A stretch of DNA of 64,000 nt from Mayamaea pseudoterrestris (taxonomy: Eukaryota > Bacillariophyta > Bacillariophyceae > Sellaphorales > Sellaphoraceae), in contig BROI01000006.1 in NCBI GenBank assembly GCA_027923505.1, positions 744,001 to 808,000 of the forward strand, in the 5' to 3' direction. Positions within the stretch are counted from its first letter, which is position 1, and every line of letters begins with the position of its first letter. This document shows positions 1 to 64,000 of the stretch, in pieces. The notes beneath the pieces were generated by a model, which worked only from the letters and a program-made list of their open reading frames with translations, had not been told where the DNA came from and made no database searches. The position numbers and the translations under genes were made by a program.

Positions 1-645
1 TAAATTGCGCAATTGTTTTCAGCAAAACTAATTTCAATTCAAAATGACTGTATCAGAGCTAAATGTCTCGGACTAATGTATACTGTTTGAAGGTGGAGTG
101 CTAAAGACTTGATGAATGATCGTCGTTTCAGAGTAGATGAAAGCGCACTGAAGATGGATGATCAACGTCTGTCTCTTTTCTTCGATGAAGCAACGGACTC
201 AAGTCGCGAACCAAGCCACTGCACTTATATTCACCGTAATCCTTGTTCCCGCAGTAGGAGGTTCTCTTGTTACCCTCGAGCTAACCTTGATTGATACGAA
301 CGACACTTGCATGGACAATGAGTGGCGCCATGGTTCTTGCATGCTCGTGTGAACGAACCAAGAGAACCGGCTTGCGCGCCGAGGAACCAATCATAGTCAA
401 GTGACGCGTCGAATAGCTACCCTATGATGCGACCAAGCCAGAAGCGGTGCGTCTCTCTTCGACAGCTCAACATCACAATGCTGATGTACAATCAAGAAAG
501 TATCTAATTGTTATGCGTTACTATGTATTATCTTATTTATCCAGGGTCGGTGGCTGTTCACCATCAAATTGCTGTGTAATCCATTTTTCCAGTTCCATGT
601 CAAGTTCCTTCTGCCAAGCTCATGTTAATATACCATGTCATTGCT
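1..645. other. intergenic, no supported gene
   Basis: Only short overlapping open frames without family features or convincing splice context are visible on either strand. The right end is the 3' flank of the minus-strand DUF6824 gene. I see no RNA gene or repeat here. Confidence 0.5.
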
Positions 646-2225
646 CTACTGACGACCATCATCTCCGCGTCGGCCCATGCTCAAGCTGCTGTTGGACCGC
701 ATCAGTCCACGTTGCGAATGCTTGGCTCGCGGCAAGTCGTCGCACTCGTAGTCAGGGTCATTGACGTCGTCATCGAGCGCTTCGACGATTGACTTGACGC
801 CTTGCTGGAAATCGGACTCTGGCAATGGCCAATCGTTGCTGCGAGTGCGACTTGGTGGCTTGAGAACAAGTAAATTATTCTGGCTTTGGTTGCGGTTGAG
901 GGATTGGTTGCTTAGTGGGCTGGTGAAGTATAGACAAAGATTTTCAAATGGGTTAGCGAAAATCTCAGCTACTTTTCATGATAACAAACATTCACAATGT
1001 TCCTACTTGCCAGCATAGACTCGTCGTACCTGCTGTGCCCGTCCTCGCTGACGGTCCGACTTGCCCCATTGCCTTGGTGTTCTTTCGTCGGTTCGACCTC
1101 ATCCTTGTTGCTGCTCTTGGCTTCATCATTGCTGTCCTCGCTCTTGAGCAAGGCTCCAATGCCTGCCATGTCGCCGTTGCTTTCCGAAGGCTTGTGCTGC
1201 GAGGCTCCGATTATAAACTGGGCTGGTTTGGGCATGGTTGACAATGATGACGATGAGGAAACCTCGCGTTGCAAGTTTCCATTTCCGCTTTCTTTACCGC
1301 CTCCGTTGCCATTTCCAGCTCCACTTATATCGCTCTCGCTTTCGAATGGATTCACAAACTCTTCATTCGCCCAGTCTCCGCTGACGCTAATGTCTGACAA
1401 TGCCAGCGAATGTGAGCGAGGCAAGCGCTCAGCTGCGTTGGCTTGCGGCGGCGGCAAGGACAATTGTGGCAAACGCATCAACTCTGATGTTGACGCCGAT
1501 GGAAGCAACGGCGGAGTCTCATCGTTTGGCCGAACGATTGCTCCATTGTGCTCCATGCGGACAAGCTTGACGGGAAGCACTGGTTGCGGTTGAAATGACT
1601 GTGCCTCGCTCATTTCCGCGTCCACATTGGCAATTGCTTCGTTTCCCAAATGCTGCCACAAGGTAGACATGAGCTGTGAAGGAGGCAATACCCCCTTGCG
1701 CTTTGCATTTCCAATGTTACTGCGCTTCTTGCCGCCGGTGCGGTGCTGAACGACTGGCGTACGCTGCAGCTCGGCTCTGATTTTGGGAGCGCCTTCGCGC
1801 AAGGCTTGGGCCGTCTTGGCCAAAATCTTGTCCTTGTCTAGTTCAAACCACCATCCACTGCCGGCGCTCGAAGGATCCTTGTGCAGAAACCGACCAGGTG
1901 GATTCTGACTGTAGACCAAGTCAATGACTTCCTTGGCAACCATTGCCTTGTCTTCCTTCGTCTTGGCCATGGTGTAGGCATTCTTGCGGACGCGCACCCA
2001 CTCGCGGAATCGCGTATTGCCTTCGTGGCTATTGATTGATCCGCCTCTTCCGCTCAACACATCCTGCGGCTGCGGCTGGATGCGGGTCTGAGACGCTCCG
2101 CCGAAGGAGCAAGCGTAGACGGTGCTGGCGCCTGGTACAATTGCTTTCGATGTCATGTTGTTGTTATTGCTGCTGCTAGGGTTGCTGCGCTTTCGATTAT
2201 TTGCTGTTGCTCCAGATGGAGGCAT
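646..2225 (-). CDS. DUF6824-domain protein, two exons
   Basis: Exon 1 is 1030-2225 and starts at the ATG ending at 2225. Residues about 53-147 match the diatom-rich DUF6824 domain: DVLSGRGGSINSHEGN, FREWVRVRK, a run ending NPPGRFLHKD, and GWWFELDKDKILAKTAQALR. The flanks are low complexity (Ser/Asn-rich at the N-terminus, Ser/Gly/Glu-rich after the domain). Read straight through, the frame stops at 969. A canonical donor (CAG|GTACG at 1029) joined to an acceptor ending at 920 instead opens a second exon, 646-919, in the correct phase. That exon encodes an acidic then Ser/Arg-rich tail containing LDDDVNDPDYECDDLPRAKH and SNSSLSMGRRGDDGRQ. The spliced product is 489 residues. A second in-phase acceptor ending at 911 would remove three residues. 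Molecular function is unknown; many diatom members are thought to be nuclear or regulatory, which is inference. No neighbour suggests a shared role. Confidence 0.8.
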
Positions 2226-3160
2226 AATATTTTATGAGATGAGTGTAAGGATATAATTTCGATCGATCGATTGGCTTTCTTGCTGAATCGACTGCAGTAA
2301 GGTGGTATGCAAGGTTGACTCGAGTCGATGCGCTGTTCCGGCTGATGGCAGGTTTCGCTTCGAATGAGCGAGAGCGCCCGACACGTGCTCGCGAACGAAC
2401 GTTCGAAGTGATTCGCCGCGAACGCCATTTTACTCTCCGGCGTTCGATATGACTCGCACCCTAATACTTTGATGACACGGTTTCGAGGTCATTCGAACCT
2501 CAGAGAGTCACGGAGAAAGAGAACGACCATGTTCGCATCGGCATATTCCTTCAATCGACGCGTGGAGAGCCATGTCAAGGTTCGTCGTTTGTCTTGAAAC
2601 GTCGCCCTTGGTGGCAAAAAGCAGCTGCGCGGCGTCAGCAAGCAAGCAATGCGCTGGTGCTTGTGGGAGCGTAGCTGAATGAATGCGACAAGTTATGGGT
2701 AGACATTGCATGCAGCGTCGCATCGATCCCGGTAGCACATGTTAGCTACTGTAAGCAATTTTAAGCAGGAAGGGTTGCCACATAATCTCCATGAACAGCA
2801 TGGAAACTGCCCGTACAATCTGAAAGTTGATAAGCATGCCATTAGGCTACAATGCTACACTAATGCATAAGGCTCTCAACTATAGTAATTTTTTAATGTT
2901 ATTGTATGTATCATACAAAGCATACAGACTTACCCCGCTGCTGCATACACGTCGTATGATACCGGTCGAATGAGCTACGTACGTAGTCAAGACCGTACCG
3001 GTACTCAAGTTCTTCCTGACTACCGGTAAGACTTGTTTGCGATACTGCTCGCCGAACCAGTTCAACGTTCACACGTTTCCTCTCGATCGACCATGGGAGA
3101 TTCGCCTCTTGTACGATCAAACGAATTTAGGTTAGGCTACTGAAACATCCAGATAGAGCC
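2226..3160. promoter_or_regulatory. shared divergent 5' region of DUF6824 and DHHC genes
   Basis: This 935 bp gap lies between two divergent starts, so it should hold both promoters. It contains a CACGTG palindrome at 2382-2387 and, just after it, several CGAA/TTCG half-sites including an AACGTT palindrome. I see no convincing reading frame; the short open frames at 2508-2738 and 2880-3120 lack any family signal. Confidence 0.45.
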
Positions 3161-4614
3161 ATGTCATCGGCAAGCGTCCCAGGTAGACTCAATGGATTCT
3201 CGAGGCCATATTCTCCAGCACAAATAGCTGCTTGGACGGCGTTAATCGTCACATCGTTGGAATTTGTCATGATCATTTCGCCCATTCTACCAGTGGCGGC
3301 TTCGGTCATCATTACACTCATGTACATGAGTGTGGTGGGGCTAGTGATCTACTATGGAGGACAGACGCAAATTGTGGATCCCATGGATCCTTATCTAGCA
3401 AAATTCTTGCAGGAGACGAGGCCGCCATCCACTACCAAACTCTATCGCTACTTTAATCCATTACCACCGACGGAACCACAGCAGCCTTCCAACGTTGAGG
3501 AACAAGCAATCGACAATGAAGAGTCACTAAAGCAGTGCTGGCTGTGTGATTTGCAGGTCAAGACCAAGTCAATGCACTGCAAGTTTTGCAACAAGTGCAT
3601 TGATGAATTCGACCACCATTGCATGTGTAAGTGATGCATGCCTATCGTCGAAGTTTGATTCAGAGTGCGATGGTGCCATGAATTTTGCGAATATCTTGTC
3701 TTACCTTTCTATGCAATTGCTAAACAGGGCTAAACACTTGCATTGGCAAACCCAACTACCACTTGTTCTATCGAACAATGCTGGCACTCTTGCTGATGCT
3801 GTGCATGCACTTTGTCATTTCCGTGGCAGTTGTTAGCGCCAGTGCCAATGTCAATGGAGCAACACGCTTGAGAATGCAAGCGTGGGGCAATCCAAACTTG
3901 GCGGGGTCGCCCGTGCCAGGCATTCGAACCATTTTGATATTTTTCATCATTTTCGACGCTGGTTCACTCATTCTGCTGTCGCAACTAGTGTGGTTTCACA
4001 TTGGTTTGCAAAAGAAGGGACTGTCGACCTATGAGTACATTATACATAACATGGATGTTAAGAGGGAACGAGCGCGACGCGACGCTGACATTACCAGTCT
4101 GCGCATCCGACAAGTCAACGAGGCCAAGCGAGATGGTCGCAATCTACATGCCACACGACTTATTCTTGGTGGATTTTGTCGGCAGCGCTTGGGTTGTGCG
4201 GCTTGCGATCCGTTGGAGCTGCCTCTGCAAAGCGAGGTGAATGGAAAGGCTCCGGCGGAGCAGGGGTTTGCATTGGCACTGGGATCTGGTCACGTTGATG
4301 AGGACGATAGTATTGACAATTATGTTTCGGAGGAGGTGGAAATCGATACTGAGCTGCCGGAACATGAAGCAGGAGTGACGTTTATCCAGGTTGGGAATGG
4401 GAATATGAATGTACCAAATAACACTGGCCGAGCAGACGAGCCGCGGGTTGAACAAGACTATGGTGCGGCAGCAACTACGTCAGTTTCTCCCGCGAATGTT
4501 CAGACGGCAAAGCATCTGCCGGAAACTTTCAATGAAAACGACAAGAGTTTTGCATCAACCGTCGAGGACGATGATGCACCCAGCGACGAAGACTCGCTTT
4601 TGAATTTGCCTTGA
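3161..4614 (+). CDS. DHHC-type palmitoyltransferase, two exons
   Basis: Exon 1 is 3161-3626, the intron is 3627-3727 (GTAAGT...ACAG, 101 bp) and exon 2 is 3728-4614, giving 450 residues. The intron splits the codon right after the catalytic motif, and splicing restores DHHCMWLNTCIGKPNYH. The cysteine-rich domain spans about residues 126-176, with CWLCDLQVKTKSMHCKFC before the DHHC at 151-154. Four membrane segments are visible: two before the domain (about 22-42 and 46-66) and two after it (about 171-195 and 214-241), which is the usual topology with the active site on the cytosolic face. The family transfers palmitate from palmitoyl-CoA to protein cysteines via an acyl-Cys intermediate. The C-terminal 150 residues are hydrophilic and acidic, ending EDDDAPSDEDSLLNLP. 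Substrate and membrane location cannot be told from sequence. Confidence 0.93.
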
Positions 4615-5043
4615 GGACCGGTAGTTAGATGTTTGATGGAAGCCAACTGATCTTGATCAGGCGGTAATAAAGTTAGGTTATATACTCGTTCAGTAAATTA
4701 TTATGTACTGCCTTCGCTTGTTACCTTTACTGCGTGCTGTGTGCCGAGTTTTTTGTCATGGCCATGGTTTTGGCAGACGAGTTCGTCACGACTCAACTTT
4801 TTGGGGTTCGCGTCTTTCGATACATACTTCGCTGCGGATGCAGCTGTGTATCACTGGAAGTTTGGTTGCATAGCAAAGCAGCGAGCCATCTATGAGGCTG
4901 ATGTCTAGGACATTGGCTATGTATGTAGCTACCGGTAGTATTAAATGACTTTGTCGTAACGTGTCTCGTTGCGACACGATATCCACTGACATCAACGCGA
5001 TCACGACGAACGCTCCGCACGAGAAACTGCCATTGGTTCGACC
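4615..5043. other. intergenic between DHHC and PP2C genes
   Basis: This 429 bp gap is the 3' end of the DHHC gene and the promoter of the PP2C gene. A 164-codon antisense frame (4786-5280) runs into the PP2C 5' end but has no family signal and is taken as a shadow. Confidence 0.5.
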
Positions 5044-6336
5044 ATGATGGCTATTGGAGCAGCAAGGTCCAGAGTCGTTCTTGTCATTCACCATTTTCTC
5101 ATCATTATGCTTGCACTCCGATCCTCCGCAGCCACAAGTAGTATATCGTCGTCGATACGAAGCAGACGGCGAGCCTTTGCCTTGACGCAGCAACACTTCT
5201 TTTGGAGCACTGTTCGCGGAGGCAGCGCCGAACCAGATCAAACAAACTTGGATGTATCGGTTGGACGAAAACCTATTCAAGAGACTCTCATATATCCAGT
5301 ATCTGTCTGCTCTGTGAGAGGCTTACGTGACTACATGGAAGATGATTTCTTTGTGGCAAGCGATTTTGCCGCCGTCTTTGATGGTCATGGTGGCGAAGCT
5401 GTCAGCAAGTATCTAAGACAAAACTTGTATGCATCCATGCAAGCGTGTTTGCCTTCTTCAGTCAAAAAGAGCTCTAGCAGCAGTGGAGGAAGTTTGGATC
5501 CAAAGTCGCTGGATGTGCTTGCAGATTCACTGACCACCAATGAATCGACTGCAGCAGCAGCAGCAGCTTCGCCTGTGACTTTAAAAGACTACGAAAAGGC
5601 TCTTGTTCGTGCACTCAACAAAGTTGATCGCCAGGTGCTGCGGATATCTCATTGGTCTTTCCAAGGCTCGACGGCTGTGGCGTGTTGGATATTACCGTTG
5701 GACCTTGTGGATGAGAAGGGCGACAATGAGGAGGAAGATTTGCAATCCGAGGATCCTAGGACGGACGCATCCAGTCAGACTGACAATGACGCAACTACAT
5801 CAACCCAGCAACGATTACCATCGCGTCGCACACATACACTCTTGACGGCAAACATCGGAGACTCTCGGGCCGTCTTGTCTCGCAACAAGACATCCATCAT
5901 TGAACTAACACGAGACCATAAACCAAACGATCCCTTGGAGCAGCAACGGATTGAGCGCGTCGGCGGCACGATTGTCTGGCACGGCAGCATTGACCGACAC
6001 GGCAACCCGGTTCCGGGGACTGGAGTGTGGAGAGTCAATGGTAACCTGGCACTGGCGCGAGCGATTGGTGACCGATCCGAGCGTCCAGCCGTAACGAGCG
6101 AGCCAGAGTTGAGCATTATTCAATTATCCAAGGATGACGATTTTGTCATTATTGCAACGGATGGACTCTGGGATGTCATGTCCAGCTGCGACTGTGTTGC
6201 ATTTGTTCATGCTTTGATTGAAGAGGCTGAGGAAATGGGTCCTGTTGACTATGACGCCATTGCAATCATGCTTGTTGAGGAGGCTCTGCGGAGAGGCAGT
6301 TATGACAATATTACAGTCGTAATGATGTGGCTGTAA
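5044..6336 (+). CDS. PP2C-family Ser/Thr protein phosphatase with N-terminal signal/anchor
   Basis: A single exon of 430 residues. The PPM/PP2C catalytic domain covers about residues 85-430. Visible motifs are YMEDDFF (metal-binding Asp), AAVFDGHGGEAVSKYL, GSTAVACWI, ANIGDSRAVLSRN, LTRDHKPNDPLEQQRIERVGG, LARAIGDR, IIATDGLWDVMSS and the terminal GSYDNITVVMMWL. The acidic residues that hold the two Mn/Mg ions (ED, DG, DG, DN) are all present, so it should be active. An acidic insert lies between the GSTA and ANIGDSRA motifs. Residues about 10-30 are strongly hydrophobic and are followed by a basic stretch and RAFAL. This looks like a secretory signal or anchor, perhaps a plastid presequence, although the cleavage junction is not the canonical diatom ASAFAP type. 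The substrate is unknown. Confidence 0.92.
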   Translation: MMAIGAARSRVVLVIHHFLIIMLALRSSAATSSISSSIRSRRRAFALTQQHFFWSTVRGGSAEPDQTNLDVSVGRKPIQETLIYPVSVCSVRGLRDYMEDDFFVASDFAAVFDGHGGEAVSKYLRQNLYASMQACLPSSVKKSSSSSGGSLDPKSLDVLADSLTTNESTAAAAAASPVTLKDYEKALVRALNKVDRQVLRISHWSFQGSTAVACWILPLDLVDEKGDNEEEDLQSEDPRTDASSQTDNDATTSTQQRLPSRRTHTLLTANIGDSRAVLSRNKTSIIELTRDHKPNDPLEQQRIERVGGTIVWHGSIDRHGNPVPGTGVWRVNGNLALARAIGDRSERPAVTSEPELSIIQLSKDDDFVIIATDGLWDVMSSCDCVAFVHALIEEAEEMGPVDYDAIAIMLVEEALRRGSYDNITVVMMWL

Positions 6337-6602
6337 GGTCAGGGAAAGTCACTCGTAGAGGGAGACTCGACCACAATTGCGCCACCGCTGTGATTGTCGT
6401 GTCAGTAAGGACATGGTAGCTGTCAGCCTGACCGCGCTCAATTACTTTCGCTAATAAGTATACGTAACGCAAATAATGACAAATAAAATTAGACCTTGTA
6501 CTATAAGGTGATATACATGAATAGAATGTATGCTATCCTCGCTCAAGCAGACCTGCGCTTCGTCAGCGCCCTTGGAAACACCCTCATCCGCAAACTGTCA
6601 TT

Positions 6603-8025
6603 CTACTGCTTCGCCTTGGCCGTCGTTGTCTTCTTCTTGGGTGACGCAGCAGCCTTCTTGGTCACAGAAGGTTTGGCCTTCTTCGCAACAGTCGCCTTTT
6701 TGGCAGCCGGCTTCTTGGCAGACGCTTTCTTGGCCAAAGCAGGCTTCTTGGCAGCAGATTTCGCGATGACGGTTTTGGCGGCCTTTGGAGCAGTCGCCTT
6801 CTTCGTCGCCGTGGTCGACTTCTTCACAGTCGTCTGCACATAAGAGACATTTTAATTGTATATTATGGTGAGAGACATTTATTGACAGTTTAAATTGCTG
6901 GTGGATGTCGACGTAGACGCACCTTCTTCTCCGCAGCAGCAGGCGCCTGAAGAATAGCAAGGCAAGCGGTCGAGAAGTCAGTTACTCCGTAAACGAACGA
7001 TAGAGCATCAACTATATAAAACATCACTGGTAATTACCTTCTTCTTCGGCGCCGCCTTCTTCAAAGTCTCCGTGGCCTTCTTGGGAGCAGCGGGCTTGGC
7101 CTTCTTCGCGTCCGCGGAAAGCTTGTACGAGTTCTTGTTCGGGACCAGGACGCCGTCCGCAACTCCCTTCTTCAGAGCCGCCTTGAGAATATGTTTCTTG
7201 ATTTCGACCTGTTAGTAAAAGAGGGAAATGGTACTTGGGTGAGAGGAAACCCAAGAAAATTAAACGAAAATGACCTTGAGCACGCGAGTTGAGGTTCGCA
7301 GGACAGCCGCCAAAGGTTGACAAAGGGAGAAACGAAGAATTGGCGGAGAACAGCAAGCATTTTTACGATCTTTCACGTGAGCATCATCCCTTGTACATAT
7401 AGGCGGAGGATAGAAGCAAAGAAGAAGCGCAAGGAGCGCTTGAAACGAGTTTTGTCTCGCCTCACAATTTGACGATGCGGATTCGCGCGTAAAATTCGCT
7501 TGCATCGGAAGCCAGCTGTAGCACGGGACCAAACACTTTTCCGTCAACGATACCTTGTAATATGATACTCAAACTCATTGTTAATTCGATTCATCAAAGA
7601 AACCATGGATTGGACAATGCGATGACGAGATATGAGGCTTCAAAGTCTGCCTGTGGAAAATCTACGCATGCAGTAGGGTGGAAAAGTGCCTCGCCAGCAA
7701 GATGACCCGTTTCGCGGGAGCAAACGAGTTTCACGCCATAAAACTCCGGAGTATAATACTTTGTCAAGTTTTTGATCGAAGGCTTTGAAACAAAATCATC
7801 AAGTGCTCGCGATCAAGAGTTATGCGTCGTCATCTGCAGGGGGTCGACCGATTTTTGCACCAAAAAACACCTGTCGCCGCTCGACGACCCGTCGTGCGAA
7901 CACTCAAGCTCTCGGCAACCCACCTTTTTCTCCATTTCAATGTACTTGCTAATCGCAAAGTTGGAGGATCCAGTGCGATCCTTAAGAGCGAGAATCGCTT
8001 CCTTGACGAGTTGAATGGTGGCCAT
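6603..8025 (-). CDS. linker histone H1, four exons
   Basis: The spliced gene has exons 7924-8025, 7038-7208, 6923-6946 and 6603-6833 (minus strand), all with GT-AG borders and phase-0 junctions, giving 175 residues. Exons 1 and 2 together encode an H15 globular domain from the first residue: MATIQLVKEAILALKDRTGS, NFAISKYIEMEKK, then VEIKKHILKAALKKGVADG and LVPNKNSYKLS. Exons 3 and 4 encode a Lys/Ala/Pro tail with repeated AAKK, KKP and ATKK motifs ending KTTTAKAKQ. It should bind nucleosomal linker DNA and compact chromatin. There is no N-terminal tail before the globular domain. Intron 1 is 715 bp, far longer than the other two (91 and 89 bp) and than any other intron in the window. No RNA gene or ORF with family signal was seen in it. 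The gene starts only 224 bp from the PGK 3' end. Confidence 0.9.
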
Positions 8026-8249
8026 GGTTGATGATAGAGAGGAGACGAGTCGTTGCGTTGAAATTTGATTGTGCGAGTCGAACGAGTTGTCGTCGCTCCC
8101 GATTCTTCGAGCACGCCGGCCGCGCCTGTTTTCATGATTTCATGACATTTGTACCAGTGTCGTTCAAAAAGTAGACCAAAAGCTATGGGAAATGAATTGC
8201 AGTTTCCTCTTAGTCAAGCCTATACAAGATCATCTACAGTTATTAACGC

Positions 8250-9793
8250 TCACACGTCGGTCAAAGCCGCGACACCTGGTAGCTCCTTGCCTTCCAATAG
8301 CTCCAAGCTAGCGCCGCCTCCAGTAGATATATGCGAGACCTTGTCGCCTAAGCCAGCCTTGTTCACAGCAGCAACCGAGTCGCCACCCCCAATAATTGTA
8401 ATAGCGCCTCGTTGAGAGGTTGCATCAGCTAGCATTTGTGCAATGGAGTTTGTGCCTTCGGCAAAGTTCGAGAGTTCAAAGACTCCCATGGGGCTGTGTG
8501 GACGAAATATGCGTGAGGACAGCGCAAATTGGCAACATCCGTCTATTACAACCAGAGCACTTACCCGTTCCAAATGATTGTGTTTGCTTGCTCAATTTCT
8601 TTTCGGAAAGCTTCGATTGTATCGGGACCAATGTCTAGGCCGAGCCAGTCACCAGAAATGTCAGTCACTTTGGCAATAGCCGTGTTGGCATCGTTGTCGA
8701 ACTTATCGGCCAAGACCACGTCCGTCGGTAGCAACAGTTTGACGCCCTTTGCTTCGGCCTGCTTCATGAGCGCGGCTGCTGTTTCTACCAAGTCTTCCTC
8801 CAACAAGGATGCTCCAACGTCATAACCAAGAGCCTTGTAAAACGTAAAGATCATGCCTCCGCCAATGAGGACAACATCACACTTTTCAAGCAATGATTCA
8901 ATCACCGGAATCTTGGTGGAAACCTTGGCACCCCCGACAATGGCCATCATGGGTCGCTTCGGCTCATCGACGGCACCCTGCAAGTACTGAAGCTCCTTCT
9001 CCATGAGATATCCAGCGGCCGACAGTTTTGTGAGTTGAGCAACTCCAGCGGTCGATGAGTGCGCGCGATGCGATGTGCCAAATGCATCCTAATTTGTTCG
9101 AGAATTAATGCGGACGTTAGAGCTATGAGTAAGAACCAGTGATCGGCAATGCTGCGCTATAACTTACCATGACAAAGTAGTCTGCCAATTTGGCCAACCC
9201 TTGGCTCAATGTGGCATCGTTTTTGGTTTCTCCGGCGTAGAAGCGAGTATTTTCAAGAAGCATGACTTGACCTTCCGTCAGTTTAGATGCAGCTTCCTCC
9301 ACTTCTGGTCCAATGCAATCGTTAACTTTGAGAATGCTTGTTCCAAGGAGCGCTTCGAGTGGTTTGACGATTGGGTTGAGGCGACCATTTTTACCAGTCT
9401 CGATAATTTCGCCCTTGGGTCGTCCAAAGTGCGAGCAGAGAATAGGGTTGGCGCCTTTCTCCAATAGAAACTTGGTTGTTGGAACGACGGCTCGTAGGCG
9501 AGTGTCGTCGGTAACAGTCACGTCGTCCTGCCGGAAGATTATGTCGGCGACGTAAGATGATGCCACCGGGATCAGGTCCAAACAAAACAGCAGCTACACG
9601 TTCTTACCTTAGCCAGAGGTACGTTCAAATCGACTCTGACCAGAACATTCTTCCCTCGCAGGTCAACCTTCTCGGCCAAGCCTTCGACGTTTAGCTTGGC
9701 CAAATCAATGGCCGATGCATGAAAGAGTCGTTGCGAGCATCGACTAGAATCGATGGCGCGCGATAAGAAGCTGCTGGTCGTCCTCAAGAACAT
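8250..9793 (-). CDS. PGK: phosphoglycerate kinase, mitochondrial-type, four exons, 2-base lesion in exon 3
   Basis: Exons are 9608-9793, 9168-9527, 8565-9086 and 8250-8493, with introns of 80, 81 and 71 bp. The first ATG ends at 9793; a TTG further upstream was not chosen. Family motifs: [43 protein letters not shown], then [31 protein letters not shown] and the C-terminal [11 protein letters not shown] with [21 protein letters not shown]. It catalyses 1,3-bisphosphoglycerate + ADP to 3-phosphoglycerate + ATP. The N-terminus ([20 protein letters not shown] ... RLFHASAI) is Arg/Ser-rich, lacks acids for about 20 residues and fits a mitochondrial presequence, in line with mitochondrial lower glycolysis in diatoms. 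Oddity: between DAFGTSHRA and HSST (about 9056-9066) two bases are missing relative to the conserved frame. The rest is collinear and would give 437 residues. Confidence 0.9.
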
Positions 9794-10035
9794 TTTGCTA
9801 CACAGTGCCAATGCTTTCCAGTTGTCGTTGTTGCGACAGGGCGCAAGAAATGGCCGTGGTGCGAATGGAAGGAACGCAAAATGACAGGCCTTCCGTCATG
9901 GTCGAGGGCGAAGCAAGTGACGCACGCGCGTGACGTGGCAAAGCACAAGCACCGAATGATGGTCATCAGTTTGAGTTGTTGTGACTCACAAGTTCGTCGT
10001 CCATTATTTCTTGGATCGACGACAAGATTTCGACC
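9794..10035. promoter_or_regulatory. compact bidirectional promoter between PGK and plastid membrane gene
   Basis: The 242 bp between divergent starts must serve both genes. It contains an ACGCACGCGCGTGACGTG stretch (about 9919-9936) with a TGACGTG bZIP-type core. No experimental support; assignment rests on position. Confidence 0.4.
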
Positions 10036-10959
10036 ATGATCATGCGGACCCAGATGAAATCTATACTGCTACTTTTCTCACTATATGTCTCATCGACTAA
10101 TGGATTTGTTACGCCGTCGCCAGAAATGTCGCTTGTGGCCAGACATTCCATGAGAAGCTTCGACGCAACTCCTTCCAACAATCGCCGCAACAGAGCTACT
10201 TCTAAATCCTTGGCGGCAACGCTGAAACCAAATCAAGATGACGAATCGCCATCGGTGGCCATTAATCCGTTGTTTGCAACAGTCTGGTTGGGCCTTGTGG
10301 CGTGGTCTTTCACAGTTGCACCTGGGTCGATTGGATCGCCGCAGGATAATGCCATGATACAAGCCATCATCGCTAATCCAGTTTCGCCTGGTATCAATGA
10401 GCTCTACTACACTTTCTTCAACTGTTTCGCAACGATACCAGTCATTTTGGCTTCCATTGCCCTTCCGCAGGGCCAGCGAAAGGGACTGCCGGCGGCGCCG
10501 TTTCTTATCCTGAGCGCCTTTCTCGGATATTTTGCGGCGGGTCCATATCTTGCGCTCCGCGCCAAGCCACGCACCAGTCTTGATGGCGAAATTGTCGGGG
10601 GTTTTACTCGCAACGTGTTGGAAAACAAAGCATTTAGCTGGTTTATTCTGGCATTCACGCTCTATCTGCCAGTGACGGCGCAAGTGTTTCCGGCCTTTCA
10701 GCAAGATCCTTCGGCTCTTTGGAATGGTTTTGTTGAACTGGTCTCTACGAGTCGATTCGCTGCTGTCAGCATGGTTGACATTACCATTTTGTATTTGAGC
10801 GCTGTCGCATTGACGCCGCAGGATTACCAATTGCGCCGACCAAATGCTAGTGACCAAGAGGCGATGAACGTGGCATTGGCGACTGCCGTCCTGCCGATCC
10901 TAGGCAGCGCCCTGTATTGCGCACTGCGGCCAGCATTGCCAGAGACTGATAATGAGTAG
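10036..10959 (+). CDS. unrecognised plastid-targeted multi-pass membrane protein
   Basis: A single exon of 307 residues. The N-terminus is a bipartite diatom plastid signal: a hydrophobic signal peptide (SILLLFSLYVSS) followed by a TNG|FVTPSP junction with Phe at +1, then a Ser/Arg/Asn-rich acid-poor transit region to about residue 60. The mature part has about five hydrophobic segments, around residues 80-95, 131-150, 158-178, 208-226 and 245-262, with a further one near 280-300. Conserved-looking stretches are SPGINELYYTFFNCFATIPV and FLGYFAAGPYLALRAKPR. It resembles uncharacterised thylakoid or envelope proteins of algae and plants, but I cannot name a family. It shares a 242 bp promoter region with PGK. 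Confidence 0.75.
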   Translation: MIMRTQMKSILLLFSLYVSSTNGFVTPSPEMSLVARHSMRSFDATPSNNRRNRATSKSLAATLKPNQDDESPSVAINPLFATVWLGLVAWSFTVAPGSIGSPQDNAMIQAIIANPVSPGINELYYTFFNCFATIPVILASIALPQGQRKGLPAAPFLILSAFLGYFAAGPYLALRAKPRTSLDGEIVGGFTRNVLENKAFSWFILAFTLYLPVTAQVFPAFQQDPSALWNGFVELVSTSRFAAVSMVDITILYLSAVALTPQDYQLRRPNASDQEAMNVALATAVLPILGSALYCALRPALPETDNE

Positions 10960-11174
10960 AGATTTAAGCAGTTTTAATTATTATTATACGATCACGCATA
11001 CTGTTCCAAGCTGCGTGTCATGGTCAAGCAAGTGCCAATCTTTCTGCAAGGTGAGCTCAGTAGCTAATTGATAAACGAGAACAAACCGTTCCGACGTTGC
11101 AAGACAATCAGCAAGTAGTTTTTTACAAAGCAGGCTAAATAGTATTCTTTAATCTAGAATGCATCAATCGCTAC

Positions 11175-11423
11175 TTAGTCAACCTTCTTTCGGTAGCTGC
11201 ATCCCTCTGTCAGTCGGGCCTTTCCGCCGGTTGGCTCGCATAAATGAATATTGCAGTTACCGCACATGACAACCGTCTGTGCGTGAGAAAAGACAGTGGT
11301 AATTTGAAAGCAGCCAGGGCATTTAATGTCCATGAAATACGAGTTTGGGGATTGCACCAACCGCTTCAATTTGTGGGTGTGGAGCTCCAACTCTGGACTG
11401 GGGTGGAGTAGATCGTGCGGCAT
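11175..11423 (-). CDS. RPS27: 40S ribosomal protein S27 (eS27)
   Basis: This is an 82-residue protein, close to the usual 82-86. The hallmark HPSPE near the N-terminus, [34 protein letters not shown] and [17 protein letters not shown] match eS27 nearly end to end. The zinc ribbon is C35-x2-C38-x15-C54-x2-C57. It is a structural component of the small cytosolic ribosomal subunit. No intron is needed. It is convergent with the plastid membrane protein gene (215 bp apart). Confidence 0.97.
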
Positions 11424-12020
11424 GATGTTAATATTTTAAAGTCTGATAAAGGGGGAAGGAATAATTAAGCATGAGTATTCGCTTTATTGTTCACAGAATG
11501 ATCATCTAGGAATCGTTTGCAACATAAAGCCTGGTCACGGAGGAGGGACACTGGCGCGGCAGCGCGGAGTGATTGATAAAAATACATTTCGAGCCTCCTT
11601 GCTCTACCGCGCCTGCATCATTTATTTTCGCTGAACTAGCGACAGCTATTAACATGGCCAACCTACAGAGTTGAAAGACAGGGATTACGTACAAGGACAA
11701 AGAACAGACGCGACTGATGTGAATGGAGCGAGGAGCTGAGCCGCGCCGCGCGCGGTGTGAAGCAGTTTAGTAAGGCGGTAAGCTCGAACCCGGTACGACA
11801 TGGAGCTATCTGGCTGTGACGGTAAAAGGAACGAAGCGTTTACTGTTGAATAGCAAACGTATGATGCAAACGCAATTTCTTAAAGACTTTTATACTCTAG
11901 GAGTGATATTAGCAATACGGGATTGAGCGTCGATGACAGCGCTTACGTACGAATGTTAGCGGTTCAAGTACAGTACAGTACTACTGAACGTTCGAGCAGT
12001 GTAAATCGGCAAGTTCATTG
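11424..12020. other. intergenic: eS27 promoter side and trigger factor 3' flank
   Basis: This 597 bp gap shows no supported gene. A short frame at 11506-11700 (minus) has no family signal. A small palindromic stretch GTACAGTACAGTAC lies near 11968-11981. Confidence 0.5.
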
Positions 12021-13983
12021 TTACAATTTATCTAGCGAGCCCAAATCTTTCAAAACTTGGTATGCCCTCTCCTCCACGGTCATGGCTGCATAACGCGCTT
12101 GCCGCGCCGCTTCATCTTCTTCTGCCGCTTCAGCGACCGGAGCTGGAGCTGGCACTTCGTCGACTGGCTCACTCGCCACAGGTTCGGCTTCTTCAACTGG
12201 CGCAGCAGCAGTTTCTTCCGCTACAATGTCAATTGTATCATCGGCAAGTGCCTCAACGTCGACATCTGCTCCTAGTAGTTCCTTCTCTCTCTTCAGCGAG
12301 TCTTCTGCAATTTGCTTCATCAAATTTTCGTCAAACTGCTCCTCGTCCTTGTAGTCAACCTCGAGCTCGGCTCTTTCCGCTAACCACTCCATGACAGCTT
12401 GACGCTGAAGAGTCGTTTCAACCTTGGCACGAATCATCTTTTCATCGCCTATATCTTCCTTTTGTGCGGCAGCATCCTTTCTAATCGATTCTAGCTGCTC
12501 TTCCACTTGATAGGCGGGAATGTTAATGTTTTCTAAACGAGCAATCTCGTCGGTGGCCATGGAAATCTTAAAGTCACGCTCAATGCCTGGTTTGACAATG
12601 TTCTTGTACTTTAAAAAGTTCTCTGGCGTAATTTGACTCTTGAGAACCTCGTCATCAACTCCATTGGCCCTCATGTCTGCCATCATGACTGCGTATTTTT
12701 CGCGCGCTTGGTTGGTGACCAATGTGTCCGGCACGTCAACGTCAAAAACTTCCGCCAATGCTTCTCCCAATGCCTTGTTACGTTCTGGGACAAATTCTTT
12801 GGCGTCTTCAGCGTCGATTGCCTTTCGAAGTTCATCCATGAGTCCATCCGCCGTCAAGCCGGCGCGCACCTGATTGGCAAAATCGTCCGTCACGTCGGGT
12901 ACCATGCGCTTGGAGGCTTCCAACACCTTGACGTCGAAAATGGCAGGTTTGCCGGCCAAAGTTTTATCGCGAAGTTTCTGTACGCAGTTAATGCAGCGGA
13001 TAACAAGTGTCAGTCGTTAGATGGCTTTGCCACTTTGACGACGAAGGCCTCTCTCGACGATCCACAGCATCACAGATAATACTCACTTCCGGAAACGAAA
13101 CCTTGACAGTCACCGTATCTCCCACCTTGGCACCAATCAAACCATCGACAAGTCCCTCCATGTACCGTCCTGGTCCCAAGATGACTTCGACGCGATCACC
13201 GGAGGCGGCATTCGGGAGTGGATCTCCCTTGGTGCCATCCGCCGTGGCCATGTAGCCGTCCATTTGCACGACGCAAGCGTCGCCAAGTTGGAGTGCGTGG
13301 TTAACATCGTCAATGGTTTCCAGAGTCGCGTATCGCTCCTTCAAATCGTTCAAGGCGCGGTCGAGTCGCTCCTGATTGAATGGTTTGCGCGTGTATTTTG
13401 CCTTGAGGCCAACGTAGGGTTTTTCATCATTTGTTTTGCTCGTCGCCCACTTGATGTCGGGCCAAACGTCACACTTGACTTGCAACTCGATCGGTTCACC
13501 AGGTACATAGGTTTCGGCAATTTCCTCCGCCGGTTTGACAAGAGTAGCCTGTCCAATTGGATCAAGCGACTGCTCCTTGAGTGTTGGTTCAACAAGTTGA
13601 GCAATCAAATCTTGAATGGCTTGCACTTTGAGGGCATTTCTGCCTCCCTTTGCCGACATGACTTGCTCCAGCACTTTGGGTGGAATCTTACTGCCCTTGC
13701 GAAAGCCTGGAATGCTGAGTGTTTTGGAAAGTTCGTTGGCCACCTTGTCGTAGGCGGCTTGTGTGGCTTTGCCAGGAACGGCAATGTTAACTTCGACGGC
13801 AGAATTTTCCAACCTCTTGACAACAACAGATGTTTCCGATGATGAAGCCGGGGATGACTGAAGCGGAACATTTAGAAATGCTCGTCGTTGCTGCCTTTGC
13901 GAAAGGTGCAACGGAACGGTGAAGGCGTCCGACCATGGGAGCAGATGGAGTGCGACTAAAGACGTCGCGGAAAGTAGTTTCAT
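12021..13983 (-). CDS. tig: plastid trigger factor (ribosome-associated chaperone/PPIase), two exons
   Basis: Exon 1 is 13087-13983, the intron is 12978-13086 (GTGAGT...ACAG, 109 bp, phase 0) and exon 2 is 12021-12977, giving 617 residues. The N-terminus is a signal peptide (MKLLSATSLVALHLLPWSDA) with an A|FTVP junction, the diatom plastid-import signature. The ribosome-binding domain carries IPGFRKGSKIPPKVLEQ, equivalent to the bacterial trigger factor signature. The FKBP-like PPIase domain contains GDRVEVILGPGRYMEGLVDG and the VGDTVTVKVSFPE strand, continuing in exon 2 with GKPAIFDVKVLEASKR. The helical chaperone arm runs to about residue 520. It should help fold nascent chains on plastid ribosomes. 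The last 90 or so residues are a Glu/Ala/Pro-rich acidic tail not found in bacterial proteins, ending VEERAYQVLKDLGSLDKL. Confidence 0.93.
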
Positions 13984-14305
13984 GATATGTTTTGCTACTT
14001 CCAGTTAAAGAGATATCTGGGATCCTGAGCACAGTAGAATGCTTGGTGAAGGTATCAATTTCCTTGTTTCTTGGAGAATGAAGTTTGATTTGATGGCAGG
14101 TTCCAGATCTCGTTTTGATGGCTGTCGCTGTCACGGACGCACGCAAATGTCGCAGAGGCTTTCCCAAGAACCGCTGCGACGTGACATTCGTTTCTCATGG
14201 CGCGCGCGACCGCGCCATGGCCATGCAAGTCCAATTCCATTTTCGGTTCGTCCATCTTAATTTTTGATAGCACGACCAAGCAAACAAACACAAGCAACTG
14301 CCATC
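13984..14305. promoter_or_regulatory. bidirectional promoter region between trigger factor and TXNDC9 genes
   Basis: The 322 bp gap separates two divergent starts. It contains CGCGCGCGACCGCGCC-like GC-rich sequence near 14200-14215. Nothing coding is supported. Confidence 0.4.
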
Positions 14306-15357
14306 ATGCCATCTTCGTATCAGCAAACTGCGGGACCGAGTAAGGCTACCAAGTTTGTCAACTCGAATCCGCTGGATCCAATGCTGCGACCCTTCAGCAT
14401 CAGCAATGCAAGTAATGTACTTTCGAAGAAAAGGAGAATGATAATGCCATAATCTAACATACTTTAAACGTTATCTTTAATATTAAGGACGACCATGACT
14501 TGCAAGCCTCCGAGTTGGCGGACAAGGTCAACCAGCGACTTGAAAATGATCGAAGGACTGCGCCGCGAAACGTTGCGCCAATGGTGAATTCATCAGCTGC
14601 AGGAGACAATGCGTATCAACAACCCGTTGCTTCAGCAGCAGCAGCAGCAGCAGCAGCAGCATCACTACAGCAAAAGACTCCAAATTTAAAGTGCGAGGCG
14701 CCGCGCCAAGTAAAAACGAAACAGTCAAACCACGAACATGACAGCGACAACAACAGCGACGACGATTCCTGGCTCGACGACGACGACAACCAAGACGACC
14801 CCGTGTTAGAAGCCATTCGCCAACGCCGATTGCGCGAGCTCCAATCGCAGCACGACCAGCGCATCGCAAACATTGCCAAGGGCCACGGCGAGTTGCGCAT
14901 CATTGCGCAGGACGACTTTATACCCGAGTGCACAAGCAGCAGTTCCGAGTACGTGGTGGTGCACTTTTGTCACGACGAGTACCAGCGCTGCCACATTTTG
15001 AACCATCACTTGAAGCTTTTGGCGCCGCTGCACGTGGAGTGCAAGTTTCTGCAACTCAACGCAACCAAGGCGCCATTCTTTGTCACCAAGCTGAACGTGC
15101 GCACGCTGCCAACGTTGATTGTCTTTCGGCATGGTCAGGTGGTGGATCGCATGACTGGTTTCGACAAGATTGTAGCGAGTGACAACAAGGCTGACGTGGA
15201 TGACTGGAAGACGAGTCGTTTGCAGGAATGGTTGGCCTCGACGGGTGCCATTAACTATACTTCGCCAATGAAGGAGCATGACGAAGGCGGCGACCGAGTT
15301 GGTTATCGATCACGGATCTACCGAGGTACTGGTGAAAGTATTGACGATGACTGCTAA
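14306..15357 (+). CDS. TXNDC9: TXNDC9/phosducin-like thioredoxin-fold protein, two exons
   Basis: Exon 1 is 14306-14416, the intron is 14417-14487 (71 bp, GTACTT...TAAG, phase 0) and exon 2 is 14488-15357, giving 326 residues. The N-terminal part includes a GCA-encoded run of Ala and an Asp-rich stretch (NNSDDDSWLDDDDNQDD). The C-terminal domain matches the TXNDC9/PLP3 group: a helix with EAIRQRRLRELQ, GHGELRIIAQDDF, VVVHFCHDEYQRCHILNHH, FLQLNATKAPFFVTKLNVRT, LPTLIVFRHGQVVDRMTGF and a terminal INYTSPM. The thioredoxin CxxC site is absent, as is normal for the family. Members act as co-factors of the CCT chaperonin in tubulin and actin folding in the cytosol. The exact subgroup is less certain than the family. 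Confidence 0.87.
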
Positions 15358-15740
15358 CTGAGTGCTGCGGTTGTTTCCCCAGTGCCAATGAACCTTGTCA
15401 TGCGACGCTGAGACAATGATTCTTTGCCTTCGTAGTATCAACTACGTATGAGACTCTTTAAAATAACTATAGCTTAATGCGATAGCTCAAAGAGATGCTA
15501 ATCATCGCTACTTTAACTGTAAATAGTACTCAAACCATACTTCTACCACAATTTCATTTGCGGCTTCGACGAGCAAACGGAAGCTGAAAATCGCTCCGGT
15601 ACTCGTCCGTCCATCGTTTGGTCTGCGCGAGGCAGCAAGGTTCGCCATGGCGATCTGCGGCATCATCATCAAGCATATACTGTGTATCTTCCTTTCGCTG
15701 ATCTGTTACGCACTTGAATCTAACCAAACGACAATCCGCC
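15358..15740. other. intergenic upstream of BEACH gene
   Basis: A 383 bp gap. The BEACH frame is open from a TTG at 15714, but the first ATG is at 15741 and is preferred. Nothing else is supported. Confidence 0.5.
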
Positions 15741-18700
15741 ATGTCAATCCGCGTCGAACGGCCTTTGTCAAACACTAGCAACGAAGACGATGCACAAAAT
15801 CATCAGCAACAGCAGCAACAGCAGCAAACAATGCAAAGTCAATTAACGCCTCCGCAAATAATTTCGCAAGCATGCCAGCGACTCTTAGATCCATCGCAAG
15901 GTCGCTCGCGGCGCATCGAAACGTGCGAGTCGCTCGCGCAAATGAGCTCGCAGGTTGACGCCTACTTGACCTTTGGGGGTGTTGCGCAGGCGCGCGGCCC
16001 GCCACTGGATTGGAGCTTGTTTCGCAAGGCGTACAGTGTCGTCATGTGGATGCGACCAAACGTATTAGCGGAGGCGAGTACTACTACTAGTGATGGTAGC
16101 AGCAGCAGCAGCAGCAGCAAGCTGGCCTACGATCGAAGCCCATCCATGGAACGATGCTTGTATCGCTTCGCCACGGAACCAAGGAAGGAAAGCAACAGCA
16201 GCAGCAACTTTACGCAGCAATCCAAGTCCAGTGGCGTTGTCGTTCACACGTCTCCCTGGACGCTTGTCAAAAATATTGAATCGAATCAAGGCGAAGACTC
16301 GAATTGTCAATTCGCCGAAACGATTCTCACCGCCATGACGCTGCCGTGCCTGGAAACACTCACCAACTCCAACAGTAACACGCCAAGCTCGCGCCGCGTC
16401 TCCTATCCACTGCGAATGCGCGTCGGACAATGGCACTTGGTGTGCCTTTCGCACGTTTGTCCCTATCTAAAGCGGCCGCAGTGGAGCGTGACGGTAGATG
16501 GAAGTGTGCTGTTTAGCAGTGAACTGGACTATCCGACACTTTCGACGGCCTCCAAGCTGAGTACCAATAGTGAAGCGTCCATGATGCAAAGTCATGTGTA
16601 CTTTCAAAATATATGTGCGGGTGGAATCTTGTGTGAACATGATAATGGTGTGACGACGACGGCGGCGACAAGTTTCAACACGTCAATCAGCAATTTTGAC
16701 GACTCGTTACGCAACGTAAAATCCACCATTAGACCATTTTCACTGGACGTTTCGGGTCTTGGCGTATACCCCGACGCCATTTCGCCCAACGTACTGGCAG
16801 TCGTTGCCGCATCGACGAGAGGCAGCTGCCTGACATCCTTTGGCATGATTCCCTGCATTCCGCCCGTGGCAAACTGGAGCAAGGGATCCAGTGCCAGTGA
16901 AGGCTTGCCAAAGGTGGGCATTCCACTCATGGTGCATGCGACGTGTCTTGACATTCAGAAACTATCGGATCGGTTGGTCTTTGGCGTTTCGGCGAATGAG
17001 AGTTATGTTGTTGGTTGTGACGAAAAGACAGTGAGCTCGTGCGGGAATGAAGGTGGGAACGGAAACGACAATTCACATGGTGACTCGCAGCAGCCACACC
17101 AGCGCATCATTTTGACCATGTCCCCGCAACCTGGATCCATGTCGGACACGCCTCGCGTTGGTCTGGTTCAGCCAGGACAGCCAGTGCGCATGGACAAGGA
17201 TGACTTGCCGTCGCTGTACGTGACTGGCAATTGCACGCTGACTCGATCAATGGATGCCTTTCGACGAGTATTTGGTAACGATGGTGGTGGTGCCAAAAAT
17301 GTGGAGCTTGCCACAACCATGGCTCCCTGGTCCGTCGCGCTGCAGGATCAAGGCTTGATTTCGGCTGTTGTCTTGCCATTCTTCTTGGCGCTCACACCGC
17401 CAGGGAAAATATATGGAGCGCAAGAGAGTCTCTACCTTGATTCCATACGGCAATTGCACGACTTGTATTCGGACAATGGGTTTTACGCGGCGAAACTCAT
17501 TCATTTACTGTGCACCGTCATTGAGACTGGCGGCGCCCGCGTGCAGGAGGAGGTGCTGCAGAGCGGATGCATTCACATTTTGGCGTCGAGCTTGCGTTTA
17601 TCCTTGGTGCGGGCGAATCGCGTCAATTTCTTTTCATCGTTGCCGCAGCAGCGGCCCAAGGACTTGGCGGATGTTGTCAAGCGATTGAAGCGAATTGATG
17701 ATGATGGTGCATTCGAAGTTCGTGGAAGCAACATGATGATTTCTCCGCGGCATGTCCCGGTTTTGATTGTCGAAGCTTGTGAGCGGCTCGTTGACGTTTG
17801 TTGCGGCCCTGCTGCGTCGAGCATTGAATTGTTGTCCCCGGCGGATCGCGTCGTTCGAACGTCGGATTTGGCGCTCACGGCACTGTTCACGTTTGCGCTG
17901 GACTTTGACTTGTGGGGCGTTGACGCCAAGGCAGCGGGAAGGTTGTTCAAGTCCGTCGCCGATCGTTACGGTGACTTTTGCATCACCTACGGCTACATTA
18001 TTCGAAGTCAAGTTTCGGTACAATATATATTGGATGTTATTCGTGTTCAGTATGACCCACAGCCTACATCTTCTGAATCGGAGGAGATTGGCTTGCATCT
18101 TTGCCGGCTTCTCACCGCCATGCTTCTTGCGTCGCTGTCTAATCGACGTTCGGTTACTCAAGCGGAGCATGATGTGTCTGCCTGCATTCGAGCACTCACT
18201 GGGGCTCCACTTGGCAGTCTCATGGCCCATATTATTTTGAATGCTTTGGTGGAAGTCCTTGTCTTTTGCGATGTGCTTCCCTCGGAAGTTGCAATATTCT
18301 TTACTAATCATGGTACCAGCGATGAACATAAAATGCAAGTGGCGGCACGCATGGGTCGCAACGTACTGATGTCGGCGTTCTTGGATGTTGTGGGGCCCAT
18401 TGTTCTTTCTCGAACAGTTTTCGCGGGCGACTTTGTGCAAAAAGTTAAAACGCAAGATGGAGTATCTTCTGATGGCTCGTCTGGCTCGCTCTGTTGGCAA
18501 AGTCATTGGCGGGTATCCCTTTTACTATACTCATGGATTGCTTCAATTGCTGGCTCCGAGGGATTCGAAGCTGCTATTTCGACAGGACAACTTCTTCTTG
18601 CGTCTGGTTACGCAGGCTCGTTGACGGGGGCAATGGATGATGTAGAGAATGATCTGGTCTCTGCATTATTTCTTCCGTCGCCAGCGGTTGCTCAGATCAT

Positions 18701-21700
18701 TGGCTTTGCTCTGCGGAGTAATTGGAGTTATCAAGAGATGCTAGCTGATCGCTGCCGCATCATGGTTCCGTTATTACCTGGGATGGTCACCTCCTTACTC
18801 CCTCGGATTTTGTTCGGGGATGCCGATGTTGCCGATCGCGCGCTGCAGATTTTGTCAAACCTGCTGATATCCGTTGGAGCTGCCCTTCAGCGAGTCTATG
18901 GAGGAATAAATATTTGCGCTGGCTCGTCGGCCGATTCTAGGGAAAAGACATCGGAGGTTGTCAAGTCTATGAAAATTTTGGCGCCGCACCTCTTTATCGT
19001 GGCTTTGCTTCTGGAAAACTTGGCGACTGTTAAGTTAAGCGATGATACCGAACGATGGGAGGGGATCATACTGCCGAATTTTTGCGATGGTGGCGATTGC
19101 GCGGACTGGAGCACTGATGGTAACAATTCGCTCTCATCATTCGAGAATGTGCTAAACAGACTCCCTGCTGAAGAAACAGGACGGATTGACGGGTCGACAG
19201 TATCGACTCTTCGTTTAATTGCTGATAGCGTTCTGATGACTTGTGCAGCACTTGTAAATGTGTCTTTTAGCTATGGCGGAGCCGGTGCAGCTGATTCATT
19301 GTGGGACGTGATTATGGAACACATCGACGATTTCATCATCCATTGCTCAGTTGGTGATCTGGATACTGGTGGTGTCTTTAAAGCTGAGACTAAATCGACA
19401 GCAATAAAGGGACTATGTCGACTTGTCACATACATTTTAAAACGTTCTTTGAAGCGTGAAGGTCAATGGGACATGTGGAGCTATGAACAGGCGTCAGCTG
19501 TGTCGACGTTATGCGGTAAGGTCGACGAGACCGGGTTGCTTCGCCAGGCTATGGGCACGTCTTTAGGTGGTAAGTCGTCTTTTAGCGACGACCAGGTTTC
19601 CTTAACGTTTGCCTTTCTTGACGTCTTAGCCTATGGGCGTGACATGACTGGGTGGTGTCAATTGGAGACCCTTCCAACGATAATGAATTCAAGCGGAACC
19701 GGACTTGCTCATCATCCTTCGACTGCATCCAAGCTGATGCTTCCTGTGCTTCAGACTTGTATTCGCACCTTGTTAATGAGTTTGGACATAATTGATCCTA
19801 AACACACTGTTGCTCTGTCAAACGCGAGGAACTCAGTTGAACCACGGGACGAGTATGTCACTGTGCACGAGAAAGTTACACTGGTGCATGACATTGCAGC
19901 AGAGGAGTTGGACTTGACCTTGACAGCTGCAATCGTCGGCTTAGCGTTCCCTGCAGCTTGCGACATTGCGCTCTGCGCCCTCGCAGCTCTCCAGAGGGCG
20001 CGTTCTGTCCAGGATAGCTCGAACGTGGGTGGCTCCGTGCTCGATCGTTTATACATGAAAGTCGTCGATGAGCTACGGGTGCGATTTGAATGTGAAGGAC
20101 AACTTAAAGAAAAAGCGCTTTTTGATTGCCATGACGAGCATCATGATGATATATTGCATAGGTATGCAAGGGACGATTCGGAGGCAGTTGAGAGATTGAT
20201 CTTGGGGAATGCTTACGAAGGCGAGAGAGGGATTGAACAACAGCTTATACGCCCGGATGTATTGCATGCCGCGCTAGATGAGTTCAGTCGACTTGGCAAT
20301 GATAGTTTAGACGTCAAAAAGGACAATTCGGCGCTTCGTGCTTGTGTCATCGCATGGGCGGCGAAAAGTCGAGCTAGGGAGATAGATCCGCTAACTAATC
20401 TTTTCGAATCAAAGCTGCATGCTGGCGACATTCGCATTGATAATGTTCCGGATACTATGGCAACGAGGCCATTTGCGACGACTGTGCCTCCGGTTGCGTC
20501 CGACACAGCAGCCGATGCTGTAAGTAATTTCTTTGAATGTGCAGCGACAGAAAAGTTTCGATTGGGCGAGATTTCAAACCGCTTCCTGCCGGATCAGCGC
20601 TACAATCGACTGTCATATACTCAGCGGTATTGTTGGGCAAGGCATATGGAGCTCTCGTATACAGTGGATGATCAACTTTGGGAAAGGAGCGTTCCGGACG
20701 GTAACCGAGACGTAAGATCCCGCATTCCCACAGTTCCATGTTGCCCGGAATTCCGGCGGTTCGTCCCTAGTTTTCTGGATCATTATGCAGATACGAAGAG
20801 CGAGCCAATCGACGAGACAAAAGCCACACTCGAGGATAAGCGAACTTCGCTTCTAGCTGATATGGACGCTTTTACAAAAAATCTTCTAGAAACTGGCACT
20901 CTCGCAATTGTGGATATTACTAAGAATGAAATTCCCGACGAGGAAGACGAACTCGAGCTTTCAGTACAAGCGGCTCACGCGCCGGCGCTTGATTTTGATG
21001 ACGAAGATGCCGAATATCTTCCACGCAGTGACTCCATGAACTCAGAAGAAGTTGGGGAATTGGCACCACCGCCGGATGACAAAACGATCATGGACACGGA
21101 ACCATATTTGGGAAGTACCGGCTCAGCCAAGACTCTTTCACTCATCAGCAACAGTGCTTTTTCTACGCCCCCTGACAATTCATCATCGAGCCTACACCTA
21201 ATGCCTTCTAACGCCGGCGGCATTGAACATCACATGGGTGATTGTTTGCATGTCCGAGCGGAAGGTAGTCGAGTCTGTAGTTTATTGCTGACGAGCTCGC
21301 ATCTCATCCTGGAGTATGAGGCTGATCATGATGGATTCTACGAGGGAGAGTTCTTGGCTGCCAAAGAAGATGCACAGAGAGAGCAGACTCTCAGAGATGC
21401 TGGGGAGTTTCATGACAACGATCCGGAGTGGCTATATCAGCATCGGGTCGAATTAAAACGAAGGGAAGCTGCACGTTTGCGGCCGCAATCGATTCGATGG
21501 AATTTGTCAGAAGTTTCTCACATATATCTGAGACGATATCGCTTACGCGATTCGTCCCTAGAAATATTTTTCATGTAAGTTTATGCGCATACTACTTGCT
21601 TCGTGACCGTTACTCATATAATGCCCATGCATCAACAGACCGTCCGGCGGGGCTTCATTCGGTGGGACGGGTGCATTCAGCGCCTCCTTATCACTATTTT

Positions 21701-24346
21701 TAGATTTCGGATCGGGACGCGATGGACTCACCCGTCGCGACGACATGGCATTCTCGATCATGCAGCGTTCTCCTCCGCAGGCAGTTAAACAGTGGCCGGA
21801 TCGGAGCGCGATATTCCTTCACGACCAGCTTAACCGACTCACGCTTGGTTGGGCAGAAAGGCGAATAACAAACTTTGATTATCTGCTGCATCTGAACATG
21901 CTTGCGGGGCGAAGCTACAATGACATCTGCCAGTACCCAGTGTTTCCATGGGTGTTATCCAATTATACGTCAGAGACGGTTCCCGATTTGAATGACGTAA
22001 AAAACTATCGCGACCTGTCGAAGCCGATTGGAGCAATAAACGAACAACGTCTAGCGGAGTTTCAAGAGCGATTTGAGTCATTTGTTGATCCCAGTATACC
22101 ACCCTTCATGTACGGAAGCCATTATTCAACAAGTGCCGGTGTCGTCTTGCATTTTCTCGTGCGATTGGTAAATGAATTTGTTTTATTTGAGTGCATTTGA
22201 ATCGTGGCCTTTTTCTGAACCACCTCTGTTACAATTTCAGCACCCTTTCGCAGGGCTTCATCGCCAGCTACAAAGCGGGCACTTCGATTGCGCCGATCGC
22301 CTTTTCAGCTCAGTACCGCGGACTTGGAGTATGTGTACCGGCACCTCAGCTGCGGAGGTAAAAGAACTCACTCCCGAGTGGTACTGCAATCCAGCTTTTC
22401 TGCGAAACGTGAATCAATTCAAGCTAGGCACTTCACAAGACGGCGATGTCTTGGGCGACGTAGCGCTGCCCCCTTGGGCAAACGGCAGTGCAGACAAGTT
22501 TGTTGAAGTCATGAGAGCGGCGCTAGAGAGCGATATTTGCTCTGAAATGCTTCCATCATGGATTGATCTCATATTCGGTCGTAAGCAGCAAGGATCTGAA
22601 GCAATCAAAGCAAACAATGTCTTCTTCTACCTAACTTATTACGGCTCTGTGGACGTTGCCAGCATTGAAGATGAAAGTCTTCGTCAGGCGACAGAGCTTC
22701 AGATCCAGCATTTCGGCCAGACGCCGAGGCAGTTGTTCCGACGTTATCACATCCCCCGCTTCCCGGTGAATCTTCAACATCTATCATTCTACCAATGCAT
22801 CAGTGCCTACAGCCCCATGTCCGGCTCGTCGCGCAACGACTCTATGGCCGCTGAGCTGACAGAAAGTAACAACGCATCGCTCGTGAAGGGTCGGAAACCA
22901 TTTTTAGGTTCGCCAATCTCATACTGGGTACATTTGGATGCGCCTCCACCTGGGCCACATGGTGCGCTGATGAATGTTCGGTTTGCCGGCATCGATCGGT
23001 GCCTCGCCATTGACGACAAGGGAATATTCCACACATTTCGCTGGGCGTGGCGCGCTGACGAGTTAATTGACACTGCTGATAACGAGAATGGTTGTTTCAT
23101 TGCGCAACGGGAGCTCCCACGATTTCGAACAATTCCGCGTCTGATGCATGCCTCGCCGCAAGGGCGTACTGTCGCAGCTGCCATATCCAAAACTTTGTTT
23201 GCAGGCCGTTCCGTCCTACTTGTTCTTTCGGACGGCGACGGAAAGGGTGGACTTGGCATGCAGCTGGTCGATCCGTCCAAGGGGAGCATTCGCGGGGAAG
23301 TGTTAATCCCTGCTGCTCACTCATGCGAAATCACATGCATTGTTACAGATCCGATTGGTACTGCGGCAGGCCATGGAGGTGTTGGCGGAGAGCTGGCACT
23401 CGTTGGCAGTGCCGACGGTTGCGCGAGTCTATGGCGTTTCATGTCCAGTCACTATCTTCCACTCCGGCCGCGCGCTCGCCTGGCGGGTCATCAGGGAGCC
23501 AAGATTTCTGCTGTTGCGTTAAACTCGACGACTCATCTAGCCGCCACGGTATCGGCTGAGCGACTTTGTTTGCATTCGATTGGCAATGGTAATCTAATTC
23601 GTAGTTTTGGTCCTCCAGTTGATACAGTCAGCATGGCGGAGGACAGTGCCTTGTCAGTGGTAACTCGGTTTGCCGACACGCCTGCTTTGGCGATTTCAAG
23701 TCAAGGCTTTCTCGTGACTGTTTGCGAAAGCATTATCGAGTACACTACGTTGACGCGCACTGTAACAACCCTGAACATGTTTTCGATCGAAGGCGAGTTT
23801 TTGGGGTCGCGACCGATGGAACGATGGCGAGGCAAGCCTCATCGTATGATGGCAACACCCGATGGAACTGCCGTTTTGGTTTGCTCGGGGCGAGGTGTCA
23901 CGGTACACCGCCTTTCTTGCTGCCAGCCATTGGAAGTTATTGACGAATGGAGCGTTACCGAGTCGGACGACTTGACCAGCTCCGATAACGTTGAACATTG
24001 TTTCGATCTTGATTTAGGTCCAAGTTTGAATCGACCCGTGGCAGCGGCTGCCGCATGCTCCAATGGCGCATTACGACTCCACGCACTGCCTGGAATTTCG
24101 CAATGGAGCGAGCGGCACAAGAAGAGCAGTTTGGGTAGCACGGTGGGAAATGCCTTTGTCAAACCGGCACAAACAATGAACCGAGCGTTGAAGGAAGGTT
24201 TTAATTTCGGATCACGAATCGCTGGTATGGGTCGCGAAATAGGAAAGGATGTCGCAAAGGAAGTATCGACGGAAGTCAAGACGGCTGGAGTCGGCGGTTT
24301 TCTCGGCAATCTCATGAAGCGTCGCAACAATGCGCCAGGTTCATAA
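15741..24346 (+). CDS. giant PH-BEACH-WD40 protein, three exons
   Basis: Exons are 15741-21574, 21639-22167 and 22241-24346, with introns of 64 and 73 bp, giving 2,822 residues. After a polyQ tract near residue 25, residues about 70-300 look like a concanavalin A/laminin-G-type fold ([34 protein letters not shown]). A long helical solenoid region follows. A PH-like domain starts near residue 1830 ([20 protein letters not shown]) and includes the exon 1-2 junction (SLEIFFIPSGG). The BEACH domain contains [56 protein letters not shown], then [30 protein letters not shown] and [16 protein letters not shown]40-type blades follow ([14 protein letters not shown]). The C-terminal tail is basic and Gly-rich. 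The family scaffolds membrane traffic, lysosome and autophagy events (neurobeachin, LYST, WDFY types). I cannot assign a specific orthologue. Confidence 0.92.
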
Positions 24347-25817
24347 TAATTACAATGACGTATAGTTAACATTACATGTTTAGCATGATAGTAGGTTTTA
24401 TCAATAGTTGCTATGCACACTCGAGCATTTTGCGGAAATGACGCTGCTTTTCGCCAATAGTTGTCGTGTTCAACCAACCATCTATAAACGCACGACGTGT
24501 ATTGACGCCAAACTCGCGTCTTGTATAAGATTTGGTGCAATTGCTTCGTCGTTCAACGTATTCTGTAAGCTTTGTCTCGCGTCGTATACCATTGAACGTC
24601 AATCGACTCGGAACATTGCTGACGGTTGATCCGGAGGCACCTTCATTCTGCATCCTTTGTCTGTTTTCGTCGCAGACCTGCCCGACGTAGTATAATGATA
24701 CCAGTACTGGCATGGATACATCGAATTGCAAGTATTGATTGTCTCGTTGCTGCGCGTGTTTGTCGCTCATTGTTTCGTCGACAAGCTCACGACGTTGGCA
24801 TGGCAGTGCCATTGGCGGCTGCTTCTCCTTTTATTCAAGCAACCAGCGCAGCCGCACGATTTATTCGACATTTGCAGCTGCACTAGCTTCTTGTCTAGTA
24901 AATTGTCGCCGACGAGTTGGTCTTCTATAGTAGTCGATGATTTGCGACTTGTCGTCGAGTCGTCGGCAATGAACGGACGACTGAAGTAACGCTTTTGCTT
25001 CACTGCAGTCGTTCAAGCTTCACAATATCATTATAGATCGTTGTCAGCGAATTTTGGAGCAAGCCGTGTTGTCCTGCTTGCAAGGTTAAACACACGGTTA
25101 AACCAGGACTCCGTTTGCAGCAGTTTCGTCGTCTCGCCTCCTCGTCTTTTCGTCATGCGATTTGCCGTACACGAGCCTCCTTCCATAGGTCTGTCGAGAT
25201 ATCGAAAAGATCCTCCCAGTAGTACGGTTGAGATCTTGTACTTGAACTAAAACTCGACCATTCGTCTCAGCGTACCTGCGCTTGCTGGAAGGAAGGTTCA
25301 TGATTATTTCACGATGATGATGTGCCTTCGTCCATGCGCCCACTGCTCGTTCATGCTTCGAGCCACATTCCTTTTCGGAAGTCCTGCCCAGCTCCGTGCC
25401 AACTGCTTTGACACATATTTGATTGGCCATAATACGTCACGACATGACGTGTCACCGTCGAGGCGGCGCGATCCACGCCCACGGCGCGTTCATGCTTCGA
25501 GCCATTCCCACCGTACGTCCAGCCCAGCTCCGTGCCCACTGATGTGACGCACATCCGATTGGCTAGAATACGTCATGCCTTGACGTGTCACCGTCGAGGC
25601 GGCGCGCGAATGTCCTCGCGGTGCCTGCACGCGTCAAGCTTGGCACGTAGAACCATCGGACATTGTTTCTCACCGCTCCCTTTGCGTCATACCAGCGCCT
25701 ATTATACGCTTGTACATTGAAAGTCCTCGTCAACCAATAGGAAAACTAAAGATAGCTATGACGGAAGGCACGCCATGAGAGAAGATTATATATGTATTGA
25801 TGCCGCTTTGTGGTAAT
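24347..25817. other. 1.5 kb gene-poor region upstream of tRNA-Ala
   Basis: No gene is confidently supported. Two minus-strand frames (24767-25003 and 24411-24812) overlap and look moderately protein-like (for instance VGQVCDENRQRMQNEGASG). They lack a proper ATG, a plausible intron between them and any family match. The right half holds a duplicated regulatory-looking module described separately, and a TATA-like stretch at about 25786-25796 precedes the tRNA. Confidence 0.4.
25349..25606. repeat. two-copy tandem duplication (about 120 bp, period about 139 bp) rich in CRE-like sites
   Basis: Copies at 25349-25470 and 25488-25606 share GTTCATGCTTCGAGCCA, CCCAGCTCCGTGCC, GATTGGC (an inverted CCAAT box), AATACGTCA, TGACGTGTCA and CCGTCGAGGCGGCGCG. 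The ends are best conserved and the middle is diverged. The second copy also has TGACGC. The cluster of ACGTCA, TGACGT and TGACGC sites resembles bZIP/CRE-type promoter elements. No confident gene lies immediately on either side. Confidence 0.7.
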
Positions 25818-25890
25818 GGGGTATTAGCTCAGTGGTATGAGCGCCCGCTTTGCATGCGGGAGGTCCGCGGTTCGATCCCGTGATACTCCA
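25818..25890 (+). tRNA. tRNA-Ala(UGC)
   Basis: A 73 nt intronless cloverleaf. The acceptor stem GGGGTAT pairs with ATACTCC and includes the G3-U70 wobble pair that identifies alanine tRNAs. The anticodon arm is CCCGC-TTTGCAT-GCGGG with anticodon TGC. The D arm is GCTC/GAGC and the T arm holds GGTTCGATCCC. Internal promoter box A (TAGCTCAGTGG) and box B are intact, and a T-run follows at about 25895-25898 as a Pol III terminator. The CCA tail is not encoded beyond the discriminator A, as expected for a nuclear gene. Confidence 0.97.
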
Positions 25891-26375
25891 TTTCGTTTTG
25901 CCATTGCCGTTTATACTTGTTACGATTGTCCCAGCCTAGCATACATTTTTTGCCGCGTTCAAACATGCTTCTGCTGCTGGCGAATGCACTGTCAATTTGT
26001 CGCGCAGCAAGTAATGGCTCTCTTAAAAACCATGACGACTTCAGCAAATCGCAAATCGCAAATCACAAATCACAAACCCATTAACACGTTCACATCCTCC
26101 GTGGAGCTACACTGCTGCATTTATGTAATTGTTTGCTGTTCTATCTGTATAATGCACATTATGTGAGATTAACAGAGCTTTATTAAAGGTAATTAGTGAG
26201 ACAGCGTACAACACCACAAGTCTTTTTGTGAAGGAACTGGGAAGAGGGTTCCTCCAAAATAGAAGAGAGTGTTTTGTCACAAAAGCATTCAGTAAAAAGT
26301 GATACTTTATCCCAACATGTAATAGGGTTGTAAATCATGTGATGATATCCTCTTGGTATTTCGTCGATTGGCGTC
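25891..26375. other. intergenic between tRNA-Ala and the giant gene 3' end
   Basis: This 485 bp gap contains a short direct repeat of AAATCGCAAATCGCAAATCACAAATCACAA type near 26044-26076. The rest is the downstream flank of the minus-strand giant gene. No gene is supported. Confidence 0.5.
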
Positions 26376-29300
26376 TTAAATGCCACCTTGAGTGCAGCAT
26401 GAGCATTGCATCTTGCCAAGGTCAACCTCAAATGTTGCGAGATTGCCTGCAAACATGAGATCGCACATGGCATCAACATCGCCGCTCATGTCATTGTTGA
26501 AAAGTGTAACTTGGCGCAGTTTGGATGTTTTACCTGCAAAATCAGTGGCAAATTCTGATGCTGGAAATGTGCCAGTCAGCTGATTGTTGTGTAAAAGCAG
26601 CTCTTCAATCTTGGGCGCATTAATGTCAGCCGGAACTGTGCCTGTCAGTCGATTGCCATCCAAATGTAATCGTTGCCAGTCAAGCTTGCCAAAGTCACTG
26701 GGTATGGATCCAGAGATATCATTGTTCTCCAAGAAAAGTGTGCGGAGATTGGGCTCAGTTAAAGGAACATTATTGGGAATTGTGCCTGTGAAAAAGTTGT
26801 ATGCCATATCGAGGTAGACCATATCTTCGAACTGCCACATGAAGTCAGGAATCGTGCCTTTAAACAGGTTAAAGGATAGCGAAAAAGTGTCAAGCTCCGA
26901 TAATTTCACAAAGTCTGATGGTATTGTACCTGACAATAAATTGTCGGAGAGTGTGATCTCCCAAAGTGTGGACAGCATTGAGATTTCAGGTGGGAGAGTG
27001 CCTCTCATCTGTTGACCATAGTTTCGTATTATCTGGTACTCTTCAAAGCGGCCACATGGGTCGACTCCAATCATAGTGTACCAATCGCATTCATGGAGGT
27101 CGGAGACCCATAAATCTCCCTCCAACCAATTGTCACCATTGAATTCGCAGTACATTAAGGCCATTGCAAAGCGCTGTCGAATTCGCTCGACCTGGAACTC
27201 CATTATATCTTTTCCGGTTCGAAGCCATTCCCTTGCCCAATTCTGACAGGTACCGGGAATATTAATCAGATCCCTTGTTTGTGGAGGCAAAGCAGGATCA
27301 ATAGCACCCATGATGTAACCACATTCAGCACTTTGTACACAAGGCAGAGAAGGTGGGATTGGGAGGTTTGGAAGAGTGTGAGGGGTGTTTGATATCGGAG
27401 CAGCCGGATTAAAGCCTAGCATCGGTGGTGTGCCCCCAGCCGGCGGAGGCACTGCAATGCTTGATGCGCCCATGTAAGTTACGGCAGCCACCAGCGGCAA
27501 GCTAAGCCAAATTGGCAAAACAATCCCTTTTGGAGCTTCCTTTTCTTCTTCTTCTGGCTCGTTGTATATGTCTTCCGGAATTGACATTGGCCTAGGCCCA
27601 GCTCCGGTGTCATCTTCTTCGTCGGGGTTTGATGCCCAAGGGGCGGATGGATTCTCCACGTCAGGACTACCCACCGGGTAGATTGGCTTGCTGCTTGTGA
27701 AATCAAAGTCATCATAAGTTTCTGGGGATGTCTTTGGCATTGATCCTGCCGGAGGCTTGGGCTTAGTGCTTGTGAATTCAAAGTCATTGTAAGTCTCAGG
27801 CCGATCTTGATGTTCAGCCCTTGGTTCTGAACGGCCTGAGGCTGGTTTATTGCTACTGAACTCAAAAATATCATGCGTCTCCGGCGCCTTCTTGGGTGGT
27901 GGTGGGCCACGCCTCCAGTCCCATCCAGGATAGTCCTCATCGTCAACAACCGGTTTTGTATTAGGTTTTGGTTTTTCACTCACGTATTCAAAACTAGCGT
28001 GCTGCGGTCGACTGCGGTTCCAGTCCCATTCCGGAGACTTATCTGAGGTATTATCATCATGCCGAGGCCTTGGTGGCAGCCCTTCTTGGGGGCCCGTTGG
28101 ACCAAATCCTACCGGTGCAAGTTCTTCATCTGCAGGGACGGCTCGCTGCCTGTTCCAGTCCATGTCAGGTTCATCGTCAAAAACGTCATTCTTCCCAGGT
28201 CTTGAAGGGGTAGTACCCTGTGGGCCGAACGGCCCACTGAACGGAGAAGGCTCTCCAGTTCCAGGTGTTGGCCTATTACGATTCCAGTCCCATGCGGGCA
28301 ATCCATCCGTCTCGTCACCACCAGGGATATGCCTTGGAAGTCCTTCATTTGGGCTTAGTATACCTTGGGTGTCAGGTGGCACTTCGTTACCTGGAATGGG
28401 TCTATTGCGGTTCCAGTCCCAAGCAGGGGAGGCTTCAGGAACTTCAGTTGCCTTTTTTGGATGGTAGTTGGAAGCCTGAGGCACTAGCTGCCCCTGTGGT
28501 TTTGGGCCCAAAGCATCAGGAATATCTGCACCCTTGTTTCTAAGCCAGTCCAAAACTTTTTCAACGTCTTCGGGTCTAGAATCGTCTGGAGGAAAAGCGC
28601 TCGCTGATGAAGAACCAATAATTGGAGGTTTGATAGCGCCAGGAACCTCTTCTTCAACAGAAGGCGCATTAGGATTCCTCATCCATTCAAGAGCTTCTTC
28701 CATTGCCTTCTTCTTATTGGCTGGTGACAGTTGACGCGGCAGTGGAACACCAGCAATGTTCGCTAGAGCCTCCAGTGCCGGTTCGTCGATCTCGTCAGGA
28801 TTTGGTTCGTGGCCTCTTAACCAGTCAAGAGCATTATCAACTGCAGCCTTCTTCTCGTCAGCATTCAAACTACCTCTTGGGGGAGGCACCCCCGCCAAAT
28901 TCAACAAATTATTAAGTGTTGGCTCATCAATTTCATGCGCTGGACCTTTGCGCCTCAGCCAGTCCAAAGAGTCATCTAGCACATTTGTTTTGTCTTCTGG
29001 CGTCAGCTGGCGAGGCAGTGGAACGCCAGCAAGATTGGCAAATGCTTGAACTGTGTCTTCATCCACATCATCTACTTGTGGATTATTGTTTCGAAGCCAA
29101 TCCATTACTGCGTCAAGAGCTTCTTTTAGTTCTGTGGGTGGGATATGGCTGGGAAGAGGCAATCCCGGGACATTGACAATGTCTGCTGGTTGATGAATGT
29201 GACCACTCAAAATAGGTGTCTGAGATCGACGCGCCCAATCAAGTTCTGGTTCAGCCAGCGGTTTCTTGGGAAGATTAACGCCGGCAGTTTTAACGAGGGC

Positions 29301-32300
29301 TTGGAGCGAAGGCTCATCTAACTCTTCAATAGACTTTGGTGTTGGAGGATGCTTGCGTAGCCAGTCAACTGAATCGCTCAAAACTTGTTTCTTTTGGTCA
29401 TCGTCAATTGGGCATTTTGGTAATGAAATCCCTGCCATGTTTGCAAAGGCCCTTAATGAGGGTTCGTCGACATCATTGGGTATGGGATTGTTCTTTCGCA
29501 ACCAATTCACAGCATCATCCACAGCCTCCTTCCTACTGGTCGGTGTTCGTGGCAACGGAATACCAGCCAAATTAGCAAGTGACAGCAATGTAGTTTCATC
29601 AACATTATCCACCAAAGGGTGGTTGGTTCTTATCCAGTTCATTGCATCCTCCACTATCAGTGGTTTTTCACAGCTGAGAATTTCACGTGGTGTTGGAGTA
29701 CCAGCAAGATTCATGAGTGCACTCATTGTTGGTTCTGTTACTTCAACAGCACTGGGAGAAAGGCTCCGAATCCAGTTCACAGTATCTTCAAAGGGCTTCT
29801 GAAACTCTGGTGAAAGATGACTCCTTGGGAGCGGAACACCAGCAAGATTGGCCAGCGCCCGAAGAGTTGGCTCATCTACATCATCTAAATTGGGAGTATT
29901 GCCTCTAAGCCAGTTCATTGCGTCATCAACAGAAGATTGTTGCCCTGATGGGGGTGTTGTCCTGGGCGTTGGAATTCCGGCAAGGTTCATCAGTGCACTC
30001 ATTGTTGGTTCGGTTAATTCACCTGCATTGGGTGGATGGCTTCGAATCCAATCCACAGTGTCATCAAGGGGCTTCTGAAACTCTGGCAAAAGGCGACTCC
30101 TTGGAAGAGCGACACCAGCAATGTTGGCCAGTGCTCGAAGGGTTGGCTCATCCACATCACCTAATGTCGGAGTATTTTCCCTAATCCATTTCAATGCATC
30201 ATGTAGCAAAGGTCCTTGCTCTGATGAGGGAACTGTCCTAGGGGTTGGAATTCTGGCAAGATTAGCCAATGCATCCAGGGTTGGTTTGTCTATGTCATTT
30301 TCAGACGGAGGATTGTTTCTGAGCCATTCCAACGTGTCATTGAGAGGCTTCTGGTGCTCAAATGATAACTGTTTGCAAGGCAATGGAACACCAGCTAGAT
30401 TGGCAAGTGCGCGGAGGGTTGGCTCATCCACATTTTCTGGTTTGGGATTGTTTGACCTTATCCAGTTAATTGCTGTATCTAAAACATGAGACTTTTGTGT
30501 CAGAGATACATCACGTGGAGATGGAATTCCAGCTAAGTTAGCAAGAGCATCCAAAGTAGGCTTGTCTAACTCATTCACCAATGGAGGATGGCTGCGAAGC
30601 CAATCTACACAATCATTCAGAGCATTCTGCTGCTCATGAGAAAGTGGACAGTGGGGAATTGGGACACCCGCTAAATTAGCGAGCGCACGTAGAGTAGGCT
30701 CATCAATATCTTTTGGATCTGGCTTGTTGCTTCTAATCCAGTTCCAGGCTTTATCCACCACTTGGGGTTGCTCAGATGTGGGAATGGATCGAGGTGTAGG
30801 AACTCCTGCTAGGTTGGCTAATGCCTCTATGGTTGGCTCATCAAGCTCACCAGGCTTAAAGCTTTGATTTCGGAGCCATTCGGTGGTGTCACTCAAAATT
30901 CCAGCCTGGTCTGGAGTCAAAGTAGATCTTGGGAGTGGCACACCTGCTAGATTTGCAAGAGCTCGAAGTGTAGGCTGATCAATCTCCTGTGGTTTTGGAT
31001 TGTTGCTCCGCAGCCAATTAATGACTTTCTCTATAAGCATTGGCTGCTGGGACTTGGGAATTTCTCGTGGTGTTGGAATCCCAGCAAGATTTGCCAAAGC
31101 GTCCAATGTGGGTTCATCAATATCTGCTGCAGTAGGGGCACTACTGCGCAGCCACTCTGTTGTTTCATTCAAGATGTTGATCTGTTCTGGGGTCAGGGGA
31201 CTACGTGGAAGTGGAACACCTGCCAAGTTAGCAAGTGCTTGTAGTGTTGGCACATCAACCTTTGCTGGATCAGGTTGGTTATCCCGAAGCCATGTCATAG
31301 CTTGGTCCAATATACCAGGTTTTTGTGACATGGGAACAGTTTTTGGTATTGGAATTCCTGCTAAATTGGCCAATGCTTTCAAAGTAGGTTCATTAATCTG
31401 ATCTGCTGCAGGATTGTGGCCACGGAGCCATTCTATGGTAGTTTCAAGGACTGCAATTTGCTCCTCTGACATTGGACTGCATGGCAAGGGAACTCCTGCA
31501 AGATTGGCAAGTGCACGGAGGGTTGGCTCATCCACATTTTCTGGTTTGGGATTGTTTGACTGTATCCAGTTCAAAGCAGTATCTATAACTTGTGGCTTTT
31601 CAGATTTAGGTATATGGCGTTGTGATGGAATTCCAGCTAGGTTGGCTAGTGCATCAAGGGTTGGCTGGTCATGGAGTTTTTCCAAGGGCTTGTGATTGCG
31701 CAACCATTCTGTTGCACTGTTCAGCACAGCCTCCTGCGCTGGTGTAAGTGGCATCCGTGGAAGTGGTATGCCAGCCAAATTGGCAAGTGCTCGAAGGGTT
31801 GGCTCATCTACTTCCTTGGGGTCTGGGTGGTGGTTGCGTACCCAATTCATTGCATCATCAACAATCTTTCCAACCTTGGATTCTGGAATCTGCCGGGGTG
31901 TTGGCACTCCAGCAAGGTTTGCCAAAGCTTCCAAAGCAGGACCACCAAGTTCATGTGCCTTAGGTTTGTTATTTCGCAGCCACTCAGTAGTGGCATCCAA
32001 AGTGCTAATCTGCTCTGGTGTCAGTTGGCTTTGCGGTAGTGGTACTCCAGCAAGATTGGCCAAAGCACAAAGTGTTGGCTCATCCACATTTTCTGGTACA
32101 GGATTGTTGCTTCTCACCCAATTCATAGCATCATCTACGACCTTGGTCTTCTGTGACTTGTGAATTGCACGAGGTGTTGGAATTCCTGCTAGATTAGCCA
32201 GTGCTTCCACAGCAAGCTCATCAAGCTCATCTTCAGCAGGCTTGTGGCTACGTAGCCACTCAGTTGCTACAGCAAGCACATTCTCCTGCTCTGGTGAAAG

Positions 32301-35300
32301 CCGGCTCCTTGGCAATGGTATACCTGCCAGATTTGCCATAGCACGAAGTGCAGGCTCATCAACATCATCAGGATCTGGTTTATTCTGTCGGATCCAGTTC
32401 ATAAAATCCTCCAACAATTGTGGCTGCTCAGACTTTGGTACATGACGGGCAGAGGGAATACCTGCTAAGTTTGTCAGAGCCTCTAATACTGGCTCATCCA
32501 GGTATTGTTCAGTGGGCTGGTGATTGCGCAGCCATGTGATGGCCTCATCCAACACGTCTAGCTCTTCCTGTGACATGACTTTACGAGGTACTGGTATCCC
32601 TGCTAAGTTGGCCAGTGCTTGGAGTGATGGTGTATCAATATTCTTTGGTTTGGGGTCATTGTGACGAATCCAGTTCATGGCCTCATCAAGTATTTTTGCC
32701 TTCTGCGACGTCGGAATGTGCCGCCTCGTTGGCAATTCTGCAAGGTTGGCAAGTGCTTCTGCTGTTGGTTCATCAATCTCATTGTCCTTGGGCACATGTG
32801 TACGGAGCCATTCAATGGCATCATCAAGAACTAGTTGTTGTTCATGTGTAAGCATTTGGCGTGGTAGTGGGACGCCTGCAAGATTGGCTAGAGCTTGTAG
32901 ATTTGGCCCATCAGCTAAATTGGGGTTTGGCTCATTCTGTCGAAGCCAATTTACAGCACTGTCAACAACATTAGGCCAATCAGGTAAGGGGATATGTCGG
33001 GGGGAGGGCACACCTGCCAAATTGGCAATAGCATCCAAAGTAGGCTTGTCTAACTCATTCACCAATGGAGGATGGCTGCGAAGCCAATCTACACAATCAT
33101 TCAGAGCATTCTGCTGCTCATGAGAAAGTGGACAGTGGGGAATTGGGACACCCGCTAAATTAGCAAGCGCACGTAGAGTAGGCTCATCAATATCTTTTGG
33201 ATCTGGCTTGTTGCTTCTAATCCAGTTCCAGGCTTTATCCACCACTTGGGGTTGCTCAGATGTGGGAATGGATCGAGGTGTAGGAACTCCTGCTAGGTTG
33301 GCTAATGCCTCTATGGTTGGCTCATCAAGCTCACCAGGCTTAAAGCTTTGATTTCGGAGCCATTCGGTGGTGTCACTCAAAATTCCAGCCTGGTCTGGAG
33401 TCAAAGTAGATCTTGGGAGTGGCACACCTGCTAGATTTGCAAGAGCTCGAAGTGTAGGCTGATCAATCTCCTGTGGTTTTGGATTGTTGCTCCGCAGCCA
33501 ATTAATGACTTTCTCTATAAGCATTGGCTGCTGGGACTTGGGGATTTCTCGTGGTGTTGGAATCCCAGCAAGATTTGCCAAAGCGTCCAATGTGGGTTCA
33601 TCAATATCTGCTGCAGTAGGGGCACTACTGCGCAGCCACTCTGTTGTTTCATTCAAGATGTTGATCTGTTCTGGGGTCAGGGGACTACGTGGAAGTGGAA
33701 CACCTGCCAAGTTAGCAAGTGCTTGTAGTGTTGGCACATCAACCTTTGCTGGATCAGGTTGGTTATCCCGAAGCCATGTCATAGCTTGGTCCAATATACC
33801 AGGTTTTTGTGACATGGGAACAGTTTTTGGTATTGGAATTCCTGCTAAATTGGCCAATGCTTTCAAAGTAGGTTCATTAATCTGATCTGCTGCAGGATTG
33901 TGGCCACGGAGCCATTCTATGGTAGTTTCAAGGACTGCAATTTGCTCCTCTGACATTGGACTGCATGGCAAGGGAACTCCTGCAAGATTGGCAAGTGCAC
34001 GGAGGGTTGGCTCATCCACATTTTCTGGTTTGGGATTGTTTGACCGTATCCAGTTCAAAGCAGCATCTATAACTTGTGGCTTTTCAGATTTAGGTATATG
34101 GCGTTGTGATGGAATTCCAGCTAGGTTGGCTAGTGCATCAAGGGTTGGCTGGTCATGGAGTTTTTCCAAGGGCTTGTGATTGCGCAACCATTCTGTTGCA
34201 CTGTTCAGCACAGCCTCCTGCGCTGGTGTAAGTGGCATCCGTGGAAGTGGTATGCCAGCCAAATTGGCAAGTGCTCGAAGGGTTGGCTCATCTACTTCCT
34301 TGGGGTCTGGGTGGTGGTTGCGTACCCAATTCATTGCATCATCAACAATCTTTCCAACCTTGGATCCTGGAATCTGCCGGGGTGTTGGCACTCCAGCAAG
34401 GTTTGCCAAAGCTTCCAAAGCAGGATCACCAAGTTCATGTGCCTTAGGTTTGTTATTTCGCAGCCACTCAGTAGTGGCATCCAAAGTGCTAATCTGCTCT
34501 GGTGTCAGTTGGCTTTGCGGTAGTGGTACTCCAGCAAGATTGGCCAAAGCACAAAGTGTTGGCTCATCCACATTTTCTGGTACAGGATTGTTGCTTCTCA
34601 CCCAATTCATAGCATCATCTACGACCTTGGTCTTCTGTGACTTGTGAATTGCACGAGGTGTTGGAATTCCTGCTAGATTAGCCAGTGCTTCCACAGCAAG
34701 CTCATCAAGCTCATCTTCAGCAGGCTTGTGGCTACGTAGCCACTCAGTTGCTACAGCAAGCACATTCTCCTGCTCTGGTGAAAGCCGGCTCCTTGGTAAT
34801 GGTATACCTGCCAGATTTGCCATAGCACGAAGTGCAGGCTCATCAACATCATCAGGATCTGGTTTATTCTGTCGGATCCAGTTCATAAAATCCTCCAACA
34901 ATTGTGGCTGCTCAGACTTTGGTACATGACGGGCAGAGGGAATACCTGCTAAGTTTGTCAGAGCCTCTAATACTGGCTCTTCCAGGTATTGCTCAGTGGG
35001 CTGGTGATTGCGCAGCCATGTGATGGCCTCATCCAACACGTCTAGCTCTTCTTGTGACATGACTTTACGAGGTACTGGTAACCCTGCTAGGTTTGCAAGT
35101 ATTTTGAGAGTAGGATCATCCAATTTCTCTGGTTTTGGGTCATTGTGACGAATCCAATTAATTGCGTTGTCCAGCATCTTTGGCTTCTCATTTTCATGGA
35201 AGTATCTGGGGGTGGGTATACCTGCAAGATTTGCTAATGCCTCAGCTGTTGACTGGTCCAAATTATTACCAGTGGGTTGATGCGTACGAAGCCAGTTTGT

Positions 35301-38300
35301 GGCTTGCTGCAGAGCACCAATTTTTTGGTCCATTGGCAGCAATTGTGATGGCATTGGGACCCCTGCAAGGTTGCACAGGGCAAATCCAGTAGGCTCATCA
35401 CATGTAGGTATAACTTCAGAATTACGTAGCCAGTCCAAAGCTTTATTGAGTGCAGTCTCCTTGACTTCAGGTGAATGATCAGCTAATGGTTGGCTAGCAA
35501 GCTTGGCTAGAGTCTTTGTTGTAGGCTCATCAATGCCATCATAATCAATCTTTTTGCTGCGAATCCAGTCAACACAGTCACTAATAGCCTTCGTCTTCTC
35601 TTTCTGTGTGAGAGGCTGACGTGGCAATGGAATACCTGCAAGACTTGCGAGAGCTTCCAGAGTTGGTGCATTGACTCTACCAGGATCCGGGTTATTATTC
35701 CGAATCCATTGCAGTGAATTATAGAATGCCTTTTCCTTTTCTGGCAATGTCTGCATCTTGGGCATTGGTATTCCGGCAAGGTTGCACAAAGCATTTAATA
35801 TTGGTTCATTCACATCATCCAATTCCAAATTATTCTGACGAATCCAATTAACTGCATTTTTTAGCACCACTTCAGAGTTTGTTGTTGTTTTATGAGACAG
35901 TGGGATCCCAGTTATATTGCGGAGTGCATTCAGGGCCAAATCATCAACAGCATCTTGGCTAGGAGTATTGTTTCGCAACCAGTTGAAACAATCATCAAGT
36001 GCTGCTTGCTGATTCACATCGAGTTGTCTTCGAGGCAACGGTACACCAGCTAGATTTGCCAATGCTTGGAGGCTGGGTATATCAACATTAGTTGGGCTGG
36101 GATCATTGCTACGCAACCAAGTCAAACAATCCTCCACAAGCTCCTTCTGGTCAATGGGTGAAAGCTGATCTTGTGGCAATGGAATTCCAGCCAAATTAGC
36201 CAAAGCCTGTAGGGTTGGCTTATCCATGTCAGCCCCTCTTGGCTCATTGTGGCGGATCCATTTGACAATGTCATTCAAGGCCATATGTTGGTCTGGTGCA
36301 ATACTGGTGCATGGCATAGGGACACCTGCAAGGTTAGCAAGAGCTTGAAGTGATGGCTCGTCTATGACTCCAGGCATGGGGTCATTACTGCGGAGCCAGT
36401 CAAGTGCATTTCCTAAAACTTTGGGTTTGTCCTTTGGTTTAATCCGTTCCTTTGGCACTGGAATACCAGACAAAGTGGCAAGTGCCTCAAGCATTGGCTC
36501 AGTCACATCACCAGGAGCAATTTCATGGGTTCGAATCCATTCAAGAGTGTCATCCAAAGCACCCTTTTGTAAAGCTGTCAGTGGCTTTCGAGGTATAGGC
36601 ACTCCAGCCAAGGTTGCAAGTGAATGCAGGGTGGTTTCATCAACACTTGCCGGGTTTGGATCATTGTTGCGGAGCCAACTCAAGGCATGCTCAAGAATCT
36701 TAGGCTTGCTTTTTGGTGTTATGTGCTCCCGTGGCATGGGAATACCAGCCAAAGTAGCAAGTGCATCCACCACTCCTTCATCCAAGTCACTTGGCTTTAT
36801 TTCACTATTACGCACCCAGTCAACCATATCCTGCAAAGCCTCTGATTGCTCTGATGACAATTGATGACTAGGCATTGGTATGCCAGCAAGTGTAGCAAGG
36901 GACAACAAGGTTGTTTCATCAACATCTTGAGGTTTCAAATTATTCTTGCGCAGCCATGTCAATGACTCATCCAAAATCTGAGGCTTGTCTTTTGCAGGGA
37001 TCCTCCTTGCTGGCACAGGAACCCCCGCAATGCTGGCTAGTGCTCGAAGCACAGGCTCACCCACATCCTCAGGCTTGATGTTGGTGTTGCGGATCCAGTT
37101 CAATGCCTTGTCCAAGGATTCCCGCTGCGCAGATGTCAAAGATTCTTTGGGAACAGGTACACCTGCAAGATTTGACAGTGCTTGGAGTGTTGGAGTATCC
37201 ACCAATTCTGGGTTGGGGGAGTTATTACGCAGCCACTTTAAGGCATTCTCCACAATAGTTGTCTTGTCTTTGGGTAATGTCTTGGCCACTGGTAAAGGAA
37301 TGCCAGCCACATTTGCTAGCGCCAGCAATGCAGGCTGGTCAAGGTCTGCAGGATGGGGCCTGTTGTTACGAAGCCAGTCAACAGACTTATCAAGTGCATC
37401 CATCTGGTCCTTGGCAAGTCTACCTTTTGGTAATGGGAGACCAGCAAGTGTGGCCAGTGATTGCAGAGTTGGTGCATCCACCGCTATAGGATTAGGGTCA
37501 TTGTTTCGCAGCCACTCAACAGCGTTGGCAATGATCTTTGGTTTGTCCTTTGATTGAACCTTGATTGGTAGAGGTATGCCAGCTAAATTTGCCATCGCCT
37601 GCATTGTTGCTTCATCAATATCATCTGGTACAAGGTTATTGTTACGGATCCAGTTCAATGACTTACTTAAAACTTCCTGCTTTGCAGAGGTGAAATTGAC
37701 TGGCATTGGCAAGCCAGCCAGCTCCGCAAGTGGGTGCAATGATCCTTCATCAATGCCTTCAAGCTCAGGATCTTGATTTCGTAACCAGTTTATAGCATTT
37801 TCAGCAACAATATCATTGTCCATTGCATTAATGCTATGAGTCATGGGTATCCCAGATAAGTTGGCCAGTGCTTGCATTGTTGGCTTGTCCAACTCATCTG
37901 GGTGTACTCCCGTGTTGCGAAGCCATTCTACGGTATCATTGAGTGCCTCTTCTTGTTTTGGAGAGATAAGTCTTCTAGGACATGGGAGACCTGCAAGATT
38001 AGCCAGTGAGTGCAAAGTAAACTCCTCTATAGCCTCAAGCTTTGGATCATTGCTACGCAACCAAGTCAAACAATCCTCCACAAGCTCTTTTTGGTCAATG
38101 GGTGAAAGCTGATCTTGTGGCAATGGAATTCCAGCCAAATTAGCCAAAGCCTGTAGGGTTGGCTTATCCATGTCTGCCCCTCTTGGCTCATTGTGGCGGA
38201 TCCATTTGACAATGTCATTCAAGGCCATCTGTTGGTCTGGTGCAATACTGGTGCATGGCATAGGGACACCTGCAAGGTTAGCAAGAGCTTGAAGTGATGG

Positions 38301-41300
38301 CTCGTCTATGACTCCAGGCATGGGGACGTTACTGCGGAGCCAGTCAAGTGCATTTCCTAAAACTTTGGGTTTGTCCTTTGGTTTAATCCGTTCCTTTGGC
38401 ACTGGAATACCAGACAAAGTGGCAAGTGCCTCAAGCATTGGCTCAGTCACATCACCAGGAGCAATTTCATGGGTTCGAATCCATTCAAGAGTGTCATCCA
38501 AAGCACCCTTTTGTAAAGCTGTCAGTGGCTTTTGAGGTATAGGCACTCCAGCCAAGGTTGCAAGTGACTGCAGGGTGGTCTCATCAACAGTTGCCGGGTT
38601 TGGATCATTGTTGCGGAGCCAACTCAAGGCATGCCCAAGAATCTTGGGCTTGCTTTTTGGTGTTATGTGCTCCCGTGGCATGGGAATACCAGCCAAAGTA
38701 GCAAGTGCATCTAACTCTGCTTCATCCAAGTCACTTGGCTTTATTTCATTATTACGCACCCAGTCAACCATATCCTGCAAAGCCTCTGATTGCTCTAATG
38801 ACAATTGATGACTAGGCATTGGTATGCCAGCAAGTGTAGCAAGGGACAACAAGGTTGTTTCATCAACGTCATGAGGTTTCAAGTTATTCTTGCGCAGCCA
38901 AGTCAATGACTCATCCAAAATCTGAGGCTTGTCCTTTGCAAGAATCTTCCTTGCTGGCACAGGAACCCCCACAATGCTGGCTAGTGCTCGAAGCACAGGC
39001 TTACCCACATCCTCAGGCTTGATATTGGTGTTGCGGATCCAGTTCACTGCCTTGTCCAAGGACTCCCGCTGCGCAGATGTCAAAGATTCTTTGGGAACAG
39101 GTACACCTGCAAGATTTGACAGTGCTTGGAGTGTTGGAGTATCCACCAATTCTGGGTTGGGGGAGTTGTTACGCAGCCAGTTTAAGGCATTCTCCACAAT
39201 AGTTGTCTTGTCTTTGGGTAATGTCTTGGCCACTGGTAAAGGAATTCCAGCCACATTTGCTAGCGCCAGCAATGCAGGCTGGTCAAGGTCTGCAGGATGG
39301 GGCTTGTTGTTACGAAGCCAATCAACAGACTTATCAAGTGCATCCATCTGGTCCTTGGCAAGGCTACCTTTTGGTATTGGGAGACCAGCAAGTGTGGCCA
39401 GTGATTGCAGCGTTGGTGCATCCAGCGCTATAGGATTAGGGTCATTGTGTCGCAGCCACTCAACAGCGTTGGCAATGATCTTTTGTTTGTCCTTTGATTG
39501 AACCTTGATTGGTAGAGGTATGCCAGCTAAATTTGCCATCGCCTGCATTGTTGCTTCATCAATATCATCTGGTACAAGGTCATTGTTACGGATCCAGTTC
39601 AATGACTTACTTAAGACCTCCTGCTTTGCAGGGGTGAAATTGCTTGTTGGCATTGGCAAGCCAGCCAGTGAGGCTAGACGTTTGACATCCTGAAAATCTA
39701 CAATTTTTGATTGTGGACCCTGATGTTGATCCATTGTTTGTGTCTTGGGTGAAATATCCACACTTGCAGACCTGTCCTTATTTTCTGGGAAAGGAATACC
39801 AGCAAGGTTGGCCAGTGGAGCAATCAGTGGTAGGTCCACAATCCTAGGATGAGGGTCATTGTTTCGAAGCCACTCCAAAGATTGATTAACAGTAGATGCC
39901 TTATCAGGATAAGCTGAGCAAGTTGGTATTGGAATGCCAGCAAGGCTTGCAAGAGTATCCAAGGAACCTGGATCAACTGATTCAGATAAGATGGTATTTG
40001 TCCGTAGCCAAGTTAAGCTGTCTTCAAAAGCTTTTTTCTCACATGGGGACAACTTTTTATGTGGCACAGCTATTCCTGCAAGGGTGGCAAGAGGTAAAAG
40101 GACGGCCTCATCAACATCATCTGGATCAGGACTGTTACTTCTAAGCCAATCAAAGGCACTTTCCAGAAATTTGGATTTCTCCTTTAACCTAACCTGTTCC
40201 TTAGGCACTGGAATACCAGACAAAGTGGCAAGTGCCTCAAGCATTGGCTCAGTCACATCACCAGGAGCAATTTCATGGGTTCGAATCCATTCAAGAGTGT
40301 CATCCAAAGCACCCTTTTGTAAAGCTGTCAGTGGCTTTTGAGGTATAGGCACTCCAGCCAAGGTTGCAAGTGACTGCAGGGTGGTCTCGTCAACAGTTGC
40401 CGGGTTTGGATCATTGTTGCGGAGCCAACTCAAGGCATGCTCAAGAATCTTGGGCTTGCTTTTTGGTGTTATGTGCTCCCGTGGCATGGGAATACCAGCC
40501 AAAGTAGCAAGTGCATCTAACACTGCTTCATCCAAGTCACTCGGCTTTATTTCACTATTACGCACCCAGTCAACTATATCCTGCAAAGCCTCTGATTGCT
40601 CTGATGACAATTGATGACTAGGCATTGGTATGCCAGCAAGTGTAGCAAGGGACAACAAGGTTGTTTCATCAACATCTTGAGGTTTCAAATTATTCTTGCG
40701 CAGCCATGTCAATGACTCATCCAAAATCTGGGGCTTGTCCTTTGCAGAGATCCTCCTTGCTGGCACAGGAACCCCCGCAATGCTGGCTAGTGCTCGAAGC
40801 ACAGGCTCACCCACATCCTCAGGCTTGATGTTGGTGTTGCGGATCCAGTTCAATGCCTTGTCCAAGGATTCCCGCTGCGCAGATGTCAAAGATTCTTTGG
40901 GAACAGGTACACCTGCAAGATTTGACAGTGCTTGGAGTGTTGGAGTATCCACCAATTCTGGGTTGGGGGAGTTGTTACGCAGCCAGTTTAAGGCATTCTC
41001 CACAATAGTTGTCTTGTCTTTCGGTAATGTCTTGGCCACTGGTAAAGGAATGCCAGCCACATTTGCTAGCGCCAGCAATGCAGGCTGGTCAAGGTCTGCA
41101 GGATGGGGCTTGTTGTTACGCAGCCAGTCAACAGACTTATCCAGTGCATCCATCTGGTCCTTGGCAAGTCTACCTTTTTTTATTGGGAGACCAGCAAGTG
41201 TGGCCAGTGATTGCAGCATTGGTGCATCCACCGCTATAGGATCAGGGTCATTGTTTCGCAGCCACTTGATTGAAGCCTCTAGCACACCAGATTTCTGATG

Positions 41301-44300
41301 AGGCATAATGTCTCCACAAGGTAAAGCTAGGCCTGATAATGAAGCCAAGGCCTTCAGCGCTTCATTGTTGACTTTATCTGGGTGCGGATCATGGTTTCTC
41401 AACCACTCTAACGTTTCTTCAAGAGATAGCTTCTGTTCAAAGTTTAGATTGCCATTGGGGATGGTTTGGCCTGCACAGTTGGCAATGGCACGTAGGACAG
41501 GAAGATTCATTTGGTTTGTCTGCGGCTCGTTGTTCCTGAGCCATTCAAGTGCACTTTCCAATACTTTAGATCTGACTTCAGGTGGCAATCGTTTCATAGG
41601 TAATGAAAGACCTGCAACGTTGGCAAGTGCATGTAAAGCATCATCACTGACGTTGATAGGTTTAATACTACTACTCCTTATCCACTCAACGGCATCCTCC
41701 AGTGCGGTACGCTCATCTGGCGAAAGCTTTCTCTGCGGTACTGGGACCCCAGCCAGATTTGCGAGTGTTCTCAGCGTCGCCTCGTTCAAGTCTGCTGGGC
41801 TGGGGTCATTGTTCCGCAGCCAAGTTAAGGCTTGATCCAAAATTATTGGTTTATTCACATCGCGTGCAGCTCGATCCTCCGGCAAAGCAAGACCAGCCAA
41901 GCCTGCCAGTGCCACAAGGGATGGCTCATCGACGTCGCTTGTCGTGATACTGCTGTTTCGGTACCATTCTAATGTATCATCAAAAGCTTTCTCTTGTTCT
42001 GGTGTCAGTTTCTGATGAGGCAATGGCGTGCCTGCAAGGTTGAGCAGAGAGTGAAATGTTGGAAAATCCAAAGCATCAAAGTTGGGGTCGTGACTTCGAA
42101 TCCAATCAAGACAGTCATCCAAAACCAAAGGACCACATTCGTCTCTTGCAATCACCCTGGGAACAAAAAGGCCCGCTAAGTTTGCAAATGCCCCCAAAGT
42201 TTCGTCATCGACATCATCTGGCTGCACATTGTTCGTTCTTAGCCACTTTAACAGGTCAGGAAACATCTTTCTCTGGGCATCGGTGAGTTCCGCCTGTGGC
42301 AGCGGAATCCCGGCTAGATTAGCAAGTGAATTGAGCGTATCAAGGTCAACATCATCATGGTCTATTGTGTTGTTTCGCAACCAGTTTAATGAGTCTTCGA
42401 TAATTGTTGTTCCACCACCACCGGGGGAGCTGTATTTCAGCATTGGCATTCCAGCCAGCGTTGCGAGAGACTGAATTGTAGGAAGATCCATCTCAGCAAA
42501 ATTTGGCTCGTTGTTTCGCAACCAAGTAAGGGCATCATCGAGTGCCCTCTTCTGCTCTAGTGAGAGTGATGCCTTCGGAAGCTCAATGCCCGCTAGCTTC
42601 GCCAGAGTTTTCAGAGAAGAAGCATCGACATGGGCAGCATCTGGTGAGTTGTTGCGCAGCCATTCTAGTGCATCGCGAAGGACTTGAGGTCGTTCAGACT
42701 TCGGAATTCTGCCAGTTGGGATGGGGATGCCTGCTACATTGGCAAGTGCTTCTACAAAGGCTTCATCTACATAGGAAATGCTGTCGCCATTGCTTCGAAG
42801 CCAGTTAAGCATGTCTGCAACCGCTTCCTGCTCTTTCGCTGATGAATGAGTCGGCATCGAAACACCTGCGAGATTGGCAATCTTCTGCAATACTGGTATC
42901 TCTACGTTTCCAAGAACTGGTTCGTTGCTGCGTAACCAATTTATAGCATCCTCGCCAATAGCTTTTGGAGATTTTGCAGACCCTCGAGGCAAAGACAAAC
43001 CAGCAACGCTTACCAAAGCACTGACAAAAGCAGGATCTTTTAAATTTTTCGGCGTTGGCTCATTATTGCGTAGCCACTTCCAAGTCTGATCAAGCAGCTC
43101 ATTCCTCTTGCCAGCTGGCAATGTCCCTCTCGGTAATTTTAAGTGGACGACATTCGATAAAGTTTTCAATGTGGTCGCGTCCAAGGTACCAGCTTCTGGC
43201 GGCTTATTGTTCCGAATCCATTCAAGAGCTTCTTGCGCTGCCATATTGGAAGTAGAAACGTAATTGTGGGGCATTGGCATGCCAGCAATATTAGCAATAG
43301 ACTGTATGGCGTCATCACTTAAATCATCCTTGGGGGCATCATTATGACGTAGCCATTCGACAGCTTCTTCAATGACCTGCTGTTTTTTCTCTGCGGAAAC
43401 ACGAGTGTATGGTAGGGGAATGCCTGCTAAATTGCAGAGTTCTATGAGTGTGTCATCGTCTATATCTGTAGCCGATGGCTCATTATTCCGCAGCCACTGC
43501 AGCGATTCTTCCGTCAAAACTTTAGGGGCCTTATCATAGCCTTCGGGGACCGAAGCTTCCGATATATTGACAAGCGACTGTATGATCTCAGGTGCATCCA
43601 GATCTCTCGGCAAAGGATTGTTTTGGCGAACCCACTTCACCGTTTCTTTTAGCAAGTCTTTCTTCGCCTCGGCGGGCAGCAAACCGCAAGGAACGGCAAT
43701 TCCCGCCATTTTTGCTAGAGGGCGGAGAGTCCCTTCATCAACATCTTCAACGCGTGGCATATTATTTCGTAACCAGTCGATTGCCACCTCTTTAGTTCTG
43801 GTGGGCGATGCGGTTACTGGCGTACCCAATGGCAAAGTCATGCCAGCCAGATTGACCAAGGACTCAATAACAGGGTCACTGAGCTGATCAGCATATATGT
43901 CATTGTTTCGTAGCCAGTCGACCGTGTCGCCGAGTAGCCTCTTCCTTTCGTCCGGCAAGAGCTGGCGCGATGGCAAGGTGAGCCCAGCAAAAGTCGCAAG
44001 AACCTCCAGAGCAGGTTCATCCACTTCATCAGCACTCGGTCGATTGCTTCGCAACCAGTTGAGGGCGTCATCAGCAGCATTTTTTGCTGTTTTAGGGAAA
44101 CCACGCGGTGTATCACCGTGCGTGACTTTAGACAATGCTTCAACTATGCAAGGGTCCGACAAGGATCTCGCAGCAATGTCGTTGTCACGAAGCCAATCCC
44201 AGCACTTGTCCAGAATAGTTTTCTTAATATGGGGAGGGATTGTTCCTCTTGGAGCATGCACAGATGCGACATTCGCTAAAACGCGAAGATCAGAATCATG

Positions 44301-47300
44301 AAAGTTTTCAATCTTCGGCGGTGAATTGTTGCGAATCCATTCGACGGCATCTTCAACCGTCTTATTTGGCGGCGGTGAATATCCACTAGGCATAGGTATT
44401 CCTGCAACATTTGCTAGCGACTGGAGCAATGCATCACTGATAATAGCAGGCGCTGGATCATTTCTTCGCAGCCATAGAATGCACTCTTCGACAATTGCCG
44501 TTTTTTCTGATAAAGTAAGGTTGCTAGGAGCCATAGGCACACCAGCTAAGTTCGCTAAACATGTAAGCTCACCTACGTCAAGAGTAGATGCGTTTGGAGT
44601 GTTCTGTCGCAACCAGCTAACAGCTTTATCGATGGCTTCTCGCTTGGCCAGTGAGGAAAGAGGAAGAGGCAGATCGACTTGGGCAACATTTGCCAAAGCA
44701 CAGAGTGTCGGTCCATCGATGTCAACTTCCTCTAGGTCACTGTTACGCAACCAGTTTATGACATGATCGAAAATGCACATTTTTTGCCTCGTTGTCATAT
44801 TTCCTTGGGGTGCTGACACATTTGCTAAAGTAGACAGTGCGCTGAGTGAAGGCGTATCGAAATCGCTAGCTTTTACGTCAGCATTTCGGGTCCAATGTAG
44901 TATATCAAGTGTGACTCTCTCGCGATCCGTGGGTGAAAGGCTACCAGGGGGCAGCGGGAATCCTGCAAGATTTGTCAAAGCTGTTGCCACAGGATCAGTG
45001 ATGTTCTCATCTGAAAGACCATTACAGCGCAGCCAAGAAACAACATCATCTAATGCTTTTGCTTTCTTTGCTGTATCAATCTTTCCGTAAGGTATCGATA
45101 TGCCTGAAATGCTTGCCAAAATCCGGATGCTTGCATCATCAATATTTTTATGCGATGGTGTGTTAATCCGAAGCCAATTCAACGCCTCTTGTGCAATTTT
45201 TGTCGTCGGTGTCAAGGCAAAACGGCTATGTGGCATTACAATGCCGACTATTTGAGCCAGAGCATACACGTCTGGGTCGTCAATGATGCTCGACACTAAG
45301 CCATTTTTTCGAATCCAGTTGACGGCGTCGTCCAGTGCCTGGTTTTTCATTTTGGGTGTAAGCTTGCCTAAGGGAAGCGGCATTCCGGCAACATTACACA
45401 GTGTCCGCACGTCACTTTCTGCCAATTCGTCTGTCACCAGCGTATTATTACGCAGCCAGAGGACCGCATCATCTGTAACTTGACGCTTGGTGTCAGAGGG
45501 TAACAATCCTGTGACAGGAATCCCACCCAGATTGGCCAAAGCTTTTAGGCCTTCGTCGCTCAATATATCTGTTGAAGGTGTACTACTGCGCAGCCAATCT
45601 ATTGTCTGGTCAAGAATCTCTTTCTTCTTTTTCTGATTCATTTTGCGTCGGGGAAACGAGATTCCAGCTACATTTGCCAAACAAACTAGACTCGGCTCAT
45701 CAAAATCACCCATATTCACGTCATTGTTACGAATCCAATCGAGAGCAGCGTCGGCAGCTTGTTTCTTTGCTAGCGCTGACTTGGACAAGGGTACCTCTAC
45801 ACCAGCAATGTTACAAAGTGCGGAAAGAATGGGATCTGCTAAGTCAGCAACACACGGTTTACATTGCCGTGTCCACAAAACGAATTGTTCAATTAATTCT
45901 TTTTGTTTCCCAGGTGTGTGTGGGCCATTAGGAAGTGACAACCCTGCTAAAATGCTCAGCTGCATGAGTATATCCGCATCCATTTCTATAGGTAGTGGAC
46001 TGTTGTTTCGAAGCCAATTCAGAGCATCCTCGGCGGTAGCTTCCAGGGCGGGGCGAGATAAGAGTCCCCGACGAGGGTAGGCAACACTTGCATTCACAAG
46101 AGCGTGAATAACAGGATCTTCAAGATCGTGTGCTTTAAGCCGATTGTTGCGGAGCCAGTTCATTGACTTCTCAAGAATATCCCTCCTTGCTGCTGGACCT
46201 AACTTTCCTGATACCATCGAAATACCGGCAAGATTTGCAAGATGAATTATGGAAGCATCATCAAGATCGTCTGGATTGGTGCCCTTCACGCGTAGCCAGT
46301 CCCACGATTCCTCGCATAATTTCTCCTTCGCTGCAAGCGACAGCTCTACGCCGGGCAGTGAAATGTTTGCAAGATTTGCCAAGGACTCAAGCATTAGCTC
46401 ATCAATATCTTGAGTCTTCGGATCATTGTTCCGCAACCACGCGTAACTTGCATCAAGGACACTGCTTTTCTTCTCGGGAGAGAGCTTGCTTGGAACTGAA
46501 ATACCAGCGAGATTGGCCAGCATTGTAAGCATATTATCATCAACACTGTCGAGTGGTAAAGTATTGTTCCGCAGCCAGTTTACCGCCTCGGAGATGACTT
46601 GTCTCTTCGCGGCATTACACAGAGGCATTCCAGGCATCGGAATCCCAGCGATATTCGCTAAAGCTAGTGTCTCCGGATCGTCGAGATTTTCTGGTGAAAA
46701 GAAATTGTTTCTCAGCCAAACTATTGCACAGTCCAACCGCTCCTGTTGTTCCTTTAAACCTAGTTTGCCTGTGGGGACGTAGATGCCACATATATTTGAC
46801 AATTGCCGAATTGTTTCCTCGTCAGTATCCACAGCACGGGGGCTGTTGTTGCGTAACCAGTCCATGCTGGTTTTGATTATTCGCTTTTTGGTCGATAAAG
46901 AGATTTTGCACGCCGGAATAGGTAGGCTAGTGACACTTAACAAGGCTGACAGGGTGTGATCATCGACAGCGTCTCTTGGTGTGTCGTTTTTACGGAGCCA
47001 ATTTATCGCTTCATCGAGGGCCGCACTTTTATCCTTCGGGGTCAACCGGCAGCCTGCAGGTACCGAGACACCGGCCAATGACGCCAAATCCCTCACAGAA
47101 TCATCCTCAACTTTATCGGTGCAAGGTACTCCATGGTTCCTGATCCAGAGTAGAGCCCTTTCTGACAAGTCCAATTTTACTGACGCTGGCAGCGCAAAGG
47201 TAGGCACGGCAACGCCGGTGACGTTCACTAATGCCATTAGCGTCGGATCATCTAACTTTTCATGTGGTAGATTGTTGATACGCAGCCAGCGAATAGAATC

Positions 47301-50300
47301 TTTTAGTAACTTACTCTTTTCTTGCGGTTCTAATCGACCCTGAGAAACTGGTACACCAGCAAGTTTCGCTAACTTCCTAACAGAATGGTCATCAATACTA
47401 GCCACGGCTAATGAATCTCTGTTCCGAATCCAATCAAGTGCGTCAACGGCAAGCTTGCCTTTTATCGAGAGTGGCAATGACGCAACAGGAGCAGTGATCT
47501 GAGTAACGTTTAAAAGAGCATCCAGTGTAGAATCATCGCAAGCAGCTTTCGGTGGATCGTTGCTGCGCAGCCAATTCCATGCCATCTCTATAGCTCTCGT
47601 CTTGTCTTGAGGCTTAATCGTGCTGGCTAGCGAAACACCAGCTACGTTGCAGAGGTGACGAAGATTATCGTCGTCAATGTCTGTCGGAATGTCATCTGTG
47701 TTTCGAATCCAGGCTAAAGCATCATCCATTAGTTTTTGTTTAGACGAGTGTGGTGCAGTAAGAAGGTGCATTGAAAGTCCAACCAGATTGGCAAGAGCGT
47801 ATACCTCAGGCTCGCTCAAATCCGTAGGGAGAGCTTTGTTGTTTCGCAACCACACCAAAGACTCATTCAAAGATTGCCTCTTTTCCTCAACAGTTATCAC
47901 GCCCTTCATTGGAGTCAAGTTAGCAAGGTGCGATAACGCAATAATGTCATCATCGGTCATACAATTGGCTCGTAAGTCGTTGTTGTTTCGAATCCAATCC
48001 ATAGCTGCATCCACCAGGCTCTTCTTGGTCGCGGGTGTAAGACAGCCTTGGGGCATCGTAATTCCGGTAAGATTCGCGAGAGCCAGTATCATTGATTCAC
48101 TGAAACACGCCACAGTAGGTGTATTTTGACGCAACCACGACACGACGTCATCAATCCTCTTAAGTTTGGCGTCAGGCAGGAGATTTCCTATTGGAACTGG
48201 CATTCCCGCTAAGGTTGCGAGTGCTCGGATTGCGTCGTCGTCGACAACGGCCGTATCAGAAGGCTCGTAATTCCGAAGCCAACAAGTTGCGCTTTCAATA
48301 ACTCTCTTTTTAGCAGCAGACGGTAACGGGGGATAGAGAATCGGCGAAGAACCGAGATTTGCCAGAGCATGAAGAGTGGAATCCGATAGGTCTTCGTATG
48401 GTGGCAAGTTGTTCTTCCGCAACCAACTTACTGCTCGGTTCAAAACTTCTTTTTTCGATTCTGGCGTCAAAGCTCCAATTTGGCATGAGATACCTGCTAA
48501 GTTCACAATCTCCTGGGTACTCATATCATCAATGTCGTCAAAATTTGGATTGTTTCCATTACGAAGCCATTGAAGTGCTCCCAGGGCAATTTTCTCCGTT
48601 GCAGCCTTGGAAAGCATAGATTTTAAACTTCTGCTAGTTAAATTCGCTAAAACCCTCGCTGTTGCGTCGTCAAGGGTTGCTGATGATGGAACGTTCCTAC
48701 GCAGCCAGTTGATAGAGTCATCAATAATCTGCTGTTTTTGTCTCACTTCAAGTTCACCGCGAGGAACCGAAATTCCTGCAAGTGATGCCAAAGCACGCAT
48801 GCTCCGGTCATCCAAATCACGTGACTCTAGCGCTTTTTGATTGCGAATCCAACTGAGAACGTCCTGGATCACCTTGTTCTTGGCGGTTAAATTCATAAAT
48901 GTCGCATTTACTGGAATGCCTGAAATATTGGCAAGCGCTCCAATCTCTGTCGTGGTCAAATCTCCAGCTTTTAGGCAATTATTTCTCAGCCAGCTAACAG
49001 AAGCATTTAAAAGAGTTTGCTTCTCTGTTGGGCTGAGTCTCCGTTGTGGCATTGAGACCCCGGCAAGGTCAGCCAGTCCTTTCAAGCTCGGCTCATTAAC
49101 GTCTCCAATTTGTACATTATTGTTGCGAAGCCATTTAATCGCATCGTCGGCGATCTGTAGCTTGCTCGCGCGAGGAATATGGCCAACAGGCATTTTTATG
49201 CCTGCCAAATAAGCTAAGGCTTCGACTGCCGAATCGTCAAGATCCTCTCCGCGCAGTTTCGCGCTACGCAGCCAATCGAGACTTGCATTTACCACAGCCT
49301 GGGAACTCATTTCTGATGTTGGGTCAACCTGAGGTATTTCGGTTGCTGACAATGGCAGTCTGACGAGAGCCGCAATAATGTCATCGTTCAAATCGGCTTC
49401 AGCAGGAGTATTCTTTCGCAGCCAGGATACAACTTCTTCCATAACCTCCGCCTTCTCATCCAGAGAAAGTGTTCCCACGGGAGCCTGAACTCCTGTAAGT
49501 TCAACGAAAGCATCAAGCATTTCGTCGTCCACGACACCAAAAGACAGAGCATTTTTGTTCCTCAACCAAGACAACGTGTTTATCAGAACCGCTCGCCTGT
49601 CATCTGCAGAGATTCGGGGTTGTGGCATACCGATACCGGCAAATTTTGTCAATGACTCTAAAGTGTGAACGTCGATTTCTCCCAAGTTCTCAGTCTCGAT
49701 GGTATTCCTGCGAAGCCATGTAAGGGCCTCGTCAAATGCTGCTTGTTGCGCATCCTTTGATATAATGCCTTTAGGGAGCTCAATGCCTGCAAGATCGGCT
49801 AAAGCGTAAAACGTATCGTCATCGACATCACCGTACCTAGCTTTGTTATTGCGAAGCCAGTCCGCTGCAGACTGGAAAGCCTTTTCCTTGCCCCCTAAAG
49901 TAGCAGGGCCACGGATAGGGACGTCCATACCCGCCAGTTCTGCGAGCTTTAAAAGGACATCATCATTGACGTCATCGAAGTGTACCTCGTGCTGGCGCAA
50001 CCACAAGAGAGCATCGTCCATCACTTTCGCTTTGTCATCTTTCCGAATCTCACCTCGCACTACAGGTAGACCGGCAAGGTTCCTGAACGCATTTATAGTT
50101 TCATCGTCCAAATCATCCAAATTCGGCCTGTTTTCTCGCAGCCAATTCAGTGCACTCTCGACTTGACTATTAGCAAGCCCCATTTCAGAATTGTCGGCGA
50201 AATCTAGAACGTCGTCAACACTCCCACCACCACGAAGCTTCCTTAAAGCGATGGCCATGGCTTTGGCTCTTCGCTGCTCGTCTGTCAAAGGAGCTGACGC

Positions 50301-53300
50301 TACTCCGCTGTATCTACTCAAAGACGGATCATCATTGCTCACGCCTGCATAGTCTTTACTACGAAGTCTTTGAAGTGCCTTCTCCATGTCCCCGTCTAAC
50401 TTTGTGTGACCTTTAAAATCGGCAATGGGTGCTTGGAACGATACCATTGAGGCATCATCGACATGCGGGAGAGTGCCTGATGAGCGCATCCAAGCCAAAG
50501 CGTCTGACATTGCTTTGGCTCTCTTCTGTTCGCTACTAAGCTGGTCAGTTGGCGCGACGGACACGTCATCCACTCCAATTGCAGCGCCACCCTGAAGCCA
50601 CTTCACTGCATTTGCAACATCATTCGGCATCTTATCAAGCTTAGTCCCCCCAGCTGACTTGAATGAAGCAAGCGAAGCATCATCTGCAGATGATTTTATC
50701 CAATTTAGCGCATCAGCCATTGTTTTTGCGCGCTTCTGTTCCTCAGTCAGCGGCCGAACGGCCACGCTGCGATTGGAGGCTACCGAAGCATCATCGAGTT
50801 CCCCTGTCTTCTGAATGTCTGTTCCTCTGAGCCAATTCAGAGCTTGTGCCATGTCACTACGGGGAGTAGGATCATCGATCGAACGGAAAGAAAGAACTGA
50901 TGCATCGTCGACAGGTCCTGAATCGCCAGGAACATTATTTCCTTTCAACCAATTCAACGCATCTGACATATCACGAGATCGCCTCTGCTCATCATTGAGC
51001 TCAGGGTCGGCACGAGTTCCTCTGCTAGCGAATGAATCGTCGTCAAATCCAGGCATCTTGGGAACCCCCCCACGTAGCCAGTCCAAAGCATCTGCCGTAC
51101 CACCAGCACCTCGCCCAACTTTACTACCTCCAATGGACTTAAACGATGACGCAATGGAGATGTTGTCGGTATCGTTCGCATCAGCATTACCAGGGTTTCG
51201 CATCCACGCAAGAGCGTCAGCCATTTCCTTCGCCCTTAACTCTTCCGTAGACGGGCGCGCAAAGTCCCCGGCAATTTGCGATCGGCCGATTGACGAAAGG
51301 TCGTCCAGATCATCGAACCCTTTCAAGTTAGATTCGCGTCTTATCCAATCCAAACCCGAGACCATGTCAGCTTGGCGCAATGCACCTGGTGCTCCAAGAC
51401 CTAATGACTTGAAAGACGCGACGGATGGATCATCAAGCACCAGAGCAGCATCATTTGATCGCAACCAGCTTAAAGCGTTCTGCATTTCAGAAGCACGTAA
51501 TTCTTCTTCCGTCTTGGGAAGTATACCGGCTGCTTTAGCTCTTTTGAATGATGTTCCCACAGAGACGTCATCGAGTCCACGGTCAATATCTATCTCTCGG
51601 TGTCTGATGAAGTTCAACGCGTTTTCCATCGTGCCTATAATGTCGGCTTGATCCTTGTCCCTAGCACCTGGTACAATTGCCTCGATTTTCTGCATCGTCA
51701 TTACTGACATCTCGTCTAGATCAGGATCGTCATAGTTGAGATCGTTGTTACGGAGCCATCCAAGAGCATCCTCCATCTCCTTGACTCGCTTTTCCTCTTC
51801 AGTCAAGGTATCGTTAAATGTAAGTGCACGAGGAATCTGCAGGACCCCACGCTTTGAGTCAGCGACCGAATACTCGTCGATCGCTCGAGAATCCTTCCCT
51901 CGAAGCCAATTTAACGCATTAGTAATCTCATTGGCTTCGTCGATAGCCCCTTGAGGAACCTTTCCTTCATGTACGACATGGTCAAGCCATTTGAAAGCCG
52001 ACTTAAGCTTGCGATCGAGCGTGTCAGCTTCATCAGGAACGACAAGTCCGTTCCGAACAGCAAAAATGCGACCTACATCCGTCCACCACTTTAAAAGGGG
52101 CTTCAGCTCGGCAAATTTTGCATACAAATTATCCAGTTCAGAAGGAATGGGGTCCTCCTGCTTCGGCACTCTCGTCCACCAAGTAGCAGTCGCCTTCACC
52201 TTTTCGAGCTTGCCCTTGTCCGACTTCGGGAGCATAACTTTCGGCTGTGGTGGCCCCTGGAACCAGCTCATGATGTCTTTCATGTTCGCATCAAGTTCAG
52301 AGACCATTTCATCATTAGCATTCGGTCCACGCGTCCATGCCAACACATCAATCTCTTTTTCCGATCCTTTCCAGCTATTGACGATTTGGGCCAAATCCAA
52401 AAGAAGGTCAAGCTTGGATCTATCAACGCTGGAGAGCTTATCTGGATTGCATACGAACTGAGCATTTCGCCACCACTGCAATGCTTCAGACAACTCCTTA
52501 CACATGCTCTTCGTTTCTTTTGCTGACTGTGGGCGACGTCCGGGAGCCCAAAGAGAGAACAACCGATCAAGTAATTCGGCGCGAGCTGGATCATCAACAT
52601 CCAAACCCTTACTGCGATTACGACCCCATAACAGCAGCTCCTCCATGGTTATGACAGCTTCCTTCGCTTGCTTGGGGTCGAGTGCTCGGAAATTGCTCCA
52701 AAACTGAGCAAGATCTTTAGCTTTTTGCATCATTTCCTCTTCGGTAATCGCTTCTGCACTGACATCCTTGCCATTCTTGCTGAACCATCTTAATTGTGCT
52801 TCCAAGGCTCTAGCTTGTTCGAGTGACTCAGCTCGATTAATGTCCGCGAGACAGAAGTTTAAATTACCGGCAGCTCTCAGTTCAGTAGGATCCGCCATCC
52901 AGGCAAGCGCATCACTGACATTCTGAGCATAAAACATAAACTCTCCAGCTTGCTTCCGAGCTTTCTCGACGTCAAATGATCTCCCATCTCGTTCATACCA
53001 AGAGAACGCATCCAACATCTCATGTGCGTATATTTTTGCGTCACCCGCGCTGATATCACCGTACTGCTTCGTTCGGCGCCATTCCAATAGCGACTCCAGC
53101 ACATTCTTCATGGCCGTTTCCGTTTTAGGATCCTTGAGCTTAGGCATGTCGACCAACCTTACATGACTCCCCATTCTGTCCCAATCGCTGAGCGCATCAG
53201 CCACAGTTTTAATCGAGGTTGGGTTCCGCATGAATGCCATCAGATCGTTATCACTTGCCGTGCAAAACTGCGAAAAAATATGCTTGAGTTTATCCACTAC

Positions 53301-55085
53301 AAACTCATCCATGGGTTGAAACTTGTCAAAATCTTTAATCTCTTCCCACCGAATAAGTGCCTGTCCAAGTTCCTTTGCGTCAACAATGGCGGACGCCTTA
53401 CTCAATTTCGGTGCTGAGCCTTTACACTGCCACTCAATCATTGCTTGCTTAAGTTTCATGAACTTTGCCTGATCTTCGTCGTTAAAGTCATCCGGATTAA
53501 ATTTTCCAGCGCCATTCTTCAGCCACCATCTGAGGCACTTTTCCAGCTCTTTCCCGGCAACATCATCGGTCCCGAAATTCCAATCAGTCATAACGGCCTG
53601 GAGCTTTTTAAATCGATCCAAATCATCAGGACTGGCTAACGTTTCATCGAAATTCGCACCATGCTGACGCCACCAACCGATCAACCCTTCCAATTCCTCC
53701 ATGACCGCTTCAGACTGCTGCGGTGTCATGATTCCTTTGACGTTGATAGCGAGGGTTTTTATGCGACGAAACGCTTCGAGCTCGAACATGTCCATGTCAG
53801 CTTCATCGGTCGTCAAATTACGCTGCCAAAAGCTGCAGGCGTCACGAATCTCCTTCATAACAAATTCAAATCCGTCAGAAGTTACTGGTATGTCCTTGAT
53901 CTGCCAGTCTACAAACATTTGCTTGGCCTTGCGAAACATCGTAGCATCTTCAAAACTTGCACTATCCGCATCGAACATCATTCCCACGCAGTTCTTTTTC
54001 CACCAATCCGCAATCTCATATAGTTCGAGTCTCAAGCTTTCCGGATTTGTGTTATTCAAGCTAATCAAGACTAGTCCATGCTTGAATTTCTTAAACGGGT
54101 CGGTACTAATGATATTGTCCGCCGATATGCTGCGGTCACCATCCTTCGAAGTGTATCGAAAGGCGTTGAGCTGCGCCTCCAATTCCTTAGCAAGTTTCTC
54201 AGCTTTCTTGGGATCCTGGCCCGGTTCAAATTTGTATTGGATCGGCAGACTATGGGTCTGAAACCAATCAAACAAATTATTCACCTTCTTCATCTTGAGG
54301 ATGTTCGTTTCAAGAGCTGCAACATCTTCCTCGTAGGTGTGGTAATTTTCCTTCCACCACTTCAGGCTCGCGAGCATCATTTCCACAAGTTTGTCAGTGC
54401 TGTCAGACTTGTGCTTGCACCTCTGGAAAAACTTGCGAAGCTTGCCAGCTCGCTTCGCGTCGTCGTTGGATTTGTAAATGCGTCCAGAATCTGACCACCA
54501 CTGGACAATCTTCTGGAGTTCTTCGGCCGACTGCTCGAGCCCAGCCGCGTTCGAATGATTGTACTTTTGCAAAGTCGACGTCCACCAGTAAAGTGCCGAT
54601 TGCATCTTTCTAGTCCGTTCCATGGCTTCCTTGCTGCGCTCCGTCAAACCCGAGCCAAGCGCTTCGTATGTCAACTTGCGGTCTCTCAACGTACTCATAA
54701 TGTCAAACTTTTTAATGTCGACTGGCAAGAACTCGTCGTCATTGTTTAAGTCAATCAGATCCGGATCGTCGTCGTCCTCAAACTTGACAGTGGCGACAGC
54801 ACTCATATCATCCGCCTGGACCGTCGCTACACCCTTCTTGATCCAATCCAATGCCGACGCCATTTGACCCGCCAGTTGCAAAGCATCATCGGCGTTTTGC
54901 TCCGCCGCGAGTACTGACTTCATCGTCTTGGCCTTTGGAGGCCCAGTCGGTTTGCCTAGCGGTTTGGGCTTGGGTTTCTTCTTCTTCTTTCCGGCAACGG
55001 AGGCTCGACTCTCCAAGTCGTCGTGCGCCATCAAAGACTCCTCCTCATTGCTAGTCGTACCTCCGCCAAATCCAAAGAATGACAT
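26376..55085 (-). CDS. giant 9,569-residue Trp-repeat membrane protein with C-terminal LRR domain
   Basis: One uninterrupted 28.7 kb frame from the ATG ending at 55085 to TAA at 26376; no intron is needed. The order of parts is: (1) a basic N-terminus with KKKKPKPKP, no signal peptide; (2) residues about 80-1100, degenerate Trp-rich repeats (KCLRWWLKNG, GLIGWWRQHG); (3) about 1100-1640, WLR repeats with DDASVASF motifs; (4) about 1645-8810, some 155 tandem 46-residue units of the type WLRNNxPxPxxVDEPTL then xALANLAGIPLP; (5) about 8880-9135, Pro-rich, five WDWNR-type and three F[ED]F motifs; (6) a membrane helix about 9188-9209 (IVLPIWLSLPLVAAVTYM); (7) a Cys-capped LRR domain about 9260-9569 with seven GT[IVLF]P repeats ending MQCSCC. 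Diatom LRR membrane proteins share the layout N-terminal region-TM-LRR, which suggests a cytosolic repeat array and an external LRR. The 46-residue unit is probably a helical hairpin (inference). Function unknown. Confidence 0.93.
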   Translation of the reverse strand: MSFFGFGGGTTSNEEESLMAHDDLESRASVAGKKKKKPKPKPLGKPTGPPKAKTMKSVLAAEQNADDALQLAGQMASALDWIKKGVATVQADDMSAVATVKFEDDDDPDLIDLNNDDEFLPVDIKKFDIMSTLRDRKLTYEALGSGLTERSKEAMERTRKMQSALYWWTSTLQKYNHSNAAGLEQSAEELQKIVQWWSDSGRIYKSNDDAKRAGKLRKFFQRCKHKSDSTDKLVEMMLASLKWWKENYHTYEEDVAALETNILKMKKVNNLFDWFQTHSLPIQYKFEPGQDPKKAEKLAKELEAQLNAFRYTSKDGDRSISADNIISTDPFKKFKHGLVLISLNNTNPESLRLELYEIADWWKKNCVGMMFDADSASFEDATMFRKAKQMFVDWQIKDIPVTSDGFEFVMKEIRDACSFWQRNLTTDEADMDMFELEAFRRIKTLAINVKGIMTPQQSEAVMEELEGLIGWWRQHGANFDETLASPDDLDRFKKLQAVMTDWNFGTDDVAGKELEKCLRWWLKNGAGKFNPDDFNDEDQAKFMKLKQAMIEWQCKGSAPKLSKASAIVDAKELGQALIRWEEIKDFDKFQPMDEFVVDKLKHIFSQFCTASDNDLMAFMRNPTSIKTVADALSDWDRMGSHVRLVDMPKLKDPKTETAMKNVLESLLEWRRTKQYGDISAGDAKIYAHEMLDAFSWYERDGRSFDVEKARKQAGEFMFYAQNVSDALAWMADPTELRAAGNLNFCLADINRAESLEQARALEAQLRWFSKNGKDVSAEAITEEEMMQKAKDLAQFWSNFRALDPKQAKEAVITMEELLLWGRNRSKGLDVDDPARAELLDRLFSLWAPGRRPQSAKETKSMCKELSEALQWWRNAQFVCNPDKLSSVDRSKLDLLLDLAQIVNSWKGSEKEIDVLAWTRGPNANDEMVSELDANMKDIMSWFQGPPQPKVMLPKSDKGKLEKVKATATWWTRVPKQEDPIPSELDNLYAKFAELKPLLKWWTDVGRIFAVRNGLVVPDEADTLDRKLKSAFKWLDHVVHEGKVPQGAIDEANEITNALNWLRGKDSRAIDEYSVADSKRGVLQIPRALTFNDTLTEEEKRVKEMEDALGWLRNNDLNYDDPDLDEMSVMTMQKIEAIVPGARDKDQADIIGTMENALNFIRHREIDIDRGLDDVSVGTSFKRAKAAGILPKTEEELRASEMQNALSWLRSNDAALVLDDPSVASFKSLGLGAPGALRQADMVSGLDWIRRESNLKGFDDLDDLSSIGRSQIAGDFARPSTEELRAKEMADALAWMRNPGNADANDTDNISIASSFKSIGGSKVGRGAGGTADALDWLRGGVPKMPGFDDDSFASRGTRADPELNDEQRRSRDMSDALNWLKGNNVPGDSGPVDDASVLSFRSIDDPTPRSDMAQALNWLRGTDIQKTGELDDASVASNRSVAVRPLTEEQKRAKTMADALNWIKSSADDASLASFKSAGGTKLDKMPNDVANAVKWLQGGAAIGVDDVSVAPTDQLSSEQKRAKAMSDALAWMRSSGTLPHVDDASMVSFQAPIADFKGHTKLDGDMEKALQRLRSKDYAGVSNDDPSLSRYSGVASAPLTDEQRRAKAMAIALRKLRGGGSVDDVLDFADNSEMGLANSQVESALNWLRENRPNLDDLDDETINAFRNLAGLPVVRGEIRKDDKAKVMDDALLWLRQHEVHFDDVNDDVLLKLAELAGMDVPIRGPATLGGKEKAFQSAADWLRNNKARYGDVDDDTFYALADLAGIELPKGIISKDAQQAAFDEALTWLRRNTIETENLGEIDVHTLESLTKFAGIGMPQPRISADDRRAVLINTLSWLRNKNALSFGVVDDEMLDAFVELTGVQAPVGTLSLDEKAEVMEEVVSWLRKNTPAEADLNDDIIAALVRLPLSATEIPQVDPTSEMSSQAVVNASLDWLRSAKLRGEDLDDSAVEALAYLAGIKMPVGHIPRASKLQIADDAIKWLRNNNVQIGDVNEPSLKGLADLAGVSMPQRRLSPTEKQTLLNASVSWLRNNCLKAGDLTTTEIGALANISGIPVNATFMNLTAKNKVIQDVLSWIRNQKALESRDLDDRSMRALASLAGISVPRGELEVRQKQQIIDDSINWLRRNVPSSATLDDATARVLANLTSRSLKSMLSKAATEKIALGALQWLRNGNNPNFDDIDDMSTQEIVNLAGISCQIGALTPESKKEVLNRAVSWLRKNNLPPYEDLSDSTLHALANLGSSPILYPPLPSAAKKRVIESATCWLRNYEPSDTAVVDDDAIRALATLAGMPVPIGNLLPDAKLKRIDDVVSWLRQNTPTVACFSESMILALANLTGITMPQGCLTPATKKSLVDAAMDWIRNNNDLRANCMTDDDIIALSHLANLTPMKGVITVEEKRQSLNESLVWLRNNKALPTDLSEPEVYALANLVGLSMHLLTAPHSSKQKLMDDALAWIRNTDDIPTDIDDDNLRHLCNVAGVSLASTIKPQDKTRAIEMAWNWLRSNDPPKAACDDSTLDALLNVTQITAPVASLPLSIKGKLAVDALDWIRNRDSLAVASIDDHSVRKLAKLAGVPVSQGRLEPQEKSKLLKDSIRWLRINNLPHEKLDDPTLMALVNVTGVAVPTFALPASVKLDLSERALLWIRNHGVPCTDKVEDDSVRDLASLAGVSVPAGCRLTPKDKSAALDEAINWLRKNDTPRDAVDDHTLSALLSVTSLPIPACKISLSTKKRIIKTSMDWLRNNSPRAVDTDEETIRQLSNICGIYVPTGKLGLKEQQERLDCAIVWLRNNFFSPENLDDPETLALANIAGIPMPGMPLCNAAKRQVISEAVNWLRNNTLPLDSVDDNMLTMLANLAGISVPSKLSPEKKSSVLDASYAWLRNNDPKTQDIDELMLESLANLANISLPGVELSLAAKEKLCEESWDWLRVKGTNPDDLDDASIIHLANLAGISMVSGKLGPAARRDILEKSMNWLRNNRLKAHDLEDPVIHALVNASVAYPRRGLLSRPALEATAEDALNWLRNNSPLPIEMDADILMQLSILAGLSLPNGPHTPGKQKELIEQFVLWTRQCKPCVADLADPILSALCNIAGVEVPLSKSALAKKQAADAALDWIRNNDVNMGDFDEPSLVCLANVAGISFPRRKMNQKKKKEILDQTIDWLRSSTPSTDILSDEGLKALANLGGIPVTGLLPSDTKRQVTDDAVLWLRNNTLVTDELAESDVRTLCNVAGMPLPLGKLTPKMKNQALDDAVNWIRKNGLVSSIIDDPDVYALAQIVGIVMPHSRFALTPTTKIAQEALNWLRINTPSHKNIDDASIRILASISGISIPYGKIDTAKKAKALDDVVSWLRCNGLSDENITDPVATALTNLAGFPLPPGSLSPTDRERVTLDILHWTRNADVKASDFDTPSLSALSTLANVSAPQGNMTTRQKMCIFDHVINWLRNSDLEEVDIDGPTLCALANVAQVDLPLPLSSLAKREAIDKAVSWLRQNTPNASTLDVGELTCLANLAGVPMAPSNLTLSEKTAIVEECILWLRRNDPAPAIISDALLQSLANVAGIPMPSGYSPPPNKTVEDAVEWIRNNSPPKIENFHDSDLRVLANVASVHAPRGTIPPHIKKTILDKCWDWLRDNDIAARSLSDPCIVEALSKVTHGDTPRGFPKTAKNAADDALNWLRSNRPSADEVDEPALEVLATFAGLTLPSRQLLPDERKRLLGDTVDWLRNNDIYADQLSDPVIESLVNLAGMTLPLGTPVTASPTRTKEVAIDWLRNNMPRVEDVDEGTLRPLAKMAGIAVPCGLLPAEAKKDLLKETVKWVRQNNPLPRDLDAPEIIQSLVNISEASVPEGYDKAPKVLTEESLQWLRNNEPSATDIDDDTLIELCNLAGIPLPYTRVSAEKKQQVIEEAVEWLRHNDAPKDDLSDDAIQSIANIAGMPMPHNYVSTSNMAAQEALEWIRNNKPPEAGTLDATTLKTLSNVVHLKLPRGTLPAGKRNELLDQTWKWLRNNEPTPKNLKDPAFVSALVSVAGLSLPRGSAKSPKAIGEDAINWLRSNEPVLGNVEIPVLQKIANLAGVSMPTHSSAKEQEAVADMLNWLRSNGDSISYVDEAFVEALANVAGIPIPTGRIPKSERPQVLRDALEWLRNNSPDAAHVDASSLKTLAKLAGIELPKASLSLEQKRALDDALTWLRNNEPNFAEMDLPTIQSLATLAGMPMLKYSSPGGGGTTIIEDSLNWLRNNTIDHDDVDLDTLNSLANLAGIPLPQAELTDAQRKMFPDLLKWLRTNNVQPDDVDDETLGAFANLAGLFVPRVIARDECGPLVLDDCLDWIRSHDPNFDALDFPTFHSLLNLAGTPLPHQKLTPEQEKAFDDTLEWYRNSSITTSDVDEPSLVALAGLAGLALPEDRAARDVNKPIILDQALTWLRNNDPSPADLNEATLRTLANLAGVPVPQRKLSPDERTALEDAVEWIRSSSIKPINVSDDALHALANVAGLSLPMKRLPPEVRSKVLESALEWLRNNEPQTNQMNLPVLRAIANCAGQTIPNGNLNFEQKLSLEETLEWLRNHDPHPDKVNNEALKALASLSGLALPCGDIMPHQKSGVLEASIKWLRNNDPDPIAVDAPMLQSLATLAGLPIKKGRLAKDQMDALDKSVDWLRNNKPHPADLDQPALLALANVAGIPLPVAKTLPKDKTTIVENALNWLRNNSPNPELVDTPTLQALSNLAGVPVPKESLTSAQRESLDKALNWIRNTNIKPEDVGEPVLRALASIAGVPVPARRISAKDKPQILDESLTWLRKNNLKPQDVDETTLLSLATLAGIPMPSHQLSSEQSEALQDIVDWVRNSEIKPSDLDEAVLDALATLAGIPMPREHITPKSKPKILEHALSWLRNNDPNPATVDETTLQSLATLAGVPIPQKPLTALQKGALDDTLEWIRTHEIAPGDVTEPMLEALATLSGIPVPKEQVRLKEKSKFLESAFDWLRSNSPDPDDVDEAVLLPLATLAGIAVPHKKLSPCEKKAFEDSLTWLRTNTILSESVDPGSLDTLASLAGIPIPTCSAYPDKASTVNQSLEWLRNNDPHPRIVDLPLIAPLANLAGIPFPENKDRSASVDISPKTQTMDQHQGPQSKIVDFQDVKRLASLAGLPMPTSNFTPAKQEVLSKSLNWIRNNDLVPDDIDEATMQAMANLAGIPLPIKVQSKDKQKIIANAVEWLRHNDPNPIALDAPTLQSLATLAGLPIPKGSLAKDQMDALDKSVDWLRNNKPHPADLDQPALLALANVAGIPLPVAKTLPKDKTTIVENALNWLRNNSPNPELVDTPTLQALSNLAGVPVPKESLTSAQRESLDKAVNWIRNTNIKPEDVGKPVLRALASIVGVPVPARKILAKDKPQILDESLTWLRKNNLKPHDVDETTLLSLATLAGIPMPSHQLSLEQSEALQDMVDWVRNNEIKPSDLDEAELDALATLAGIPMPREHITPKSKPKILGHALSWLRNNDPNPATVDETTLQSLATLAGVPIPQKPLTALQKGALDDTLEWIRTHEIAPGDVTEPMLEALATLSGIPVPKERIKPKDKPKVLGNALDWLRSNVPMPGVIDEPSLQALANLAGVPMPCTSIAPDQQMALNDIVKWIRHNEPRGADMDKPTLQALANLAGIPLPQDQLSPIDQKELVEDCLTWLRSNDPKLEAIEEFTLHSLANLAGLPCPRRLISPKQEEALNDTVEWLRNTGVHPDELDKPTMQALANLSGIPMTHSINAMDNDIVAENAINWLRNQDPELEGIDEGSLHPLAELAGLPMPVNFTSAKQEVLSKSLNWIRNNNLVPDDIDEATMQAMANLAGIPLPIKVQSKDKPKIIANAVEWLRNNDPNPIAVDAPTLQSLATLAGLPLPKGRLAKDQMDALDKSVDWLRNNRPHPADLDQPALLALANVAGIPLPVAKTLPKDKTTIVENALKWLRNNSPNPELVDTPTLQALSNLAGVPVPKESLTSAQRESLDKALNWIRNTNIKPEDVGEPVLRALASIAGVPVPARRIPAKDKPQILDESLTWLRKNNLKPQDVDETTLLSLATLAGIPMPSHQLSSEQSEALQDMVDWVRNSEIKPSDLDEGVVDALATLAGIPMPREHITPKSKPKILEHALSWLRNNDPNPASVDETTLHSLATLAGVPIPRKPLTALQKGALDDTLEWIRTHEIAPGDVTEPMLEALATLSGIPVPKERIKPKDKPKVLGNALDWLRSNDPMPGVIDEPSLQALANLAGVPMPCTSIAPDQHMALNDIVKWIRHNEPRGADMDKPTLQALANLAGIPLPQDQLSPIDQKELVEDCLTWLRSNDPSPTNVDIPSLQALANLAGVPLPRRQLDVNQQAALDDCFNWLRNNTPSQDAVDDLALNALRNITGIPLSHKTTTNSEVVLKNAVNWIRQNNLELDDVNEPILNALCNLAGIPMPKMQTLPEKEKAFYNSLQWIRNNNPDPGRVNAPTLEALASLAGIPLPRQPLTQKEKTKAISDCVDWIRSKKIDYDGIDEPTTKTLAKLASQPLADHSPEVKETALNKALDWLRNSEVIPTCDEPTGFALCNLAGVPMPSQLLPMDQKIGALQQATNWLRTHQPTGNNLDQSTAEALANLAGIPTPRYFHENEKPKMLDNAINWIRHNDPKPEKLDDPTLKILANLAGLPVPRKVMSQEELDVLDEAITWLRNHQPTEQYLEEPVLEALTNLAGIPSARHVPKSEQPQLLEDFMNWIRQNKPDPDDVDEPALRAMANLAGIPLPRSRLSPEQENVLAVATEWLRSHKPAEDELDELAVEALANLAGIPTPRAIHKSQKTKVVDDAMNWVRSNNPVPENVDEPTLCALANLAGVPLPQSQLTPEQISTLDATTEWLRNNKPKAHELGDPALEALANLAGVPTPRQIPGSKVGKIVDDAMNWVRNHHPDPKEVDEPTLRALANLAGIPLPRMPLTPAQEAVLNSATEWLRNHKPLEKLHDQPTLDALANLAGIPSQRHIPKSEKPQVIDAALNWIRSNNPKPENVDEPTLRALANLAGVPLPCSPMSEEQIAVLETTIEWLRGHNPAADQINEPTLKALANLAGIPIPKTVPMSQKPGILDQAMTWLRDNQPDPAKVDVPTLQALANLAGVPLPRSPLTPEQINILNETTEWLRSSAPTAADIDEPTLDALANLAGIPTPREIPKSQQPMLIEKVINWLRSNNPKPQEIDQPTLRALANLAGVPLPRSTLTPDQAGILSDTTEWLRNQSFKPGELDEPTIEALANLAGVPTPRSIPTSEQPQVVDKAWNWIRSNKPDPKDIDEPTLRALANLAGVPIPHCPLSHEQQNALNDCVDWLRSHPPLVNELDKPTLDAIANLAGVPSPRHIPLPDWPNVVDSAVNWLRQNEPNPNLADGPNLQALANLAGVPLPRQMLTHEQQLVLDDAIEWLRTHVPKDNEIDEPTAEALANLAELPTRRHIPTSQKAKILDEAMNWIRHNDPKPKNIDTPSLQALANLAGIPVPRKVMSQEELDVLDEAITWLRNHQPTEQYLDEPVLEALTNLAGIPSARHVPKSEQPQLLEDFMNWIRQNKPDPDDVDEPALRAMANLAGIPLPRSRLSPEQENVLAVATEWLRSHKPAEDELDELAVEALANLAGIPTPRAIHKSQKTKVVDDAMNWVRSNNPVPENVDEPTLCALANLAGVPLPQSQLTPEQISTLDATTEWLRNNKPKAHELGGPALEALANLAGVPTPRQIPESKVGKIVDDAMNWVRNHHPDPKEVDEPTLRALANLAGIPLPRMPLTPAQEAVLNSATEWLRNHKPLEKLHDQPTLDALANLAGIPSQRHIPKSEKPQVIDTALNWIQSNNPKPENVDEPTLRALANLAGVPLPCSPMSEEQIAVLETTIEWLRGHNPAADQINEPTLKALANLAGIPIPKTVPMSQKPGILDQAMTWLRDNQPDPAKVDVPTLQALANLAGVPLPRSPLTPEQINILNETTEWLRSSAPTAADIDEPTLDALANLAGIPTPREIPKSQQPMLIEKVINWLRSNNPKPQEIDQPTLRALANLAGVPLPRSTLTPDQAGILSDTTEWLRNQSFKPGELDEPTIEALANLAGVPTPRSIPTSEQPQVVDKAWNWIRSNKPDPKDIDEPTLRALANLAGVPIPHCPLSHEQQNALNDCVDWLRSHPPLVNELDKPTLDALANLAGIPSPRDVSLTQKSHVLDTAINWIRSNNPKPENVDEPTLRALANLAGVPLPCKQLSFEHQKPLNDTLEWLRNNPPSENDIDKPTLDALANLARIPTPRTVPSSEQGPLLHDALKWIRENTPTLGDVDEPTLRALANIAGVALPRSRLLPEFQKPLDDTVDWIRSHPPNAGELTEPTMSALMNLAGIPTPRTTPPSGQQSSVDDAMNWLRGNTPNLDDVDEPTLRALANLAGVPLPRSHLSPEFQKPFEDTVNWIRSLSPSAVEVTEPTMSALMNLAGTPTPREILSCEKPLIVEDAMNWIRTNHPLVDNVDETTLLSLANLAGIPLPRTPTSRKEAVDDAVNWLRKNNPIPNDVDEPSLRAFANMAGISLPKCPIDDDQKKQVLSDSVDWLRKHPPTPKSIEELDEPSLQALVKTAGVNLPKKPLAEPELDWARRSQTPILSGHIHQPADIVNVPGLPLPSHIPPTELKEALDAVMDWLRNNNPQVDDVDEDTVQAFANLAGVPLPRQLTPEDKTNVLDDSLDWLRRKGPAHEIDEPTLNNLLNLAGVPPPRGSLNADEKKAAVDNALDWLRGHEPNPDEIDEPALEALANIAGVPLPRQLSPANKKKAMEEALEWMRNPNAPSVEEEVPGAIKPPIIGSSSASAFPPDDSRPEDVEKVLDWLRNKGADIPDALGPKPQGQLVPQASNYHPKKATEVPEASPAWDWNRNRPIPGNEVPPDTQGILSPNEGLPRHIPGGDETDGLPAWDWNRNRPTPGTGEPSPFSGPFGPQGTTPSRPGKNDVFDDEPDMDWNRQRAVPADEELAPVGFGPTGPQEGLPPRPRHDDNTSDKSPEWDWNRSRPQHASFEYVSEKPKPNTKPVVDDEDYPGWDWRRGPPPPKKAPETHDIFEFSSNKPASGRSEPRAEHQDRPETYNDFEFTSTKPKPPAGSMPKTSPETYDDFDFTSSKPIYPVGSPDVENPSAPWASNPDEEDDTGAGPRPMSIPEDIYNEPEEEEKEAPKGIVLPIWLSLPLVAAVTYMGASSIAVPPPAGGTPPMLGFNPAAPISNTPHTLPNLPIPPSLPCVQSAECGYIMGAIDPALPPQTRDLINIPGTCQNWAREWLRTGKDIMEFQVERIRQRFAMALMYCEFNGDNWLEGDLWVSDLHECDWYTMIGVDPCGRFEEYQIIRNYGQQMRGTLPPEISMLSTLWEITLSDNLLSGTIPSDFVKLSELDTFSLSFNLFKGTIPDFMWQFEDMVYLDMAYNFFTGTIPNNVPLTEPNLRTLFLENNDISGSIPSDFGKLDWQRLHLDGNRLTGTVPADINAPKIEELLLHNNQLTGTFPASEFATDFAGKTSKLRQVTLFNNDMSGDVDAMCDLMFAGNLATFEVDLGKMQCSCCTQGGI
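30545..35081 (-). repeat. recent in-frame duplication of about 2.05 kb within the array (offset 2,484 bp)
   Basis: 30545-32597 and 33029-35081 are nearly identical; by eye about ten single-base differences. The offset of 2,484 bp is exactly 18 monomers or 9 A/B dimers. About 430 bp (three units) of unrelated array sequence lies between the two copies. Confidence 0.9.
36101..41264 (-). repeat. triplicated block within the array (offsets 1,944 and 1,806 bp)
   Basis: Copies at about 36101-37722, 38045-39669 and 40195-41264 are nearly identical. The offsets are 14 and 13 monomers plus 12 bp each, so reading frame is kept and the extra comes from slightly long units. A 3 bp indel near the low-coordinate to high-coordinate end (37705/39650 area) separates copies 1 and 2. 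Copy 3 is truncated to about 1.06 kb. Confidence 0.88.
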
Positions 55086-55276
55086 GGTCGTTTGCGGCTA
55101 CTGATGCTGGTCGAGTAAAACTAGTGTGCTGATTGCTGTTTTTTTTTTGTTTTTTTTGTAAATTGCTACCAAAAGGACCCTTTCGTAATCGACGAAAAAC
55201 TGACGAAACAGTCGGTGTGTACAGGCTTCCTTTTTGTGTACTCGAAGCCTTCCCAAACTGTGGCAGCAAGCAGTCG

Positions 55277-56044
55277 ATGAGACAACGTAAGGAAGGAGCG
55301 ATGCAACATCTCTCATCGAGACTTGCCACTTGGCCGCAAAAATCCTCTTTCACGTACCTTCTTGCAAACAATCAAAAGCCGTGCTACAGTAATGAAATAC
55401 ATCGTGTGAGTACCCTACAAAGTCTCTTATTCAAAGCGCCATATCACGACTGCGATGATGTAGCACATCACTTCTCCATGTCACTCTCGCGAGGGTTGGC
55501 GTTTCCACGCACCTTAACTCCGAACGGTATCGCTGCCGATGCTACGAATCACTATATGTACGATAAAAAGATGCTAAATTCTACACTCGAAAGCTCTTCC
55601 AAACTTCCAAACGATGCTACACCTCTACGTCTCTTTCTGATTTCTTCAGGTTGGCAGGCATCATCACGTCCCAAGATCAAGATTCCAGCCGGCGTTGAAG
55701 AAGCCATCAAAATGACTGTCTGTGTGACTCCGGCTAGTGACCGACGGAACGAAATGACCGAACTTATTCGTCACGATGACGTTTTTTATGTGATCTTTCG
55801 AGCGAGGCGGCCACGCCGGATCTGCTCTCACAAATTCGTTTTTTGCCGTCAACATGGCTCAACATGGCCGTCAACATGGCTCAACATTGCCGTCAACATG
55901 GCTCAACATTGCCGTCAACATGGCTCAACATTGCCGTCAACCTGGCTCAACATCTCAACATGGCTCAACATCTCAACATGGCCATCAAGATGGCTCAACA
56001 TGGCCGTCAACATGACACCAACGGGTCGTCGCCATCAAGCGTGA
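55277..56044 (+). CDS. doubtful hypothetical protein, 255 codons
   Basis: An open frame from ATG 55277 with no recognisable domain. Upstream the frame is open from a TTG but that part is T-rich leader-like sequence. The last 60 codons are translated minisatellite (repeating QHGST, STWLN, AVNMAQH), which argues against a conserved protein. It lies in the promoter side of two divergent genes. It may be a chance frame or a young gene; transcript evidence would be needed. Confidence 0.22.
   Translation: MRQRKEGAMQHLSSRLATWPQKSSFTYLLANNQKPCYSNEIHRVSTLQSLLFKAPYHDCDDVAHHFSMSLSRGLAFPRTLTPNGIAADATNHYMYDKKMLNSTLESSSKLPNDATPLRLFLISSGWQASSRPKIKIPAGVEEAIKMTVCVTPASDRRNEMTELIRHDDVFYVIFRARRPRRICSHKFVFCRQHGSTWPSTWLNIAVNMAQHCRQHGSTLPSTWLNISTWLNISTWPSRWLNMAVNMTPTGRRHQA
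55845..56014. repeat. 22 bp minisatellite
   Basis: About seven to eight copies of GCCGTCAACATGGCTCAACA plus TT or TG, the first four nearly perfect. The later part is interrupted by shorter units made of TCTCAACATGGCTCAACA. It ends at GCCGTCAACATGAC. Confidence 0.9.
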
Positions 56045-56500
56045 CGGGGAACGACAATTATTTGGCTGCGTCTTTATATGCGGTGTTCTGTAAGAGTCTA
56101 TGCATGAAAAAGCACACGATACCGAATGAGAACTAGGAGACCGAGAGCGTTGGTGCTGGGCATTCCTCTACTCTTTCTGAGCCTGGTTGGATTTGTGGAC
56201 TGACAGTGAATCGTTGCGCTATGAAAGTTCACAAAGTCCCTTGCACTGCGTCACAAAATATTACAGGTTACAGCGATCTTTCTTGTGTAAGTCGCCGGCA
56301 TTTACAGTTGGTGTTCAGCTTTTGCCGGTGGCGCAGGTGGCTCGTTGTGGCCACAATATGTTGCATATCGCAGCGGTTCACAATGGAAGCCTAATGACGT
56401 CGTCGACCCAATGAGATCGGCACAATCCAAGCGAAAAAGGGTCCGCGGCCATTCGCCACCATGGCGCATTGATCCGATCGTTTGAAACAAATTTTTAACC

Positions 56501-59500
56501 ATGAGCAACTCTTTACGTTTCGCTGTGACCGGAGTAGGCCGATGCAGTGGGAGGCTGACTATCGGTGAGCTGCAGGGCCGCCGAACGCTTGCGTCATCGA
56601 CTTTTGAACATCCTAAGCTAGGACGTGACGACGAAGGTACTGCCTCCATTAAAGTCAATCAGGAGGACGTTACAGCAAGTCATCGAAACGAAACAAACGC
56701 TTCTCTATTGCAATCAACATCTCCATTATTACCGCCACTAAATGGACTCGAACAGCAAATCCATGTCAGCAGTCGCAAGCATTCCACACGCCAAGGCTCT
56801 TCCTGGAAGAACATGAGCTACCAATGCATACAGCAGCATGACTCGAGTAGCATTCCCGATCACGTCGTCATGGAATGCTTGCAGTTTTGGACGCGTCAAA
56901 GACCCATTCAAAAGACAAGTACCAGCATGACATGGAAACTGCTGGACGTGCTGCTCGCGAAACGGAAACAAAGTGGCGACATAAAATTCTCTCCGCAATA
57001 TTTAGCAATCGTGACTTCTGTACTGGATCATTGGCGTTTAGCTCTTCAAGATGGAGTCGCTGTATCAATGACTGTCAAGGACGCGCTTGGTAAGCTAAAG
57101 GAATGGGAAAAGGTCAATCAACCACCCCTACACGAGTCAACCACAACTGACGAGGATGCAACGATCCAAAAAGCCTACAGCATTTTATTAAAGGCACTCT
57201 CTGTTACGAACGAAGACATTGACTTGGTGGACGAAATATTGCAGTCCATGCCTGCTGATCCGTCGACTGTTACCATGAATGGCGCACTTACCGTTTACGC
57301 CAAGCGCAAAAGTAGTCAAGCGTGCGAACGATCCAAGGATTTGCTGCGATCCATGGTTGCGCCAAACGTTATTTCCTATGCTTGTCTTTTGGAGGCATTG
57401 CACAACAAGGGCAATGCAGTGCAAGAGGCAGAGGAAATCTTGGAAGAAATGAAAGGACGAGGCATTGCTCCCAACAGTATCTGCTACTTGCATTATTTGC
57501 GCATTTTGACGTCATCGAATCAGCTTGCGCGCGCCCTCGAAACACTTGAAAAGCTGGTTACCGACTACAAAACGACATGGAACACTGATGCTGAAAGTAA
57601 TCATTTGCGATCAGCTCAAGTCGTTGTGCCGACGAGGCACTTGTTTTCCGCCATCATGTCAGCCTACGCGCGCAAGGGAGATTTCAACCGCGTCAAACAG
57701 TTGCTGCAGGAACTGCAGTCTCTTTATGCAACGTCACCTCGACAGCAAGACAAGGACTTGCTCATGCCTACGGCAGCAACGATGAATAGCGTGTTGGAGG
57801 CCTACGGCAACAAGCGAACGCTCGATGGCGCACTGGAGGCTGTGGCTATCTTGGAACGATTGGAAGATTGGGGCGCGCAGCAACATGATACGGCTTGCTT
57901 GCCGGACGAAACATCGTTCAACACGGTGCTTGACGCTTGGGCGGAAGTGGCGAGATTTTACCCAGATGCTGTTCGTCAAGCCGAAGCTTTGCTGGATCGA
58001 ATGATGAACCATGCCTGTGCCAAGCCTGATGCGTATTCCTTCACCACGATCATGAAAGCTTGGAGTCGATCTGACCGGTCTGACAGCCCGGAACGCTGTC
58101 AAGCGTATCTCGATGCCTTGTGGGGATTATATGATCAGGAACGCAGATTCAATGTGAAACCAAACGACGTGACATATGCTACCTGCATTTATGCATGGTC
58201 TCGCGTAGCTGGCAAGCGTAACGAAGCGCCTCACAAAGCTGAAGCTTTATTTCGGGACATGAAACAGAGGCATGAAAATGGTGACAGAACTTTGAAACCT
58301 TCGGAGTCTATCTATGTATCGCTCATGACCAATTGGAACCGCAGCATTACTTCGCAAACAAAGCAACTAGCGCTGGCGCGATCCAAATTTTATTTCGACC
58401 AGATGCGAGCTCAGTATCTTGCCGGAGACGAGTCCATGAGGCCAACAGCGAACATATACAATGCTTTACTGGAAGGAATGAAGCAAGCGGGCGATGGAAA
58501 GGGCGCTGATCGCGTCTTTGCCCGCATGATGGACGATTACCACCGATGCGGCAACGTTCGCGCCAGGCCAAACACGTACTCCTTTCAATCGATCATGACG
58601 GCATGGGCCAGATCTAAATCTCCGGATGCGCCTTTAAGAGCTGAAGCATTGCTAACACAAATGGAAGATTTGCACGAACGGCTTGGTTGGGATTGTAAGC
58701 CGACATCTGTGGCATTTGCTTCAGTACTTAATTGTTGGGCCACGTCGGGCCGAGAAGAAGCGCCCCTCCGAGCTACAGCAATCCTGCGGCATATGGAAAA
58801 GATGCATGCCGCTGGCCGAAAGGACATAAAACCAAACACATACGCCTATGCTACAGTATTGGATTCATGGGCGAGATCACGTCTGGAAGATGCCCCCGAG
58901 CGAGCCCAAGCATTGTTCGAGGAGCTTCAGCAACGGTATCGGGATGGAGAGGCATCTTGTCGACCGAGTTCTGCTGCTTATCTAGCGCTACTGTCGACAT
59001 GGGGACGAAGTTCGCGCCGGGACGGAGCATTGAAAGCCTTGGCAATTTTGAATGAAATGGAAGATCGGCACCACACGGACGGCAGCACCGAACGTGCTGA
59101 TTGCATTCATTTTTCAGCTGTGATTAATGCATTTGCTGAACGAGCTGATGAGATGAATGCCAGAGCGCTTTTGACGCGAATTACTAGTTCAGTGCATATT
59201 AGACCACATGCTGCTTGCTACAATGGATTGATCAAGGCCATCACACGATCCGAATGCAGTGACGCAGGCGAGAGAGCTGAGACAGTGCTTCGAGACATGC
59301 AAGCTGGAAAGATTATTCGACCAGATGTCGTAACCTACACAAGCTGTATCACGGCTTGGGGTTACAGCAAAAATAGCGACTCAGTTGACCGGGCCCAGTG
59401 TTTGTTACATGAATGCATAGCACAATCGGGAAGCAAAAGTGCAGCTCCCAATGCTTCGACTTTCTTGGCGTTTTTGCGGGTGCTGTCGAAAAGCGACCTA

Positions 59501-59611
59501 CCAGATAAGGCCAAACGAGCTCGCTGGGCGAGAGAGCAAATGAAAGCTCTTGGGATCCGACCGACTAGCTCAATTTGCCTTGAGTTTGACAAGTGTTTCG
59601 AATCGAGATAA
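56501..59611 (+). CDS. pentatricopeptide-repeat (PPR) protein, probably organellar
   Basis: A single exon of 1,036 residues. After an N-terminal region of about 240 residues come at least fifteen PPR-type helical hairpins of about 35-40 residues, for example RHLFSAIMSAYARKGDFNRV, TSFNTVLDAWAEVAR, YSFTTIMKAWSRS, ATCIYAWSRVAG, VAFASVLNCWATSGREEAPL and YAYATVLDSWARS. The spaced pattern (SxxxxAWARS) is common in algal PPR proteins. PPR proteins bind single-stranded RNA in mitochondria or plastids and act in processing, stability or translation of organelle transcripts. The N-terminus (MSNSLRFAVTGVGRCSGRLT) is Ser/Arg/Gly-rich without a hydrophobic signal, so mitochondrial targeting is more likely than plastid. 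No DYW, SMR or other catalytic domain is visible. The RNA target is unknown. Confidence 0.9.
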   Translation: MSNSLRFAVTGVGRCSGRLTIGELQGRRTLASSTFEHPKLGRDDEGTASIKVNQEDVTASHRNETNASLLQSTSPLLPPLNGLEQQIHVSSRKHSTRQGSSWKNMSYQCIQQHDSSSIPDHVVMECLQFWTRQRPIQKTSTSMTWKLLDVLLAKRKQSGDIKFSPQYLAIVTSVLDHWRLALQDGVAVSMTVKDALGKLKEWEKVNQPPLHESTTTDEDATIQKAYSILLKALSVTNEDIDLVDEILQSMPADPSTVTMNGALTVYAKRKSSQACERSKDLLRSMVAPNVISYACLLEALHNKGNAVQEAEEILEEMKGRGIAPNSICYLHYLRILTSSNQLARALETLEKLVTDYKTTWNTDAESNHLRSAQVVVPTRHLFSAIMSAYARKGDFNRVKQLLQELQSLYATSPRQQDKDLLMPTAATMNSVLEAYGNKRTLDGALEAVAILERLEDWGAQQHDTACLPDETSFNTVLDAWAEVARFYPDAVRQAEALLDRMMNHACAKPDAYSFTTIMKAWSRSDRSDSPERCQAYLDALWGLYDQERRFNVKPNDVTYATCIYAWSRVAGKRNEAPHKAEALFRDMKQRHENGDRTLKPSESIYVSLMTNWNRSITSQTKQLALARSKFYFDQMRAQYLAGDESMRPTANIYNALLEGMKQAGDGKGADRVFARMMDDYHRCGNVRARPNTYSFQSIMTAWARSKSPDAPLRAEALLTQMEDLHERLGWDCKPTSVAFASVLNCWATSGREEAPLRATAILRHMEKMHAAGRKDIKPNTYAYATVLDSWARSRLEDAPERAQALFEELQQRYRDGEASCRPSSAAYLALLSTWGRSSRRDGALKALAILNEMEDRHHTDGSTERADCIHFSAVINAFAERADEMNARALLTRITSSVHIRPHAACYNGLIKAITRSECSDAGERAETVLRDMQAGKIIRPDVVTYTSCITAWGYSKNSDSVDRAQCLLHECIAQSGSKSAAPNASTFLAFLRVLSKSDLPDKAKRARWAREQMKALGIRPTSSICLEFDKCFESR

Positions 59612-59962
59612 GAGCGCAAAAAAAGCTTAGATCCTCTGGAGGTCTTGGAATTCAGGAACTAAACATAGCTACCTGTAGCTCGTAACTACTAATTGAATTT
59701 CTTGGGGAGCGTGATCAGCCGGCGAGGTGAGTGAATGCATGTGACTGATTCTTGGATTGGTCGTGATTCGCACCGGCTCTGAAACTGAGCGATCGATATT
59801 TGTTCATTTCCGCGTAGTTTTTCTTCATGGCTAACGCTCACGAGTATATTCTTCCCGGTCGCAACGCATCGCAGAATTTTCTTTCGTACCTCCCGCTTAA
59901 CCAAACTCTGGAGCAAAAACGGACGCTGCTTCCTCACAATCGTGTTCAATGTCCACGCTGTG
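59612..59962. other. intergenic between PPR gene and small acidic protein gene
   Basis: This 351 bp gap contains a minus-strand frame (59689-59949) without family signal or conserved look. It is taken as the PPR 3' flank and the promoter of the next gene. Confidence 0.45.
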
Positions 59963-60583
59963 ATGATGCACCAGCCTCAAACAATCGACGGCTTTATTGC
60001 TAATAGAACAATGAGCTCCTCCTATCAACTCGATCCTTTCGCATCGTCAGTGAATCCTAGTTTAGCAAGCAAAAAGGCAATCCGTAGGAGTTTTCGGTCT
60101 CGCGCCGCTTTCTGGAACCCTTTTCGACAAGTTTGGAAAGAATCGAACACGGAGAGCAGCAGTAGTCATGACTCTCTACAGGGTACACCATCAAACTCTG
60201 TCGTACTGCCGATAACTCAGTCTGCCAAGTTGCTGGAAAGTCAAGGCATGATTCGAGCAATTTCGTCTGAAACGCTCTTGACGACAATGGAGTGCGTGGA
60301 CATGTCGGTCGCCTTTACGGAACTGCGGTCCAATCTTCGGTCAATGCAAGAGGATACATCAGAAGATTCGTTCGTTTCTGAATCAGTGGACGATGAATAC
60401 GAAGATGACTCAGAAGAAGAGATTGTTTCGCTAGTAATGATTGATGTTGATCTCAGTACTTGCAATTTGGATGAGCTGAGCGACGTGAGCGACGTATCCG
60501 CTGAAACTAGCGACGATTACAGCATGGGATCGTGGTTGGAGTCACCTACCGACTTGGTTTCGCGACCTATTGGTGAGATATGA
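59963..60583 (+). CDS. small acidic Ser-rich protein of unknown function
   Basis: 206 residues from the ATG at 59963 (the frame is open from a GTG at 59942, not used). The N-terminal half is basic (SKKAIRRSFRSRAAFWNPFR). The C-terminal half is very acidic and Ser-rich (SESVDDEYEDDSEEEIVSLV, SDVSDVSAETSDDYS). There is no signal peptide or membrane helix and I recognise no family. The composition is biased but the frame is uninterrupted and lacks the repetitive look of chance frames. It could be a nuclear or phospho-regulated protein, which is a guess from composition only. It ends 221 bp before the inserted TIR element. Confidence 0.6.
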   Translation: MMHQPQTIDGFIANRTMSSSYQLDPFASSVNPSLASKKAIRRSFRSRAAFWNPFRQVWKESNTESSSSHDSLQGTPSNSVVLPITQSAKLLESQGMIRAISSETLLTTMECVDMSVAFTELRSNLRSMQEDTSEDSFVSESVDDEYEDDSEEEIVSLVMIDVDLSTCNLDELSDVSDVSAETSDDYSMGSWLESPTDLVSRPIGEI

Positions 60584-60804
60584 GACTCTTTTTACTAAGC
60601 CGCTGTGATACCTAAACTTCGCAGAGGCATTTTTCATCATTATAATAAATAGCTATATAACGAACCAACATATGAATTCCTCACCATCCGTTGCTATCAT
60701 TACAATCGACTTTGCGAACTGCCACGAAAACACATCCCAAGAGTAAAGCAAAGAGTAAAGCACGTTAATATCTTGTACTCCCACATACATTACTTAACCG
60801 ATAC

Positions 60805-60851
60805 GAGGTCCAGATAGCGATAAATTCACACGCGATAGCCCGTGTTAATTT
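60805..60851 (+). repeat. left terminal inverted repeat
   Basis: 47 bp, identical to the reverse complement of 61769-61815, preceded by TA at 60803-60804. After 60851 the two arms stop matching at once. Confidence 0.85.
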
Positions 60852-61164
60852 GACGACCACCCACCAAAACGACCACTAACACCTTAGAAGCATAGTTACA
60901 ACGTAACAAAGACTTACAAGCTATACTATGATGATTACAATGATAATACAATGCTAGATGATAGTTTTAACTGCTAAAAATGAGCTTTTTGTTCGTCGCG
61001 AGCGACCGTGTAAATGCACCTGCATCCCTTCACTCAAACGAGGATTCCAGTCCATTACACTCCCTAAATGGAGTACAGCTCCCCGCGTAACAGACCCTTG
61101 TAGTCTGCTGTCATAGAGCCATCAATATATAGCATCTGGGCCTCCATTTCGTTGGTAGTTGAAC

Positions 61165-61737
61165 ATGTTCCGGCTCGACATGAATGCAGCCGCAAAGCTT
61201 GCTGCTGCCGAATCCTCGACCCACCGTCGAAAAACAACTGAAGCGCCTTGCAATATCAATCTGCCTTCAGCCAAGCTATTACTCCGTCATTACAGTCTGT
61301 TTAATTTACGCGCTGGTGCAAAGCCGACAGCTTCAAGGCGTCGAAGCAGGACGCAGCAAGGGAATGCGTCAACGTCATTCGTTGCAGCGCCGCCTTGGAC
61401 TAGATTAGTCTCGCAAACTCTGGATCCTAGAAAAGCAATGAGACGGTCCTTTGCGCGGATGATTTGTATATTGCTGCATGCCCTTTATTATAACAGCGTC
61501 AACCTCGCAAGGAAGACGCCGACGCAGCCGTTCAAGACTGGCTTGCTTGCTTTCGTCGCTTTATCAAGGCGGGAACTTCCTCGTCTGCGGGATCTGCGCA
61601 TTGGGAATTTATGTCATAGATTTATTTTTGATAGAGACTGCGATTCATGTATAGTAGTGGAGGCATTGTACAAGAATACTACAAGAGCGACGGCAATGAT
61701 GCGCCATGGTCGACGGAAAAATGACGTGCGCGCGTGA
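61165..61737 (+). CDS. doubtful open frame inside the TIR element
   Basis: 190 codons from ATG 61165 (MFRLDMNAAAKLAAAESSTH). It is Arg-rich and has no visible DDE/D catalytic pattern, helix-turn-helix or other transposase feature. It may be a chance frame. Listed because it is the only long frame in the element. Confidence 0.2.
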   Translation: MFRLDMNAAAKLAAAESSTHRRKTTEAPCNINLPSAKLLLRHYSLFNLRAGAKPTASRRRSRTQQGNASTSFVAAPPWTRLVSQTLDPRKAMRRSFARMICILLHALYYNSVNLARKTPTQPFKTGLLAFVALSRRELPRLRDLRIGNLCHRFIFDRDCDSCIVVEALYKNTTRATAMMRHGRRKNDVRA

Positions 61738-61768
61738 AATTTATCGCGTGGTCCACCGCGAGAACGCT

Positions 61769-61815
61769 AATTAACACGGGCTATCGCGTGTGAATTTATC
61801 GCTATCTGGACCTCG
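61769..61815 (-). repeat. right terminal inverted repeat, also coding the MAF1 C-terminus
   Basis: 47 bp, perfect inverse of 60805-60851, followed by TA at 61816-61817. On the minus strand it encodes the last 14 residues of the current MAF1 frame and its stop codon. Confidence 0.85.
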
Positions 61816-62563
61816 TAAGGAGAAGCCACCCGCCTGCGCTGCCGACGGATCCAGATCAAAATTGGCATCCTCTGACTCCAAGTCAGCTGACAACTGACGC
61901 GATCCAGAAACAACTTGAGGTTCATCGTCAACCGCGCCTTCTCCTTCATCATCGTCGTCTTCACTCTGAGGCAAATGCGCCTGCATGCTTTCGCTGCATG
62001 TGAACAAGACAATTCGCTTCAACGCCTTGTTCACGAACAAGTAATGGAAGCTCCACAGCCAGAGTTCTTCGCTTGCCATGTCCGCATTGTTCCACGAGTA
62101 TATTTCACACTCCTTTAGTTGCATATGCTCATCCAGTGCGTTCCAAAGATCCACAATGAGCAGCGCTTGCGAATCCTCCAATCCGCCCTCCCGAGCACCT
62201 CCCGGAATCGCTACACTTGTCGCGCTACAAGTGACATCAGACTCATTCGTGCTGCAAAGTATCGGACTCAACTGCGAGTAAACGGCTTGCATAACATCCT
62301 GCAGAGAGACGGATTGAAAGTCGTTTGGCTGGACATTTGAAAAGTCGTAGTCCGGAAAGCTCATGTTCAATGTCAATATGAGATCCGTCATCAACCGACG
62401 AGTCGACAAATCCCTCAAGTCTCCGAGTGAGGTAATCTGCTGCGGTAGCTCATATTGACGCGTTGCTAGAGGCAAATCAAACGACGAACTCCGTGGGTGC
62501 TTGGCGCGGCTTGTAAGCTTGCCTAAATCTTGACAGATTCCAACGGACTGACTCCGACCTCGT

Positions 62564-62594
<31 letters not shown>

Positions 62595-62856
62595 TGAGTC
62601 GCTGCAAGTCTTCTTCTCCAGCATTATCAAATATTTTACCTACGCTGCTCGCTGCAAGTAACTGCTTCCAGTCACTCTCAAACGTTTCCTGCTGCTCCAC
62701 ATATTGATGCTTCAAGTCCGCCGCGTACTTTTTATCATTGCCCGCTCGCTTCATTGTAAAAGCTTCGATGCGTCCCTGAATATGGCGCTGTCCCGTTCGG
62801 AATTCTTGCAGCCGCGCCGTTAACTCTGTCAAGGCGTCAACTTGGAGGTACTTCAT
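61771..62856 (-). CDS. MAF1: MAF1, repressor of RNA polymerase III
   Basis: 361 residues from the ATG ending at 62856; the frame is open upstream to a TTG at 62901, but MAF1 proteins start MKYL and this one starts MKYLQVDALTELTARLQEF. The conserved blocks are RLMTDLILTLNMSFPDYDFS, LWNALDEHMQLKECEIYSWN and LWLWSFHYLFVNKALKRIVLF. An N-terminal block is followed by a linker with Q9 (CTG-encoded on the opposite strand, 62566-62594) and Ser sites KRGRSQSVG and PRSSSFDLP, similar in place to the phospho-regulated linker of yeast and animal MAF1. MAF1 shuts down Pol III (tRNA, 5S) transcription under stress in the nucleus. The acidic tail (SEDDDDEGEGAVDDEP) is followed by a C-terminus whose last 14 residues (RGPDSDKFTRDSPC) come from the inserted TIR element. 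The core domain is unaffected. Confidence 0.92.
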
Positions 62857-63462
62857 GCTGCTCTGCTGCTGCAAAACTCCGAATCTTGTTATTGCCGGCA
62901 AATTAATTCCCTTCTTTGACGACCTGTTTTGACTCGTACTCTATCCGATCAATCATTCCTCTGCAAGTGCGGTATACAGCAACTGATTTAGTATTTGCTA
63001 TCCGCGTGTAAAGGTTTGTAAATGGATACAGCCTCGTTGCCCTTCTCCAAGACGGAATCGCGTCATGGCAGATTCGGGACGATCACGGAAGATGCAGTCG
63101 TGTTGCGACATTAAAACGCGGCATCTCTAAGTACTTCTCGCTTCCACAGTGCCAATGGTATCTTACATATATGCCTCGAAAACACTATAAAGATGAAGAG
63201 TACTCGCGGTTTCGCGGGCGCATCGGCGACGCTGCGTTTCGCCAACAAGCGACTTTGTAGCATTTTGAAACCACCTTGACGGATAATTTCTTCTGTGAAG
63301 CGGATCCAGACGCACTATATCAAGCAGCAACACGCAATTGACTTCGACTCTCGACTATCTTCCCTTGCAGAGTCCTAGTGAACCAGCTCGCTGCTACAGT
63401 ATCAACCCAACGTCACCGCACCTCCTGAGAACGAACAGCGACCCACCACATAAAGCTCAACC
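62857..63462. promoter_or_regulatory. divergent promoter region of MAF1 and ankyrin genes
   Basis: 606 bp between two divergent starts, with no supported gene. Assignment as promoter is by position. Confidence 0.4.
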
Positions 63463-64000
63463 ATGCCGACCTTTGGAGACTTGACAGTCATCCCCTCGAC
63501 ACTTGAGGTCGACTACGACAAGAATCTTACTGAGCTTTACCAAGCCATTACCGATCAAAAGTGGGACCGCGCCGCCCAGATTGCTAAGAAGTATCCTGTC
63601 CAAGCGGCCACATGGGTGGTACGCCACTACGAGGATGACGACGAAATCATGTGGCGTTTCCTTCCCATTCACAGCGCCTGCGCTCGCCAACCACCAGCTT
63701 ACGTGATTCAAGCTCTACTCAAGGCCTATCCTGACGGAGCCAAGTGTGTCGACGACCAAGGCATGTATCCGCTACACTACGCCTGCGGCAACCAAGCCTC
63801 GCGCGACGTGATTCGCATGTTGCTCGTCAACTTTCCCGAGGCTGCCAAGCTGCCGGATCCCCGTGGGATGTTGCCGATTCACTACTTGGCATGCTGGGGA
63901 CCGTCCAGTGTCAGTGTCGTTGATATGCTGCTCGTGGCCCATCGCGACGTTGCCTCGTGTCGCGATGAGGAGGGAAACACGCCACTGGATTTGGCGAGGG
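63463..64000 (+). CDS. ankyrin-repeat protein, N-terminal part, cut by window end
   Basis: The frame runs from ATG 63463 (MPTFGDLTVIPSTLEVDYDK) to the end of the window without a stop, 179 codons. Ankyrin-type repeats are visible: FLPIHSACARQPPAYVIQAL, GMYPLHYACGNQASRDVIRM, GMLPIHYLACWG and GNTPLDLAR. The long spacing with PxxPE/AYP loops (LLKAYPDGAKCVDDQG, NFPEAAKLPDPRG) is the form common in diatom ankyrin families. It has no signal peptide. These proteins are protein-interaction scaffolds; the partner is unknown and the C-terminal part is not in the window. Confidence 0.88.
   Translation, partial: MPTFGDLTVIPSTLEVDYDKNLTELYQAITDQKWDRAAQIAKKYPVQAATWVVRHYEDDDEIMWRFLPIHSACARQPPAYVIQALLKAYPDGAKCVDDQGMYPLHYACGNQASRDVIRMLLVNFPEAAKLPDPRGMLPIHYLACWGPSSVSVVDMLLVAHRDVASCRDEEGNTPLDLAR

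Follow-up and report, generated by a model that had tools for sequence, protein, structure and literature searches.

Diatoms possess transmembrane leucine-rich repeat (TM-LRR) proteins without a kinase domain, which passages of PMC6261938 propose as receptors or adhesion molecules; examples with one membrane helix, LRRs and no kinase are MRP2 and MRM2 of Pseudo-nitzschia multistriata. Among very large proteins, nesprin-1 reaches 1.01 MDa and has a helical-repeat rod and one C-terminal membrane helix (as described in parts of PMC10317153 and PMC3296292), and the 1.5-MDa bacterial adhesin MpAFP carries about 120 tandem repeats of Ig-like type (a portion of PMC4083281). In addition, in work on diatom gliding the connection between myosin and the adhesive strands is drawn as a transmembrane complex without a name (in passages of PMC13056149), and mechanical compliance has been inferred in gliding (in passages of PMC11420354).

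The giant predicted protein of Mayamaea pseudoterrestris described here resembles each of these systems in part. Like the kinase-less diatom TM-LRR proteins, it combines one membrane helix with LRRs, and Pfam, run on its full length cut into five pieces, lists no kinase domain at E <= 1 (the repeat model PknG_TPR, which is not catalytic, is seen but stays under its cut-off). Like the giant nesprins (KASH), it has a mass of about 1 MDa, a very long rod of helical repeats at the N-terminus, a single membrane helix toward the C-terminus and a short domain on the far side, but it carries an LRR domain in place of the nesprin domains, and Pfam lists neither CH nor KASH domains nor spectrin repeats at E <= 1. 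The nesprin likeness is thus an analogy of layout and not kinship. With the giant adhesins it shares more than 100 tandem copies of a repeat, although MpAFP-type repeats are Ig-like and bacterial, whereas the units of this protein are predicted to be alpha-helical and are probably cytoplasmic. No description of the protein was found in the open-licence literature, and the main text of a survey of huge proteins (PMC11573180) does not mention diatoms.

The window, by which we mean the whole 64,000-nucleotide stretch of DNA that was analysed, carries this gene on its minus strand as a frame that runs from ATG to TAA through 9,569 codons with 0 internal stops, so the uninterrupted frame over the array claimed by the initial annotation holds across all 28.7 kb. 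An in-frame TAG lies just ahead of the first ATG (the open frame as a whole has 9573 codons), and hence the giant frame begins at this ATG. The other five frames over the same interval contain 148-853 stops each, with a longest open run of 278 codons. The predicted product has a mass of 1,052.7 kDa (1.05 MDa) and a pI of 4.9. The gene is single-copy, real and under protein-level selection, and it encodes a predicted single-pass membrane protein with an LRR end and about 150 two-helix units in a long N-terminal arm. Its features, in window coordinates, are:

26376-55085, minus strand: whole reading frame, 9,569 aa
55098-55100, minus strand: in-frame TAG, separated from the first ATG by four codons
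54906-55085, minus strand: residues 1-60, a basic, Lys/Pro-rich tail without a signal-peptide-like hydrophobic run by simple hydropathy
51906-54905, minus strand: residues 61-1060, degenerate Trp region with W/WW sites and helix-A-like flanks
50166-51905, minus strand: residues 1061-1640, ALxWLR-type motifs with DDxSxxS-type linkers between them
28641-50165, minus strand: residues 1641-8815, the repeat array, with 152 units above 25 bits and a 92-residue alternation
38044-39668, minus strand: residues 5140-5681, second-kind block, first copy
36100-37721, minus strand: residues 5789-6329, second-kind block, second copy
33025-35188, minus strand: residues 6633-7354, first-kind block, first copy (about 722 residues)
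30541-32704, minus strand: residues 7461-8182, first-kind block, second copy
27909-28424, minus strand: residues 8888-9059, WDWNR-type motifs in a Pro-rich stretch preceding the membrane helix
27471-27527, minus strand: residues 9187-9205, predicted membrane helix (the KD maximum, beside the paralogue membrane segments; a putative signal anchor)
27054-27227, minus strand: residues 9287-9344, pre-LRR cap with R9305, W9320, C9333, W9335 and C9344
26466-27038, minus strand: residues about 9350-9540, leucine-rich repeats (Pfam and alignment)

The predicted membrane helix is the sole hydropathy window above KD 1.7 (1.84; the next, at 1.66, lies in the array, where eight windows exceed 1.4), and the region that follows has significant stretches of the LRR models PF00560, PF13855 and PF12799, in keeping with the one membrane helix and LRR domain read there initially. 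By sequence, this C-terminus belongs to a large TM-LRR family of the same genome whose other matches are without the array: the last 408 residues match 113 genome stretches, their own included (135 candidates, 102 scored). The five cap residues listed above are common to 10 of 10 aligned rows, one from the giant and the others from nine loci (one gene accounts for both L007 and L010; the search pattern missed L005 and L013, which were left out). Judged by eye, 10 of 11 paralogue loci (9 of 10 genes) share the order of low-complexity stretch, basic residues, membrane segment, variable spacer, cap and LRRs, and in the remaining one, L006, no membrane segment is visible. Open frames at the eleven loci range from 406 to 1,823 codons, some of them cut before their start, as the frames of L003, L004, L005 and L012 extend past the fetched DNA; the longest frame listed has 2,692 codons. 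An LRR frame of this length, with several LRR stretches, lies at C24:122283-129254 of the same genome. The giant thus shares the Cys/Trp cap ahead of the LRRs with its paralogues, but differs from them in its 9,186-residue tail before the membrane helix, and no fetched paralogue matches the array.

This family likeness also bears on topology. The basic residues that precede the membrane segment in the paralogues, followed by cap and LRRs, point to an N-in/C-out orientation. The N-flank of the giant's own membrane helix is acidic with two Lys only, and hence its positive-inside signal is faint. Cys content, at 0.7% before the membrane helix and 2.7% after it, agrees with this orientation, but N-glycosylation sequons number 45 before and 0 after, which does not favour an LRR domain on the outside. 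Most likely, by homology with the paralogues, the array faces the cytoplasm and the LRR end lies outside; in that position the array would probably not serve as an adhesive rod outside the cell.

A unit HMM seeded on W-anchored units, which favours the detection of Trp-bearing units, gives 165 matches in the giant protein when weak ones are included and 152 above 25 bits, at residues 1642-8785 (6 of these 152 are matched over fewer than 40 residues). Degenerate units at residues 5123-5148, 8787-8810 and 8838-8853 bring the total to about 155, the number first estimated, while the extent of the array had to be corrected: it starts near residue 1642, and other degenerate Trp motifs fill residues 60-1640. 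Units are spaced by 46 residues (80 times), 47 (48 times), 48 (11 times), 45 (6 times), 50 (twice) or 49 (once), and steps of 44, 88 and 92 residues occur once each. Their consensus by column majority is PSEKKKVLDDALNWLRNNDPKPDDVDEPTLRALANLAGIPLPRGP; among units above 25 bits, the Trp is found in 152 of 152 and the Arg in 151 of 152, at a mean pairwise identity of 37%, and the array as a whole has a net charge of -262. Units grow more like the consensus along the array, with an identity to it of 0.40 over the first ten and of 0.57 toward the C-terminus, a trend which suggests that the C-terminal half is the younger one or has been homogenised more. Third-position GC declines from 0.56 over residues 1-800 to 0.37-0.38 over residues 6401-8800, where it is lower than in five neighbouring frames (0.49-0.56), and this drop tracks the younger repeats.

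The units also alternate. A unit is more like its second and fourth neighbours (i+2, i+4 and so on) than its first and third (i+1, i+3 and so on) in units 1-30, 31-65, 1-65, 66-88 and 106-152, and in each of these five partly overlapping segments the even-odd difference in identity exceeds all 1000 permutations of unit order. The segments skip units 89-105, a stretch with recent copies, and recent block copying contributes to the alternation in segments 66-88 and 106-152; units 1-65, about 30% alike, carry the argument. Hence, the annotated 46-residue unit stands as the prevailing spacing of 46-47 residues, but the natural period is two units, or 92 residues. Position 31 in helix B alternates between Arg/Gln and Glu/Asp in the youngest units; a neighbour-to-neighbour salt bridge at this position finds no support in the first 65 units (z -0.4), and the z of -4.1 in the youngest is confounded by recent copying.

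AlphaFold2 predicts from 2.5 units an alpha-helical, two-helix unit at a mean pLDDT of 92.7 (87.9-92.7 over five models), which bears out the two helices per unit proposed earlier. The pTM is only 0.59 and 0.62 in the predicted models, too low to fix how one unit stacks on the next, and the solenoid or spring-like rod first proposed would be one possible arrangement. The view that the repeat matches no named family has also stood up, since Pfam, NCBIfam, PDB-sequence and fold searches identify none and no single stretch of the array pieces scanned with Pfam reaches a family's cut-off. On pieces of the array, seven unrelated Pfam models (CTLH, DUF2388, ANM3 zinc finger, Slx4, NrS1-pol tail, SWIRM-assoc_2 and DUF5958) pass the whole-protein cut-off, but only through the sum of weak stretches, none of which reaches E <= 1 by itself. 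Every row of the NCBIfam scan lies under its cut-off, and two PDB-sequence matches, to a methyltransferase (E 0.005) and an oligosaccharyltransferase fusion (E 0.18), are taken as chance. For both models, Foldseek returns nothing at E <= 0.001 against the PDB, an absence from the fold list that does not exclude a family, and for the second model nothing at this threshold against viral models. To judge from these searches, the repeat unit is apparently undescribed.

Taken from helix B through to the helix A that follows, the unit has a helix-loop-helix form, which could relate it to the helix-extended loop-helix of LEM, SAP and Rho-N domains. T4 endonuclease VII heads the Foldseek PDB list at a non-significant E of 1.5, and the 50 viral Foldseek rows shown include two HeH/LEM entries (E 0.16 and 0.80), Rho-N (E 1.2) and T4 gp49' (E 1.3), all of which we take to be one fold class. 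A profile relationship to SAP was rejected: hhalign gives a probability of 0.6% against SAP stretches (29 from the same genome above cut-off, with duplicates and one stop-bearing stretch dropped), and 20 column-shuffled controls give 0.1-1.6%. In the Pfam scan of unit rows, the first 25 of 78 families likewise include no SAP, LEM or HeH model. The LEM/SAP-like fold suggested by the models may thus serve as a lead rather than a finding. Elsewhere in the genome, a 1,184-codon frame at C11:135818-138628 carries a dense array of six SAP-domain matches. Helix A, for its part, resembles a 15-residue stretch of the UBA-like model PF22562, which is the commonest Pfam match (49 of 111 unit rows at E <= 10, best 7.4e-06). 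A UBA-like identity was not accepted, as the one row displayed (member 1) covers 15 of 48 positions and scores 17.6 bits, where the cut-off is 27.

Ahead of the array, 38 Trp occur within residues 1-1060, at 29 sites that read W or WW, and the flanks of these Trp score a mean of -8.8 against helix A compared with -17.7 for random positions (SD 1.07). Six sites score above 4, where shuffling expects 0.5 and at most 3, while the top site, at 11.8, is within the best of 500 shuffles (16.0); the helix-A likeness of this region is therefore collective. A genome search with residues 61-1060 returns a single match, itself, and no Pfam family is above cut-off there. From residue 1056 to 1640, 14 ALxWLR-type motifs are counted, with 8 DDxSxxS-type linkers by pattern, and all 15 genome matches of this stretch, itself included, fall in the giant frame, where it matches the protein's own array. 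The roughly 40 degenerate Trp motifs ahead of the array may form a separate N-terminal binding region. Simple hydropathy detects no signal-peptide-like hydrophobic run (best 9-residue KD 0.88 among the first 60 starts). At the other end, between array and membrane helix, five WDWNR-type motifs are spaced 35-44 residues apart.

Selection on the protein is evident from the units themselves. In the first 65, the most diverged, both Trp and Arg are present in 65 of 65, and the invariant Arg is encoded by all six of its codons (19, 16, 12, 10, 4 and 4 times), which implies conservation beyond what DNA copying alone gives. One Leu column (58/65) likewise has six codons, and the Gly (51/64) and Pro (50/59) columns use all of theirs. 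Copying has nevertheless been recent in the later array: the first-kind block copies are 98.2% identical in nucleotides at an offset of 828 residues, or 18 units, the second-kind copies are 96.9% identical, and residues 4607-4981 have two further copies at 95.4-96.3%. In five of five comparisons between block copies, dN is lower than dS (ratios of about 0.25, 0.26, 0.31, 0.40 and 0.61, the last on only 90 codons). The units are under protein-level selection.

Within the 30.6-Mb genome (41 contigs), all 47 matches of a five-unit query fall in the giant frame (44 candidates). Beyond it, seven short proteins in a set of 5.8 billion carry the unit at E <= 0.001, among 8000 candidates scored. Each of the seven shows three or four unit matches, counting partial ones, and a metagenomic origin is suggested by their sources and by the shortness of their contigs. 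Among proteins of at least 5,263 residues, no giant relative was found through the N-terminal region (1156 candidates) or through residues 4600-9569 (476 scored). Exact short patterns of one five-unit query, suited to close relatives only, gave 11 stretches in viral contigs and 60 in bacterial and archaeal genomes, none of them confirmed.

Pfam-named neighbours in the window are unremarkable, namely BEACH (15714-24343, plus strand), PPR (56501-59608, plus strand), trigger factor, thioredoxin-like, PP2C, Maf1 and DUF6824 genes. The BEACH gene occupies two open frames, with PH-BEACH in the first and Beach in the second, and is thus probably spliced, beside the uninterrupted giant. Between the 3' ends of these two genes, a 136-base unit occurs in two copies at 25337-25606, close to a tRNA-Ala at 25817-25891 (plus strand). 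On the other side, the interval that separates the giant gene from the divergent PPR gene contains, at 55843-56014, a 22/44-base tandem repeat, GCCGTCAACATGGCTCAACATG; a TTG-started 303-aa frame (55133-56044, plus strand) that runs across it is probably not a gene. Elsewhere, the genome has 27 myosin-head stretches, among them near-equal frames at C22:227252-229489 and C22:244677-246944 that lie 17 kb apart and are probably a tandem pair, and 53 stretches that match the chlorophyll-binding family; one light-harvesting protein has fucoxanthin chlorophyll a/c proteins as its best PDB matches, at moderate similarity. The dynein MT domain has a single genome match and IFT57 none above cut-off, which suggests that there is no flagellate stage, as would be expected of a pennate diatom.

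How might such a protein work? We tentatively favour, at somewhat less than even confidence, a single-pass TM-LRR protein whose cytoplasmic array serves as a long, nesprin-like tether and scaffold. The LRR end would hold the surface or cell wall, the array of about 150 units, some 75 pairs, would span a long distance in the cytoplasm (roughly 150-380 nm when folded, if each unit contributes an estimated 1-2.5 nm), and the N-terminus and/or the repeated units would bind cytoskeletal or vesicle partners. The topology, span, binding partners and mechanical role are those that we infer; Pfam and NCBIfam recognise no actin-, microtubule- or motor-binding domain. A role in adhesion, gliding or mechanosensing, as first suggested, would likewise be an extrapolation from this layout.

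The near-invariance of Trp and Arg, the hairpins with high pLDDT but low pTM, the strong 92-residue pairing and the acidic charge of the array would also suit a multivalent cytoplasmic scaffold rather than a mechanical tether, in which hairpin pairs dock the same small partner in about 75 copies under the membrane near an LRR receptor. We consider this unlikely, if worth serious attention, since the W, R and LAG positions may be mere core residues and Pfam recognises no partner motif. The same predicted topology suits any secretory membrane, and a cytoskeleton associated with forming silica has been reported (in part of PMC3000822), so the anchor might instead lie in a membrane inside the cell, for example that of the silica deposition vesicle or of Golgi-derived vesicles, and send a cytoplasmic arm to actin or microtubules during wall formation; this strikes us as improbable. 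If the topology were reversed or the protein secreted, a lumenal or extracellular array could act as an adhesive or cell-wall strand, for which the sequons, all before the membrane helix, would speak, as would the strength of extruded diatom strands that passages of PMC11420354 credit to large modular proteins. The absence of a hydrophobic N-terminal run, the position of the paralogue cap and LRRs after a membrane segment preceded by basic residues, and the Cys-poor array argue against it and make it rather improbable.

It would be more improbable still that the frame is not one protein, being produced or faked by internal promoters, splicing or an assembly error, or that it is drifting junk. 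Near-identical recent blocks (95-98% in nucleotides) are sites where assemblies can gain or lose copies, and the number of units may differ between strains, but 28.7 kb without a stop, the six-codon conservation of Arg, dN below dS and the presence of the unit in seven other database proteins all count against this explanation. Finally, as a long shot on layout alone, the giant would fit the slot of the missing membrane-spanning link in diatom gliding or wall-cytoskeleton coupling, with LRRs outside and, inside, about 150 hairpins in a compliant chain that ends on the actomyosin track. Were this true, the chain would supply the mechanical slack that has been observed between myosin and cell speed.

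To return to the tether and scaffold that we favour, the locus places a repeat that is confidently predicted to be helical, and is apparently undescribed, in what we judge to be an unusually large uninterrupted frame on a surface-receptor-like family. Its unit, with two helices, a near-invariant W and R and a 92-residue pairing, is short enough to be expressed and solved directly. If the array is cytoplasmic, the protein would be a nesprin-scale tether reaching inward from the diatom cell surface. It would then also be a concrete candidate for whatever joins the cytoskeleton to the wall or adhesive.
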